Virus record (IMG/VR): IMGVR_UViG_3300037882_002580 | Coordinates: 1-42,687 of that record | Strand: one strand, 5' to 3' | Length of the DNA: 42,687 nucleotides | Origin: a virus | Part shown: piece after piece, positions 1-42,687 of the stretch | Numbering within the stretch: position 1 is the stretch's first letter | Layout of the letters: every line of letters begins with the position of its first letter | The notes under the pieces: model-generated | The model's database searches: none | What the model saw: the letters and a program-made list of their open reading frames with translations, nothing else | What the model was told of the DNA's origin: nothing | Made by a program: the position numbers and the translations under genes

Positions 1-190
1 ATTCCAGTATTATCTCGGCGCGTTTCCAATCCCAGTAATATGAAGGGGTCATCTCACAACCAAAGCCATAACGGCCTGCCCTTTCCATCCACCACTTCAC
101 GTCTCCAATTCGCCCAACCATGTGCACTGATGTGTAGTAGAAACAGAAGGCACACATGGCATAGAGGCTGTATTTCAATATTGCTGTCAT
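1..190 (-). CDS. Hypothetical small protein, 3' end missing
   Basis: Minus-strand frame open from an ATG at 188-190 to the window edge, giving 63 codons and no stop. The product begins MTAILKYSLYAMCAF, with a hydrophobic stretch over about residues 5-22 that could be a membrane anchor, then an aromatic, charged part (WWMERAGRYGF). It follows the 58-aa gene by 10 nt in the same direction, so it is probably the next gene of the early operon. I do not recognise the family. The corresponding position at the right end of the window holds a different gene. Confidence 0.55.
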   Translation of the reverse strand, partial: MTAILKYSLYAMCAFCFYYTSVHMVGRIGDVKWWMERAGRYGFGCEMTPSYYWDWKRAEIILE

Positions 191-200
191 GGTTTGGTGC

Positions 201-377
201 TTAAATCCACTGAATAAATAATACCTGCAACCGCGCGAGCTTCCGCTCATACGTCCACTGAGCGTAAAACAGTGAGCGTGTGTACATCCAATTTCCTTTA
301 CCAAAACCGATGCATAAAATGTTGATGTAGCTTTCTGCGTGGAGTTGAAGTTCAAGGGAGAGGAGGTCGAGGGTCAT
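201..377 (-). CDS. Conserved 58-aa hypothetical protein, copy A
   Basis: Reads from ATG at 375-377 to TAA at 201-203. The product is 58 aa, starts MTLDLLSLELQLHAESY, and is rich in aromatic and basic residues in its second half (YTRSLFYAQWTYERKLARLQ). A nearly identical second copy is cut by the right edge of the window (42546-42687). Four of the five differences between the copies are transitions, and the encoded protein is largely preserved, which supports real coding. Family and function are unknown; it sits in an operon of small phage genes. Confidence 0.65.
   Translation of the reverse strand: MTLDLLSLELQLHAESYINILCIGFGKGNWMYTRSLFYAQWTYERKLARLQVLFIQWI
205..342. repeat. Terminal near-identical repeat, left copy
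   Basis: Bases 205-342 match 42550-42687 over 138 bp with five mismatches, all clustered in 246-261. The last 80 or so bases are identical. The match ends exactly at the right edge of the window, as expected where an assembly stops inside a repeat or meets its own circular continuation. Confidence 0.9.
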
Positions 378-389
378 ACCGTTGTTTGA

Positions 390-1019
390 TTACACAATAA
401 CCTTCCCGTCTTTGATGCGGCCTTTTTCAGTGAGGAGCTTAATGGCTTTTTCGACTTCATCGTCTTGCTTCACGTCGATGCCTGTAATTTCCTTAAAAAT
501 GTCAGCGTTAAATGCAGGGAGTGAGAAAAAATCATTGTGGCGACTTGGGTTTTCAGACCACCATATCTGACACGCTTCTTTGAATGGTAGCGTTTTGAGA
601 TACCCACCCATCGTTTCCCACCCCTTCACTTCTTTCTTTTCAGTGTCTGTCATGTCATCTTTTTCAATCCAACGGTTGAGAGGAATGTCCATGTAGATGT
701 TGTGCTTTTCGTTGAACTCGTCGTGGCTCATGTCTATCCATGTGTTGAAGATGCGCACTTTGTCTGGTGAGTTTGTGTTGAAGTGACCGCTGTTCCTGTG
801 ACCGCTGTTCAAGTAGCCGCTGTTCCAGTGGCCGCTGTTCAAGTCGCCGCTGTTCAAGTCGCCGCTGTTCCAGTTGCCGCTGTTCCAGCTGCCGCTGTTC
901 CTGTGACCGCTGTTCCTGTGACCGCTGTTCAAGTAGCCGCTGTTCCTGTTGCCGCTGTTCAAGTAGCCGCTGTTCCAGTGGCCGCTGTTCTCTACACCTG
1001 TGTTATTTTTGGTATCCAT
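390..1019 (-). CDS. NSG pentapeptide-repeat phage protein
   Basis: The product is 209 aa. Residues of about 10-80 are 14 consecutive five-residue units of the form xxNSG (HWNSG, YLNSG, HRNSG and so on), predicted to form a right-handed quadrilateral beta helix. The C-terminal 130 residues form a separate domain with the order W-I-D, EKKEVKGW, GGYLKTLPFKEA, IWW. I recall this repeat-plus-domain architecture from other phage genomes. Function is unknown; some pentapeptide proteins mimic DNA or bind gyrase, but nothing here shows that. It is followed downstream by the 58-aa gene. Confidence 0.85.
   Translation of the reverse strand: MDTKNNTGVENSGHWNSGYLNSGNRNSGYLNSGHRNSGHRNSGSWNSGNWNSGDLNSGDLNSGHWNSGYLNSGHRNSGHFNTNSPDKVRIFNTWIDMSHDEFNEKHNIYMDIPLNRWIEKDDMTDTEKKEVKGWETMGGYLKTLPFKEACQIWWSENPSRHNDFFSLPAFNADIFKEITGIDVKQDDEVEKAIKLLTEKGRIKDGKVIV
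780..989. repeat. 15-bp tandem repeat array encoding NSG units
   Basis: Fourteen in-frame 15-bp units share the core CCGCTGTTC on the plus strand; only the two codons before NSG vary. The array is coding (minus strand). Such short, near-identical units can change number by slippage, so repeat length may vary between relatives. Confidence 0.9.
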
Positions 1020-1022
1020 AGT

Positions 1023-1385
1023 TTAGTTGTTAGTTTGATTAGTGGGGGTGAGGGCTTCCAGCCTTTCGATTTCAATACGAGCAAAGTTTCGAGCAACTGT
1101 GTCATGTGGGTGCTCGGTTTCACGGACTGGTGCGGCATCAAATACACCCTTCCAGTATTTAATTTCGTTTTGGATAAACTCCCTCCTCACTGCTTCGGCG
1201 TAGGTGTCGAGGGTAGCCAGTGTTTCATTCCATGTTTCAATGCTGACCATGGCCCCGTTTGCGAAATATAGGTCTTGTAGCTTCTGCGCTGTTGTCTCCT
1301 TGGTGGTTTGTGGGGTGGTCTTTCCGCTGTGTGCCTCGCACCTCTTCATGTCCAGGTCACAGGTGCAGTTGAAGGGGGTGGTCAT
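1023..1385 (-). CDS. Hypothetical phage protein
   Basis: 120 aa. The N-terminus has a cysteine cluster (CTCDLDMKRCEAHSG) that could bind a metal. The remainder looks helical, with the stretch WNETLATLDTYAEAVRREF, then a 30-residue helix ending in IEIERLEAL. It begins 3 nt after the stop of the 43-aa zinc-ribbon gene, so the two are co-transcribed. I do not recognise the family. Confidence 0.7.
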   Translation of the reverse strand: MTTPFNCTCDLDMKRCEAHSGKTTPQTTKETTAQKLQDLYFANGAMVSIETWNETLATLDTYAEAVRREFIQNEIKYWKGVFDAAPVRETEHPHDTVARNFARIEIERLEALTPTNQTNN

Positions 1386-1388
1386 ACT

Positions 1389-1520
1389 TTACGCTTTATA
1401 ATGCTCATAAACTGGCGGTTGTTCGTTCTGCCATTCTTGCTCTTCGATGTAGTCAATCTCGTTGCAGTTTACGCAACCGAGGGCGTAGACGCGGCATCCG
1501 CAATTTTCACAGGTTTCCAT
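1389..1520 (-). CDS. 43-aa zinc-ribbon protein
   Basis: ATG at 1518-1520, TAA at 1389-1391. The short product starts METCENCGCRVYALGC and continues to VNCNE, giving two CxxC knuckles plus an extra CxC, enough for one zinc ribbon. The tail is acidic and aromatic. It is one of at least seven tiny cysteine-rich proteins in this genome. Size and spacing (3 nt to the next gene) fit a real operon member; function unknown. Confidence 0.65.
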   Translation of the reverse strand: METCENCGCRVYALGCVNCNEIDYIEEQEWQNEQPPVYEHYKA

Positions 1521-1541
1521 ATGTTCAATACGTGAGTGGTT

Positions 1542-1766
1542 TTAATGGGTAGTCCAAATAAACTCTGTGCCATTCGTTGGGTGACTATCAACGTGAATGT
1601 ATTTGAAGTCCTCAAAAGTCTGATAGATTGCGATGCTGTTCGGTTTGCCAGCGACGCACCACTTCAATACGGTTACACCATCGGGGAATACAACACCCTC
1701 TAATACCTTGCCTGTACCAGATACTCCGCTTTCGTCGGCGTTTCGTATCATCTCAAATGATTTCAT
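1542..1766 (-). CDS. Conserved phage protein, VSGTGKVLEGV family
   Basis: 74 aa. The pattern ESGVSGTGKVLEGVVFPDG, then SIAIYQTFEDF and HVDSHPTNGTE, belongs to a small uncharacterised protein family that I recall from many phages and bacterial genomes. It looks all-beta. The start overlaps the stop of the 99-aa gene (ATGA at 1763-1766), so translation is probably coupled. No function is known to me. Confidence 0.75.
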   Translation of the reverse strand: MKSFEMIRNADESGVSGTGKVLEGVVFPDGVTVLKWCVAGKPNSIAIYQTFEDFKYIHVDSHPTNGTEFIWTTH

Positions 1767-2062
1767 ACGCTCTTCTTATCGCTAGTAGTGTCCTCTGGGG
1801 TGAGAAATTCCTTGAGGTACTTCTCCATGTCCATGCTGTGAACGTAGGGAGCACCCTGCTCGAATGGGAACGGCCTGCGTACCTTGAAGTCAAAGTGCAT
1901 GTGTTCTTCTGACAGGTAAGCGAGAAGTTTTTCAAGAATGGAGGCGTTGTTATCAGCGATTGTGTTGGCAACAACATCGTCGAGGATAGACTTGATTGTG
2001 TTGTCCGCATGTGTGTTGAAGTACTGCTGCGCTTTCTCTTGTGCTATTTCTATATGGGTCAT
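1763..2062 (-). CDS. Hypothetical phage protein
   Basis: 99 aa. Predicted helical N-terminal half (EIAQEKAQQYFNTHADNTI) and a mixed C-terminal half with FDFKVRRPFPFEQGAP. It overlaps both neighbours by 4 nt (ATGA), a sign of translational coupling. No recognisable domain. Confidence 0.7.
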   Translation of the reverse strand: MTHIEIAQEKAQQYFNTHADNTIKSILDDVVANTIADNNASILEKLLAYLSEEHMHFDFKVRRPFPFEQGAPYVHSMDMEKYLKEFLTPEDTTSDKKSV

Positions 2063-2475
2063 ATTTTGAATTTATCGGCTAATGCGGCGGTCGGTGATCG
2101 TGTGCCCTGCCCTATGGCTGCGTATTTCGTTTTCAGAAGCTGCGGCAATGGTTGTGCAAGTTCTTCCAGGTTGCCGATGCGCCCTACTTCCTTGGCGGCC
2201 TGCAGTATCATCTGCATTTTCCTGGATACGCCCTTGGTGTGGATTTCATTCCAGTCATCGGTGTCTATGACGTGGGTGGCGTTCCACCCCATTGTCCCTT
2301 GCCAGTCTGGTACGATTTCCTGGATTTGGTCCCCCTTAATGGCGAGCCCATTGCTGAATACTCCGCGCTGTGTGGGATTCAGAAAGAGGAAGTATGCCTT
2401 GTGCGCTTCGGCTGCGGGGATACTGTGCTCTTGGTCGCGCCGGAATCCTACGATGAGTTTGATTTTGTACTTCAT
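2059..2475 (-). CDS. Hypothetical phage protein, 138 aa
   Basis: I place the start at the ATG at 2473-2475, which overlaps the TGA of the replication gene (ATGA). An upstream in-frame start at 2544 would overlap that gene by 73 nt and adds an unconvincing Cys-rich extension. The protein starts MKYKIKLIVGFRRDQEHSI, contains the patterns AHKAYFLFL and DWQGTMGWN, and ends in a helical part. A dedicated fold is likely, but I cannot name it. Confidence 0.72.
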   Translation of the reverse strand: MKYKIKLIVGFRRDQEHSIPAAEAHKAYFLFLNPTQRGVFSNGLAIKGDQIQEIVPDWQGTMGWNATHVIDTDDWNEIHTKGVSRKMQMILQAAKEVGRIGNLEELAQPLPQLLKTKYAAIGQGTRSPTAALADKFKI

Positions 2476-3554
2476 GAGAACGCGACGGGTGATTTTGATA
2501 ATGCTGCTTTCTTCCTGGCAGCAAAGGCTTCGAGCTTCACCCACTTGCTCTCAAGGTCGGCTGGGGTGCTGATGGTGGGGAAGTACTGCTCTGCCATGTG
2601 CGCCTGGATGAAGCCCACAATGGCGGTCAATCGTTCGAGGCCGTGAAGAGTGAAGAGTCGCTGTGCTGCTTCACGTTCGTGTTTGCGTTTAAAGCATTGA
2701 GCGATGGAGGGGTTTATTGCATCAAATAGGTCGATGACCTCGTTTGCATTTGGTGTGGTGGATTTCTTCGCTTCCGGCTCTGCCATTGAGTTAAGTTTAG
2801 TTAAGTTAGGTTGAGTTAAGTGCGATAGGGTACTTATACTGTACTTATAAGTAGTCGTATCGAGCGAAAAGTCTGGGTAGATTGCTGTCATTTTATGAAG
2901 CAATGACTCACTCTCCTTCAAAGTAGCCATTGCTTTTTCTGCGTGATAATGTGTGCCCTGAATGTCACGACCACAAAACTCAATAGCTGTCTGATTTCCC
3001 TTTTTTTGATTACATTCTCGACAAGCCAAAGCCATATTCGTGTATAGATCGCGCCCACCACGTGAAGCGGGGATTATGTGGTCGAGTTCAAAAGACGTGT
3101 CCGTTATTTGCGTATTGCAGTATCGGCATGTGAAATTGTCTCTGACTAACATCGCCTGGCGTTTAGTCAGATATGGGTTTTCATCATACTCGATACTGTC
3201 AAAATCGAGTGCAGCTCGAATATTTTGAGGTAGTTTTTCTAGCTCAGATACAATACCCTTCTTAACTTTAGGGCTTTCTTGATTTTGATGTTTGAGGAAA
3301 TTCTTTATTACAATCCAACCATCTATGTAGACAACCTTACCTTCTCGGGCAAATCGTCCAATAATTTTTGTAACCATCTCCTTTTCTATGCCGGTTTCTA
3401 GTGCAATTTTCTTGAGTGGTATCTCGTAGATGCCACAAATGTTCGTTGAAGTGTTGGTGAGGAAATAGAGAAACAATAGCTTCTCTATCGGGTCAAGATT
3501 GGCGGTATATCCGTCATCCCAAAACCGCGTGTTCACCATTCTGTTCTTTGACAT
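2472..3554 (-). CDS. Replication-initiator-like winged-helix protein with internal HNH domain
   Basis: 360 aa from the ATG at 3552-3554; an in-frame ATG at 3638 would add 28 residues over the leader hairpins. Residues 1-95 resemble the winged-helix N-terminus of phage replisome-organiser/DnaD-type proteins (RFWDDGYTANLDPIEKLLF, GWIVIKNFLKHQ). Residues 135-190 are a complete HNH nuclease: C143xxC146, D158-H159, N173, C178xxC181. Residues 270-350 resemble the C-terminal helical domain of phage replication proteins (NPSIAQCFKRKHEREAAQRL). Thus an HNH domain lies between the two halves of a replication protein. It could nick DNA to start replication or be a homing-type insertion. No Shine-Dalgarno site precedes the start. 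Confidence 0.75.
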   Translation of the reverse strand: MSKNRMVNTRFWDDGYTANLDPIEKLLFLYFLTNTSTNICGIYEIPLKKIALETGIEKEMVTKIIGRFAREGKVVYIDGWIVIKNFLKHQNQESPKVKKGIVSELEKLPQNIRAALDFDSIEYDENPYLTKRQAMLVRDNFTCRYCNTQITDTSFELDHIIPASRGGRDLYTNMALACRECNQKKGNQTAIEFCGRDIQGTHYHAEKAMATLKESESLLHKMTAIYPDFSLDTTTYKYSISTLSHLTQPNLTKLNSMAEPEAKKSTTPNANEVIDLFDAINPSIAQCFKRKHEREAAQRLFTLHGLERLTAIVGFIQAHMAEQYFPTISTPADLESKWVKLEAFAARKKAALSKSPVAFS

Positions 3555-3570
3555 GGCGGCTGGTCTTAAA

Positions 3571-3657
3571 AATAAAACCCCTCTGACCGAGGCTCGCCCT
3601 TCACAGTCGTAAAACTGTGTCGCTTGAGCACCCGTCATAGGGGTCTAATATCGGGTG
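3571..3657 (-). promoter_or_regulatory. Hairpin-rich leader of the replication gene
   Basis: Between the promoter at 3.7 kb and the ATG at 3554 the minus strand can form three hairpins: CACCCG/CGGGTG (3629-3657), CACAGT/ACTGTG (3602-3619), and CCTC/GAGG (3580-3592) followed by GGTTTTATTTTT. The last looks like a weak intrinsic terminator, so attenuation is possible. This is inference from base pairing only. Confidence 0.4.
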
Positions 3658-3663
3658 TTACTC

Positions 3664-3688
3664 GGTCACTACTCAATGAGTAGTGACC
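3664..3688. promoter_or_regulatory. Operator-like palindrome, 11-bp arms
   Basis: Perfect arms GGTCACTACTC and GAGTAGTGACC are separated by AAT. The site begins 2 nt downstream of a -10 box (TATACT at 3691-3696), so a bound dimer would block transcription of the replication gene. No regulator is identified. Confidence 0.7.
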
Positions 3689-3690
3689 AC

Positions 3691-3720
3691 AGTATACCTT
3701 GTAATATATTTTCAAGTCGA
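3691..3720 (-). promoter_or_regulatory. Putative promoter of the replication operon
   Basis: Minus-strand -10 TATACT (3691-3696), 18-bp spacer and -35 TCGACT (3715-3720), two mismatches from TTGACA. It lies between the terminator at 3.74 kb and the palindrome. Confidence 0.45.
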
Positions 3721-3732
3721 GCGGCATGTGGA

Positions 3733-3761
3733 TAACAAACCGCCCCATTCCTGGAGCGGTT
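3733..3761 (-). terminator. Intrinsic terminator of the early operon
   Basis: AACCGC (3738-3743) pairs with GCGGTT (3756-3761), followed on the minus strand by TGTTA. It lies just after the stop of the 138-aa gene and before the next promoter. Confidence 0.5.
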
Positions 3762-3769
3762 ATTTCGCG

Positions 3770-4186
3770 TTACGCTTCTTCATCGACATGCGACGGGTCC
3801 ACGGGTGCCATCATGTACACATACTGCGTTGTGGAAGGCTCAACCTTGCGGGGATTGCCGCCGAAGACATAGCCCTCTACTTTTGCGGCGTAGAGCCACA
3901 ACTTCAAGCCATCATCAAACTTGTCCGAGCGAATGAAACGCATTTCACTTACAAGAACTGCTGAGGTGTCGTGAAGTACACAAACCACTTCGTTGGTGTT
4001 CACCATTGCAATGGATTGCGCACCAAGTTTCACGTTGTCGAGTACTGCCTTCATTTGCTCGGGTGTATTGCAGAATACCCCATGCAGAATGCGAGGCTGT
4101 ACCACGGGCGCATATTCAGCGCGTGCTTTGAGCGCTAGGGTAAGTACCGCTAGAGCTACAAGGACATACCAACCAATCTTTTTCAT
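3770..4186 (-). CDS. Secreted or membrane-anchored hypothetical protein
   Basis: 138 aa. The N-terminus MKKIGWYVLVALAVLTLAL followed by KARAEY is a classic signal peptide with possible cleavage after ARA. The mature part has two cysteines (FCNTPEQ, VVCVLHD) that could form a disulfide. It overlaps the upstream 64-aa gene by 4 nt and is the last gene before a terminator. An exported early phage protein may act in superinfection exclusion, but that is only a guess. Confidence 0.7.
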   Translation of the reverse strand: MKKIGWYVLVALAVLTLALKARAEYAPVVQPRILHGVFCNTPEQMKAVLDNVKLGAQSIAMVNTNEVVCVLHDTSAVLVSEMRFIRSDKFDDGLKLWLYAAKVEGYVFGGNPRKVEPSTTQYVYMMAPVDPSHVDEEA

Positions 4187-4377
4187 TGTAGGCGACTCCC
4201 TTCAAGAACTTTGCGAGGTAGTGGGTTCACGCCATCAAGATATGCTTCGTGACAAAAGGGCGAGCAAAACTCATCCTTGCCGTCACGCACGGCCTTGTGG
4301 GTGTAGACCCATGCGGCGGGGAACGAAGACCCGCAACACGAGCAGATTTTATGTTCGACGTACTTCCTAGACCACAT
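4183..4377 (-). CDS. 64-aa zinc-finger protein
   Basis: Cysteine pairs CSCCGSSF and FCSPFCHEAY about 25 residues apart form one predicted treble-clef or ribbon. A strong Shine-Dalgarno site AGGAGG (4383-4388) lies 5 nt before the ATG, which fixes the start. Its stop overlaps the next gene (ATGA). Similar mini zinc fingers recur in this genome. Function unknown. Confidence 0.7.
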   Translation of the reverse strand: MWSRKYVEHKICSCCGSSFPAAWVYTHKAVRDGKDEFCSPFCHEAYLDGVNPLPRKVLEGSRLQ

Positions 4378-4403
4378 GTTAGCCTCCTGTGCTGTCTAGG
4401 ATT

Positions 4404-4412
4404 ATTATCGCA
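4404..4412 (-). promoter_or_regulatory. Extended -10 promoter
   Basis: TGCGATAAT on the minus strand, just downstream of the terminator at 4417-4440 and 27 nt before the ATG at 4377. There is no clear -35 box. Confidence 0.4.
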
Positions 4413-4416
4413 TACG

Positions 4417-4440
4417 AAAAGGGCCGCGATGTGCGGCCCT
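4417..4440 (-). terminator. Intrinsic terminator
   Basis: AGGGCCGC (4433-4440 read on the minus strand) and GCGGCCCT pair across a 5-nt loop and are followed by TTTTC. It separates the 43-aa gene from the 64-aa gene, which has its own promoter. Confidence 0.7.
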
Positions 4441-4452
4441 GTGTTTAACGTG

Positions 4453-4584
4453 CTACCAAAGCTTCTTGTTACACCTGGTGCAGAACCCCTTATCCCATCC
4501 CTGTCGTGTGCGGATTTCTTCGCCACAGCACCATGAGCGTTTGCCGATGAGCTTGAGGAGTGTGCGAGCGATGGTTTTGAGCAT
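4453..4584 (-). CDS. 43-aa basic zinc-finger protein
   Basis: ATG at 4582-4584, TAG at 4453-4455. The product starts MLKTIARTLLKLIGKRSWCC and ends FCTRCNKKLW. It has a basic amphipathic helix, then a C-C...CxxC metal site. It sits 9 nt after the 90-aa gene and right before a terminator. A DNA- or RNA-binding role is plausible from charge alone. Confidence 0.55.
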   Translation of the reverse strand: MLKTIARTLLKLIGKRSWCCGEEIRTRQGWDKGFCTRCNKKLW

Positions 4585-4593
4585 GATGGGTGG

Positions 4594-4866
4594 TTATTCC
4601 TTTTTTGTGTAATCCTCTAGGCGAAGGTCTTTCATTTCGCGCATGAAGTTTGCAACTCGCTCAATGTCATGCAGCTCGGTGCGATTGCAGTCTTCTTGCA
4701 CAAACCCTTCATCTGTGAGCCATTCGACATACATCTTTCCATCTTCAAATTTGATGTGAGCAAAGCCCTCATTCAGGCTGATAGAGAAATATGCGTCATA
4801 CTTGGCCATAACTTCTGGCAGACTTACTTTTTTCTCGACTACTTTCTGCGCTTCTTTTTGTGACAT
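4594..4866 (-). CDS. Hypothetical phage protein
   Basis: 90 aa with a beta-rich middle (YFSISLNEGFAHIKFEDGKM) flanked by charged helices, ending in RLEDYTKKE. It is co-directional and 2 nt from the 192-aa gene. No family recognised. Confidence 0.65.
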   Translation of the reverse strand: MSQKEAQKVVEKKVSLPEVMAKYDAYFSISLNEGFAHIKFEDGKMYVEWLTDEGFVQEDCNRTELHDIERVANFMREMKDLRLEDYTKKE

Positions 4867-4868
4867 GG

Positions 4869-5447
4869 TTAGAACTTAGGTTGTTGATAGATGTCTGGGT
4901 ACGCGGGCATGATCGGCTTTGTGACGGGTTTCAGCTTCTCGAACGTTTCATTCGACGGCATGGCGTCCACTTCGAGTTCTAGGAAGTACAGGAAGTCGTG
5001 GAACGACGGGAAGCGTGGGTCATGTGACCATTCATCCCGCCACTTCTTGTACAGCTCGGCATTTGGCACAGGACAACCGTTCTCCATTGCCCACTGTGTC
5101 CACTTGTCCAAGATGGCACTTGCTTGGCCCTGTGATGAGGCTGGCACACGTTCGGGCTCCCCTTTGCGGTTCTCCACTATCTCGTAGTGAAAGTCGCACT
5201 TAAACAGCATTCTACGGGCTTCCCCGAGCCCTGGGTCGCGCGGGTCGATGGCGTACTGCCACTTGCAGTATTCCGGTATTACTGCGCCTTCAAGGTATCG
5301 CCGCTTCTTTGTGTTTTCGGGGATGACTGGCCTTATCTCGAACGCGTCATACTCCTTCATCCACTGCACGAGCATCGAACGGGCGTAGTCTGAGCTTGAT
5401 GCAAAGCCTGTGCGTGTTGCGTTAGGCTTGAGAATTAAGTGCTTCAT
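4869..5447 (-). CDS. Conserved phage protein, 192 aa
   Basis: The motif KKRRYLEGAVIPEYCKWQY, the phrase YEIVENRKGEPERVPASSQG, and a C-terminal WRDEWSHDPRFPSFHDFLYF recall an uncharacterised family from phage recombination or replication regions. It lies directly after RusA with a 4-nt overlap (ATGA at 5444-5447), which suggests a shared role in DNA metabolism. I cannot name a domain. Confidence 0.7.
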   Translation of the reverse strand: MKHLILKPNATRTGFASSSDYARSMLVQWMKEYDAFEIRPVIPENTKKRRYLEGAVIPEYCKWQYAIDPRDPGLGEARRMLFKCDFHYEIVENRKGEPERVPASSQGQASAILDKWTQWAMENGCPVPNAELYKKWRDEWSHDPRFPSFHDFLYFLELEVDAMPSNETFEKLKPVTKPIMPAYPDIYQQPKF

Positions 5448-5800
5448 GGAAGTGAATTAACCACTATCTCGATGCGCGGGTTCTGCTTATCGTAGAACTT
5501 GCACACGTCGGCTTCCTGAATCTGATTGTCATTCTCCCACACGATGCCCTCAAGTGCATCCATGGAGAGCTTGTGGAAGTTATCCCAGTCGCACTTTCTC
5601 TTTGTGCCGAAGAAGAGTTTGATAGCTACCTGTAAGTCTCCGGTGAGTAGCTTCCGTTTCCACTGTTTGCGAGCCTGGGCGATGTATTGCTGCTTTATGT
5701 TTTTTCCCTCTTGAGAGAGGTACATGTGCGCGTAACCATTGCGGCATGTCATTTTGTAGATGTGCGAGGTTGATTTTGGTTCGCCTGGAAGAACTATCAA
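5444..5800 (-). CDS. rusA: RusA-family Holliday junction resolvase
   Basis: I chose the TTG at 5798-5800, whose TTGA overlaps the upstream stop; this gives 118 aa, the usual RusA size of about 120. D71, D73 and D91 (in RKCDWDNFH and WENDNQI) then fall at almost the positions of the catalytic aspartates of E. coli RusA (D70, D72, D91). An in-frame ATG at 5878 would overlap the upstream gene by 82 nt. RusA resolves branched DNA before packaging. It lies in a cassette with SSB and YqaJ. Confidence 0.85.
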   Translation of the reverse strand: MIVLPGEPKSTSHIYKMTCRNGYAHMYLSQEGKNIKQQYIAQARKQWKRKLLTGDLQVAIKLFFGTKRKCDWDNFHKLSMDALEGIVWENDNQIQEADVCKFYDKQNPRIEIVVNSLP

Positions 5801-6078
5801 AGTAGTGAGGGCTGTGCCCTTAGCCGATAATGAAATGAAGTGATACCCGTGGTGCGTGAGGGCTTCTTGCCTGTGCATTCAAGCTCGCCGTAGTGTCGCA
5901 ATTCATTCATACGTGCTGACACCGTTGAGCGTTCAAGCCCAAGGGCTTGGGCAAGTGATGCGATACACCAGTCTTGCCCGTAGTCCTCGGCCATCTTTGC
6001 TTTTATGAGCGCGTACAGTCCTCCCGCGTCATAGGTGCGGAAGTGTTCGCGCGATGTGGATGCTGTCGCGTGGGTCAT
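5797..6078 (-). CDS. Winged-helix DNA-binding protein
   Basis: 93 aa. Residues 20-90 show a winged-helix pattern: GGLYALIKAKM, WCIASLAQALGLERSTVSAR as the helix-turn-helix, MNELRHYGELE as the recognition end, then a wing. It lies between SSB and RusA, 3 nt from SSB. It may regulate the early operon or help replication; the sequence does not decide. Confidence 0.7.
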   Translation of the reverse strand: MTHATASTSREHFRTYDAGGLYALIKAKMAEDYGQDWCIASLAQALGLERSTVSARMNELRHYGELECTGKKPSRTTGITSFHYRLRAQPSLL

Positions 6079-6081
6079 AAG

Positions 6082-6513
6082 TTAGAAAGGGATGTCTGCT
6101 GGGTCTATTTCGCCCGCTGGTACGTCCACACCATCATACTGCGCGTCTACCGTTTGCTGCGTCGTGGTCTTTGGTGCGCTATCGGTCTTAGGGTTGTTTC
6201 CAAAGATGAAGTTCTCCGCGACGATTTCAGTGCGGTATTGCTTCACGCCGTCCTTGTCCCATGAGCGGGTTTTCAAGCGGCCAATGATGCCGATTTGATT
6301 GCCTTTGTGGAAGTACTGCGCGATGATTTCGGCCTGCTTCCCGAACGATACGACGTTGTGATACTCGACCTCCTCTTGCTTCTTGCCGTCCTTGTCTTTC
6401 CAGGTGCGGTTTGTGGCAACGGAGAATGATGCGACCTGTGTGCCGGATGGGAGTGCCTTGAGTTCAACGTCGCGGGTAAGGTTGCCGATGATGGTGGTGG
6501 TGTTGAGATACAT
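6082..6513 (-). CDS. ssb: Single-stranded DNA-binding protein
   Basis: 143 aa. Residues 1-105 are the OB fold (NTTTIIGNLTRDVELK, ATNRTWKDKDGKKQEE, QIGIIGRLKTRSW). A disordered Q/T-rich linker follows, and the protein ends in the acidic tip DPADIPF, the SSB-Ct that recruits replication and repair enzymes. No Shine-Dalgarno site precedes the start; an extended -10 (TGGTACAAT, 6570-6578) lies about 57 nt upstream, so SSB may also have its own promoter. Confidence 0.95.
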   Translation of the reverse strand: MYLNTTTIIGNLTRDVELKALPSGTQVASFSVATNRTWKDKDGKKQEEVEYHNVVSFGKQAEIIAQYFHKGNQIGIIGRLKTRSWDKDGVKQYRTEIVAENFIFGNNPKTDSAPKTTTQQTVDAQYDGVDVPAGEIDPADIPF

Positions 6514-6518
6514 AGATT

Positions 6519-6644
6519 TTATGAGTTATCGCTGTGTAGGATGCAGGTGCATGTGCCGTGGATGATGACATTGTACCAATGTGCCTGGCCAGTAACGTGT
6601 CGGCCTTCGCAGAGCATTGAGGCTCCGAATTGTAGGCGGCTCAT
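6519..6644 (-). CDS. 41-aa hypothetical protein
   Basis: ATG at 6642-6644 overlaps the TGA of YqaJ (ATGA) and the frame closes with TAA at 6519-6521, 5 nt before SSB. The product starts MSRLQFGASMLCEGRH and contains THR-CYS repeats (GTCTCIL). The coupling supports translation; no family recognised. Confidence 0.5.
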   Translation of the reverse strand: MSRLQFGASMLCEGRHVTGQAHWYNVIIHGTCTCILHSDNS

Positions 6645-7381
6645 ATTGCTATTGGTAATACAATGTCGCGCCACTCTATCCAGTCTTTGCGGAATGCAAC
6701 TAGAACCTCCCGTGCTTCCGTCATGGCCTCCTGCAAGCGTTGATCGTCATGGCTGATAGTCATCACGTAGAGCTTTGCATCATCTGAAATAATGCGTGCG
6801 TCATAGATAGCAAAGTGGAGGGTTTGCAGCTTCTCATTCACGAGGAAGTAATTGACTGCCTGCCACTTGTACTCTGCCGGAATGCCGCAAAATGGTGCGC
6901 CTGAGAGGTAGTACAGCTCGCTCGTGGGTTCTGCCTTGGTAGGCTTGGACCACTTCGCAAGTCCGGTGAGAACGGGGTCAATCATGTTCTCGATTTTGTA
7001 GAGGATTGCGTTGTCTGTATCCGGGCACTTCACTTCGATGGCTTCGGTGTATTCGCCGTCTGTGTGAATGAGACCATCCGGTGATAGTGCGAGCCAGTCA
7101 AACTCGTCTGAGATAGCCATGCCGATGCGGTCAACCTTCTTTCCTGTGCGCTGTTCAAACGCTTTGATGGCAAATGCTTCTTCTTCTGTGCCTCGTTCCA
7201 TCTGCGCTGATACTTTGATGGTTTTGGTTTGCTCCGATGCCTCCTCTGCAATGAGTTCGGCAATAAGTCCGGTGCGTGCTTCGAGCGTACCCATGACGCG
7301 CTTGAGCTTGGTGCCTGTCACCTTACAACGTCGAGCGGCGTGCCATTCTGGGGTGCCCTGTACAACGTCAATGATTTTCAT
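6641..7381 (-). CDS. YqaJ-like viral recombinase (alkaline exonuclease)
   Basis: 246 aa of the lambda-exonuclease/YqaJ family (PD-(D/E)xK fold). Visible motifs: QGTPEWHAARRCKVTGTKL at the N-terminus, the acidic MERGTEEE region, D102 in SPDGL, and E116-V-K118 in AIEVKCP, which complete the active site. The enzyme chews 5' ends to prepare single strands for annealing. The partner gene directly upstream overlaps by 4 nt, so the pair is likely functional together. No classical RecT, Bet or Erf is seen. Confidence 0.9.
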   Translation of the reverse strand: MKIIDVVQGTPEWHAARRCKVTGTKLKRVMGTLEARTGLIAELIAEEASEQTKTIKVSAQMERGTEEEAFAIKAFEQRTGKKVDRIGMAISDEFDWLALSPDGLIHTDGEYTEAIEVKCPDTDNAILYKIENMIDPVLTGLAKWSKPTKAEPTSELYYLSGAPFCGIPAEYKWQAVNYFLVNEKLQTLHFAIYDARIISDDAKLYVMTISHDDQRLQEAMTEAREVLVAFRKDWIEWRDIVLPIAI

Positions 7382-7923
7382 GCAGGGGGTGTGTTTAGCT
7401 TTGCCTTTAATGTCGAAGCGTGAGTTTTGATGGCTGCATCATTTTGTGCCGACTGTGGGAATGTTCTGAAAATCTTGAGTAGCTCTGCCTGGTCTTTTGC
7501 CTGGTCGAGTTTCGCTGTGTAGGTGGTCGCGTCCACATCAAACTTAGGCTTGAAATCTCGAATGCGGAGTGCATCCTGGGTCTTTCCGAATGCGCGTACC
7601 TCTGCTGCATAAATCTGTATCTGCTTCCCTATCCATGCGTCTGGGTGTGTGCCGTATAGGTTTGCGATGGTGGTGCCGTTGGTGATGTTGAGTATCATCT
7701 TGGGGACGTTCTCTTTGAAGTAGAGAACGGGCTTCGGTACTTTCTCATCCTTCTTTCCGTCAACCTTGTTCACCATTTCCTCTCCCTCAAACCGTGCGAT
7801 GGTGAGGAGCATTTCTTCTCCTGCTTCGAGGTTGTGTGAGCCGAGGTAGTCTTTTGCGAGAAAGTTTTTCCAGTGGCGGTTCGCGCCCTTCTCCTTCTTA
7901 GTGATTATTTTTGTAGCTCCCAT
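7378..7923 (-). CDS. Recombination-cassette protein, possible single-strand annealing partner
   Basis: 181 aa. N-terminal basic stretch (MGATKIITKKEKGANRHWKN), then a beta-rich core (EEMLLTIARFEGEE, VLYFKENVPKMILN, TIANLYGTHPDAWIGKQIQIY) that looks like an OB-type fold, and a helical C-terminus. I recall related proteins next to phage recombination genes with no known activity. Its position beside YqaJ, with translational coupling, makes it the best candidate for the missing annealase or an exonuclease accessory factor. That role is inference. Confidence 0.7.
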   Translation of the reverse strand: MGATKIITKKEKGANRHWKNFLAKDYLGSHNLEAGEEMLLTIARFEGEEMVNKVDGKKDEKVPKPVLYFKENVPKMILNITNGTTIANLYGTHPDAWIGKQIQIYAAEVRAFGKTQDALRIRDFKPKFDVDATTYTAKLDQAKDQAELLKIFRTFPQSAQNDAAIKTHASTLKAKLNTPPA

Positions 7924-8069
7924 AGTCTGTTGAGTTCTTCTTTAGCGAATAAGTCGCAGATGGTGCGGAACTTCTCGCGGGTAACGTCTAATCTGCGAGA
8001 GGCTTCTGCAAAGGTGATGAAACCCTGGTAGTACTTCTGCGTGACTGCTCTGCGTTTTGGTGTGAGCAT
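7905..8069 (-). CDS. 54-aa helix-turn-helix protein
   Basis: ATG at 8067-8069, TAA at 7905-7907. Contains RAVTQKYYQGFITFAEASRR and then LDVTREKFRTICDLF, a typical helix-turn-helix spacing. It overlaps the start of the 181-aa gene by 19 nt. Probably DNA binding; a regulator of the early operon is possible. Confidence 0.6.
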   Translation of the reverse strand: MLTPKRRAVTQKYYQGFITFAEASRRLDVTREKFRTICDLFAKEELNRLWELQK

Positions 8070-8071
8070 AA

Positions 8072-8179
8072 TTATCTGTCGTCTGTTGATGCGCCGGTAA
8101 AGTCGTCGGGTTCTTCGAGCGTCTCTTCCTCTTCTTCCCCTGTGTCTATGTCGAGGCCGTCATCGAGAGGGTCTGTCAT
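8072..8179 (-). CDS. 35-aa strongly acidic peptide
   Basis: ATG at 8177-8179 overlaps the stop of the membrane protein gene (ATGA); TAA at 8072-8074, 2 nt before the HTH gene. The peptide is about half Asp and Glu (DTGEEEEETLEEPDDF). Such a composition could mimic DNA, but the evidence for translation is only gene spacing. Confidence 0.45.
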   Translation of the reverse strand: MTDPLDDGLDIDTGEEEEETLEEPDDFTGASTDDR

Positions 8180-8409
8180 ATGATTTGTTCTAAGAGGTAA
8201 ATGCTTTGGGCTATTGCGACGATAAAAAAAGCGAATGCTGAGATTAATGCGATTTTAGTTGCGCGTGTGAGGCGTGTGAGCGCTTCACGTTCTGCATCAC
8301 TGCGGTTTGGTGCGTGGATAATGACGGTGTGGGATTCACCAAGTTGTGCGCGTATGCTGCCTCTTGAGACTGACTTTTTTGGAGCTAGTCTCTTGTTCTT
8401 CGTTGCCAT
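8176..8409 (-). CDS. Single-pass membrane protein, first gene of the early operon
   Basis: 77 aa from the ATG at 8407-8409; upstream in-frame starts would lie inside the promoter. A basic N-terminus (MATKNKRLAPKKSVSRGSIR), then a single hydrophobic helix near residues 51-72 (ALISAFAFFIVAIAQSIYLL). The first early gene being a small membrane protein fits a host take-over or exclusion role, but no family is known. Confidence 0.65.
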   Translation of the reverse strand: MATKNKRLAPKKSVSRGSIRAQLGESHTVIIHAPNRSDAEREALTRLTRATKIALISAFAFFIVAIAQSIYLLEQII

Positions 8410-8440
8410 GATGTGTGGTTTATTTGATAACCTCATAGGC

Positions 8441-8469
8441 ATTATATAGGTATATGAATATATGCACAA
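8441..8469 (-). promoter_or_regulatory. Leftward early promoter
   Basis: Consensus -10 TATAAT (8441-8446), 17-bp spacer, -35 TTGTGC (8464-8469) on the minus strand. It would start transcription near 8434, about 25 nt before the ATG at 8409. This is the best promoter in the window by consensus. Confidence 0.7.
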
Positions 8470-8477
8470 CGTGTGCA
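8463..8477. promoter_or_regulatory. Operator-like inverted repeat over the -35 box
   Basis: TGCACA and TGTGCA arms separated by ACG overlap the -35 box of the early promoter. Another TGCACA occurs at 8493-8498. A repressor binding here would silence the early operon. No repressor gene is identified. Confidence 0.55.
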
Positions 8478-8585
8478 CTGTGTACAAGTCTATGCACATT
8501 ATCCCCACATAGAAAGCAAAACGGGATTGTGGGTGTGAGATAATAAGTGAGGGTGGGGGAAAGTTATAAAAACTAACTGTCTCCT

Positions 8586-8744
8586 ATGACATTAAACACA
8601 TTCATATCTGTCGAGCTCCGAAAGGAACTCGCACACATAAACGCACGTATCGACACACTGATAGCGCAAGGTAAACACGGCACACCGCTTTATAAGTCCC
8701 TTTGCGTGGAGCACCGAAGGATACGCGCGTCACTCCGCCCGTAA
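8586..8744 (+). CDS. 52-aa helical protein upstream of the lysin
   Basis: ATG at 8586-8588, TAA at 8742-8744, 1 nt before the lysin ATG. The product is charged and helical (ELRKELAHINARIDTLIAQG, then HRRIRASLRP). The frame is open over its full length and coupled to the lysin, so it is probably real. A role in lysis timing is possible but unsupported. Confidence 0.55.
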   Translation: MTLNTFISVELRKELAHINARIDTLIAQGKHGTPLYKSLCVEHRRIRASLRP

Positions 8745-8745
8745 C

Positions 8746-9180
8746 ATGAAAGCAAAAATCATCGCTGCGACTTTGGCATTCGCGGCAACACTTGCAGTGG
8801 GGATGTACCCCAAAACAATGACCTACGAGGCACCTAAGTACGAGACTAAAGAGAGCATGGTGGTTGAAAAAACCGCAACCGCTACGCCGATGGTATGGAA
8901 CAAAAAGACTATCGAGAACGAAATTGCACTGATTGCGGAAGAGCACAAGGTGAGTAGCGCGGTGATGAAAACGGTCGTCGAATGTGAATCACAGTTCAAT
9001 CGGTTTGCACTAGGTGACGGGGGCAAGTCGCGGGGCTTGGTGCAGATACACAAGGGCTATCACCCTCAAGTAACCGATGCGATGGCATACGACCCTGAGT
9101 ATGCACTTGAGTTCCTTGCGAAGAAACTTGCGCAGGGGAAAGGCCACCTGTGGACCTGCTACCGGATGCACTACAACTAA
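8746..9180 (+). CDS. Secreted SLT-type lytic transglycosylase (endolysin-like)
   Basis: 144 aa. Residues 1-20 form a signal peptide (MKAKIIAATLAFAATLAVG), so the enzyme is exported. Residues 55-140 are a lysozyme-like SLT domain: catalytic E81 in VVECESQFN, the GLVQIH motif at 97-102, an AYDPEYALEFLAKKL helix, and a terminal WTCYRMHYN. It cleaves peptidoglycan. It is transcribed opposite to all virion genes and ends at a bidirectional terminator, so it is regulated separately. The signal peptide makes it a pre-localised endolysin or an entry/exit muralytic enzyme; similar secreted SLT proteins are common in Patescibacteria. Confidence 0.85.
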   Translation: MKAKIIAATLAFAATLAVGMYPKTMTYEAPKYETKESMVVEKTATATPMVWNKKTIENEIALIAEEHKVSSAVMKTVVECESQFNRFALGDGGKSRGLVQIHKGYHPQVTDAMAYDPEYALEFLAKKLAQGKGHLWTCYRMHYN

Positions 9181-9183
9181 CAA

Positions 9184-9213
9184 AAAAGCCGCTCCAATCT
9201 CTGAGCGGCTTTT
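9184..9213. terminator. Bidirectional intrinsic terminator
   Basis: AAAAGCCGCTC (9184-9194) and GAGCGGCTTTT (9203-9213) form an 11-bp stem with an A tract on one side and a T tract on the other, so it can end both the lysin transcript and the leftward late transcript. Confidence 0.9.
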
Positions 9214-9256
9214 CTTATGCGAGGGAATGAAGCTGTGGTGATGCTTCACCCTTTTA

Positions 9257-9448
9257 TTATACCTGAGTTGGCTGCGAATTGAGGAACTTCGATACTTCAC
9301 CCAAAACCAGACCGAATAATACCGTCGCCGTGGGGCTGAAACCAAACAGGCCGATGTTGTCTGCGAGGAATGCGGTAAGTAGTGCAGATACCATCATCGC
9401 GGTGCGCCATGCGAGTGACTTGAGACGCTTCTTGAGTTCTTCGTTCAT
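9257..9448 (-). CDS. Holin-like membrane protein
   Basis: 63 aa with a basic N-terminus (MNEELKKRLKSLAWR) and two hydrophobic segments, about residues 16-34 and 38-56. Size, topology and place beside lysis genes fit a holin. It is the last gene of the leftward late operon and starts with a 4-nt overlap with the protease gene. Holin is inferred from topology, not from a motif. Confidence 0.65.
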   Translation of the reverse strand: MNEELKKRLKSLAWRTAMMVSALLTAFLADNIGLFGFSPTATVLFGLVLGEVSKFLNSQPTQV

Positions 9449-10299
9449 TTTTTTATTGTTAGGTTTTTAAGTTGCTGCAAAAGCTTGAGAAGCGTACCGC
9501 GCAGTGAGTTGAGCTTTTCGATGTCTGACTGCACATGCGTTGGTACACTGCTATAGTACACCTTCCATGCCTCTGTAGGGCGGTACTGGCTGTGGAGACG
9601 GTAGGCGGTGCCTTTATCGGCCCAATCATCGCCCCAGCCGTTTACAACACGGAATGAGTCGCCCTTTACCTTCGCATCGGTGGCTGCATGGCCGCTGATG
9701 GGGTTTTTGGCGGCTCTGAGGGGCTCTATGGGCCTTCTCCACCATTCACTGCCAATGACGTACCTGGAGCGTACCCCTGCCCTTCCCTCTGCTATAGCGA
9801 TAGCCATGGTGTCGCGGTTGAGTGGGGTGATCTGCGCATAAGCAGAAATACGAAAGGGTGCCGCAAGTATCTTGAGGCGTTCAATATCTGCGTCTGAGAC
9901 TGCCTGGAGCTTGCGAATGTAGGAAGTGTAGGGAAGCTTGCGGTCCTCGTTAGTGGTGAAGGTCCACAAGCCCACGGGGAGAAAGCCGATGCTATGGCCC
10001 ACTTTGAGTGAAGAGAGAATGCTAGAGCCCTCATTCCAGTTTTTGTCATAGTACTTTTTCTGCATGAGGTACTGGAAGTCTGCCGAAAACTCCATGCCGA
10101 GTGCCTTACGCGCGTGCTGTGTCGCGTCGTTTGCGGTGCAGATACCTACCTTGAGTTGGTCTTGCTTTGGGAAGTCGTATGTCACCCCTGCCTCGTATGG
10201 TGCAGGATATGCAAGGGTGTGTTCTGAGGGCTTGTATTTGAAAGTGCGAAGGTCGCTTGGTGAAGCATCGCAACCGCCGACGTATTCTCGCTCGCTCAT
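9445..10299 (-). CDS. Papain-like (C1-fold) cysteine peptidase
   Basis: 284 aa. The catalytic triad is visible in order: C54 (KVGICTANDAT), H204 (SGHAATDA) and N220 (VVNGWGDDWADKG), the last being the NGWG signature of the papain family. An upstream glutamine in KQDQL may serve the oxyanion hole. The C-terminal 30 residues form a leucine-rich helix (LRGTLLKLLQQL). It sits between two membrane proteins of the lysis region and overlaps both by 4 nt. It may cut host surface or peptide bridges during lysis or entry, or mature virion proteins; there is no signal peptide. Confidence 0.75.
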   Translation of the reverse strand: MSEREYVGGCDASPSDLRTFKYKPSEHTLAYPAPYEAGVTYDFPKQDQLKVGICTANDATQHARKALGMEFSADFQYLMQKKYYDKNWNEGSSILSSLKVGHSIGFLPVGLWTFTTNEDRKLPYTSYIRKLQAVSDADIERLKILAAPFRISAYAQITPLNRDTMAIAIAEGRAGVRSRYVIGSEWWRRPIEPLRAAKNPISGHAATDAKVKGDSFRVVNGWGDDWADKGTAYRLHSQYRPTEAWKVYYSSVPTHVQSDIEKLNSLRGTLLKLLQQLKNLTIKK

Positions 10300-10574
10300 A
10301 TGATGATTTTGATGATGTTTATAAGCTCACTGCCGTTGGTGATGAGGAGTGTGGTGACCACAGAGCCGATACAGGACATGATGAGGTAGAGGCGTTTAAC
10401 CTTGCCGTTTGTGTAGTCGGCCTTAAGATTGAGGTTATCGAGTTTTTCGCCGTGGTCTTTCTCAAGCTTGTCGAGTTTCCCGCCATGGTCTTTCTCAATG
10501 CGACTAACGGCCTCCAAGATACCCAAGATGATGTGGTCGATTTCGCGCTTTGTGTAGTCAGGTTCTTGCGACAT
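10296..10574 (-). CDS. Coiled-coil plus membrane-anchor protein (XhlA/holin-like)
   Basis: 92 aa. An N-terminal coiled coil with a short internal repeat (EKDHGGKLDKLEKDHGEKLD) and one C-terminal hydrophobic segment (LYLIMSCIGSVVTTLLI). This layout resembles XhlA-type proteins that assist holins. It lies between the fibre gene and the protease. Confidence 0.65.
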   Translation of the reverse strand: MSQEPDYTKREIDHIILGILEAVSRIEKDHGGKLDKLEKDHGEKLDNLNLKADYTNGKVKRLYLIMSCIGSVVTTLLITNGSELINIIKIII

Positions 10575-10583
10575 AGATACAAA

Positions 10584-13500
10584 TTAGAGCGGCAACGGAT
10601 ACTTCCTAAACGAAGCCCAGAGGTCGCTGATGCGGAATGTAGCAGCTTGTGTGCCTACTGATGCCGTGCCCCGTGTGGAATAGAAGCCAAGAGAAAGTGC
10701 GGTTGTGGTTGCTATGTTGGTAGAGTTCGAGAAGTAGGAGAACGGCTGATTCCACGTCCCCTGAATTGCCGCAGAACATGTGAAGGCATCCTGCGAGACA
10801 ATGATGCGTCTTTGTGCTCCATAGTTATTTGTTACTGATGTGGAAGCAATACCTGTGTTAGTCCATGAGTATGCGGTAGCAGATGAGCGATTCTCGAAGA
10901 TGAAGTTGGCTTGGGTAGATGATGCGTAGACAAAGCATCCGATGGTCGGGTGCGTTTCATACGTGGTACCAGCAGGGTTCGTGTTAGTAAAACCAACGTA
11001 GTAACGTGTGGTTGTAGCCGCTCCGTTTATAGAAGTTGTGATGTCAATGATTGGAGTGTTGGTCGCTGCTTTGACCCAGGCCGCAGTGCCAAGAAATACT
11101 CCTGCACCATCGTTTGCCCCCGTAACGCCACCGACGTTGTAGTAGTAGCCGCCATCGGTGAGAGCAGCTCCTACCGCCGTTGTACCCGCTGCGTCTTCCA
11201 TGAATGCCCACGTAGGGCATGGGGTGAATGGACCATCGGCAGAGAGCGCGGCCACGTTCGAGAAGCCTACACCAGAACAGTCAGAAGTAAGCCATCCTTC
11301 CTGGCGGTATGTGCCGTAGTTGGTGAGGTTCCAGTAGGGAGACTGCACAATTCCCGCACCATTTAAGTAGTTTCCTATTGCGATGCGGTTTGAGGATTGT
11401 TTAACGCGGTTTGCTATGAGTGATGTGGTGGTCGCGTGAATGGCGAACATATCAGAACTGTTGCCAGTTGTTGAAGCAACGCGGAATGCGGGGGTGTCCC
11501 ATGTGCCGCCTTCTATGGCAACTTTAGCCGATGGCGTTGTGCTGCCTACGCCTAACAGTGAGAGGGTTTTATTCCACACAAATCCTACAGCACCGCCGAA
11601 CGCACTGGCATCGTTGAATTGTATCTGCGTGTCTGAGCCGCCTGGTGTGCCGCCCCCACCACCACACGTCTGCCACTCTATACCATCCGCTCCCGCGCCG
11701 TTATCTTCATAAGTGAGACACTCTTCGTCGAGAGCACCTGTCGTGTCGAGTCCAAGCGAACCATTTAGAACAGCAAGTCCAAATCCAGTGATGTCCGTGA
11801 TGAAGTCTGAGACAAAAGTAAGTGCTGTCGAAATTACAAGTCGTGGGAGAGATGAGGATGCGGTTTGACTCGTGGCGGCAAATGCTGCGGAAGTTGCAAT
11901 GCCTTCAAACCAGGCGTCGCCTGCGACTGAAAGAAGAGATGAGGGAGTAGACGAGCTGATGCCGACTTTTCCCGTGCCATTAGGTTCAAGTAGAATATTT
12001 TCGTTATTGCCCGAAAATAAATCTAGTCGTGCATCTGACGATAAGAACGAACCTCCCGAAGAGAGAAATAATTGGTTATTTGAGTTCCCTATGACCAGGT
12101 TTGATGAGTTGACGCTCACAGACCAAGTTTGGTCAAAATTACTGAGGTAGAGCCCGTTTCCGTCAGGTGCTGAAACCCACCCAGTTAGTAATTTATTAGT
12201 GGCGGTCGCCGTGTCGAACGTGAGGTCAGTGAAGTGTGATGTTGAAGATGCAAAGATGCCGCCATTTGCTTGAATAGGCGTATTCGTAGCGGCTGTGCTC
12301 GTGCCATAGTTAGAGCCGCCGAAAGTGAAGTCGCTTGCGCCACCTCCCCCTCCACCTGAGTTATCATCGTCCCCACAGCCAAACAAACCTGTGGTAATAT
12401 CCCACGAAACTGTCTGGTTATCCGCGTCACAATCTGAAAGGCCAGCCCCCCGGAAGGTGCCGGTTGCGGTGAGGTTCGTTGCTGTGGCGTTGCCGTTTAT
12501 CCACGCGCTTCCTGCTACTGAGAGCTTTGATGCGGGGGTAGAGGTTCCGAGGCCGAAGTTTCCGTTTCCGGTGATGTATGAGCCGAAATTAGGATCGAGG
12601 TATACTTCTGCGCCGGCTACGTCTCTTAAATTAAAATATGATGACCCATCACTCAGGTATGATTGTAGTAATGCTCCTCCGTTTGACAATTGTTCTATCT
12701 GAGAATAGGAACCATTACCCGTAATTTGAACTGATGAGCCTAGCCCAGATGCCGGAGAAAATGTGACGGCTGTTTCATCAATAAGAATAGCACTTGTAGC
12801 TGTAAGCGTTGTGCCTGGTGCCTCATAATATGGCACCTGTCCAGCTAGGCCAGAGTTGACCGTGCCACCACCCCCTCCCGAGGCATCACTGCCATCACAA
12901 AGGTCTGCGCTGCCAGTAATTGAGGTGCAGAATGAAGCCCATGTGGTGCCTATTACACCACCAAAAGAAAGGCCGTTCGAGACGCGGAAGTTTGTGGTGG
13001 TGGCGTTAGTGGTCGTGCTGGTGGTCGCGGTGAAGGAGTTTATAGAAGTGGTGCCGGTGAGTGTAGGACTTGCATTAAATACCAGGCTTCCTGTGCCCGT
13101 TTCGTCGGTGATGATGCTGCTCAGTTCGACTGATGTGTCAATGGATGTTGTGGCGAGCCCGAGAGCATTAAGCGTATTGCCCACCCAGGAAAGATATGCG
13201 CCATTGCTTATGCGGGTTGATGGGGTGAGGTAGAACGATGCCCATTCCGTCGTCGAGGCAACGAGGGGAATGACATAGCCCGAGGTGAGGGAGAAGACAC
13301 CCGTGCCAGCGGTGTAGGTGAGGCCAGTGGCGGTCGATGAAAAGAGAGCACGGGCGGCTGTCGCAAAATCTGAAATGGTAGAGGCGAGCTGTGTGCCAGT
13401 GTGGTTTGCGCGGGCGAAGAAGTCACTTGCGTTGTATGTGTCGAGAGTGCCCGTCCAGTCGCCTGTGACGTTTGCTACATAGTCAGTCCCTGCGATTGCT

Positions 13501-13970
13501 GCCTGCACGAGACCGTTAGCGGATGTTTTCAAGAGCGAAGAAGTCACTCCTGAAATGGTGAGATTGGTTGTGGATGCGTTTGTAGTGAAAAGGTTGACGA
13601 AGTATGAGGTGGAAGATGCGAAAAGCCCTGACTTAAACCAGAGTGTGGGCGTTGATGTGGAGTACACCACTTGGCCGTAGTTGTTGTCTGCTGAAAAGGG
13701 AAAAGAGCCACCGCCACCGGCTCCACTGTTATCATCGTCACATACAACATTACCGCTTGCATCTGTGGTGAGTACTCCGCCGTTGGTTTTGGTTGTGCAG
13801 TTGTAACCTGTGAGCCTCAAGAGCTTGTTGGCGATGTTCTGTGTGATGCTACCGGCTGAAGATTTCCACTGGTCGAGTGTGGATATTGTTCCAGTGCCTT
13901 GCGCCGTAGCGGAATAGGCAAATGCGAAAAAGAGCATGGATATAATCGCGATTTTCAAGAGGCGTATCAT
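10584..13970 (-). CDS. Large secreted fibre/adhesin-like repeat protein
   Basis: 1128 aa from the ATG at 13968-13970. The start is supported by an extended -10 box (TGTTACACT) 6 nt upstream; a GTG at 13994 would overlap that box. The protein opens with a signal peptide (MIRLLKIAIISMLFFAFAY, cleavage after ATAQ). The body is Ser/Thr-rich beta-type repeats, with at least three copies of an (S)STP-S/A-x-x-L-S-V-A-G module, interspersed CDDDNSGGGG linkers, and a C-terminal domain with scattered cysteines. I associate this repeat style with Parcubacteria surface proteins. In a phage it may be a receptor-binding fibre or a lysogenic-conversion surface protein. Confidence 0.75.
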   Translation of the reverse strand: MIRLLKIAIISMLFFAFAYSATAQGTGTISTLDQWKSSAGSITQNIANKLLRLTGYNCTTKTNGGVLTTDASGNVVCDDDNSGAGGGGSFPFSADNNYGQVVYSTSTPTLWFKSGLFASSTSYFVNLFTTNASTTNLTISGVTSSLLKTSANGLVQAAIAGTDYVANVTGDWTGTLDTYNASDFFARANHTGTQLASTISDFATAARALFSSTATGLTYTAGTGVFSLTSGYVIPLVASTTEWASFYLTPSTRISNGAYLSWVGNTLNALGLATTSIDTSVELSSIITDETGTGSLVFNASPTLTGTTSINSFTATTSTTTNATTTNFRVSNGLSFGGVIGTTWASFCTSITGSADLCDGSDASGGGGGTVNSGLAGQVPYYEAPGTTLTATSAILIDETAVTFSPASGLGSSVQITGNGSYSQIEQLSNGGALLQSYLSDGSSYFNLRDVAGAEVYLDPNFGSYITGNGNFGLGTSTPASKLSVAGSAWINGNATATNLTATGTFRGAGLSDCDADNQTVSWDITTGLFGCGDDDNSGGGGGGASDFTFGGSNYGTSTAATNTPIQANGGIFASSTSHFTDLTFDTATATNKLLTGWVSAPDGNGLYLSNFDQTWSVSVNSSNLVIGNSNNQLFLSSGGSFLSSDARLDLFSGNNENILLEPNGTGKVGISSSTPSSLLSVAGDAWFEGIATSAAFAATSQTASSSLPRLVISTALTFVSDFITDITGFGLAVLNGSLGLDTTGALDEECLTYEDNGAGADGIEWQTCGGGGGTPGGSDTQIQFNDASAFGGAVGFVWNKTLSLLGVGSTTPSAKVAIEGGTWDTPAFRVASTTGNSSDMFAIHATTTSLIANRVKQSSNRIAIGNYLNGAGIVQSPYWNLTNYGTYRQEGWLTSDCSGVGFSNVAALSADGPFTPCPTWAFMEDAAGTTAVGAALTDGGYYYNVGGVTGANDGAGVFLGTAAWVKAATNTPIIDITTSINGAATTTRYYVGFTNTNPAGTTYETHPTIGCFVYASSTQANFIFENRSSATAYSWTNTGIASTSVTNNYGAQRRIIVSQDAFTCSAAIQGTWNQPFSYFSNSTNIATTTALSLGFYSTRGTASVGTQAATFRISDLWASFRKYPLPL

Positions 13971-13976
13971 ACGAAA

Positions 13977-13985
13977 AGTGTAACA
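13977..13985 (-). promoter_or_regulatory. Extended -10 box directly before the fibre gene
   Basis: TGTTACACT on the minus strand with 6 nt to the ATG at 13970; there is no Shine-Dalgarno site. Transcription would start at or next to the start codon (leaderless mRNA). Confidence 0.5.
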
Positions 13986-14032
13986 AAACGACACTGCGTG
14001 GTTACGTTGTCTCGATCAAGAGGATGCATCGA

Positions 14033-16153
14033 CTAAAACGGAATGTCTAGCTCAGCGTCAAACTCTCTTTGTTTTTGTTGTGTGGGCTTAGGGGTAATTT
14101 TTAGAGTTGGAAGTGGCTTTTGGTGTGTCTTTGCCCAATAGACAGTTAAAAGGTGGTCACTTATTTGTTTTTCAGAGTAGCCAGAATAGCGAGCGTCCTC
14201 TATAAACTTTTTTTTGTCATCTAAGATAGATTTGAACTCAGCAACAAATGATTGTTGCCGTTCGGGTGTAGCTGCTTTTCCAAAAAGTCCGTCAATAAAA
14301 CTCTCAGGAGAGGCGTGCATGAGTGCTTTGCTGTGTAAGGAAGTACTTTGTTTTTCAACAAACCCAATGGCATCATTCTTATCTAAAAAGAAAGCCTCAG
14401 CATTGTCAGATTTGCGGTGTACTTTATATCCCTGCTTACCAGTCTTTTTTCCCAATACAGACATTTCTGGCGACGGTACTATGTCATAATCAGACACATT
14501 TTCTGAAATTGGCTTTACACTTTTCTTAGTGGGGGCGTTGGTAGGTAAGTTCATTTTTTGAGGGTAACTTCTTTGCTGGTTTTGCCCTTGTGGTAATTGT
14601 GGGATTCCTTTCTTGGAACCACCCCGAGTACTTGACGGTTTTGCGGAAGGTAGTACGCTTTGGGGTATGACAACTTTAGGAGCAATGTTTTGCGCCATGG
14701 CGTTATATTGGGGCGTTTGGGTTCCCTTCAAAGACCGCTTTTGAGCATCTTTAAGTATTTGTGATTCAGGTGCGGTGAGCCCTGTCTTTTTGCCGAGTAT
14801 TCGTGAGAGCCCACGACCTGCGAGCTTCGAGGTTATTTCACCACCTACCACAACTCCCAAGGCTGCCCCTACAGGGCCACCAACAATACCGCCAACAATA
14901 CCACCGCCCATGTTGCCAGCTATACGAGAAGTATATTTACCTAGCTTGCCACCTCGAACTCTTTTGCCATCAAGGCGTTCAATAAGCGCAAGGTCAGAAT
15001 AGTACTTTGATAGTTCCGCGTTGATGTCCTTGATTTTTTCTTTGCTCTTAGTTTCGATGATTTCTTTGAGGGCACGCGCTATTGCTTTGCGTGAAGTTTT
15101 CACATTCGGTTCTGTGAGAAAGTTTATTCCCTGGGTATTGCTGATTTTTGCGTCGTGCACCTGAGTTAATGGCACAGTTCCGCTTTTATCTGCCTTGAGG
15201 CGGTACCCTGCAATTTCCTTTTTCACATTGTTGAGGGCGTTCGTTAGGTCGGCACCTTCAAGTCCACTCGCACCAATGGCCTTTTCAAGAGCGGCCTTTA
15301 CGTCGTTTAGGTGTACTCGTACATTCTCATTCTCTAAAAGTTTGCGGACAACGGTTTCCTTCTTGTCAATAGTTTGAGCCTTGTATTTTTCATAAGCTCC
15401 CCCAGGTTGCTTGGTTCGCATAAGACCGTTTTCATCCACTGCGTCTGTGAGCACATCGGTATAAGCAACCCGTTGTCGGCTTGCATCTCCAGCATCTTTT
15501 GAATAGTCGTTCGCTTTTCTTGTCGAAGCGTAATTGTCTTCAATTTTTGCAATTTCGGCTGCGCGTTTTGCTACGACCTTCTCTGGTGTGGTGGTGATTG
15601 CTCCCTTAGCGGCATCTATAATCGGATCTGCTGCTTTTGCAGCCTTTCCTAGAGGAAGCACAGAAAGCGTATTCCCTAAGTCACGCACATCCTGCTGTTT
15701 TTCAGCGGGCAGCGATGCCATAAATTGCGACCCTTTTTCTGCTGCCTTCGAGACTCCCGCATTCGCCAAGTCAACACCCTTCGACACAATCGGGTTATTC
15801 GCAACCTTTTGAACAAGTGGGTAGTTTGAAAGCACGTCCACCTCCTTCTTCACGATAGGGGATATTACCGCACTAGAAACATCGTTTATTGCGCCGCCCA
15901 CGGCTCCAGAAGCACGCAAAAGCGTGCGCCCCACGACTTCCTTTGGTCTGGTGAAAAGTTCAGGAGTGAGAAGGTTCTTTGGTGCGCCTGCAAAGCTGTC
16001 TGCACGCTTCACAAGCCTACTCATAAGGGTTGGTTCTGCGGGTGCGGCAGCTTCCTGCGGCTTGGATACTGGACGCGCCTTGGCAGCAAAAGAAGGCTGA
16101 CCCTTCGTGCTTGTGGCTACTGGCCTGATTTTATCTTGGAATGAAAGTGCCAT
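14033..16153 (-). CDS. Putative internal virion / DNA-ejection protein with SSB-like C-terminal tip
   Basis: 706 aa. Basic, Ala/Pro-rich N-terminus; long helices to about residue 400; a glycine-zipper segment near residues 413-438 (GGGIVGGIVGGPVGAALG) able to cross or pore a membrane; then a disordered Q/P/S-rich region and a helical C-terminal domain. This pattern fits ejection proteins of podoviruses. The last residues FDAELDIPF match the SSB C-terminal tip of this same genome (DPADIPF), preceded by a disordered linker as in SSB. Located next to another long virion protein with a 3-nt gap. Confidence 0.65.
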   Translation of the reverse strand: MALSFQDKIRPVATSTKGQPSFAAKARPVSKPQEAAAPAEPTLMSRLVKRADSFAGAPKNLLTPELFTRPKEVVGRTLLRASGAVGGAINDVSSAVISPIVKKEVDVLSNYPLVQKVANNPIVSKGVDLANAGVSKAAEKGSQFMASLPAEKQQDVRDLGNTLSVLPLGKAAKAADPIIDAAKGAITTTPEKVVAKRAAEIAKIEDNYASTRKANDYSKDAGDASRQRVAYTDVLTDAVDENGLMRTKQPGGAYEKYKAQTIDKKETVVRKLLENENVRVHLNDVKAALEKAIGASGLEGADLTNALNNVKKEIAGYRLKADKSGTVPLTQVHDAKISNTQGINFLTEPNVKTSRKAIARALKEIIETKSKEKIKDINAELSKYYSDLALIERLDGKRVRGGKLGKYTSRIAGNMGGGIVGGIVGGPVGAALGVVVGGEITSKLAGRGLSRILGKKTGLTAPESQILKDAQKRSLKGTQTPQYNAMAQNIAPKVVIPQSVLPSAKPSSTRGGSKKGIPQLPQGQNQQRSYPQKMNLPTNAPTKKSVKPISENVSDYDIVPSPEMSVLGKKTGKQGYKVHRKSDNAEAFFLDKNDAIGFVEKQSTSLHSKALMHASPESFIDGLFGKAATPERQQSFVAEFKSILDDKKKFIEDARYSGYSEKQISDHLLTVYWAKTHQKPLPTLKITPKPTQQKQREFDAELDIPF

Positions 16154-16156
16154 AGG

Positions 16157-17914
16157 TTATTGCGTCCAGCCATCATCACGCGCCTCCTGTAGCTCTTCTG
16201 GTGAAAGGTCTGAGACGTTTACTTCTTGAGTACCATCGGGAGAGCGGAGTACTCCCTGAGTGGTGGTGGTCTGAGTAGCCTGACTGTCAATTTTCTTTTT
16301 GAGTTTGGTCTGAATTGTCTCAAGGCGTTCCTTGATGAAGCCCTCGCTTTGAGTACCCGCCCCCTCAAATCCTGATGACATCGACTGAATGAAAGCCAAG
16401 TCTTTGTCCGACATAGCACCTTTAAGCAGCCCGAGATTGTCTCGCGCGAGTATTGCGGAGAGCTGTCCAGCCTTAGCCTGTGCATCACCGTATGAGGTAG
16501 AAAATTGCCCACCTATGAGTGTTGAATAACCGCCCATCGCTTTGTACGCCTTTGTACTAAGCAAGCTATCTACCACTGTCTTTCCTTCGGTAAGTATTTC
16601 CACGTTTTTGTCGGTCATGCCACCTTGTGCATTAAGTCCAGCGAGAACCTCATTGCGGAGAGACTGAGCAGCGTTACTAGTGCCCTTGATGAGGTCATCG
16701 AGGTTTGCACCCAGGTTGATTTGGTCGATGATGTTTTGAGCTGCGGAAGATACTTGTACACCTGTATCACTGGCTCCACCGCCACCTGAGCCACCTGACG
16801 CGGATGCGGCCTGTGATGGTGTAAGCCCCTTATTTATCGTCACAAGCTTCGATGGGTCGCCATCCCAGTTATCAGGAACGGCAAGGATGCGGTTGCCTGC
16901 GTCAATGGTATTTGAATATCCTACAGGCAAACCGGTATCGAGCGTTTCAATGCTGATTTTTCCAGTGATTGGGTTTTGGTATGCCACCATGTACTTCCCA
17001 CCTTCGATTTTCTTGTCGATGATGGTTTCTTGCGGACGGTTGAGCGTGAAAAGTGCCTTGAGCATTCCTTCGCCACCCACTGAATCTGCAAGTCTTTGGT
17101 AAGAAGCAGGGTCAGTTTTCTTGAGGCCATCAACGGTAACACCTGATGCTGCGAGCGTTGTAGCGTGCTGTGAAGCTTTCTCCTCACGCTGTGCCTGGTA
17201 CTCTATGGAAGCCTTAGCACCTGTTACAGCATCGGCACGTTGCTGTGCGGCCTCTGTAGTGGCGTCCTGGCGTATCTGCGAAAGGATACCCTGCACCTTT
17301 ACAGATACCTGGTCTTGAATCTTCTGAATGTCTTGGGTGTTTTGTGCGCGAGTCTGCTGAGTGTTAGTAGCGGCCTCAGAAGAGCCTGCGAGTCCAGTGA
17401 GCGCGTTTATAGAGTTGGTATCCTGAAGCCTTTGATTGTTCGTCTGAGTCTGCGTCTGGATCAGGTCAGCACCGTACTTGTTGAGGGCGTCAATTTCACC
17501 CTGCGCACCGCGTATCTTTTCACGTGCAATCTGTTCCGATGTCTGGGGTGTAGTGAAAGCACCACCTTCAAGGTAGCTCTCTGCGGCTGTTTTTGGTTTT
17601 ACGCGAGGGTAGTACGGTGAAGGTGTGTCCTCCACAGGGGCTTCTGGGGCTTTGGTTGCGCGATATGCAGCGACGCGAGAATTATAAGTATCCGGTGTCT
17701 CTCCTGCCTTTAATTGAAGGTTTGTGTCGATTGTCGGAGAAGTCGGTGCGGCTGGAGTGGTGCCAAGCGAAGTGCCGTTTGAAGTATTTTTCCTAGGTGC
17801 AGTACCTGAAGTGGTGGGTGCTGGGGTTGAGAGTTGCTCTTTGGGAGCCACCTTTGAAATACCACCACGTGAGTTGGTGCCTGGTTTTGGTGCGCCGAGA
17901 GAGACACGTGCCAT
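16157..17914 (-). CDS. Putative internal virion protein, Gln/Thr-rich coiled coil
   Basis: 585 aa from the ATG at 17912-17914, 1 nt after the upstream stop. An upstream reading-frame extension to 18157 runs under the glycine-rich gene and is not credible. The N-terminal 120 residues are Pro/Thr-rich and disordered, residues of about 120-280 are a long coiled coil (TQTQTNNQRLQDTNSINALT, AQQRADAVTGAKASIEYQAQ), then a small beta domain (GGKYMVAYQNPITGKISIET) and helices. Paired with the 706-aa protein, it is probably ejected with the DNA or forms the short tail. No enzyme motif is seen. Confidence 0.65.
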   Translation of the reverse strand: MARVSLGAPKPGTNSRGGISKVAPKEQLSTPAPTTSGTAPRKNTSNGTSLGTTPAAPTSPTIDTNLQLKAGETPDTYNSRVAAYRATKAPEAPVEDTPSPYYPRVKPKTAAESYLEGGAFTTPQTSEQIAREKIRGAQGEIDALNKYGADLIQTQTQTNNQRLQDTNSINALTGLAGSSEAATNTQQTRAQNTQDIQKIQDQVSVKVQGILSQIRQDATTEAAQQRADAVTGAKASIEYQAQREEKASQHATTLAASGVTVDGLKKTDPASYQRLADSVGGEGMLKALFTLNRPQETIIDKKIEGGKYMVAYQNPITGKISIETLDTGLPVGYSNTIDAGNRILAVPDNWDGDPSKLVTINKGLTPSQAASASGGSGGGGASDTGVQVSSAAQNIIDQINLGANLDDLIKGTSNAAQSLRNEVLAGLNAQGGMTDKNVEILTEGKTVVDSLLSTKAYKAMGGYSTLIGGQFSTSYGDAQAKAGQLSAILARDNLGLLKGAMSDKDLAFIQSMSSGFEGAGTQSEGFIKERLETIQTKLKKKIDSQATQTTTTQGVLRSPDGTQEVNVSDLSPEELQEARDDGWTQ

Positions 17915-17915
17915 G

Positions 17916-19496
17916 TTAGAAATATTCGTAAACAATAACCATCCCACCGCCGCCCGCGCCGGAACTCCCTGCCGCCCCAGCCTTCGCACCACCGCCGCCG
18001 CCTGGAAGTGCTCCGGAACCAGCATTTCCCGTTGCCGCGATATTTCCTGCGCCACCATTACCGCCCTGATAAGCGGTGCTGGTCGCACCTGTAGATGCTC
18101 CGGCTCCTGACGCACCACCACCGCCCGCGCCGCCCCACGTGGAGTTACCGCCTGCAAACGCCGTGCTGTTGTTTATTACTCCACCACCGCCTGCTCCTTG
18201 GTAAGCACTAAGTGCTGCTGCACCTGTACCTCCTGCGCTTGCAAATGAATCCCCTGCGGTACCGGCTGTCGAGCCTGAGCCGTTACCACCAGCACCTAGT
18301 GCTCCGCCGCCGCCGCCTCCTCCTGCATTTATTGCTCCGTTGCTACCAACTCCTGCACCGCCTCCAAATGCAGTAAAGAGGGAGCTGAATCGTGTATTTC
18401 CTCCAGGATTCCCGTTTACGCCGGTGCCCGTTACGGCAGCTCCACCGTCTCCAATATCTACAAAAATTGAAGAGGTTGCAGCAAGCGTGGTTGAAGAAAA
18501 GAAGGCTTCAACAAAACCTCCACCACCTCCACCGCTTGCCTCATTTCCGCCGTTTTCGCTACCTCCTGACCCGCCGCCGCCCCATGCCCTAACGTGAATG
18601 TATTTTAGGTTTGCTGGTTTTATCCATGTGCCATCTGCAATGAATGCTAAGACATTTACATTACCAACAAGAGGCCCGCTAAAGGTGGTCGTACCGGTGA
18701 ACGTGGTAGTGGCCGCAATCGTTCGAGGTAAAAAGTCATCATCAATCGTGCCGTTTGTTCCCGTGACTACCACGCGGTTTGCAGCGGTTGCAGAGTTATA
18801 GGTTGAAGTAGCAAGCGATGCAGGCACGACGAGTACACCACTGGTGCCTGTTGCTGTTGAAGCGGCTATTTCTGCACCTGTGGCAAGCTCTGAGACGCCA
18901 CGAGCTGCTTCTGTAGCACTTACAACACCCGCACCATTGAAGGCCACTGAATCAACATAAGCCTTATTCACGATATGGCTTGAGCTGACGAAGGAAGTTG
19001 TTGCAAGGCTGTTGCTGTATGAAAGTGGGTTTTCGTAGGTTTCTTGACCAGATGCCTGAGCTTTCAAGATTTGAAGGACTGGAAAGTCTGTAATCTTGAC
19101 GCTTGCGCCGCGACGGTGAGCAAACTGAAGAGAAGACGCGGTTGTGGTGCCCGTTGCTGGGCTTATACCACGCGTCAAAGAGGTGACTGATGTTCCTGAA
19201 ACAAAGCCACAAATAAACTCAGCTTGGGATGAGCCTTCATCTACCGTGAAGCAGTTGAAGCCGCTGAGTGTAGAACCTCCACGCACCAAGTTTGCCGCAA
19301 GTGACATTGTGGTCGCTGCTGCCGTGATAGGAGCTGCAAGGGTGGTCTCAAAAGAAGCAACCGCTTCTGGCAATGCCGCACCGGCTTGGTCATCTACCGG
19401 CGTGCTTTCAATCGAAGGGCTGTGAAAAAACCCAGTGATGAGGATAATCGGAGCAATGAGTGCTGCTGCGATGGTGTGAAGAATAGATGAGAACAT
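17916..19496 (-). CDS. Glycine-rich-domain fibre protein with N-terminal hydrophobic segment
   Basis: 526 aa. Residues 1-24 (FSSILHTIAAALIAPIILIT) look like a signal peptide or anchor. Residues 30-130 resemble a virion-attachment domain (TTLAAPITAAATTMSLAANL, FNCFTVDEGSS). A Ser/Thr region with ATST-type repeats follows, and residues of about 285-526 form a glycine-rich domain beginning FIADGTWIKPANLKYIHVRA. Such domains form polyglycine sandwiches in phage fibres and act in receptor recognition. A TATAAT box lies 6 nt before the ATG. Confidence 0.75.
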   Translation of the reverse strand: MFSSILHTIAAALIAPIILITGFFHSPSIESTPVDDQAGAALPEAVASFETTLAAPITAAATTMSLAANLVRGGSTLSGFNCFTVDEGSSQAEFICGFVSGTSVTSLTRGISPATGTTTASSLQFAHRRGASVKITDFPVLQILKAQASGQETYENPLSYSNSLATTSFVSSSHIVNKAYVDSVAFNGAGVVSATEAARGVSELATGAEIAASTATGTSGVLVVPASLATSTYNSATAANRVVVTGTNGTIDDDFLPRTIAATTTFTGTTTFSGPLVGNVNVLAFIADGTWIKPANLKYIHVRAWGGGGSGGSENGGNEASGGGGGGFVEAFFSSTTLAATSSIFVDIGDGGAAVTGTGVNGNPGGNTRFSSLFTAFGGGAGVGSNGAINAGGGGGGGALGAGGNGSGSTAGTAGDSFASAGGTGAAALSAYQGAGGGGVINNSTAFAGGNSTWGGAGGGGASGAGASTGATSTAYQGGNGGAGNIAATGNAGSGALPGGGGGAKAGAAGSSGAGGGGMVIVYEYF

Positions 19497-19502
19497 AGAG
19501 AA

Positions 19503-19508
19503 ATTATA
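19503..19508 (-). promoter_or_regulatory. Consensus -10 box at the fibre start
   Basis: TATAAT on the minus strand followed by 6 nt and the ATG at 19496; no Shine-Dalgarno site. A transcript from here would be leaderless. Confidence 0.5.
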
Positions 19509-19527
19509 CTAAACACAAGGCATGTCG

Positions 19528-21414
19528 TTACGTGGTGCGGGTTGGGAGGTCTTTGCGTCCTTTGTTGCGGATGTCTTTGAAGCGCATGCTTGATACCGAA
19601 ACGTATCCGATGTCAGTCGCCTGAAGTTTGATGCGGGCGTTTATAAATCGGTCGCTGTTAATAGGAAAATCGACTGTGAAAGGTGAGGCCGTCTCTGTTG
19701 CGCCACCAATGACGCGGGAACCGATGGTAGAACCCCCGATAGCTGTTTCTGCTCCTTGGTCAACATAATCACCTGAGCCATCAATGGTGAAAACTTTAGC
19801 GAATGGCCCTCCATCATAGGAGATGGATACATCGACTTTTTGTGTCGGTTGAATGAGCCCATCAATAACCATGCGGCGACAATTCTTGAGATTTTCAGTA
19901 CCAAGGTTGAGGTCTGAAGATGTCCAGTAATTCTGGATGACATCACCGTCTTCATCCCAGCCCGAAAAAAGAGTGTAGACGTTGTTTGATAGTGAATCTC
20001 CTGCAATGAGGGTACCCAGGTATTCGGCGAGAGATGTCGCGGGGTAATTCAGCCTATCCCATACCTTCGATACAGAGTTGCGGATAAACATGATGGTGTT
20101 GTACCCGTTCGGTGTCTGATTTACCTTCTCCTGTACGCAGAAAATATCAAAGTCACCCCACCTAAAAGCTACACATGTGTCGAAGGCATATGATGTCAGG
20201 TCAAGGGCGTCGGAGATAGGGGTTGGTTCGATGGTGTCGGAGTTTGTGTTTTCCAAAACGTCCAGGAGGCGAAACTTTGGCTCTGTAGGTCGTGAAAGGT
20301 CGGCAAAAATGATGCCTTCAGGGGTTGGGTATGCCGCTCTCGTATAGGGGATGCCTACATTACGGTATGGTAGGTTTGTGGATGCGCTATCATCAAGCTG
20401 TCCGGTAAACTTCCAAGTCTTTAATGCGTGAAAACAGTATTCGATTGTCTCACGGTTGAAGATGGCCATGATGTTGCCACCGCCGCTGTCCTGGCGAAAA
20501 CTCTTCCCTTGCCCTGATGCACCGCCTGTGAAGTCAAGTACTCCGTTCGAGGTAGCGTCTTCTGTGTAGTATGAGCATGTTATCGGCGTGGGGTTTGCGG
20601 GTGCGGTGTTGAAAGTAACAGAGACCTCACCTGTTGCGTAATTCACAGTGCCAGTGCCCCCTAAATTGCCCACCATGAGGCCGTTACGGTCATCGGTGAA
20701 GGTTTCCACGCCATCGGTCACAGACACGTACATGGCGGTCTTTGGTGCTGCTACCACTGCCAATGTGTATGCAAATGTTTTGGTGCTTCCGTCACCCGTA
20801 CCAAATGCTTCTCCAGTCGTCTGCGGGTATGAAGAAAGAAGAGACTTGTCGATGTATGAAAGATAGAGACCTGTTTTGTCATTGTTTCCAGCGGTGGTGC
20901 CGTTACGTTGCCCCGCGAACGCTCTGCTCTGCCCTATGTGAAAAACCCCCCATCGATAGCTATTTACGTTTTGGTCAACGGCGTTCCCTGGGTTTGCAGT
21001 CGGGACCTTGTACACACCGGAATTAGGTGAGCCGAATAGCACAAAAGAGCCTGCAAGGTTTTGGTATGGCTCAAACCACACATCTTCACCATCGGCTGCA
21101 ACGGGAAGCATATCACTTCCTATTTCTACCGTGTCATCGGTGTCTGCGTTGTAGTATTTCGCCTTTCGGCCATACGAGAAAAACGGCACTTGAGTACCGT
21201 CTGATTTGAGGCCAACTGTGAGACCTGTTATCTTGCCCACTCCAGTAACCTCTGTGGAACCAAGGCGTGCATACCCGCGTCGTAGTTCGATGCTATCTTT
21301 GAACTTTGAGGTGATCCAGTTAAGTGAGTCAGGGGAAATACCTGGTTTGAGGGATTTTATATCCTTCACCGATGTGTTGAGCCCTCCAAATGTAGTAATT
21401 TCGTAGTCCGGCAT
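19528..21414 (-). CDS. Tail/connector accessory protein, beta-propeller-like
   Basis: 628 aa from the ATG at 21412-21414, 4 nt after the previous stop. It starts MPDYEITTFGGLNTSVKDIK, a phrase I recall from short-tail structural proteins whose N-terminus grips the connector. The rest is beta-rich with repeated WxxY or WGxF strands, consistent with a propeller or P22 gp10-like tail hub. It follows the 232-aa adaptor, as gp10 follows gp4 in P22-like phages. Assignment rests on order and composition. Confidence 0.65.
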   Translation of the reverse strand: MPDYEITTFGGLNTSVKDIKSLKPGISPDSLNWITSKFKDSIELRRGYARLGSTEVTGVGKITGLTVGLKSDGTQVPFFSYGRKAKYYNADTDDTVEIGSDMLPVAADGEDVWFEPYQNLAGSFVLFGSPNSGVYKVPTANPGNAVDQNVNSYRWGVFHIGQSRAFAGQRNGTTAGNNDKTGLYLSYIDKSLLSSYPQTTGEAFGTGDGSTKTFAYTLAVVAAPKTAMYVSVTDGVETFTDDRNGLMVGNLGGTGTVNYATGEVSVTFNTAPANPTPITCSYYTEDATSNGVLDFTGGASGQGKSFRQDSGGGNIMAIFNRETIEYCFHALKTWKFTGQLDDSASTNLPYRNVGIPYTRAAYPTPEGIIFADLSRPTEPKFRLLDVLENTNSDTIEPTPISDALDLTSYAFDTCVAFRWGDFDIFCVQEKVNQTPNGYNTIMFIRNSVSKVWDRLNYPATSLAEYLGTLIAGDSLSNNVYTLFSGWDEDGDVIQNYWTSSDLNLGTENLKNCRRMVIDGLIQPTQKVDVSISYDGGPFAKVFTIDGSGDYVDQGAETAIGGSTIGSRVIGGATETASPFTVDFPINSDRFINARIKLQATDIGYVSVSSMRFKDIRNKGRKDLPTRTT

Positions 21415-21418
21415 AAAA

Positions 21419-22117
21419 TTACGAAGACGTGTCAAGCCCTCTATTATTCCATTCTGTGGATAACTCGCTTGGGTCGTTGTGCGTTATTTCAGACATTTGT
21501 AATTCGTTGTCCCACTTCTCAAGGCCGTTCTTCAAAGCTTGGAGTGCTGCACGATTCTCAGGGAGCATTTCGCGGTTGATGCTGTCGTAATCCACTGCGC
21601 CCTTATAAATGCCGATAGCGTAGTAGCCGAGAAGAGGAAGGAAGCGTGAAGGGAATGGTGTCCATACAGCCGCGTCAAGAGAAAGGTCCACGGGTACGGA
21701 GGTTTTGATGTGGTTTATGTAAAGGTCCCCACTCAGTGCTACCGTTCCATTCAGGTAGATGATGCCGTTCGCTACGTCATAGCAAAATGTGCCGCTTGCC
21801 GTGCGGTATTCAAGGCGTCGGTCAAAAGGCACCTGGGTGAAGTATTGAATGCGGCTGCCATCGAAGAGACGAATTGGGGTTTCACCATAGAAGCGTGAAA
21901 AGCGCTCAATGCCTGAGATTGAGTGCGGAGTTTCCCAGGTATTTGAGCTCGTGATAGCAATACTTGGATCGGTAGCGCGAAGCGCCATCCATGGACGTTC
22001 TTCTTCAAGAATGGCTCGTGCATTGTCCACGAGAATATCAGCAAGCGTTGCGTCTACCGTTGCCTCCGCATTGAGTAGCGTGATGAAGCTATAGAGCTCA
22101 TTTCCCTTGGTTATCAT
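21419..22117 (-). CDS. Head-tail adaptor-like protein
   Basis: 232 aa. Helical N-terminus (LYSFITLLNAEATVDATLAD, ARAILEEERPWMAL), a beta middle (RRLEYRTASGTFCYDV, GIIYLNGTVALSGDLYI) and a helical C-terminus (LLGYYAIGIYKGAVDYDSI). Its size, fold pattern and position after the capsid genes match connector/adaptor proteins (gp4-like tail accessory factor). It overlaps the upstream gene by 4 nt. Confidence 0.6.
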   Translation of the reverse strand: MITKGNELYSFITLLNAEATVDATLADILVDNARAILEEERPWMALRATDPSIAITSSNTWETPHSISGIERFSRFYGETPIRLFDGSRIQYFTQVPFDRRLEYRTASGTFCYDVANGIIYLNGTVALSGDLYINHIKTSVPVDLSLDAAVWTPFPSRFLPLLGYYAIGIYKGAVDYDSINREMLPENRAALQALKNGLEKWDNELQMSEITHNDPSELSTEWNNRGLDTSS

Positions 22118-22938
22118 GATGCAAATTGACTAATATCAAATGGTACCCCCTCCTTTGCCTTCTCTTTTGGCTTGCTCGATGCCACTGCCGTGCTTGGTGC
22201 GATTGAGAGCTCAATACCCTTGATAGTTTCCTCAAATAGAGGGGGTAGTGCTTCGATTTTAGATATGATTTCGGTCACGACACTAGAGAGTGCGGCCTGG
22301 AGTTGCTGCGCTGTGAGTTCATCTTTCTCACTGTCTTCACTCAATTTCTGCAAGATGGGTGAGAGGTCTGTGGGTGGGGTGACTTCTTTGGTGAGTACAG
22401 CCGTTTCAAGTTTCTTGATGCCGTTCAGTACTGGCGCGAGGTCAACTTTCTCCGGTAACTCTGCCGGTTCCACTGTGAGGCGTTCTACGGCACTGTCGAT
22501 AGCAGTAAGAACCTCACCAAAGCGCATTTTCGGCATTTTTACGGGCTCAGGAGCGGGTATTTTCGCCACTTCCTCTCTGATTATCTTGCGCAAAATGTAG
22601 AGGTCAATTTCACCTCCGCCGCCACCTCGGTTGGTGAGCCGGTCTTGCACCAGGTAGGTGTTTTCTTCATCGCCATAGTTTGGGTTTTTGCTGGTGTATC
22701 CTGCATCGGTGTAAACCGACGTGACGATGGAAATGTAGAAGCCCTGCCCGCTGCCATCGGCAATCACGTGCCAGTTTTTTGAAAAACGCTGTTCACCCTT
22801 GTCATCAAGGTCAAGCGTCTCAATTATTTCATCGGTGTATGCGTTGCGAATTACCGCACGGACATAGTTGGTGTCGGTGTCGAGGTGGTTTTGAATCTGC
22901 CGTACCACCGTGAAGTTATTTTGTGGGTGAAGAATCAT
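22114..22938 (-). CDS. Virion-associated hypothetical protein
   Basis: 274 aa. N-terminal 90 residues are beta-rich (NYVRAVIRNAYTDEIIETLD) and can be a small binding domain. A glycine linker (NRGGGGGE) leads to helical repeats with three similar KLETAVL/QKLSEDS-type units, and the tail is disordered. A Shine-Dalgarno-like GGGAGGAAG forms part of the hairpin just upstream. It lies directly after the capsid gene. No family recognised. Confidence 0.6.
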   Translation of the reverse strand: MILHPQNNFTVVRQIQNHLDTDTNYVRAVIRNAYTDEIIETLDLDDKGEQRFSKNWHVIADGSGQGFYISIVTSVYTDAGYTSKNPNYGDEENTYLVQDRLTNRGGGGGEIDLYILRKIIREEVAKIPAPEPVKMPKMRFGEVLTAIDSAVERLTVEPAELPEKVDLAPVLNGIKKLETAVLTKEVTPPTDLSPILQKLSEDSEKDELTAQQLQAALSSVVTEIISKIEALPPLFEETIKGIELSIAPSTAVASSKPKEKAKEGVPFDISQFAS

Positions 22939-22946
22939 TGTAATGT

Positions 22947-22985
22947 CCCTGTGCTTCCTCCCGATAACTCAGGAGGAAAGCAGGG
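22947..22985 (-). promoter_or_regulatory. Strong hairpin between capsid and downstream gene
   Basis: CCCTG plus TTTCCTCC pairs with GGAGGAAG plus CAGGG around a 9-10 nt loop. There is no T tract, so it is probably not a full terminator. It would protect the capsid mRNA 3' end and it buries the GGAGGA ribosome site of the next gene, which would lower that gene's output. Confidence 0.6.
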
Positions 22986-22988
22986 AAG

Positions 22989-24281
22989 CTACTTAGGTGA
23001 CTGAAGTGCTGCACCGTATGCAGAAGACTTCACAGCGAACGAGATAACCTGTGCGGCCTGGTCTTGGAACATCTTGATTCCGTAAACAGTCCACGCGATC
23101 AAGTCTTCACCGATACGTGATTCTGGTGATGGGCGATTGGTCAGATTTGGGTCTTTCTGCACAACGAGTGAGATTGACTTTGAGAGACCGAAGAGCGCGT
23201 ACACCTTTTGCTTGGTTGCAGTCCATACATCGCCACCGGCTGTGAGGGTTTCAGAAACTACCACTGTGCCCCAACCAGATGCGACAAGGTTGAGTACATC
23301 TGAGCCTGCAACGTCAGTTGCGGTGATGTTCTTGAGCAAGCGGCGGTTTGCTGTCGATACTTCAAAGTATCCCGTTGCGCTGTTGAGGCCAGTTGCCGAG
23401 CCGTTGATAGCGTTCTGGAGAAGGATTCGATTTGCGTCAGGGTCTGCACCGATGTCAATTTCACCTGCGAGAGCGGGGATTGCGCGGAATGTCCAAGTGA
23501 CACCGTTCACCGTTACCGTGTCGCCTGCGGTAGGGTTGGTCGCAAGTGCAAGCTGTCCGGTCCATGGCAACGCATTTGAGAGGAAGATGTTAAATCCGAA
23601 GAGATAACCTTCGTATCCATTGCGTGATACCTGGTCGCCAAGAAGTGTGGCCTTTCCACCGAGGTAGAGTTCCACAGCACCTACGACTTCAGCCGGAACG
23701 ATAGCAATCGGCATGCCATCTGGCATTTCGAGCTGCATCTTTCCACCTCCATCGAAGCGCTTGTTGGTTACAACGTTGTTGAGGCGCAAGCGAGTGAGAG
23801 CAACGTTGAACATTGAAGCAACGTTTGCGCTGGTCACATCGAGGCCGTTTGTAGCTGTACCGGCACCTACGTTTCCGTCGTCCATCGCGTTTCCTGCACC
23901 AAGGTACGCTGCGAGAAGCACGTCACCATCAATCTGGTTGATGAGGGCGTTTGCAAGCTTCTTGCCGTACTTGCGCTTGAGAGGAAGGTGAGCCTGGAGC
24001 TCGTCAAGGTCCTTGACGTAAATCGAGGCTTCTTTTTCCTTGTTGATAGTCAGCGTCTCAGCAGTGTCGGTGATAGCCTGAGTTACATAGCTACCATCAG
24101 CACCCATGTCGTTGACCATAACATCAGACGCATATGAGCGACTGAGAACCTGGCCCTTGGTAAGTTGTGCTTCAAGTGAGGTCTCAGCGAGAACCTGATA
24201 TACAGGCTGTCGGAAATGACTCATCTGGTATTCCGTGTGGAACACCTGCTTGAAGGTCATTGTGTTGGGGTTTGCCGCCAT
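22989..24281 (-). CDS. HK97-fold major capsid protein with an inserted domain
   Basis: 430 aa. The core matches a P22/HK97-like capsid: N-arm (FKQVFHTEYQMSHFRQPVYQ), E-loop (SYVTQAITDTAETLTINKEK), spine helix (KRKYGKKLANALINQIDGDV), P and A domains, ending GIKMFQDQAAQVISFAVKS. Residues of about 241-360 are an additional domain (TAGDTVTVNGVTWTFRAIPA ... GEIDIGAD) placed inside the A-domain side, similar to surface domains seen in phage fibres and decoration proteins. It follows the scaffold by 32 nt. No Shine-Dalgarno site; the leader is A/T-rich. Confidence 0.85.
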   Translation of the reverse strand: MAANPNTMTFKQVFHTEYQMSHFRQPVYQVLAETSLEAQLTKGQVLSRSYASDVMVNDMGADGSYVTQAITDTAETLTINKEKEASIYVKDLDELQAHLPLKRKYGKKLANALINQIDGDVLLAAYLGAGNAMDDGNVGAGTATNGLDVTSANVASMFNVALTRLRLNNVVTNKRFDGGGKMQLEMPDGMPIAIVPAEVVGAVELYLGGKATLLGDQVSRNGYEGYLFGFNIFLSNALPWTGQLALATNPTAGDTVTVNGVTWTFRAIPALAGEIDIGADPDANRILLQNAINGSATGLNSATGYFEVSTANRRLLKNITATDVAGSDVLNLVASGWGTVVVSETLTAGGDVWTATKQKVYALFGLSKSISLVVQKDPNLTNRPSPESRIGEDLIAWTVYGIKMFQDQAAQVISFAVKSSAYGAALQSPK

Positions 24282-24313
24282 AAATTAGTATTTATCGTGG
24301 CCGCCATGCAGCT

Positions 24314-25198
24314 TTAGAGCACTCGAATACCACGCGAGTTCGTCATCTTCTCAGAAGACGATTGCGAGTAGTCCTTCTCCCATTGCTCAAGTTCTTGAGC
24401 GGACATCTTTGCAAAATCAGGTGTTGGGTTGAACTCCGGCACTGTTGCTGGAATATCCCGTTTCGTGTTGGATTCGAGCGTGCGCTTGCGTGGTGACACT
24501 AGCTTTTCGAGTTTGTCTCTGTTCTTAAACAGCACATAGTCGAGGTCTTTGTCATGCCACTCCTTTGAGTGCGCAAGTTTGTCGAGCTCATCCTTCACTC
24601 CCTGCAATTCTGCATCTCCGATGGTGGGGAAGTAGGTTTTCAAGGTTGGAACTATGGTCTTAAACTCATCCTCGAAGTGCTGTTTTTCAACAATCTTGTC
24701 GAGGCTTTGCTTTGTGGCCAATAGGTCCGATAACGCTTTCTCACGCTCCTCATCTGACTTGGGACTTACGTCCTTTGTGAAGATAGCGCGCATTTCTTTG
24801 AGAGTTTGCGGGTCAAGGTTGTTCTTTTCAGCAAAAGCTTCAAGCTCATCCTTGGCATCCTGTCTCTCAACTGGTGTGTCAGCGTTCGAGAGTGCATCAA
24901 GTTTTGCCTTGAGGTCATCCCGTTCGCGTTCAGCATCCTTGCGTCTGTTCTTTTCGTCTTTGAGGTCGTGGTAAATCGTTCTCTTTTTCGGCTGTGGCGG
25001 CTCTTTTGGTAAGTCTTCGTCTTCAGTATCAGTGTCGGTTGGCTCTTCGACGATCTGCTCTTCGTTCTCAACTTCCTCTTCAGCTTCTTCGCTCTCTTTC
25101 GAGGGTTTTTGAGCTTCAGGTGGTGTTGGTACGATAGCTTCTACGTCGATGCCTGCTTCCTTTGCCTCGGCAAGATACTGTTCATCGGTCTGTTCCAT
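24314..25198 (-). CDS. Capsid scaffold protein
   Basis: 294 aa, highly charged and helical. An acidic, disordered stretch (EEAEEEVENEEQIVEE) precedes a long coiled coil (KDAERERDDLKAKLDALSNA). The basic C-terminal part (KLEKLVSPRKRTLESNTKRD) would contact the capsid. Position between portal and capsid is typical for scaffolds. It starts without a Shine-Dalgarno site after a 148-nt leader. Confidence 0.8.
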   Translation of the reverse strand: MEQTDEQYLAEAKEAGIDVEAIVPTPPEAQKPSKESEEAEEEVENEEQIVEEPTDTDTEDEDLPKEPPQPKKRTIYHDLKDEKNRRKDAERERDDLKAKLDALSNADTPVERQDAKDELEAFAEKNNLDPQTLKEMRAIFTKDVSPKSDEEREKALSDLLATKQSLDKIVEKQHFEDEFKTIVPTLKTYFPTIGDAELQGVKDELDKLAHSKEWHDKDLDYVLFKNRDKLEKLVSPRKRTLESNTKRDIPATVPEFNPTPDFAKMSAQELEQWEKDYSQSSSEKMTNSRGIRVL

Positions 25199-25346
25199 AG
25201 TGATTTGTTTAGATGTCCTCGAATCGCGAGGAGAATGGTGTTGTGCCAGTCCAATAACTGCGCTCCGCTAATACCCGCGAGCCTGGGAAAGTCGGCTATT
25301 GCCGCTTGTAGAAGGGCCGTAAAGCCCCTCTGAAGCGTCTCGACGC
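25199..25346 (-). other. 148-nt leader before the scaffold, possibly structured
   Basis: This gap carries no credible ORF. On the minus strand it can form GACGC/GCGTC around ATAG (near 25346), AGGG/CCCT near 25320, and CTCG/CGAG just before the scaffold ATG. It may set scaffold expression, but no known riboswitch or leader motif is recognised, and it does not fold as a tRNA. Confidence 0.35.
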
Positions 25347-25565
25347 CTATGCGTCAAGTTCTACTGTGCCACCGGTCTTTTTGGCAAAACCACGGGCAAG
25401 GACCTCGAAGTCATCGCCGTGCTCTGCTTTGGTGTAGATACGTGAAATACCACCAAAGTGAACGGTTACGGATTCCTTCGCAGAAGCAGCCTTAGCAGCT
25501 TTCGCCGCTTCCTTTTCTGCTTCCTTAGCAGCTTTCGCCGCTTCCTTTTCTGCTTCTGTTGCCAT
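25347..25565 (-). CDS. 72-aa Ala/Lys/Glu-rich virion-region protein
   Basis: N-terminal half is a perfect coiled-coil repeat of KEAAKAAKEAE units; the C-terminal half (SVTVHFGGISRIYTKAEHG, then a short helix) is a small beta-alpha domain. The position between portal and scaffold suggests an assembly or head-minor protein. Repeats are also exact at DNA level (GCTTCCTTAGCAGC twice). Confidence 0.65.
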   Translation of the reverse strand: MATEAEKEAAKAAKEAEKEAAKAAKAASAKESVTVHFGGISRIYTKAEHGDDFEVLARGFAKKTGGTVELDA

Positions 25566-25613
25566 GTGTGTTTTATTATTTTGTTATGACAGTATCGTAG
25601 CAAAAGGCGGTGC

Positions 25614-25973
25614 CTATGTTACGTCACGGGTCAATGCTGTTCGTATTTGTGCGTTGATGCCGTCAATTTCAGGCTTCACGTCTATGCCCATGATGGAAAC
25701 AATCCACAGTGCTGCATCTTGCTTCGCCTGGAGTGAGTAACATTGTGCCTCTGTAAGCTCGCGGCTTTTGGCGAGAATGAGCGAGCACTCGATATACGCC
25801 TCTTTGGCCTTTGACAGAATGCTTTGAGTGGTAGGGATTCCCTGCCATTTTAGGAAATCCCTACCCTCTCGAAGCGTCGACTCCCACTCGGCAATCATTT
25901 TCAGATTGTCCTCACGGGTTTCGTCATCTACATCGGCGACATATATCTCTCTAAGGCGGTCTAAATCGCTCAT
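25614..25973 (-). CDS. Hypothetical head-region protein
   Basis: 119 aa, all helical, with a charged N-terminus (SDLDRLREIYVADVDDETRE) and the motif EWESTLREGRDFLKWQGIP. It starts inside the portal stop (4-nt overlap), which indicates coupled expression with the portal. No family recognised; a head-completion or portal-associated role is possible from position. Confidence 0.65.
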   Translation of the reverse strand: MSDLDRLREIYVADVDDETREDNLKMIAEWESTLREGRDFLKWQGIPTTQSILSKAKEAYIECSLILAKSRELTEAQCYSLQAKQDAALWIVSIMGIDVKPEIDGINAQIRTALTRDVT

Positions 25974-28018
25974 GAAGTCATTTGTTCAGCTACCTGCATT
26001 GCTCGTGACATTCCTCCAGATACTCCAGGGTTCACTGCTTCTTGGGGCCGTTGCTCTGCAACGGCTTGTGGCTGCATTTGTGTTTGGGTATTCATATCCT
26101 CAGCAACCTTGCGTTCGAGGTTTTGTCGCGCGATGTCTTTGTGTGACATGGCATATTCGAGAAGCACATCAAACTTAGCGCCGAGTGTAGAGCGACGGTC
26201 ATTCGCGAAGTCAACGATGCGCTGTATGAATGCGATGTTTGCGCCATACCACTGCATAGGCTTCTTGCCGTTCAATATGACCTGGATAGCCTCTGAAGCC
26301 TTTGCAAGGGCCTTTTTGTCTGAATAGGTCTTGAGGTCTGTCGCAGATGCAAGGTCCGTGTCGTCGTATTCACCAACTGAGCGCAGAATCTCCTCAGCAC
26401 GCCATTTCGGGTTTACCTGGGGTGCAAGAAGTGGGTCGGCTCCGATAGCGGCAAGGGCTTCCTTGCGCTTTTCCTTCTTCATTTCGCTGTCTTGAATCTG
26501 TTTGTCGGTAGAGACAATGAGAACGTCCACATCCTTCTTCAAATCAAGGTCGAGGCGGGTAATTTCATCCCAATCCCACCCGTCCTCACCCAAAACACGT
26601 ACAGCAAGCTTCGACGGCATGTGCATTTTGAGCCCGTCAACGTATCGCTTTCCTATCTGCGCCATCATCTGCTGGAATGGCTCTGAAGCCCACCCGATGC
26701 GCTTAGAGACGCTCTTTTGCTCTGCAAACGATACTGAGGCTTTCTTTGAAACTTCTTGTGTGCTGCCCATTGAGAGATCTGTAGCCCCTACGTTGCGGCC
26801 CACCGAGCTTGTCATCCAGTCAATCAGGTTCACTGTGCCGTTGAGGTCTGCAACTTCAAACTTGTAAATACCTTCTGCAATGCGGCGCGTACCACCCTTG
26901 GTATCAGCCGATACAAGCGCATCTGGTCGGTGCATCGCTTCATCAAGCTTGCGGACATCGGGGAACATGTCTTTGTCGAATGCACGAGCACCAAAGTTCT
27001 TCTTCTCGCGGTTGGTGAGTTCCTGGTTGAACATTGCAATAATTGCATCCGCTGCGGGGTACAAATCATCTGCATCGCTCTTCGAGAGCAAGTTTTCGTC
27101 ATCTTCGTGGGTGGTGTATGGCGTCCATGAGTATCGGCCTGCAACTGCAAGCTCATCCCACTTGTCGAAACGCACCCAAGTCTGTGTCCATGGATGGAAT
27201 ACCAAAAGCCATCGTTTGCCGTCCATCTCCATCACCCATTGACAGAGGTTGTACACGTGCTGGCCAACATAAGAGCTCTTATCAGGGTCAAGTCCGAGCG
27301 GCTTAAATCGTGAGAGCTTGACGCTTGCCTCCTGGTTATCAGGCACCGGAAGATAGTCGTTGTTCGCGGTACGTTGCAACAATGCAGTCACCTGCTTTTT
27401 GTCATACAGTCCCTGTACGGCCCTCTCTACGATTTCACTCTGCGTGACTTCAATGTTTTCCTCTCCTGCAAAGAGGTGGTTTTCAAGGTCAAGGCCGCCA
27501 CGTGGCTGGAAGTGGAAGTTCTTGAGGTTCACCACATCAAAAACGCTGCGATATTCAGGGTCGCTCTCTGCATAGATTTTAGGAATAGCCACACCATTCA
27601 TGATGGCGTGCTTGCGGAGCATTCTGAGCTTCCCATCCCACTTACTCGATGAATCGGTGTTCATCGTCTCCATGCGGAAAGCGGCGTTTATCTTCTGTAC
27701 TTTGAAATAGTCCGATGCTTCACCCTCTTTGAATGAAAGTTGTATAGGTGAGTTGTGAAGCGCGTTGAGAGTATCTATCATGCCGGAAAATACCGGAATG
27801 GGAACATTGAAAAGCTGCCTAAGCTTCTTCCCCGTCTTTCCATCGTAAAGCTCCCAGTATTTGGCGAGACGCTTCATGCGGGGTGCCTTGAAGTCTGTCG
27901 AGGCAAGGAGCTGTCGAGTGGCAATCTTCACTGCTTCCTCAGCGAATTGCTCTCTGGTGAGGTTTTTGTATCGAGAAGCGAGACCTTCTAGGTCCTCAAA
28001 TGATTTTGAATCATCCAT
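25970..28018 (-). CDS. Portal protein
   Basis: 682 aa, a size typical of P22-like portals. The N-terminal wing domain runs through YWELYDGKTGKKLRQLF and IPVFSGMIDTLNALH; a middle mixed domain holds VFDVVNLKNFHFQPRGGLD; the C-terminus is helical and Gln-rich (MNTQTQMQPQAVAEQ), as in portal barrels. It follows the terminase block and precedes the scaffold. There is no Shine-Dalgarno site, but TGATACAAT lies 7 nt before the ATG. Confidence 0.85.
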   Translation of the reverse strand: MDDSKSFEDLEGLASRYKNLTREQFAEEAVKIATRQLLASTDFKAPRMKRLAKYWELYDGKTGKKLRQLFNVPIPVFSGMIDTLNALHNSPIQLSFKEGEASDYFKVQKINAAFRMETMNTDSSSKWDGKLRMLRKHAIMNGVAIPKIYAESDPEYRSVFDVVNLKNFHFQPRGGLDLENHLFAGEENIEVTQSEIVERAVQGLYDKKQVTALLQRTANNDYLPVPDNQEASVKLSRFKPLGLDPDKSSYVGQHVYNLCQWVMEMDGKRWLLVFHPWTQTWVRFDKWDELAVAGRYSWTPYTTHEDDENLLSKSDADDLYPAADAIIAMFNQELTNREKKNFGARAFDKDMFPDVRKLDEAMHRPDALVSADTKGGTRRIAEGIYKFEVADLNGTVNLIDWMTSSVGRNVGATDLSMGSTQEVSKKASVSFAEQKSVSKRIGWASEPFQQMMAQIGKRYVDGLKMHMPSKLAVRVLGEDGWDWDEITRLDLDLKKDVDVLIVSTDKQIQDSEMKKEKRKEALAAIGADPLLAPQVNPKWRAEEILRSVGEYDDTDLASATDLKTYSDKKALAKASEAIQVILNGKKPMQWYGANIAFIQRIVDFANDRRSTLGAKFDVLLEYAMSHKDIARQNLERKVAEDMNTQTQMQPQAVAEQRPQEAVNPGVSGGMSRAMQVAEQMTS

Positions 28019-28025
28019 TGACAGA

Positions 28026-28034
28026 ATTGTATCA
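28026..28034 (-). promoter_or_regulatory. Extended -10 box fused to the upstream stop, portal promoter
   Basis: TGATACAAT, whose TGA is the stop codon of the 91-aa zinc-finger gene (28032-28034). The portal ATG is 7 nt downstream, implying a leaderless portal mRNA. Confidence 0.5.
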
Positions 28035-28307
28035 AACAGGTTCGCTCTTGTTACGTCTTTCGCTCATCACACAGTGACTGCACTTTCCTTTTCCATGATG
28101 CTTCACAATAGTGAGGGGTAACGAGCAAGATGCGCATGTTCGTTTGTCAGCATAGTGAATCTCCAGTGCCTTTCCGCAGTGTGTGCAAGGTTGATATTTG
28201 ATGAGGAGATTCTGTCGGCGTTTGCTTTTTGTGTAGGGAACACAAAAGAACTTTTCGCAATGGTCGCACCGCTTTTGAATACATTTAATTTTCAAGGGGT
28301 GATTCAT
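28032..28307 (-). CDS. 91-aa multi-zinc-finger protein
   Basis: Contains four cysteine pairs: CDHCEKFFC, CTHCGKALE, CASCSLPL and CSHCVMSER, with interspersed histidines and lysines. Two zinc sites are likely. Strongly basic, so it may bind nucleic acid. It overlaps the neighbouring 51-aa zinc protein gene by 23 nt. HNH-like or treble-clef origin is possible; function unknown. Confidence 0.65.
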   Translation of the reverse strand: MNHPLKIKCIQKRCDHCEKFFCVPYTKSKRRQNLLIKYQPCTHCGKALEIHYADKRTCASCSLPLTIVKHHGKGKCSHCVMSERRNKSEPV

Positions 28308-28440
28308 ACGGCGGCTGTTGGTACTGTTCTACGCAGCCATTTGGGCAGTAGAGCACCCCTGTAACGGGGTCACGGGCGCATTTGTCATCGGGGAAGAGCT
28401 GTGAACAGTGTTTGCATCGAAAGAAGTTGTCGCGGGTCAT
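28285..28440 (-). CDS. 51-aa zinc-binding protein
   Basis: ATG at 28438-28440 overlaps the stop of the 95-aa gene (ATGA). Cysteines CKHCSQLF and YCPNGC are spaced like a zinc ribbon. The C-terminal tail is Pro/Gln-rich. The coupling supports translation despite the overlap with the next gene. Confidence 0.6.
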   Translation of the reverse strand: MTRDNFFRCKHCSQLFPDDKCARDPVTGVLYCPNGCVEQYQQPPYESPLEN

Positions 28441-28724
28441 TTGCAGCTATTGTTAGTGCTTACCTTGTGTGTGAGGTGCCAGTATCCACACTTGGGGCAA
28501 GAGTAGATTCTCAACATTGTAGCAGTGCCGTGGCGTATCAGTGCGTCTCGGGTGTGTTTAGCTACCACTCGCGTGGGGTATGACTTCTTCTCTCCGCAAC
28601 GGGGAAGTTGACTAGGGTGATTTGGGTGCTGCTTTCGAAATAGCCGTTCACGTTCAGGTGCACGCCTCTTTATCGGCTCAAAGAGCACTTCATCATCCTC
28701 TGGAGGGGGGAAGGTCTGTGGCAT
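28437..28724 (-). CDS. 95-aa zinc-ribbon phage protein
   Basis: Acidic, proline-rich N-terminus (FPPPEDDEVLFEPIKRR), a helical middle and a C-terminal ribbon with CPKCGYWHLTHK, a motif I recall from small phage proteins near terminase genes. It begins 3 nt after TerL. Function unknown. Confidence 0.65.
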   Translation of the reverse strand: MPQTFPPPEDDEVLFEPIKRRAPERERLFRKQHPNHPSQLPRCGEKKSYPTRVVAKHTRDALIRHGTATMLRIYSCPKCGYWHLTHKVSTNNSCK

Positions 28725-28727
28725 GGC

Positions 28728-30332
28728 TTATTCATCTAGGCCGCTGCGCTCATAAGGTGCCTGCACATAGTTGCTTCCTGGGCGTGGTGCAGTAACTACA
28801 GCATGGTTCTTGAGCTGGTAGGCGATTGCGCATGCTATCAGGAGGTCAAAATGGCGCGTGGTAAGGCGTACATCGTCATCGCGGTCCATGAGGTCGTCAC
28901 GGGTGTAACTGCGTGCCTCAGCTATCAAATCAGGGTCTGAGAGAAGCAAGTGGCCGTCACCTACTGCCTTCATAAGCTCAAATAGCATTTTTGGCTTGGT
29001 ATCGCGGTTGGTATTCCATCCGTAGATGCGTGTGCGCGGGGGAAGCCCTGCCCGTGTGATTTCAGGTTCCTCAAAGTAGATGCGGGGGTAGTCCTGGTGC
29101 TTCAATACACCGATGCACATATCAAACTTGTTGTTTTCCGGTGCAATGAGTGGCTGTCCGAATAGGTCGCCCTGGCGTATGAGCTCATAGCCAAAAACAT
29201 CGGGCTTGATGGTGTTGCTCTTGAATGTTGCCACCACACGTGAGGGTATGGTTGAAAAGTCGATTATGACACTGGTGCTGCTGTCGAGCCCTACACCTCC
29301 CGCAACGTCTGCACCAACGCCATAGCGGTGCGACGGGTCAAATGGGTAGAATATGCGCAAGTCTGCCGATACTCGTACCGGCTCGCGTTTTGGCTGAAGG
29401 TCCAGCGTTGCACGATCAAAGAACACATCCGCACTTGCCGATGGTTCACAGAGATATTCCCCTTCAAAATCGTCTGCATTCTGTCTGAGGCGGTCAATGG
29501 CTTCTGTTGTGTATGCCGCTGGCCATGCAGAAACACCCCCACTGGTGATAGGCACAATCAAAACATCATAGACGCCTTTCTTTTCGACAAGCTTGTGCAC
29601 GTTTCCGCGCTCTGAAAGGTAGTTGCAGGTGTAGATAGATGCACCACCACGTGCGAGACCGTTTTTCGCCTCCTCCATGTTATCCCATATGGCCTGTGAC
29701 TCCACTGCACTGCGTAGGGTTTTGCGGGTTTCAAAGTCGTCAAACCATATGAGGTCTGGGCGTGCATCTTCCTGGAGCTGTCCGCGTTGGTCTGTGCCCA
29801 CTGTGCCCGCCCTCACCTTCACACCTGTGGCCGTGGTGAATGAAGCCATGGTCTCTTCACGCTTCTCTTCTGTCTTCACGAAAATCTCGGTGTACAGGTG
29901 GGCAACGATGGGGTTGATGAGCATGTTGTACACGTCGGTGACAGTCTGCTTTGCGTTCGCGATGTCCTTGGTGAGCACCTTGATGTATTTGATGCTGTGG
30001 TCTTCATCGTTGGCAATAGCAAAGGCGAAAAAAAGCTTGGTGCGTGTGGTCTTGGCTGCACCACGAAAGGCGATGTCTACGAATGGCTTTACGCCGCGAT
30101 AGGCATTGAGATTTTTCTGGTCGATGTCTTTGTGAAATGGTGCGTCTTCAACCTTGAAGTATTGCGGATAGTGCCAACGTGCCCAAAGCTGAAACTTAAA
30201 AAGCACCTCATTGTCGGGGGTATCAGAGTTAAAGCCGAAGAGTGCACGCTTCTCTTCTGGGGTTCCGTCGTCGAGGATTTCCTCAACTAAAGATTTGTTT
30301 GATGGCTGTTTTTGCTTTTTCTCTGTGCTCAT
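28728..30332 (-). CDS. terL: Terminase large subunit
   Basis: 534 aa. The ATPase domain has a variant Walker A (FRGAAKTTR, about residues 89-97) and Walker B plus catalytic acidic residues in LIWFDDFE (194-201). The RNase H-like nuclease follows, with D342 (GADVAGG), E399 (APENN) and D496 (HFDLLIACA). It translocates and cuts DNA at the portal. The gene overlaps the small subunit by 50 nt. Confidence 0.92.
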   Translation of the reverse strand: MSTEKKQKQPSNKSLVEEILDDGTPEEKRALFGFNSDTPDNEVLFKFQLWARWHYPQYFKVEDAPFHKDIDQKNLNAYRGVKPFVDIAFRGAAKTTRTKLFFAFAIANDEDHSIKYIKVLTKDIANAKQTVTDVYNMLINPIVAHLYTEIFVKTEEKREETMASFTTATGVKVRAGTVGTDQRGQLQEDARPDLIWFDDFETRKTLRSAVESQAIWDNMEEAKNGLARGGASIYTCNYLSERGNVHKLVEKKGVYDVLIVPITSGGVSAWPAAYTTEAIDRLRQNADDFEGEYLCEPSASADVFFDRATLDLQPKREPVRVSADLRIFYPFDPSHRYGVGADVAGGVGLDSSTSVIIDFSTIPSRVVATFKSNTIKPDVFGYELIRQGDLFGQPLIAPENNKFDMCIGVLKHQDYPRIYFEEPEITRAGLPPRTRIYGWNTNRDTKPKMLFELMKAVGDGHLLLSDPDLIAEARSYTRDDLMDRDDDVRLTTRHFDLLIACAIAYQLKNHAVVTAPRPGSNYVQAPYERSGLDE

Positions 30333-30714
30333 CGCTTATGGTGAAGTGACCGTGGGCGTGTTTCTCGGGTGCATACGAGCCTTTAAGTTTGTACGCCATG
30401 TCGAGTGCCGCCTTTACTGCCTGTGTGTCCGGTTGGTCTGAGAGCTCATCACCATCTGGTGTGCGTATGACTTCCCGTTTATTGAGAAGCTCAAGGTGTC
30501 GGCGTGCTAAAAGGTCATCAGGCAACGCTTCTGCTATAGCGTCAATGATTTGAGGTTTCTTTAAGTTCTCAGAAGCGATGGCTGCGGCGGTCATGTAGTC
30601 CGTCGTGTCATAGTTGGCAAGGGCTGCATGTACCCCTGGCCTGCCTTCAACTATGTCCTTCACAAAACCAGCGGCTTTTCTTGAGAGCTTTCGCTTCTTA
30701 GGTTTTGTTTCCAT
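30283..30714 (-). CDS. terS: Terminase small subunit
   Basis: 143 aa. N-terminal basic region and helix-turn-helix (SRKAAGFVKDIVEGRPGVHA ... TAAAIASENLKKPQIIDAI) followed by an oligomerisation helix and a charged C-terminus. This is the usual form of terminase small subunits, and it directly precedes TerL. Recognises phage DNA for packaging. Confidence 0.8.
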   Translation of the reverse strand: METKPKKRKLSRKAAGFVKDIVEGRPGVHAALANYDTTDYMTAAAIASENLKKPQIIDAIAEALPDDLLARRHLELLNKREVIRTPDGDELSDQPDTQAVKAALDMAYKLKGSYAPEKHAHGHFTISDEHREKAKTAIKQIFS

Positions 30715-30883
30715 GTTTAGTATAGGGGTTTCTAATCTCCATCCCGTTCACTGAGAGTGTATCACCTGGCTCTACTAGCGTGCTGTACACCGAGTTTTTG
30801 CGGGTAAAAGCATCTATGAATCTTGCACGCCATGCAGTAAAGACCAGCTTCTTCTTCCACTCTCGTTCAAACTTGGTTTCCAT
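30698..30883 (-). CDS. 61-aa hypothetical protein
   Basis: Basic, helical N-terminus (METKFEREWKKKLVFTAWRA) and a short beta tail (TLSVNGMEIRNPYT). The start overlaps the stop of the previous gene (TAATG) and the end overlaps TerS by 17 nt, so it is embedded in the operon. Not recognised. Confidence 0.55.
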   Translation of the reverse strand: METKFEREWKKKLVFTAWRARFIDAFTRKNSVYSTLVEPGDTLSVNGMEIRNPYTKHGNKT

Positions 30884-31362
30884 TAGTATGCTGCCGTATT
30901 TGCAGCTTCAATTGCATCATTGAACCGTGCAATAGCTGCTTCCTTGCGGCGTATCTCGGCTTCAGACATGAGCACTGAGTTGCTGAGTTGGTCTGCAAAG
31001 TTCTGCGTGACATCACGGCGTTCTACAAAAGCCCTCACTTCCTTGTTCGGGATGCTATTGTCTTTCTTTGCAGCTTCGATGTCGGCAATGATGGTGGAGA
31101 GCTTCGACTGTGCATCGTCTGCATCATACTTTTGTTCGATGAGGCGTGTTTTGATGACGGAAAGCTGTGCGAGTTCTTTATTGCGCTCTTGCTTGAGTAC
31201 GAGCACCTGGAGAGCTTGGTTGTCTGGCTCGCCGTCTTCATAAGGGAAAAGCACAATGCCGTTTGAGACAATCATCTGTGCCCCCATGTGCTGTTTATAT
31301 TGTGTGAGAAGTTCTGAAAGTGCTGCTGAATCGGTGATGGCGAAAGATGCGTATTTGAGCAT
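30883..31362 (-). CDS. Coiled-coil hypothetical protein upstream of terminase
   Basis: 159 aa. A short N-terminal domain (MLKYASFAITDSAALSELLT) leads into a long coiled coil (ERNKELAQLSVIKTRLIEQK, DVTQNFADQLSNSVLMSEAE). Its place before TerS suggests a packaging or early head role. No enzyme motif seen. Confidence 0.65.
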   Translation of the reverse strand: MLKYASFAITDSAALSELLTQYKQHMGAQMIVSNGIVLFPYEDGEPDNQALQVLVLKQERNKELAQLSVIKTRLIEQKYDADDAQSKLSTIIADIEAAKKDNSIPNKEVRAFVERRDVTQNFADQLSNSVLMSEAEIRRKEAAIARFNDAIEAANTAAY

Positions 31363-31372
31363 AATTTGGTAG

Positions 31373-31645
31373 TTATTTTTTTGATATAAGCTTCATCTGT
31401 ACTTTCTTGATAGGAAACGGCTCACCAGCCTTTTTGCACAATTTTACAAAATGCCTTTCTGCAAAATTCGGCTTGCCTATAGTAAGCACGACACTCAAGT
31501 TTCCTTGACTTACCCTTCCACTAAAGACTGGGCGTGTAGCTCGCACAATTAAGTTTGGGGCGAGTATTTTTGTGGCCTTCCTGACTTTCTTGTCTTTTAA
31601 ACATGCTAGTACAGAAACAACTGCTTTATTTATTGTTGGTGTCAT
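31373..31645 (-). CDS. 90-aa basic hypothetical protein
   Basis: I take the ATG at 31643-31645, only 3 nt after the 3' end of tRNA-Met. The frame stays open upstream through the tRNA to an ATG at 31885, but translating a tRNA gene is implausible. The product is basic and beta-rich (NLSVVLTIGKPNFAERHFVK). No family recognised. Confidence 0.6.
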   Translation of the reverse strand: MTPTINKAVVSVLACLKDKKVRKATKILAPNLIVRATRPVFSGRVSQGNLSVVLTIGKPNFAERHFVKLCKKAGEPFPIKKVQMKLISKK

Positions 31646-31648
31646 ATG

Positions 31649-31721
31649 TTCAGGTGCCTGGAGTCGAACCAGGTATTTCACGGTTATGAGCCGTGCGACT
31701 TCGCCGTTCGTCTTCACCTGA
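31649..31721 (-). tRNA. tRNA-Met (CAT)
   Basis: Full cloverleaf: acceptor TCAGGTG/CACCTGA, D arm closed by GAC/GTC, anticodon stem CACGG/CCGTG with loop CTCATAA (anticodon CAT), T arm CCTGG/CCAGG with loop TTCGACT. Discriminator A; CCA is not encoded. CAT could also be tRNA-Ile after lysidine modification. Confidence 0.93.
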
Positions 31722-31893
31722 ATGTGGGTGGAACTCGCGTTGTGTGGCAGGGCGGGCATCAGACCACTGAAGGTAAGCGACCGGAGTGAGATGATGCTGG
31801 GTGAAGCACCTCGTGTTTTTAGAGCGTATGAAATTGAGCCACACCAGAGAACGGGGCAATAATCAGTCACCCCTACTCGTTCCATCCTCTAAA
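31722..31893 (-). other. 172-nt leader between the late promoter and tRNA-Met
   Basis: The stretch contains an open minus-strand frame that starts at ATG 31885, 8 nt after the -10 box, and runs into the tRNA. Its translation has no recognisable domain. I see no second tRNA. It is more likely an untranslated precursor region. Confidence 0.35.
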
Positions 31894-31902
31894 ATTGTAC
31901 CA
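31894..31902 (-). promoter_or_regulatory. Extended -10 promoter of the tRNA/late operon
   Basis: TGGTACAAT on the minus strand, right after the terminator of the DUF3768 gene and upstream of tRNA-Met and the terminase genes. No -35 match. Confidence 0.5.
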
Positions 31903-31939
31903 CAAAAACCCGCCTGCCGCATGGTGTGCGGGGCGGGTT
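31903..31939 (-). terminator. Intrinsic terminator after the DUF3768 gene
   Basis: AACCCGCC and GGCGGGTT form the outer stem, CCGCA/TGCGG the inner stem, followed by a T run. It separates the accessory region from the late operon. Confidence 0.85.
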
Positions 31940-31948
31940 GGGGATTAC

Positions 31949-32266
31949 TCAGTACTCACTCCTGTGCATGATGGTCATCACGCGAGTTGTCAGTTTTGGA
32001 TTCGCTGGGTCGTCTGAGCCAAACTCCATCGACACGTCATAGTAATCCAGCTTGAAGAAATACGTCTCATCCTTCACTGTCACCGCACCAAAATCATGCT
32101 CATGGTGTGGGTCATTGTCGTCTGTGAAGGTGTCAAACGTGGCCACAGCCGTCAACACCATGGCACGAGTGGCAGCATCAAGGCTTGCAACATCGTGCGA
32201 AAGCATCACGCGTCCACCGATGAATGACTTGCGGAAGCTATCATTTAGCTGAGCGATTGTATTCAA
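31949..32266 (-). CDS. DUF3768 family protein
   Basis: 105 aa with a TTG start (32264-32266) supported by GGGAGGG (32271-32277) 4 nt upstream. The patterns FRKSFIGGRVMLSHDVASL, DNDPHHEHDFGAVTV, YFFKLDYYD and TTRVMTIMHRSEY match DUF3768, a small family I recall mostly from Alphaproteobacteria. Function unknown. It has a promoter of its own (TGATACAAT at 32336-32344) and a terminator, so it is a mobile-type single-gene unit. Confidence 0.85.
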   Translation of the reverse strand: MNTIAQLNDSFRKSFIGGRVMLSHDVASLDAATRAMVLTAVATFDTFTDDNDPHHEHDFGAVTVKDETYFFKLDYYDVSMEFGSDDPANPKLTTRVMTIMHRSEY

Positions 32267-32285
32267 AGAACCCTCCCATGCTCAA

Positions 32286-32311
32286 ACGGCCCAAGAAAAG
32301 TCTCGGGCCGT
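32286..32311 (-). promoter_or_regulatory. Leader hairpin of the DUF3768 gene
   Basis: ACGGCCC/GGGCCGT 7-bp stem between the promoter and the ribosome site. The following T run is short (GTTTG), so it is a partial terminator or a translation control element. Confidence 0.4.
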
Positions 32312-32335
32312 AAAGAACAAGGGAGGTCTGTGGTT

Positions 32336-32344
32336 ATTGTATCA
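32336..32344 (-). promoter_or_regulatory. Extended -10 box directly before the methyltransferase stop end
   Basis: TGATACAAT on the minus strand begins right after the TAG stop of the methyltransferase gene (stop 32345-32347). It would drive the DUF3768 gene with a leader of about 60 nt. Confidence 0.5.
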
Positions 32345-32983
32345 CTAGGCGTAGATGCGGGCCTGTGCGACTTGGTGATAATGCTTTTCTTGCTCCATGC
32401 CGATAAACTTGCGACCAAGAGCCTGGCATGCAACGCCGGTGCTGCCGGAACCCATGAAGGGGTCGAGCACAGTGTCACCAGGTTTCGATGCGTGTTCAAT
32501 AAGCCCTTGCAGTAATTCGACGGGCTTCATGTGTGGGTGCGCCTTCACGTCATAGAGCCGCTTGTGCGTCAACACGTTGGCCAGTGAGTTGCTGTTGAAC
32601 TTCGGCTTTCCCTTTTCGAGCACGAGTATCATTTCATACCGATGTCGGAAGCCGAACCCCATGCCGATGTTGACTTTATCCCATACCAGGGTGTGGGTGT
32701 TTTTGTAGTCAGTGTAGTCACGCACGAATGAGTGCATCATCGCAATGTGTTTGACATCGGTGAAGCAAAAGCACACGGCGTTACGCTTGAGCACGCGGTA
32801 GGTTGCAGCAATGGCGGCAAGGCTCACAAGGGGGTTTTCATCACCCATGATGGTGCGCTTGCCCTTGCCATGGATGTATTCGACGTTATTGCCATAGGGT
32901 GGGTCGGTGAGTACCAAGTCGATGCTGTTGGTGGCCAGCTTTGGTAATTCAGTTAGACAATTTCCGTGTATCAGTTTCATCAT
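32345..32983 (-). CDS. DNA methyltransferase, N6-adenine/N4-cytosine, beta-type order
   Basis: 212 aa. Motif IV DPPYGNNVEY lies near the N-terminus and motif I FMGSGSTGVA near the C-terminus, with a short target-recognition region between (KVNIGMGFGFRHRYEMILVL). This order marks the beta class of amino-methyltransferases. No restriction enzyme gene is adjacent, so it is a solitary methylase that may protect phage DNA or regulate genes. AGGAGAGG sits 6 nt before the first ATG, which fixes the start. Confidence 0.88.
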   Translation of the reverse strand: MMKLIHGNCLTELPKLATNSIDLVLTDPPYGNNVEYIHGKGKRTIMGDENPLVSLAAIAATYRVLKRNAVCFCFTDVKHIAMMHSFVRDYTDYKNTHTLVWDKVNIGMGFGFRHRYEMILVLEKGKPKFNSNSLANVLTHKRLYDVKAHPHMKPVELLQGLIEHASKPGDTVLDPFMGSGSTGVACQALGRKFIGMEQEKHYHQVAQARIYA

Positions 32984-33026
32984 GTATCGCCTCTCCTGTG
33001 TTGTGGGCGATGCCTATTAAGTACAT

Positions 33027-33093
33027 TGACAAACGTGTGTCACGGTGCGGCATGTTGCAGGGGGAGCGTGGTATTGCGAAGGGTGCGGCATGT
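33027..33093. promoter_or_regulatory. Inverted and direct repeats upstream of the methyltransferase
   Basis: TGACA/TGTCA arms at 33027-33042 and a perfect 12-bp direct repeat GGTGCGGCATGT at 33044-33055 and 33082-33093. They lie 45-110 nt before the methyltransferase start and may be binding sites for a regulator or the methylase itself. Confidence 0.4.
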
Positions 33094-33110
33094 GCGCTCA
33101 AAATAATTTC

Positions 33111-33142
33111 AAAAGAAAAGCCCCCGCCTTTGGGGCGAGGGC
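33111..33142 (-). terminator. Intrinsic terminator of the 166-aa gene
   Basis: GCCCTCGCC/GGCGGGGGC stem (one mismatch) followed by TTTTCTTTT on the minus strand. Confidence 0.85.
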
Positions 33143-33206
33143 CAAACCTTTCGGTTTCTCAAGCTACACTGCTTCGGAACAGAAACAGCGTGGGTCGTAT
33201 TGGATG

Positions 33207-33707
33207 CTACCAACTCGATGAGTAGTAAATACTGCCAGGCACGCCATCATTATAGGCGGCTAACATGCGGGTGGCCCAGGTGAGTGTGGCTGTCACATGG
33301 TCTGTGTAATCTTGGTCGTACTCAACGCTGCCGAAGAAGAAACCTTTCTGACGCGGCAAGAGCATGTGGGCTACCCGAGGATTCACCACAATACCATCAC
33401 CATTGTCTTTGTCGGAGTCTAAAACCCTTCTGCAAACGTTGTGCAACTCCCTCAGATGTTCAACAGACACGAGATAATCGCCGCAGTCATCCTCTCCACT
33501 TTGTACATTCTCCACAAACCACCTATGAATATGGTTTGCCTTGCGCCAGTACATTACTTCCTCTTCGACGACTGATATGCGGTCCTGCTCAACACCAGCG
33601 ACGGGTTTGCCGCCGTGGGTTAGTGTAACCAGATAACGTTCGTCCGGCTCTTGGTGGTTCCACTGTTTAACGTGAAGCCTCCTCACCGCGTGCATGTCTA
33701 GTCCCAT
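33207..33707 (-). CDS. Conserved phage protein, MGLDM...YWRKANxIHxWFV family
   Basis: 166 aa. Starts MGLDMHAVRRLHVK, then EEEVMYWRKANHIHRWFVEN, DDCGDYLVSVEHLRELH and a late FFFGSVEYDQDY. I recognise this as a widespread phage and prophage family with no known function; its conserved His, Trp and acidic residues suggest an enzyme. AAGGAG is present just before the start. It is flanked by its own terminator. Confidence 0.8.
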   Translation of the reverse strand: MGLDMHAVRRLHVKQWNHQEPDERYLVTLTHGGKPVAGVEQDRISVVEEEVMYWRKANHIHRWFVENVQSGEDDCGDYLVSVEHLRELHNVCRRVLDSDKDNGDGIVVNPRVAHMLLPRQKGFFFGSVEYDQDYTDHVTATLTWATRMLAAYNDGVPGSIYYSSSW

Positions 33708-33810
33708 ACTCCTTTTTGCTTAAGTTATAACGCCAGCCGGAAAGCCAGCGCCAAGAACTTAGACCGCTTTTGAGGCCTGGGAAAGTGCCGCATGTTACAA
33801 ACTCACACAG

Positions 33811-33838
33811 AAAAAAAGCGAGCCTATGCCCGCTTTTT
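33811..33838 (-). terminator. Intrinsic terminator of the primase-like gene
   Basis: AAAAAGCG/CGCTTTTT stem with continuing T run; it contains the TAG stop of the primase-like gene. Confidence 0.8.
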
Positions 33839-34435
33839 GATTGGTACGACGTTGGTTTCCGGCCAGTGGAGCTTCTCAGGGAGCTTTTTAGCGTCGCTGA
33901 TTATGGCATAGACCACGAGAAAACCTGTGTCCGTGCGTATGGGAGCCACGATATGGCCCTTGTAGTACCCGCGAACACATAAGCCGATACCCAGGCGCTC
34001 TGCATCGGGTGCAGTGATACCAAGGGCCTGCACGTCTTCATGTTCGTAAATGAGGCCTTTAAGGGGAGCAAAATCAGGGTGGGGAGCTTTCGGGTTTGAC
34101 GCCGTGCCCCCTTCTTGCTTTTGCGGCATTGTCGAGGAATTGTCCTCGTGTTTGATGTCGCGGTGCTCAAGAAGAAACTTTGCAGCTTCTTTGAGGCGCA
34201 TGTCTTTGCAGTGCATCACAAGATCAATGACGCTGCCGCCATAATCAGCAGCCTTGCAGTGGAATAGGTTGCGTGCGGGGTTGATAACAAGTGTTCTGTC
34301 ATCACCACCACATGCGGGGCATACCCCTCGCCAGTTCTCATTCTCTTTGTGGAACTTCATTTTCAGCCACACCATCGCCAACTCAATGGAGACGGTGGCC
34401 TTGATTTCTTCAAAGTCGATGTAAGCCATTGTCAA
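33824..34435 (-). CDS. DnaG-type (CHC2) primase zinc-finger protein without catalytic domain
   Basis: 203 aa. Residues of about 10-90 are a primase zinc-binding domain: CPACGGDDRTLVINPARNLF then HCKAADYGGSVIDLVMHCKD. Three cysteine ligands are visible; the usual fourth Cys (HCxxC) is replaced (HCKAAD). A disordered linker follows, then a 90-residue domain (EDVQALGITAPDAERLGIGL). No TOPRIM domain fits in this length, so it probably recognises templates or inhibits rather than polymerises primers. GGAGG lies 6 nt before the ATG at 34435. Confidence 0.8.
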   Translation of the reverse strand: MTMAYIDFEEIKATVSIELAMVWLKMKFHKENENWRGVCPACGGDDRTLVINPARNLFHCKAADYGGSVIDLVMHCKDMRLKEAAKFLLEHRDIKHEDNSSTMPQKQEGGTASNPKAPHPDFAPLKGLIYEHEDVQALGITAPDAERLGIGLCVRGYYKGHIVAPIRTDTGFLVVYAIISDAKKLPEKLHWPETNVVPIKKRA

Positions 34436-34472
34436 CCTCCATGTGCTTCTAGCTCAAGTTTAACACGGGGTT

Positions 34473-34868
34473 TCAGTCCAAATGTTTTTTGGCATGACAA
34501 ACTGTGCAAAGCCACTCGACTTCCAGAGGCTTGGCATAGTCATGATGGTGAGCTGTGATACGTCCACTGGCATCACACGCTGAACATTTGTCTGGTTTAC
34601 ATACATTGCCTAGCCTCACGTGATTGTTAAGGTAAACACGTGCACGTACTTTATCAGGATTTTGAAGGGCGTATTTTCTTTCAGCTTCGTTGTATTTTTT
34701 GTTTCCTAGTGGGCTACTTCGCCATTTCCTTTTGAAATGCGCTGAACATGGTCGACAATAATAATAGGCGTGGTTGGTTCCAGAGGGCTTTTTTACTGTT
34801 TTGTATATTGTGACATCAGCGCGTAGAAATAATAATCTACAACGCGAACACCGAAATTGAGCATTCAT
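34473..34868 (-). CDS. HNH-like zinc protein
   Basis: 131 aa with an N-terminal CSRC...YCRPC ribbon and a C-terminal CSACDASGRITAHHHDY ... LCTVCHAKKH, the recombination-endonuclease-VII/HNH-like zinc motif with the central HHHDY histidines. Many phages carry such proteins and some are homing nucleases. TGATACAAT at 34948-34956 would drive it with an 80-nt leader. Confidence 0.75.
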   Translation of the reverse strand: MNAQFRCSRCRLLFLRADVTIYKTVKKPSGTNHAYYYCRPCSAHFKRKWRSSPLGNKKYNEAERKYALQNPDKVRARVYLNNHVRLGNVCKPDKCSACDASGRITAHHHDYAKPLEVEWLCTVCHAKKHLD

Positions 34869-34947
34869 AGGAATGCGCTCTATCCCACCCCCGCTTGCAA
34901 GTAGGGGCAGAATGGAGCGTGCAAGCTAGTTGTTAATGTGCACCCTC

Positions 34948-34956
34948 ATTGTATCA
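34948..34956 (-). promoter_or_regulatory. Extended -10 promoter of the HNH-like gene
   Basis: TGATACAAT on the minus strand. On the plus strand the same place also offers TTGTTA (34930-34935), 16 bp, TATCAT (34952-34957) for the divergent 64-aa gene, so the two promoters overlap face to face. Confidence 0.4.
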
Positions 34957-34995
34957 TGTTATTATGTTCCTAGACAGCAGAAGGAGTACAGAAGC

Positions 34996-35190
34996 ATGTC
35001 TGAGAAAATCGAAACGTTCAGTGTCCGTGCGCCGGATGCAAACAACAAAGGCAAGTGGATTGAAATTGGCAAGGCTTGGCCCCGTCGCGATGGCGGGTTC
35101 AATCTGAAAATCAATTCGGTGCCAGTTGGAAATTGGGACGGGGGCGCGGTTGTTCTGCCTCCACTAAAACAAGATGAAGCACAAGCATAA
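34996..35190 (+). CDS. 64-aa conserved hypothetical protein
   Basis: ATG at 34996-34998 with AAGGAG 9 nt upstream; the frame runs open further upstream but without a better site. The product is beta-rich (MSEKIETFSVRAPDANNKGK, WIEIGKAWPRRDGGFNLKIN) and resembles small single-domain proteins I associate with proteobacterial plasmids and integrative elements. It is one of only three plus-strand genes and is followed at once by a terminator. Confidence 0.75.
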   Translation: MSEKIETFSVRAPDANNKGKWIEIGKAWPRRDGGFNLKINSVPVGNWDGGAVVLPPLKQDEAQA

Positions 35191-35194
35191 CGAC

Positions 35195-35224
35195 AAACCG
35201 CGCCCTATGTGGACGCGGTTTTTT
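35195..35224 (+). terminator. Intrinsic terminator
   Basis: AAACCGCG/CGCGGTTT 8-bp stem with TTTTTT on the plus strand, 5 nt after the stop of the 64-aa gene. Confidence 0.9.
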
Positions 35225-35304
35225 CTATCACACAAGCTACATATAAGAATGTACTTTGATTAAGCCATAAAATGGTAAGTGTGCTGTGATTTTGCACATC
35301 TCAG

Positions 35305-36330
35305 TCACACAGCTTTAAACCCCTTTTCCTCGTGAATGTAAAAGTCCGGCCTTTCTCCCGCGAGCGACCATGCGCCGTTGTGATTGTCGAAGCTCATCAT
35401 CGGCATGGCGAAGTCTCTGCGTCCGTCTGTGATTTTGAAACGCTCATCAAGGCGAAACCCGATAAAGTTTGAGCCCTTCCCCTCGGTAATTTTGGCATAC
35501 AGCTTCATGGCCGTTTCCATGTCGCCCTTGTTTGAAAACACAATAAGCACGAATGCGGGTATGGGCGTGGGGAACTTGAAGTACTTTTGGTATTCAGAAA
35601 TTGCTCCATCCTTTCGGCCTATAAATGCGCGGTACAGCCGTAGCATTTTCTCCACGGTCTTTTTCTTGCCCATGCCGGTGGTGTCTTCGGTGCCGCGATG
35701 CACCTCAAGAAAAAAGAGCCGTTGTTTGCCGCCATAGTCGATGATGAAACGTTGGTCTGGTTTCAGGGTGTACTTTTTCCCGTCAAGTTCCAGGTCGTAT
35801 GCGTTTGGTAACACCGAAACGCGGTGTGACGGTATGAATGTGCGCTCGCTGAACTGCCCTACCCCTATGCGGATTTCTGCCGTGATGATGTTCTGCATCA
35901 TGGCGTGCATTTTGTGGGCCTCGGTGTAGTAAAAACCTTCGGGATAGAGGCGGTGTTCTTTTGCAAGTAAGACGATAGCTGCATCACCGCATTGCTGCAC
36001 AATGTGCTGGTGACGGCTCGGCCATCCGTTCCCTATTGCGGGAAATTGCCATGCGGGGTGGTTGAGGTAGTGGCCCTTTTTGAGCTTCCCGTTTACGTCG
36101 TAAGTGATGGTTTCGTGAAAGAAATCGGTGAGCATCTGGCCGTTGCTTCGCGGGTCCACAAGGCCGTGTATTCGCAGTAATTCTTTGCAGTGGTCACTTG
36201 GTAAGCCGTCGGGATACCACGAAAGCTCCTCAAGAAGACGCAAACGTGCGCCTGTAGGTTTGTGTGGAGTCTTTCCCGTTGGTGTGCGGCGATTCGGGTA
36301 ACGGCGGCCCCTGCTGTCGTGAGTTTGCAT
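35305..36330 (-). CDS. Replication-relaxation-family-like protein
   Basis: 341 aa. N-terminal winged-helix region (ARLRLLEELSWYPDGLPSDH), a middle helical region, and a C-terminal nuclease-like core: PDQRFIIDYGGKQRLFFLEV, HRGTEDTTG, then a Lys-rich helix (KKKTVEKMLRLYRAFIG). This PD...ExxRGTE...K...Y order recalls the Replic_Relax family (PF13814) of plasmid and integrative element proteins, related to PD-(D/E)xK nucleases. The neighbours are two VirD4/HerA-like ATPases, the combination expected for DNA mobilisation. It starts after a 215-nt leader holding strong inverted repeats. Assignment at family level is moderate. Confidence 0.65.
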   Translation of the reverse strand: MQTHDSRGRRYPNRRTPTGKTPHKPTGARLRLLEELSWYPDGLPSDHCKELLRIHGLVDPRSNGQMLTDFFHETITYDVNGKLKKGHYLNHPAWQFPAIGNGWPSRHQHIVQQCGDAAIVLLAKEHRLYPEGFYYTEAHKMHAMMQNIITAEIRIGVGQFSERTFIPSHRVSVLPNAYDLELDGKKYTLKPDQRFIIDYGGKQRLFFLEVHRGTEDTTGMGKKKTVEKMLRLYRAFIGRKDGAISEYQKYFKFPTPIPAFVLIVFSNKGDMETAMKLYAKITEGKGSNFIGFRLDERFKITDGRRDFAMPMMSFDNHNGAWSLAGERPDFYIHEEKGFKAV

Positions 36331-36558
36331 GCCGTGATTTTAGAGAACGACGGGCGGGAATGTCAGTGCGGGGTGTTGCTGTATGTGCGCTCTGTACAGA
36401 AAGCGGGAGCATCCTCCCTAAATTGTGGGTAGTCCTACCGCCATGGGTAGGCGCACGCCTGGATGTCTCCTGATGAGCGGGGTGTACACCTGGCGCATCG
36501 GCCAATATTCGGCCCACAAAAGCTTTCTGTGCAAAGAACCATTTGTTGCCTCAGTATA
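36331..36558. other. Non-coding stretch before the relaxation-like gene
   Basis: About 228 bp without a credible ORF on either strand. Its main content is the inverted-repeat element at 36396-36529. An extended -10 box (TGATATACT, 36553-36561) at its right edge faces the relaxation-like gene. Confidence 0.5.
36396..36529 (-). other. Structured intergenic element, candidate oriT or regulatory RNA
   Basis: Closing stem ACAGAAAGC (36396-36404) and GCTTTCTGT (36521-36529) encloses several hairpins: GGGAG/CTCCC (36405-36419), two alternative GGTAG/CTACC pairings (36427-36450), the palindrome GGTGTACACC (36481-36490) and near-palindrome GGCC-AATATT-GGCC (36500-36514). It lies in the leader of the relaxation-like gene. 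Confidence 0.5.
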
Positions 36559-36561
36559 TCA
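36553..36561 (-). promoter_or_regulatory. Extended -10 box fused to a stop codon
   Basis: TGATATACT, whose TGA is the stop of the 37-aa gene. It would transcribe the structured leader and the relaxation-like gene. Confidence 0.5.
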
Positions 36562-36672
36562 CGTCAACGGCCTGCGTTCCTCTCGCAATCCACAAGGACA
36601 CTGCCAGATTTCAGCGTCATCATCACAACGTTGAAACTTGAGCAAGCGGTTGCATTGTGGTTCGTGCTTCAT
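36559..36672 (-). CDS. 37-aa mini zinc protein
   Basis: ATG at 36670-36672, TGA at 36559-36561. Sequence pattern MKHEPQCNRLLKFQRC then IWQCPCGLREERR gives four cysteines and a basic tail. An extended -10 box (TGATATACT, 36679-36687) ends 6 nt before the ATG, suggesting a leaderless transcript; the TG of that box is the stop codon of the ATPase gene. Confidence 0.5.
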   Translation of the reverse strand: MKHEPQCNRLLKFQRCDDDAEIWQCPCGLREERRPLT

Positions 36673-36678
36673 AGAAAA

Positions 36679-36687
36679 AGTATATCA
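36679..36687 (-). promoter_or_regulatory. Extended -10 box fused to the ATPase stop codon
   Basis: TGATATACT on the minus strand; its TGA (36685-36687) ends the VirD4-like gene. Identical in sequence to the box at 36553-36561. Confidence 0.5.
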
Positions 36688-38190
36688 CTTCGGCTCCTGG
36701 TCAATATCATCTTCTCCCCACACCTTGGGTTTCGGCCCTGTTAAGCCGCGTGGGGGTTCTGGGGGAAGGACTTCGCCTTCGTGGATGAATGGAGTGACGG
36801 TGGTAGCGGGCACACCTTTGATTTCGGGTTTTGGTGGGCGCGTTTGTGGTGGGCTTGTGATGATGGCCACGTTGGGGTCGTCGATTCCGGATACTGCAAA
36901 GTGTTTTTCAGGATATGAGGCTTTGAATTGCACACCGCAATGATGCAGTGCATCAAGAACGTCAGGGTCCTTGATATTGCTCTCGCGTTGGTGCGCGAAC
37001 GTGAAGGCCATCTTCATCTTCCGCGCCTGGTCGATGATGGTCGAGATGTTCGGGTCGGTGGCGATGTAATCGTGGCATTCGTCGATGTAACAGTACGTGG
37101 GCAAACGATATTGTGCGGCGACGTTGCCGCGTTGCTGTGAGACTGAAAGCAAGGTCGCAATGATGAAGCGTCCGAAAATCTCCGTGCCTTGTGGGCCTAA
37201 AAGAGCTTTGTCGGTGTCAACTAAAATGCAGCGCGGCTCTTGCAGCAATGAGTAAAAATCCAGGGCGCGTTTCTGTGTGAACATGCGGGCGAATGAGGGG
37301 CGTTGCAGTAGGCTATCAAGTCGCCATTGCAGCTCTTTCTTCGTGTCGGTGTACTGTTTTGGGTCGTCAAATGAATTGGTAAAAAAGAGCCGTGCAGGAG
37401 GCTGTAGGCGGGGGATGATTTGCCGATAGTGGTCCAGTCCTTTTGGCTGCAACAGTTTCAACATATCGGCAACGGTGCCCTCCGCTTCCATCACCAACTG
37501 CACCAAAAACGTCCATAGGGTGTTTTGCTTTGGGGTGAAGGTGCCACCTTCGCCTAGGGTTGCAGAAAACACGTAGGTGATGAGGTCGATTTGTGCCGTG
37601 TACATAATCTCTGCGTCACGAGCATTTTGTGGGGTCCGTGGCCGCGCAAAAATGTTCATGGGTGTGGTGGTGTCGATGGTGGTGCAAGGGTATGCGCGTT
37701 CGATGCGCCCTAAAAGCTCGTGCTTGCCTTGGCTGTCCATCACCAAAACAGTCGCCTGCTTCTTGGTCACTTCTTCCAGGTCTTGAAAGATTAGGTTTTC
37801 AAGTAGTGTGGTTTTGCCGCTTCCGCTTTCACCCGTTACCCATGTGTGCTGGAAGCGTCTTTTTGAGGCAAGGTTGGTGTAGAGGGGGTAGTCTTGAAAG
37901 TAATCCTGTTTGCTGTAGGGGAAAGGATTTGAGAACGCTTTTATAAGGTCAGCATCGCTCTTTTTCGGAATTATATATCGCGTATCATAGAAAATGCGGA
38001 AGGGTGTCTCTTTCCCGTACCGTTTGATAACGTCGGCCACTTGCTGAAATGTGGTGATTGCTTCTTCGGGGTAGTTATATCGTGCGTCGTGATCATACAT
38101 CGCGGTAAGGACGATGGCTTTTTCAACATCGGTGCACCACGAAAGGTCAACTTGCGGGAGAATGTCGCGCTCAATTTGTTCAGGTGTCAC
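36685..38190 (-). CDS. VirD4/TraG/HerA-type DNA-pumping ATPase
   Basis: 501 aa. Walker A GESGSGKT at residues 120-127, Walker B YCYIDECHD at 366-374 and the arginine-finger/sensor-like FAHQR at 398-402 identify an active RecA-fold ATPase of the conjugation coupling-protein/HerA group. No transmembrane helices at the N-terminus, unlike classical VirD4. The C-terminal 60 residues are Pro-rich and disordered. It overlaps its degenerate partner by 4 nt. Such ATPases feed single-stranded DNA or protein to a secretion channel; here no type IV secretion genes are present in the window. Confidence 0.82.
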   Translation of the reverse strand: MTPEQIERDILPQVDLSWCTDVEKAIVLTAMYDHDARYNYPEEAITTFQQVADVIKRYGKETPFRIFYDTRYIIPKKSDADLIKAFSNPFPYSKQDYFQDYPLYTNLASKRRFQHTWVTGESGSGKTTLLENLIFQDLEEVTKKQATVLVMDSQGKHELLGRIERAYPCTTIDTTTPMNIFARPRTPQNARDAEIMYTAQIDLITYVFSATLGEGGTFTPKQNTLWTFLVQLVMEAEGTVADMLKLLQPKGLDHYRQIIPRLQPPARLFFTNSFDDPKQYTDTKKELQWRLDSLLQRPSFARMFTQKRALDFYSLLQEPRCILVDTDKALLGPQGTEIFGRFIIATLLSVSQQRGNVAAQYRLPTYCYIDECHDYIATDPNISTIIDQARKMKMAFTFAHQRESNIKDPDVLDALHHCGVQFKASYPEKHFAVSGIDDPNVAIITSPPQTRPPKPEIKGVPATTVTPFIHEGEVLPPEPPRGLTGPKPKVWGEDDIDQEPK

Positions 38191-39236
38191 AGCCCCTCCA
38201 TGTATCGTTCAATGTTGCCGTCTACGGTTGTCGCGGGCGTACCGTACCATTGCTTCGTCTGGTTTCTCAAGCGGCGAAAGTTGCCAGGGCGTGCGGGGTA
38301 GCTGTGGGCGTGGGTGTGGATTTGGATAGTTTTTTGGAGGCGTACCAAGGCTTGACCATCGGGGATGTCGATGAGGTTTGAATTGCCAGGGTCAACGGCA
38401 AAATGTGCTTCCAGGGTTTTCGCGTCGGCAACACCAAGCCGTGCCGCCATGATAACAGCGGTGTGCACCATTTTCTCCCTGAGCGCGTCCGGCATTTCGT
38501 GCAGATAGTTGCAGGCCATGATGGGGATGGAAGGCCCCACGTGAAGCAAGGGGCGGGCGATAAAGGACACGCCCTGCATCTGTGACATTAGAAGTGCAGT
38601 CACCAGGTCGAAACGGTCGCCTTGAGGTAAGTCCACAATGAGGATACCAGGCTGCTTCAAGTCTCTTTTTTGAGACAGGATGCGGCGAACGGCTTTGTCC
38701 GTTTTGATGACGGTGAAGCGGTTGTCGAGCGAGTTGGTCTGGTCGTGTTGTTCGCGGCGAGTCCAGGCGTCAAAGTCCTCAAGCTCATGTCGTATGACGG
38801 GGTCTTTTATCATCCCCAGCACCCGCGCGCGGAACTGTGGGGAGCTGTAAAGGTAGGGTAACTGAAAGATGGTGCCGCTCGCTTCCACGAGAGCAAGGCA
38901 GGCCGGTATGAGGTACCTGTGGAGCTGTGTGGTGGTCACTGTTGAGGGGTATGCCGCTTCGATGGCGTCAGGTACCAGGTTGGCTGTGGGGATGTCCTTG
39001 AGGGGGTTAAAGCCCACGGGTCGGTCGTCATACACTTCAAAAAGTACCGTGTCGTGTGTTCGGTCTTTCGGCAGGAATGGCACCACGGCGTTTGCATCAC
39101 CAAAATACGAAACGGTTTTGCCTTCGTGGGCCGCGTCCAAAAACATCCTGGTCAAGGTTTCTGGGGAGCGCAAAATCAGCATCGTGGTGTCGTCGATGGT
39201 GAGTGGTGTGGTGTCGAGTTTGGTTCCTAGCTGCAT
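38187..39236 (-). CDS. Degenerate VirD4-like partner ATPase
   Basis: 349 aa. Shares the family phrase VGFNPLKDI (residues 74-82) and the core block KQPGILIVDLPQGDRFDLVT followed by IPIMACNYLHEMP, which aligns with the Walker B region of its neighbour, but I find no Walker A loop and the Walker B acidic pair is lost. It therefore looks like a non-hydrolysing paralogue that could pair with the active ATPase. The 4-nt overlap with that gene implies equal expression. A promoter-like TGTTACAAT lies at 39334-39342. Confidence 0.65.
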   Translation of the reverse strand: MQLGTKLDTTPLTIDDTTMLILRSPETLTRMFLDAAHEGKTVSYFGDANAVVPFLPKDRTHDTVLFEVYDDRPVGFNPLKDIPTANLVPDAIEAAYPSTVTTTQLHRYLIPACLALVEASGTIFQLPYLYSSPQFRARVLGMIKDPVIRHELEDFDAWTRREQHDQTNSLDNRFTVIKTDKAVRRILSQKRDLKQPGILIVDLPQGDRFDLVTALLMSQMQGVSFIARPLLHVGPSIPIMACNYLHEMPDALREKMVHTAVIMAARLGVADAKTLEAHFAVDPGNSNLIDIPDGQALVRLQKTIQIHTHAHSYPARPGNFRRLRNQTKQWYGTPATTVDGNIERYMEGL

Positions 39237-39333
39237 ACATGGCGACGCGATAACAAACGAGCATCACCGTGGCGTGTACAGGAGAAAGTTTGGTAGCGTG
39301 CCGCCGTCTGTGCGGTCGGAACTGTCCAGTGTC

Positions 39334-39342
39334 ATTGTAACA
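39334..39342 (-). promoter_or_regulatory. Extended -10 promoter of the ATPase pair
   Basis: TGTTACAAT on the minus strand, about 98 nt before the ATG at 39236. No -35 match. Confidence 0.4.
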
Positions 39343-39382
39343 GTTGTGTGCCACCTATCATCGTCCGTCTGTCCTCGCAGAG

Positions 39383-39489
39383 CGGGACGACTTCCCTACG
39401 TTCACCCGAAAAGGACACGCCCTGCGTTGTCCTTGAGGGCGTAAGTCTTCGAGAGATAAGGAGAAGATGAAGGTAGGGAAGTCGTCCCG
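39383..39489. repeat. 17-bp perfect inverted repeat enclosing nested hairpins
   Basis: CGGGACGACTTCCCTAC (39383-39399) and its exact complement (39473-39489). Inside, two mutually exclusive hairpins overlap: AAGGACA/TGTCCTT (39411-39417 with 39428-39434) and ACGCCCT/AGGGCGT (39417-39423 with 39436-39442). Imperfect pairing extends outward (GTCCGTC near 39363 with GACGGCGAT near 39499). Confidence 0.8.
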
Positions 39490-39532
39490 TAAGGGCGGAC
39501 GGCGATGTAGGTGGAATTGTATAGTGAAATGG

Positions 39533-39546
39533 CCGTTTGCAAACGG
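39533..39546. promoter_or_regulatory. 14-bp palindromic operator
   Basis: CCGTTTGCAAACGG is a perfect palindrome with core TTTGCAAA. A related 16-bp palindrome with core TTGCAA lies at 40571-40586, so both may bind the same regulator, possibly the AlpA-like protein. A -10-like TATACAAT is just downstream on the minus strand (39518-39525). Confidence 0.6.
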
Positions 39547-39624
39547 AATTGGCCCGATAGGGATACAAAGTACTGCCCGATACTGAAAAAGTGTAAGCGA
39601 ATTGCGGTCGTATCGGGGTGTGTT

Positions 39625-40053
39625 TTACCAAGTAAAGTGAAGTATGGCCACACCGCATGCAGCTGATACTGCAAGGAAGCCTAGGTCAAGTTTGTTCATA
39701 TCGGTGCCGTCGCGGTAGAGCAAATAGACAACAAAAAGTGCGCCGCAAAGAATTAGGGATTGTGCGGCTCGTGTTCCGTTTAAGTAAAATTCGTGGGTGA
39801 AGTATCTGTTGAATGTTTCGTAGATAAAAAGCCCAGCAAGTGCCATGAGAGCAAGGACGGAAGCGTCGGCGTCGCGGCGCTCAGTTATGATTGCAATGGT
39901 GTTTATGGCAATGTAGAGCGCCGGTACAGCAGCAACAATGTTGCGCAGTGTGGTGTTTTCGGGTGGCCGTTCGTCTGGTGGTGGGGGTAACTGTTGTGCG
40001 GGGCGGTCTTTGTTCAGTTGCTTCTTTAAAAACTCTTTCAGTTCGTCGCTCAT
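39625..40053 (-). CDS. Four-helix membrane protein, paralogue of the 81-aa neighbour
   Basis: 142 aa. The N-terminus DELKEFLKKQLNKDRP followed by PPPPDERPPE is shared with the adjacent gene. Then come four hydrophobic segments (about residues 35-56, 64-80, 93-111 and 121-138). A membrane protein next to the transfer-like ATPases could be the anchor for them. No named family. Confidence 0.65.
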   Translation of the reverse strand: MSDELKEFLKKQLNKDRPAQQLPPPPDERPPENTTLRNIVAAVPALYIAINTIAIITERRDADASVLALMALAGLFIYETFNRYFTHEFYLNGTRAAQSLILCGALFVVYLLYRDGTDMNKLDLGFLAVSAACGVAILHFTW

Positions 40054-40054
40054 C

Positions 40055-40300
40055 TTAGCTGTCCAAGTGTGGGGCGATAATGAGCCAGAAAAGCACCATG
40101 ATAATGCCTGCGATTGCAGCGATGTTGGCTATGGTATTACTTTGATACCAACCAAGCCACAGCGCAAAAAACGACACGGCTGCTAGGGCCAATATGGCAA
40201 GATTAAAGTGCGGGGTTTCTTTCGGTTTTGGTGGCGGTGGTGGCTCGGGCCGTTCTTTGTCGAGCTGTTTTTTAAGAAAGTCCTCTAGGTCTTTGCCCAT
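40055..40300 (-). CDS. Two-helix membrane protein with shared N-terminal motif
   Basis: 81 aa from the ATG at 40298-40300, with GGGGGA just upstream; a TTG at 40312 is an alternative. The N-terminus KDLEDFLKKQLDKERPEP then poly-Pro matches its neighbour (FLKKQLxKxRP plus PPPP). Two hydrophobic segments follow (ILALAAVSFFALWLGWY and IAAIAGIIMVLFWLIIA). The tandem pair arose by duplication of the cytoplasmic motif or by domain swap. Confidence 0.65.
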   Translation of the reverse strand: MGKDLEDFLKKQLDKERPEPPPPPKPKETPHFNLAILALAAVSFFALWLGWYQSNTIANIAAIAGIIMVLFWLIIAPHLDS

Positions 40301-40356
40301 GCCATCCCCCAAAAATGCAAAGGAGAGGAGGTTGGACCCTCCCCTCCCGTCTCCCG

Positions 40357-40551
40357 TTAGGGAGATGCAGTGTCGCGTTTGGAAATCATTTCCGCCTGCC
40401 AGTCCGTAATGTCCTCCAGTACCCAGGCAACTCTGTGACGACCAAGGCGGACCCGTTTGGGAACCTTTCCTTCATCCTCCAGGCGTTTCCAGTGTTGGCG
40501 GCTATACGGTTGCATTTTCGAAAGTGTCTTCCACGATATAAAGGTAGTCAT
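40357..40551 (-). CDS. AlpA/excisionase-like helix-turn-helix protein
   Basis: 64 aa from the ATG at 40549-40551; a longer in-frame start at 40599 would run through the palindrome. The pattern TTFISWKTLSKMQPYSRQHW, then EDEGKVPKRVRLGRHRVAW and DITDWQAEMI, is the AlpA/MerR-type wing-HTH used by phage excisionases and integrase activators. It lies 65 nt after the integrase gene. A TCTCCC/GGGAGA hairpin overlaps its end (40350-40365). Confidence 0.8.
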   Translation of the reverse strand: MTTFISWKTLSKMQPYSRQHWKRLEDEGKVPKRVRLGRHRVAWVLEDITDWQAEMISKRDTASP

Positions 40552-40570
40552 TGCAAGTCTCCAAAATGGA

Positions 40571-40586
40571 GAGGCTTGCAAGCCTC
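40571..40586. promoter_or_regulatory. 16-bp perfect palindrome before the AlpA-like gene
   Basis: GAGGCTTGCAAGCCTC, with a further TTGCAAG at 40551-40557 and a TCTCC/GGAGA hairpin between them (40558-40572). Probable operator or excisionase site. Confidence 0.6.
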
Positions 40587-40615
40587 GGGTTAGTGCCAAG
40601 GCGATGTTTTTTGTA

Positions 40616-41668
40616 TCAGCTTTTCTGGCTGTTTACGAGTCGCAAAATGTGCGCTTCGTATGCTTCGACTGCGAGGCGCATTTCGGGTTGGTGGGTGTAA
40701 CGCTGATACGTCGAAACGATGCCGCCGAAGCTTCCGCTCACATGGTTGAGCAGGCGTTCCGTGATGTGAATCGGTGTGCCGATGCGGGCATGCGTCGTGG
40801 CGTAGGTGCGGCGCAAGTCGTGGAGCGTCCAGGGGTCAATGGGTACCGCTCTGTCGAGCCGCGCTTTCGCTTTGCTCCACCCGTTGAACGTCAAGGCTCC
40901 GCTTGACAGTAGTGGTAAGGCGGTAGCGGGCAATGGGAAGGTGTGCTCGCGTCCGTTCTTGCTGTGGGCGGCGGGGAGTGTGGCGGTGTCGCCGTTCACA
41001 ATGAGGTTCTGGATTTCGCTTTTCCGGCACCCTGTCAAAATCAGAAGCTTGACGGTGCGGCCAAAAATGTCATCGCCGGAAGCGTTCCATACGGCGCGGA
41101 GTTCGTCATCGGTGAGCACCCTATCCCGTGGCGTTTCTTTGTACGGCATGCGCATGGCGGTAAGGGGTGAGTGCTCAAGAAGGCCACGGCGCACACACCA
41201 AAAGAAAAAGGTGCGGAGGTATTTGAAGGTGTGGTTTGCCTCTGATGGGGTTTCGTGCAGTTCATCGAGCAACGATTGCACGTCATGGCGCGTCACCAAG
41301 TGAAGGGATTTGGCCCAGGTGCAATGTTTGTTCATCACCCGTTCCATGGCCGCATGGGATTTGAGGCGTGATACGTGGAGCTTAAGAAAGTCGTCACGAG
41401 CCTCTAGAAACGCGCTGGCGGGGACGGTTCGTGGGTTTGTGGCCAAGAGTGCTTTTGCCCGTTTGCGTGCTTCCTGGAGGCTCACAGCGGGCCATAGGCC
41501 CACTCGTATGCGTTCCCTCAGTTTGCCACGGGTAACTACAAAGGTTTTGCGGGTTTTGCCGATGCGGATACCAAAGGCAGGCAATAGTGCGTCACCGTAA
41601 TAGCCTGGTGTTTTGACTGTCTCAATGAAGCGTTCAGTGAGCGCGTTTTGTCTCTTTTTGTCTCCCAC
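40616..41668 (-). CDS. int: Tyrosine-type integrase
   Basis: 350 aa with a GTG start at 41666-41668. The N-terminal part (residues 1-80) is the arm-binding DUF4102-like domain (PGYYGDALLPAFGIRIGKT ... RIRVGLWPAVSLQEARKRAK) of P4-type integrases. The catalytic domain shows R215 (TGCRKSE), K237, H283 and R286 (HDLRRTYAT), H309 (LLNHVSG) and tyrosine Y321 (STYQRY). It catalyses site-specific integration. tRNA-Arg lies 177 nt upstream, the type of target used by this family. It implies a temperate life style. Confidence 0.93.
   Translation of the reverse strand: MGDKKRQNALTERFIETVKTPGYYGDALLPAFGIRIGKTRKTFVVTRGKLRERIRVGLWPAVSLQEARKRAKALLATNPRTVPASAFLEARDDFLKLHVSRLKSHAAMERVMNKHCTWAKSLHLVTRHDVQSLLDELHETPSEANHTFKYLRTFFFWCVRRGLLEHSPLTAMRMPYKETPRDRVLTDDELRAVWNASGDDIFGRTVKLLILTGCRKSEIQNLIVNGDTATLPAAHSKNGREHTFPLPATALPLLSSGALTFNGWSKAKARLDRAVPIDPWTLHDLRRTYATTHARIGTPIHITERLLNHVSGSFGGIVSTYQRYTHQPEMRLAVEAYEAHILRLVNSQKS
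41646..41664. repeat. Direct repeat, int-start copy (GAGACAAAA pair)
   Basis: On the minus strand two GAGACAAAA units overlap the first codons of the integrase. The same 19-20 nt block recurs at 41821-41840 with one extra T/A, directly beside tRNA-Arg. Possible integrase arm-type or core sites. Confidence 0.6.
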
Positions 41669-41680
41669 TTGGCCTGTGCT

Positions 41681-41713
41681 CCCGTGTTACAGCATGTGCC
41701 ATATGTACACGGG
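41681..41713. promoter_or_regulatory. Imperfect inverted repeat upstream of int
   Basis: CCCGTGTTACA and TGTACACGGG pair over about 10 bp around GCATGTGCCATA. It lies 13 nt before the integrase start and may be an operator or a recombinase site. Confidence 0.45.
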
Positions 41714-41820
41714 AATTGTGGAAAAACAAGGGCTTGGGTGCCGTATGTGCGGAGTGTTACATGGAAAATAGCGCTTAGAAGGCTGTAGTCGGCGGGTTAT
41801 ATATCAAGGGGTTAGGTGTG

Positions 41821-41840
41821 TTTTGTCTCTTTTTTGTCTC
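41821..41840. repeat. Direct repeat, tRNA-side copy
   Basis: TTTTGTCTCTTTTTTGTCTC, 20 nt, 4 nt from the 3' end of tRNA-Arg. Partner of 41646-41664. Confidence 0.6.
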
Positions 41841-41844
41841 GTGG

Positions 41845-41920
41845 TGGCCTCCCCGGACGGACTCGAACCGCCAATCGGCAAATTAGAAATTTGCTGCTTT
41901 TCCAGTTTAGCTACGGGGAG
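41845..41920 (-). tRNA. tRNA-Arg (TCT)
   Basis: Acceptor CTCCCCG/CGGGGAG (7 bp), D arm closed by GCT/AGC, anticodon stem GCAAA/TTTGC with loop TTTCTAA (anticodon TCT, reads AGA), T arm GGCGG/CCGTC with loop TTCGAGT. Discriminator G and an encoded CCA. Its 5' end overlaps the HNH gene by 14 nt. Confidence 0.95.
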
Positions 41921-42323
41921 CCAGTCGACTCAATACATCGCGGCGGTTGAAAGTGCCACTGCATTTTCGCGAACAGAAGTCGCGCTTGTAGCCTTTATTT
42001 TTGCCAAGCTGATTTGTAAATCGATCAAAATGGGTCTGACATTCGGGGCACTCAAGTTTTGTAACACTGCGGGGCTTGGTGTGATGTCGTGCGTGGTCAC
42101 TGGATGATATGAGGTCAAGATTTGAAAGCCGATTGTCGCGCTTGTTTTCATTGCGGTGATGCACATGCTCATGCCGCAACAGTGCGCGGCCTAACTCTAC
42201 CGATTTGATTAGGCGGTGTACGTGTATGTACCCTGTGCTCCAGGCGTTTGGGTGGTCTGGGCAATAAACTGCTCTGTAGCCTCCACATGTGGATTTGCGG
42301 CTCCAGTCTGGTGTGATTTGCAT
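41907..42323 (-). CDS. HNH endonuclease overlapping tRNA-Arg
   Basis: 138 aa from the ATG at 42321-42323 (GTG at 42329 is an alternative). The phage HNH core is GYIHVHRLIKSVELGRALLR, HEHVHHRNENKRDNRLSNLD, LISSSDHARHH, followed by a C-terminal zinc finger (CPECQTHF and FCSRKCSGTF). The last codons and stop lie inside tRNA-Arg. An extended -10 (TGATACAAT, 42333-42341) is 9 nt upstream, implying a nearly leaderless mRNA. It may be a homing nuclease tied to the tRNA locus. Confidence 0.82.
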   Translation of the reverse strand: MQITPDWSRKSTCGGYRAVYCPDHPNAWSTGYIHVHRLIKSVELGRALLRHEHVHHRNENKRDNRLSNLDLISSSDHARHHTKPRSVTKLECPECQTHFDRFTNQLGKNKGYKRDFCSRKCSGTFNRRDVLSRLAPRS

Positions 42324-42332
42324 ATACACACC

Positions 42333-42341
42333 ATTGTATCA
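42333..42341 (-). promoter_or_regulatory. Extended -10 promoter of the HNH gene
   Basis: TGATACAAT on the minus strand, 9 nt before the ATG at 42323. Confidence 0.5.
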
Positions 42342-42375
42342 TGGGAAAGAGCAAGCGTTCTAAAGTTATCCCCAA

Positions 42376-42400
42376 AACAAAACCACCGTCAACGCGGTGG
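42376..42400 (-). terminator. Intrinsic terminator after the 42-aa zinc gene
   Basis: CCACCG/CGGTGG 6-bp stem followed by TTTTGTTTTG on the minus strand. It ends the operon entering from the right edge. Confidence 0.8.
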
Positions 42401-42420
42401 CTCTGCTTTTCCTTCGCCTT

Positions 42421-42549
42421 TTAGATTGTACACCCCCGATGCCGTTCATATCCACTCCTCCGCGCGGTGTACTCCTGGCCTTGTACGATGGGGAGGTGGC
42501 ATTGGTGGCACTTTAATGCTTGGGGGCTTTTCTTGGTGTGGGTGGTCAT
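42421..42549 (-). CDS. 42-aa zinc-binding protein
   Basis: ATG at 42547-42549 overlaps the TGA of the 58-aa gene copy (ATGA). Starts MTTHTKKSPQALKCHQCHLP and ends with RHRGC, giving CxxC plus His/Cys ligands. Longer frames to 42636 lie inside the repeat in another frame and are not credible. Function unknown. Confidence 0.6.
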   Translation of the reverse strand: MTTHTKKSPQALKCHQCHLPIVQGQEYTARRSGYERHRGCTI

Positions 42550-42687
42550 ATCCACTGAATAAATAATACCTGCAACCGCGCGAGCTTCCGTTCGTATGTC
42601 CATTGTGCGTAAAACAGTGAGCGTGTGTACATCCAATTTCCTTTACCAAAACCGATGCATAAAATGTTGATGTAGCTTTCTGCGTGG
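42546..42687 (-). CDS. 58-aa hypothetical protein, copy B, 5' end cut by the window edge
   Basis: The last 46 codons and TGA (42546-42548) of a second copy of the gene at 201-377. The protein differs little, but it is followed by a zinc-protein gene instead of the membrane-type gene seen after copy A. Confidence 0.7.
   Translation of the reverse strand, partial: HAESYINILCIGFGKGNWMYTRSLFYAQWTYERKLARLQVLFIQWI
42550..42687. repeat. Terminal near-identical repeat, right copy
   Basis: Matches 205-342 with five mismatches (see the left copy); ends at the window edge. Confidence 0.9.

Follow-up and report, generated by a model that had tools for sequence, protein, structure and literature searches.

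A modular, predicted ejected phage protein with an SSB-like C-terminal tip

A stretch of viral DNA of 42,687 nucleotides (IMG/VR record IMGVR_UViG_3300037882_002580), hereafter called the window, encodes a 706-aa modular protein, termed p706, that is probably packaged in the virion, ejected from it and of the polyvalent or polymorphic-effector kind. Proteins of its family have a twin short motif at the N-terminus, then a helical core and a glycine-zipper segment, and finally a C-terminal module that is interchangeable. In p706, this last module ends in a sequence that resembles the C-terminal tip of SSB, a resemblance that is most likely incidental or particular to this one module. Little is known of how phages take over Parcubacteria-type host cells, and a conserved delivery core that carries many exchangeable cargoes, some of them from toxin families, would yield a list of predicted delivered effectors.

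Gene context and predicted structure of p706

The p706 gene is situated between the gene for a 666-aa partner protein and a tail-fibre gene (Table 1), and the same position is found in relatives. The gene order that relatives share is terminase, portal, scaffold, major capsid protein, 274-aa protein, 232-aa protein, 635-aa protein, Gly-rich fibre, partner gene, p706 and tail fibre. The true start of the partner gene is probably well downstream of position 18157.

Table 1. Coordinates of p706, its segments and two associated genes in the window
Feature	Positions	Strand	Basis
p706, 706-aa ORF, predicted ejected modular protein	14033..16153	-	ATG start; cassette position; core homologues in IMG/VR
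N-terminal twin short motif, SFQDKIRPVA (residues 4-13) and SFAAKARPVS (residues 21-30)	16064..16144	-	self-alignment against shuffles
Conserved helical core, residues 190-400	14954..15586	-	alignments A4, A5 and A8; AlphaFold2 pLDDT mostly 80-95
GGKLGKY motif and glycine-zipper hydrophobic segment, residues 401-453	14795..14953	-	motif alignment of 26 members; AlphaFold2
Predicted linker, largely disordered, residues 480-603	14345..14716	-	pLDDT mostly < 50
Orphan helical C-terminal module, residues 604-676	14126..14344	-	pLDDT mostly 50-67; without relative in searches
Predicted disordered tail, residues 683-706	14036..14107	-	pLDDT < 50
SSB-like tip FDAELDIPF and stop	14033..14062	-	ORF translation; C-terminus comparison within window; tip profile
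Partner gene, 666-aa ORF, ends 3 bases ahead of p706 start	16157..18157	-	homologues precede p706-type genes
Phage SSB, tip DPADIPF	6082..6513	-	Pfam SSB E 5.8e-35; tip score 18.5

Relatives were reached by way of the terminase, by searches with the 635-aa tail-region protein and then with a profile made from it, and by profiles built on the p706 core, among which A4 proved too diverse for searching. When viral contigs were searched with p706 as a single protein, the sole match covered 30 aa at the N-terminus, and tblastn against annotated phages produced no match. A first search of genome contigs with the terminase likewise produced no match, and a profile search with the same protein found two genome contigs, one of which is in a Parcubacteria MAG. 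This 57% terminase relative on a Parcubacteria MAG contig suggests that the phage group is linked to Parcubacteria, with misbinning as a possible source of the association.

An earlier note on this DNA had proposed that p706 is a virion protein delivered with the DNA. We infer that this is so from its position in the virion cassette, its glycine-zipper segment and two properties of its relatives. By sequence, two family members (L122 and L131) carry N-terminal lytic transglycosylase domains (SLT/transglycosylase in Pfam), and one member matches the PHROG "internal virion protein with endolysin domain." Both properties would suit a protein that accompanies the DNA on its way across the envelope.

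The structure of p706 was modeled with AlphaFold2 on a family alignment of 26 sequences. Residues 403-453 form one long helix in the model, and the glycine-zipper segment reaches a Kyte-Doolittle maximum of 1.96 over 19 aa; residues 401-453 are a candidate membrane-crossing segment. In all 26 members aligned at this motif, the sequence GG[KR]LG[KG]Y is retained, and a hydrophobic stretch rich in glycine comes after it. The conserved core of the family has no match at a meaningful score to Pfam, PHROG or NCBIfam. Foldseek searches of BFVD and PDB with the full p706 model gave no match at E <= 0.001, and the best viral matches, none of which reached this threshold, are uncharacterised proteins and one MuF-like protein. 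Pfam matches of p706 to BREX_BrxC_helical, C19orf12 and DUF6861 (E 0.06-0.08) were judged to be due to chance.

Self-alignment compared with shuffled sequences gives p 0.08 for the twin motif in p706 alone, and an N-terminal motif duplication is found at p <= 0.05 in 20 of 27 family members. The sequence of the motif varies among phages and is doubled inside each (L119, L121, L126, L084, L059 and others), as in the pairs DLTKYNVKP / DLSKYGVKP and GYTLDEVNAFPDAP / GYSFDEVNALPDAP. The twin motif is possibly a docking or packaging signal. Another recurrent short motif is found at the C-terminus of the 274-aa virion protein (22114-22938, minus strand), which ends PFDISQFAS in the window and PIDISKIAV, PFDVSKLST or similar in relatives. 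It bears a loose resemblance to [FIV]D[LIF]xKY, the form that the N-terminal motif takes in some p706-type proteins.

We propose that the twin motif probably docks p706 during assembly, and that the helical core and glycine-zipper segment probably help the protein to exit the virion and, together with the DNA, to pass through or line the cell membrane. The C-terminal module would then be the cargo, working inside the host and swapped between phages. In the window, the cargo would be a mostly helical orphan module, after which comes a short disordered tail with the SSB-like tip at its end. The sequences themselves show the conserved core, the glycine zipper, the tip, the exchange of modules and the enzyme families of relatives; that p706 is packaged and ejected, passes the membrane and acts inside the host is presumed from them.

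Exchange of C-terminal modules among relatives

In place of the C-terminal ~224 aa of p706, every relative has unrelated sequence. The closest core, that of L119, is 57% identical to p706 over the core region compared, and beyond the glycine zipper the two proteins have no detectable similarity. Similarly, the cores of L119 and L122 are 71% identical and those of L053 and L061 are 60% identical, without detectable C-terminal similarity in either pair. The reverse is observed when L124 or L127 is compared with L143, for which cores that are about 20% identical are joined to C-termini that are 39-61% identical. Thus, like cores carry unlike modules and distant cores carry like modules, and the swapping of modules and cores goes both ways.

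Some of the modules belong to recognizable families, namely zeta-toxin-like kinases and ADP-ribosyltransferases. Zeta_toxin modules form the C-terminus of three members (L053, which differs in this respect from L061, and L064 and L065; best Pfam E 6.4e-13), and ART-PolyVal is detected at E <= 0.001 in 3 of 26 members (L084, L079 and L133; best Pfam E 1e-11). A RelA/SpoT domain in L047, at a Pfam E of only 0.068, was kept as tentative. Large multidomain C-termini are present in L124, L129, L133 and L143. The C-terminal module is almost absent from L061, L131 and L132; because some relatives stop soon after the core, the cargo is not essential.

The module of p706 itself appears to be an orphan. 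No relative of it was found in viral contigs, phages, 379 Patescibacteria genomes, Pfam or the ORFs of the loci collected in this analysis, and PDB sequences gave only matches with E of 0.43 or worse. When the module was modeled by itself with AlphaFold2, the prediction was poor (pLDDT 55), and it was left out of the fold search. Because the module matches no known domain in Pfam, its label as an effector is drawn from relatives.

The SSB-like tip of p706

Translation of the ORF bears out the claim of the earlier note that p706 ends in FDAELDIPF, the full ending being ...PTLKITPKPTQQKQREFDAELDIPF. The note was also correct that the phage SSB ends in DPADIPF (...AGEIDPADIPF), and the tip of p706 closes a tail that is predicted to be disordered. 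The low pLDDT of residues 683-706 implies that the tip is predicted to be on a free, exposed tail. Among all ORFs of the window, only p706 and the phage SSB have endings of the DIPF kind. As in the SSB-Ct of bacteria, the D-I-P-F end of p706 has acidic residues near it and is carried by a predicted disordered tail, although its similarity to SSB tips is intermediate, as described below. Pfam detects no SSB OB-fold domain in p706.

The resemblance was quantified with a profile built from 29 Patescibacteria SSB tips, most of which have [DE][DE][IL]PF at the C-terminus. The p706 tip scores 9.8 bits, whereas 992 other phage C-termini score at most 5.6 bits, so that p706 is ahead by 4 bits. Host SSB tips score 16.3-28.3 bits, a range that is somewhat flattered because the same tips were used to build the profile, and the phage SSB scores 18.5. 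The tip therefore falls above every unrelated C-terminus scored and below every SSB tip scored. Its chief flaw is Leu at position -5, where SSBs have Asp or Glu.

Given the residue frequencies observed at 830 phage C-termini, endings of the form [DE]-hydrophobic-P-F should occur by chance at 6.8e-5 per gene, or about 0.3-0.4% per window of 45-60 genes. The 830 phage ORF C-termini include one further instance. Because the motif was picked after being seen, these figures and the profile scores are uncorrected for that choice. A protein with a DUF4062 domain (Pfam E 3.8e-18) that is not an SSB, encoded on a related contig (L032, 2829-3848, minus strand), ends in DNDPDHEIPF. The two phage tips are encoded by different codons (GAC ATT CCG TTT TAG in p706 and GAC ATC CCT TTC TAA in SSB), which makes it unlikely that the p706 tip is a recent copy of the end of the SSB gene, and this origin was rejected.

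The earlier note had named an absence of the tip from homologues as what would refute its proposal, and such an absence is observed, so that a conserved role for the tip is not supported. In all complete relatives examined, the end of the protein is unrelated to that of p706, and none has a [DE]-hydrophobic-P-F ending, even at 57% core identity. This is a weak test, because each relative differs from p706 over the whole of the C-terminal module, and loss of the tip elsewhere is thus no disproof of a function in this phage. The lack of conservation favors the explanation that the tip arose by chance at the end of a module that evolves fast and has no part in binding SSB partners. We consider this explanation fairly likely, given also that the expected frequency per window is not rare across the many windows and motifs read and that the unrelated DUF4062 protein has a similar end. 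It accounts less readily for the 4-bit margin over all 992 non-SSB C-termini and for the location of the tip at the very end of a predicted disordered tail.

The positive support for the alternative that the tip functions comes down to a moderately good motif on a predicted disordered tail. The tip could be a weak mimic and bind host proteins that interact with SSB. In its working form, the tail of ejected p706 would capture such repair or replication-restart proteins (RecO, PriA, RecJ and others of this kind) and recruit or block them at the incoming DNA of this presumed Parcubacteria phage, and the protein would have a direct route to the host repair machinery. Candidate targets exist, because among 39 Patescibacteria genomes sampled, RecO was detected in 36 and PriA exceeded the cut-off in 15. 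The prevalent form of Patescibacteria SSB tips and the presence of host-directed enzyme families among the C-terminal modules of relatives also agree with a working mimic. However, the tip is absent from complete relatives, is weaker than every real SSB tip and was spotted post hoc in a single genome, and we found no paper in the open-access literature that reports such a tip on a phage protein that is ejected. On balance, we regard a working mimic as quite improbable. Slightly less so, but still unlikely, is that the tail end serves another purpose, either docking to a virion or phage protein in assembly or binding the phage SSB itself. The recurrent C-terminal motif of the 274-aa virion protein suggests that proteins of this phage group may dock through their C-terminal ends, but one would expect an assembly tip to show the conservation of that motif, and the p706 tip does not.

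Relation to known systems and other genes of the window

The internal virion or ejection proteins of podoviruses include gp14-16 of T7 and gp7, gp16 and gp20 of P22. The p706 family shares with these proteins a predicted internal location, a hydrophobic glycine-rich segment and, in the two relatives noted above, an N-terminal lytic transglycosylase. No significant sequence or fold match links them to p706.

The arrangement of exchangeable domains is that of two described groups, polyvalent proteins and polymorphic toxins, and the p706 family appears to work in the manner of such effectors. The published study of polyvalent proteins, which phages and conjugative elements encode, describes virion-linked proteins with ART, zeta-like kinase and RelA/SpoT domains (PMC5512222). 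As with the p706 family, their genes are virion-linked and encode multidomain proteins with exchanged domains, ART-PolyVal and zeta-toxin-like domains among them. The virion-linked position of p706-type genes is borne out by conserved synteny, and the swapping of effector domains on a common backbone holds for the family, in which zeta and ART modules are present in relatives. The p706 family differs in its core, which seems to belong to no named family, and p706 itself is without a recognized catalytic domain.

The same architecture as in the p706 family, a phage-encoded delivery part fused to a variable C-terminal toxin-like domain, is found in the MuF polymorphic toxins that temperate phages encode (PMC5576092). 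The window also carries an integrase. However, the Phage_Mu_F domain is found in none of 26 family members at E <= 0.001 (Pfam), and the p706 gene is at the tail end of the virion cassette, away from the portal. Thus, the family appears to be outside the MuF family.

The integrase is of the tyrosine type (40616-41668, minus strand; Pfam E 5.4e-8) and adjoins a tRNA-Arg gene (41845-41920, minus strand), a possible attachment site. Beside phage genes, the window encodes a HerA/TrwB-like ATPase (weak Pfam matches, below cut-offs) and a protein with a weak Replic_Relax match (36685-38190 and 35305-36330, minus strand), which may reflect plasmid-like or mobilisation functions. A pentapeptide-repeat protein is encoded at 390-1019 on the minus strand (Pfam E 2.2e-15).

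Follow-up and report, generated by a model that had tools for sequence, protein, structure and literature searches.

Sigma-70-type late promoters, in which a constant extended -10 element is combined with a -35 box read by a phage factor and the first gene of the operon is translated from a leaderless mRNA, are probably the best explanation, taken as a whole, for the sequences that precede the structural genes in this group of uncultured tailed phages. Mechanistically, host RNA polymerase would recognize the constant extended -10 (TTTGNTANNAT), whereas the usual -35 would be replaced by a G-N-N-A-C-R-A box at fixed spacing, with phage-specific bases at its variable positions. This box would be read by a DNA-binding factor of the phage itself, most likely the product of 28032-28307, which would so switch on the portal, capsid, and fiber operons. 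Where the -10 is close to the ATG, transcription would start at, or no more than 5 nt from, the AUG, and the leading gene of the operon would be translated as a leaderless mRNA.

Promoter architecture in the window and its relatives

Within the window (the whole 42,687-nt stretch of viral DNA analyzed), the initial annotation had noticed -10-like boxes 6–9 nt before five start codons, and all five proved to be where it had placed them:

28026-28034, minus strand: TGATACAAT, 7 nt before ATG 28018 of the putative portal gene
36679-36687, minus strand: TGATATACT, 6 nt before the 37-aa ORF 36559-36672
42333-42341, minus strand: TGATACAAT, 9 nt before ATG 42323 of the HNH gene 41907-42323 (3 nt if GTG 42329 is taken as the start)
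13977-13985, minus strand: TGTTACACT, 6 nt before ATG 13970 of the large fiber-like gene
19503-19508, minus strand: TATAAT, 6 nt before ATG 19496 of the glycine-rich fiber gene

The reported lack of Shine-Dalgarno (SD) sites is true of all five genes but is not distinctive, with an SD in only five of the 59 called ORFs. Such boxes exceed background by position, with four TGNTANNNT boxes at a gap of 6–9 nt from first ATGs where internal ATGs would predict 0.18 (P = 4e-5), but not over the window as a whole (71 versus 67 expected). The form TGNTACAAT occurs eight times on the coding strand of the window versus none on the opposite strand, and bare TANNNT at gaps of 6–9 nt was found 10 times versus 1.3 expected from gaps of 10–30 nt, a contrast that falls to P = 0.046 when AT-rich gaps of 0–5 nt are the reference. 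The 9-mer of 36679-36687, TGATATACT, recurs at 36553-36561, and the TGA of three boxes (28032, 36685, and 36559) also terminates the ORF upstream. A scan with a -10-only matrix was unspecific and was dropped.

A GTAAC box, overlooked in the initial annotation, lies 18 nt upstream of three of these boxes (portal, glycine-rich fiber, and large fiber), giving the three genes a common layout of GTAAC, exactly 18 nt, TANNNT, 6–7 nt, and ATG. Together with a further site, we list these as late promoters, "late" being a predicted temporal class, followed by the genes downstream of them:

28016-28054, minus strand: late promoter 1, GTAAC 28050-28054, 18 nt, extended -10 TGA-TACAAT 28026-28034, 7 nt, ATG 28018; predicted leaderless
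25594-25622, minus strand: late promoter 2, GTAAC 25618-25622, 18 nt, extended -10 TGC-TACGAT 25594-25602
19494-19531, minus strand: late promoter 3, GTAAC 19527-19531, 18 nt, TATAAT 19503-19508, 6 nt, ATG 19496; predicted leaderless
13968-14005, minus strand: late promoter 4, GTAAC 14001-14005, 18 nt, extended -10 TGT-TACACT 13977-13985, 6 nt, ATG 13970; predicted leaderless
25970-28018, minus strand: putative portal gene, 682 aa, named by its place between terminase and capsid, with no profile hit
25347-25565, minus strand: small conserved gene downstream of late promoter 2
17916-19496, minus strand: glycine-rich tail/fiber gene (Gly_rich_2)
10584-13970, minus strand: large fiber-like gene, 1128 aa from ATG 13970 (the alternative start GTG 13994 would put the box inside the gene)

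These sites have the features of sigma-70 extended -10 promoters, namely TGNTANNNT with a -35 region 17 ± 1 nt upstream, fixed spacing, and a TTTGNTANNAT consensus. A TTGACA -35 is not present, its place being taken by GNNACA with the TTG positions variable; extended -10 promoters do not require a TTGACA -35. Late promoter 2 lies 28 nt before ATG 25565, so that its transcript is predicted to carry a short, A-rich leader without an SD, and leaderlessness is thus not required by the promoter class.

In relatives, TANNNT stands 6–9 nt before the portal ATG in 25 of 25 cases (at 6–7 nt in 20, with peaks at 7 and 6), TGNTANNNT is found there in 16 of 25, and an SD at usable spacing before this ATG in none of the 25. 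The aligned portal motif reads GNNACRAA...TTTGNTANNAT, with the GNNAC box at fixed spacing, and the portal start codon is pinned by nearby in-frame stops. The layout is kept in phages whose terminases are only 52–69% identical to that of the window, it is repeated at loci from a later portal search (L112, L117-L121, L127, and L129-L131), and one further portal locus (L133) carries GTTAC and GATAAT. The -35 of late promoter 1 is also coding sequence, for the final residues of 28032-28307 (Arg-His/Asn/Asp-Lys), and its conservation could therefore be partly protein-level. In relatives, the late promoter 3 layout recurs before the gene that follows 19528-21435; the -35 there is noncoding, 4–7 nt past the upstream stop codon. 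At the late promoter 2 locus, the gap in relatives is mostly 25–33 nt. Overall, the -10-to-ATG gaps are bimodal, at 6–11 or 25–33 nt, with one of 15.

A phage-specific -35 box and its candidate reader

The phage-specific -35 is a new point of this analysis. The middle bases of the box differ between phages, with at least 10 different triplets among about 30 phages (GTA in the window, GCG in L007, and GCC in L037, for example), but agree between promoters of one phage. In a non-circular test of the free triplet at two syntenic sites, a phage's own portal triplet was found at 14 of 15 and 11 of 11 sites, against permutation means of 2.5 and 2.1 and a maximum of 8. A phage's own pentamer likewise gave 31 further ATG-linked matches (including two portal sites that were cut or missed by the filter) versus 1.5 for the average of the other pentamers. 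The single fixed GTAAC motif scanned over all relatives showed no excess, as follows from the box being phage-specific. Such within-phage agreement implies a coevolving reader, which is probably phage-encoded.

The best candidate for this reader, on evidence that is suggestive only, is encoded just upstream of late promoter 1:

28032-28307, minus strand: 91-aa zinc-ribbon protein with four CxxC, candidate -35 reader (C76-x77-H/R78-C79-x80-M81)

Its family has eight invariant Cys in the four CxxC, as befits metal ligands, and correlates best with the -35 by Mantel test (r = 0.41; 0.40 given TerL), although linkage could inflate this value since the ORF adjoins late promoter 1. Residue 81 against the third -35 base was the top of 3242 column tests, with a family-wise P of 0.10–0.14 over all columns and a P of 0.005 within 28032-28307 alone, both calculated on related sequences. 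This residue is basic where the third base is G (5/5) and Met or Gln where it is C (16/16); held-out loci brought no new G cases, and L117 and L119, both with Gln, are two exceptions to a simple C-to-Met rule. No sequence similarity to known activators was found for the protein, nor a Pfam match to the Ogr/Delta family at E up to 1. Another protein, 30883-31362, was rejected as reader, being a coiled-coil with a weaker correlation. More speculatively, 28032-28307 may found an undescribed family of zinc-ribbon late activators that act at -35 beside host RNA polymerase, with a simple residue-to-base code at the last zinc knuckle for G-N-N-A-C and with leaderless late mRNAs, a proposal that we put forward tentatively and at somewhat less than even chances.

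Alternatively, a sigma factor, either the host's own or one of the phage, could read the -35, whose variation would then reflect different hosts. The canonical spacing (ACA, 17 nt, TA), the identity of ACA with the second half of TTGACA, and the possibility that the hosts of these phages differ would all suit this explanation, which we nonetheless consider unlikely: variation falls on the TTG positions of TTGACA, the very ones that region 4 of sigma-70 normally fixes, with the -10 remaining constant, and no sigma region 4 domain reached its cut-off in 13 phage records, of which several are fragments. A 54-aa HTH at 7905-8069 is weak (E = 0.02) and not a shared family. As for hosts, TerL relatives in genomes came from one Parcubacteria MAG, one groundwater MAG, and two gammaproteobacterial MAGs, and among 379 genomes of the Parcubacteria MAG's phylum the only match was that MAG itself. 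None of its 145 genes has a TG-box at a gap of 6–9 nt, but its phage comes from a distant group that lacks the portal box, which makes this genome uninformative on the real host.

Predicted leaderless initiation of late genes

Of the three conserved loci, two have the -10 at 6–7 nt (at most 11) from the ATG, as does the large fiber gene of the window, from which we infer that transcription would start at the AUG or no more than 5 nt away; these late genes are best read as giving leaderless transcripts (0–5 nt leader). Taking leaderless genes as those in which the -10 hexamer ends 6–8 nt before the start codon, late promoters 1, 3, and 4 have gaps of 7, 6, and 6 nt, an AUG start, and no SD. The leaderless initiation first proposed for all five genes has good comparative-sequence support for the portal and two fiber genes, where the layout is conserved across the divergent terminases, but is weak for the 37-aa ORF, which has no homologue found and no -35 of the late-promoter class, and for the HNH gene, whose box has no clear -35 upstream. 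Its systematic use by the phage does not hold up: the promoter of 25347-25565 has a 28-nt gap, most other genes in the window are packed head-to-tail with no box, and, once the late promoters are removed, the genome-wide signal at gaps of 6–9 nt is near background.

Even if the boxes are promoters, portal and fiber translation might come mainly from read-through polycistronic mRNA coupled to the upstream gene, with leaderless initiation minor. Given the tight gene packing, the lack of an SD in nearly all genes, and upstream stops 13–62 nt away, most genes must in any case be translated by coupling or some other route that needs no SD. For the late genes themselves we judge this improbable: among relatives the upstream stop may precede the -35, follow the -10, or fall in between, yet the gap of 6–7 nt is retained, a constancy for which coupling has no need. 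Chance hits of a degenerate pattern would fit the unremarkable overall TGNTANNNT count and remain the reading for the boxes at 36679 and 42333, two of the five cases, but for the portal and post-19528 promoters they are refuted by the position-specific enrichment, the universal portal conservation, and the within-phage -35 agreement, leaving them a negligible chance as a general explanation.

If leaderless late promoters with a phage-read -35 are indeed what these sites represent, sequence alone is enough to read the late regulon throughout an uncultured phage lineage, with the promoters placing the start codons, and the sites and candidate reader offer a natural experiment in protein–DNA coevolution. 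They would also make the leaderless translation of structural genes directly testable, with hosts predicted to translate leaderless mRNA well.

Comparison with known systems

Systematic leaderless initiation by such a phage would be new according to the initial annotation, which overstates the novelty of leaderless use by a phage. The lambda cI mRNA is leaderless and starts at AUG (PMC9031893). Like the transcripts predicted here, it is a phage mRNA beginning at AUG, but it serves a single regulatory gene rather than structural operons. Leaderless genes are common in mycobacterial hosts themselves. For cluster O mycobacteriophages (Corndog and others), leaderless SigA-like promoters with the start codon as +1 have been predicted, one of them in the structural operon; a phage-specific, covarying -35, as present here, is not mentioned in the excerpted text of that source (PMC4351075).

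Functionally, T4 middle promoters keep the host sigma-70 -10 (often extended) and replace the -35 with a box for a phage activator, the MotA box, centered at -30 and 12 ± 1 bp from the -10 (PMC2988021). This MotA/AsiA sigma appropriation is alike in retaining the -10 and placing a short phage-specific box where the -35 would be, but the MotA box differs from the GNNAC box in sequence and spacing, and the promoters here drive structural genes and are predicted to be leaderless. Among the window proteins scanned, none had a Pfam match to MotA or AsiA. P2 Ogr and P4 Delta are small phage zinc-finger proteins that activate late promoters; they act from about -55, whereas the box here is at -35, and the candidate activator shares with them the character of a small phage zinc protein. 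Finally, leaders in Lactococcus cremoris are either <5 nt or ~40 nt, with lengths of 4–14 nt not found (PMC10986495), a distribution that the bimodal -10-to-ATG gaps of these phages resemble.

Predicted late promoters in the window and its relatives

The window, a 42,687-bp IMG/VR virus record, carries all of its called genes on the minus strand, among them:

28728-30332, minus strand: terminase large subunit (TerL), profile match phrog_38
25970-28018, minus strand: 'portal', named by position, without a profile match
22989-24281, minus strand: major head protein, profile match phrog_267
40616-41668, minus strand: tyrosine integrase, with profile support

The five extended -10 boxes described in the initial annotation are all present as given, and the boxed genes do lack Shine-Dalgarno (SD) sites, but SD sites are rare throughout (5 of 59 ORFs). 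At 28032, 36685 and 36559 the TGA of the box also terminates the preceding ORF. An exact 9-mer, TGATATACT, lies at either end of the 37-aa ORF (36553-36561 and 36679-36687), with the TGA of each copy serving as a stop codon. Three boxes, at 28026, 19503 and 13977, share a longer layout of GTAAC, exactly 18 nt, TANNNT, 6-7 nt and ATG, with a fourth GTAAC/TANNNT promoter at 25594-25622, 28 nt upstream of the ATG at 25565; the GTAAC -35 was not found at the 36679 or 42333 boxes.

TerL and portal searches gathered >80 related contigs, with a close group of 25 members (TerL identity about 52-69%) and 14 distant relatives. All 25 close-group members have TANNNT at a gap of 6-9 nt before the portal ATG (20 at 6-7 nt) without a usably spaced SD site; the 14 distant relatives show no TANNNT peak at this position. 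In-frame stops just upstream make these portal starts secure in many members. Aligned on the -10, the consensus reads G-N-N-A-C-R-A-A, spacer, T-T-T-G-N-T-A-N-N-A-T; TTG is missing, and the ACA of the -35 box ends 17 nt upstream of the TA of the -10, which is normal sigma-70 geometry. The same layout recurred in additional portal loci from a later search. In many members the portal -35 overlaps the final codons (Arg-His/Asn/Asp-Lys) of gene 28032-28307, yet it is a DNA signal, because it lies across or beyond that gene's stop codon in L028, L033, L035 and L078, and because at the promoter following gene 19528-21435 the -35 is non-coding, beginning 4-7 nt past the stop in most members.

The phage-specific -35 box and its candidate reader

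When promoters were scanned across phages with the middle bases of the -35 left free, two to four promoters per phage carried that phage's own triplet.

Middle triplet of the -35 box, by phage
Window: GTA, four times
L028: GTA
L007, L014, L085: GCG
L033, L035: GCT, with G at position 6
L041: TCC
L018: GAG
L032: GTG
Several phages: GCC

A phage's own pentamer gave 31 additional ATG-linked matches (including two portal sites that passed the filter), versus 1.5 for the average other pentamer. In a non-circular test, which accepted any NNNAC-N17/18-TANNNT in the syntenic interval and so located sites without reference to the phage's own motif, the portal triplet was recovered before 25347-25565 in 14/15 phages and before 17916-19496 in 11/11. 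Shuffling triplets among phages, which does not remove their shared ancestry, gave means of 2.5 and 2.1, respectively, with a maximum of 8 in 20,000 shuffles. Shared ancestry is a poorer explanation of this agreement, given the repeated changes of the triplet; agreement between separate sites within phages, combined with change between phages, is what a trans-acting, coevolving reader would produce.

Of the core protein families compared, the one whose distances track -35 distance most closely is the 28032-28307 protein (four CxxC; analysed without its C-terminal 14 residues), with a Mantel r of 0.41 at P 0.0005 (still 0.40 after TerL); its neighbour, the portal, ranks next in larger sets (0.33). 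Residue 81 of this protein versus the third base tops 3242 residue-column tests, with residue 77, from the same zinc knuckle, also ranking high.

Residue 81 of the 28032-28307 protein, by third base of the triplet
C: Met 10/10
G: Arg/Lys 5/5
T: Arg, Arg, Gln
A: Gln, Met, Met, Arg

The family-wise permutation P was 0.10-0.14 when all columns were counted and 0.005 when only those of 28032-28307 were. Among held-out phages with third base C, none is basic at residue 81 and two have Gln instead of Met; two cases with third base T have Ile or Val. No sigma region 4 exceeded its cut-off among 13 phage records. We regard the 28032-28307 protein as a lead, not proof, for the reader of the -35 box.

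Leader lengths, extent and other features

Across all own-motif promoters, the -10-to-ATG gaps are 6-11 or 25-33 nt, plus one of 15; as the usual -10 to +1 distance is 6-7 nt, this means predicted leaders of 0-5 or about 19-27 nt. Lactococcus cremoris has a similar distribution, also with two modes, in which leaders in the 4-14 nt range are absent (PMC10986495). Because the long-gap class is the 25347 locus (L007 and L032, with short gaps there, being exceptions), one reader would serve leaderless as well as leadered genes.

In the window, TANNNT occurs at gap 6-9 ten times versus 1.3 from distal gaps, though at only P 0.046 against gaps 0-5, and outside the late promoters this signal is close to background. 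Most window genes overlap or abut, and their translation must rely on coupling or on another route that needs no SD site. The 'systematic' leaderless use initially proposed would thus hold at the heads of late operons and not in the genome at large. SD sites are almost absent from the whole phage group, window and relatives alike.

Two tandem hairpins (~25199-25255, minus strand) lie upstream of gene 24314-25198. Nine phages keep them, and 7/11 predicted pairs show compensatory changes (for example CCTCG-loop-CGAGG, TCTCG-loop-CGAGA, CCGCG-loop-CGCGG); an A-rich stretch and ATG follow, with no T run, and a structured leader or processing site is possible. The window ends share a 157-bp direct repeat (187-342 and 42531-42687, 93% identical) that is not an exact terminal repeat. 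A tRNA-Arg(TCT) at 41845-41920 adjoins the integrase and, with it and an AlpA-like protein (40357-40551), likely forms an integration module, possibly marking the attachment site. ARAGORN called a tRNA-Met (31648-31721) within ORF 31373-31885, without Rfam support at the gathering score. The 390-1019 protein has tandem NSG-type repeats and a Pentapeptide_2 match, and other contigs of the group encode relatives. The 159-aa product of 30883-31362, directly upstream of the terminase genes, has no named function; its tail is predicted to form a coiled coil, and it was present in 14/14 relatives checked.

Comparison with known systems

Leaderless use by a phage has precedents: lambda cI is a known case (PMC9031893), and leaderless promoters are predicted in cluster O mycobacteriophages (PMC4351075). 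In the open-licence full texts searched, neither this combination of features nor a box that covaries with a candidate reader of the zinc-ribbon type had a match. The window promoters differ from T4 middle promoters in box, spacing and proteins and are not members of that class, but resemble them in that the host -10 is constant while the -35 is replaced by a phage box (PMC2988021).
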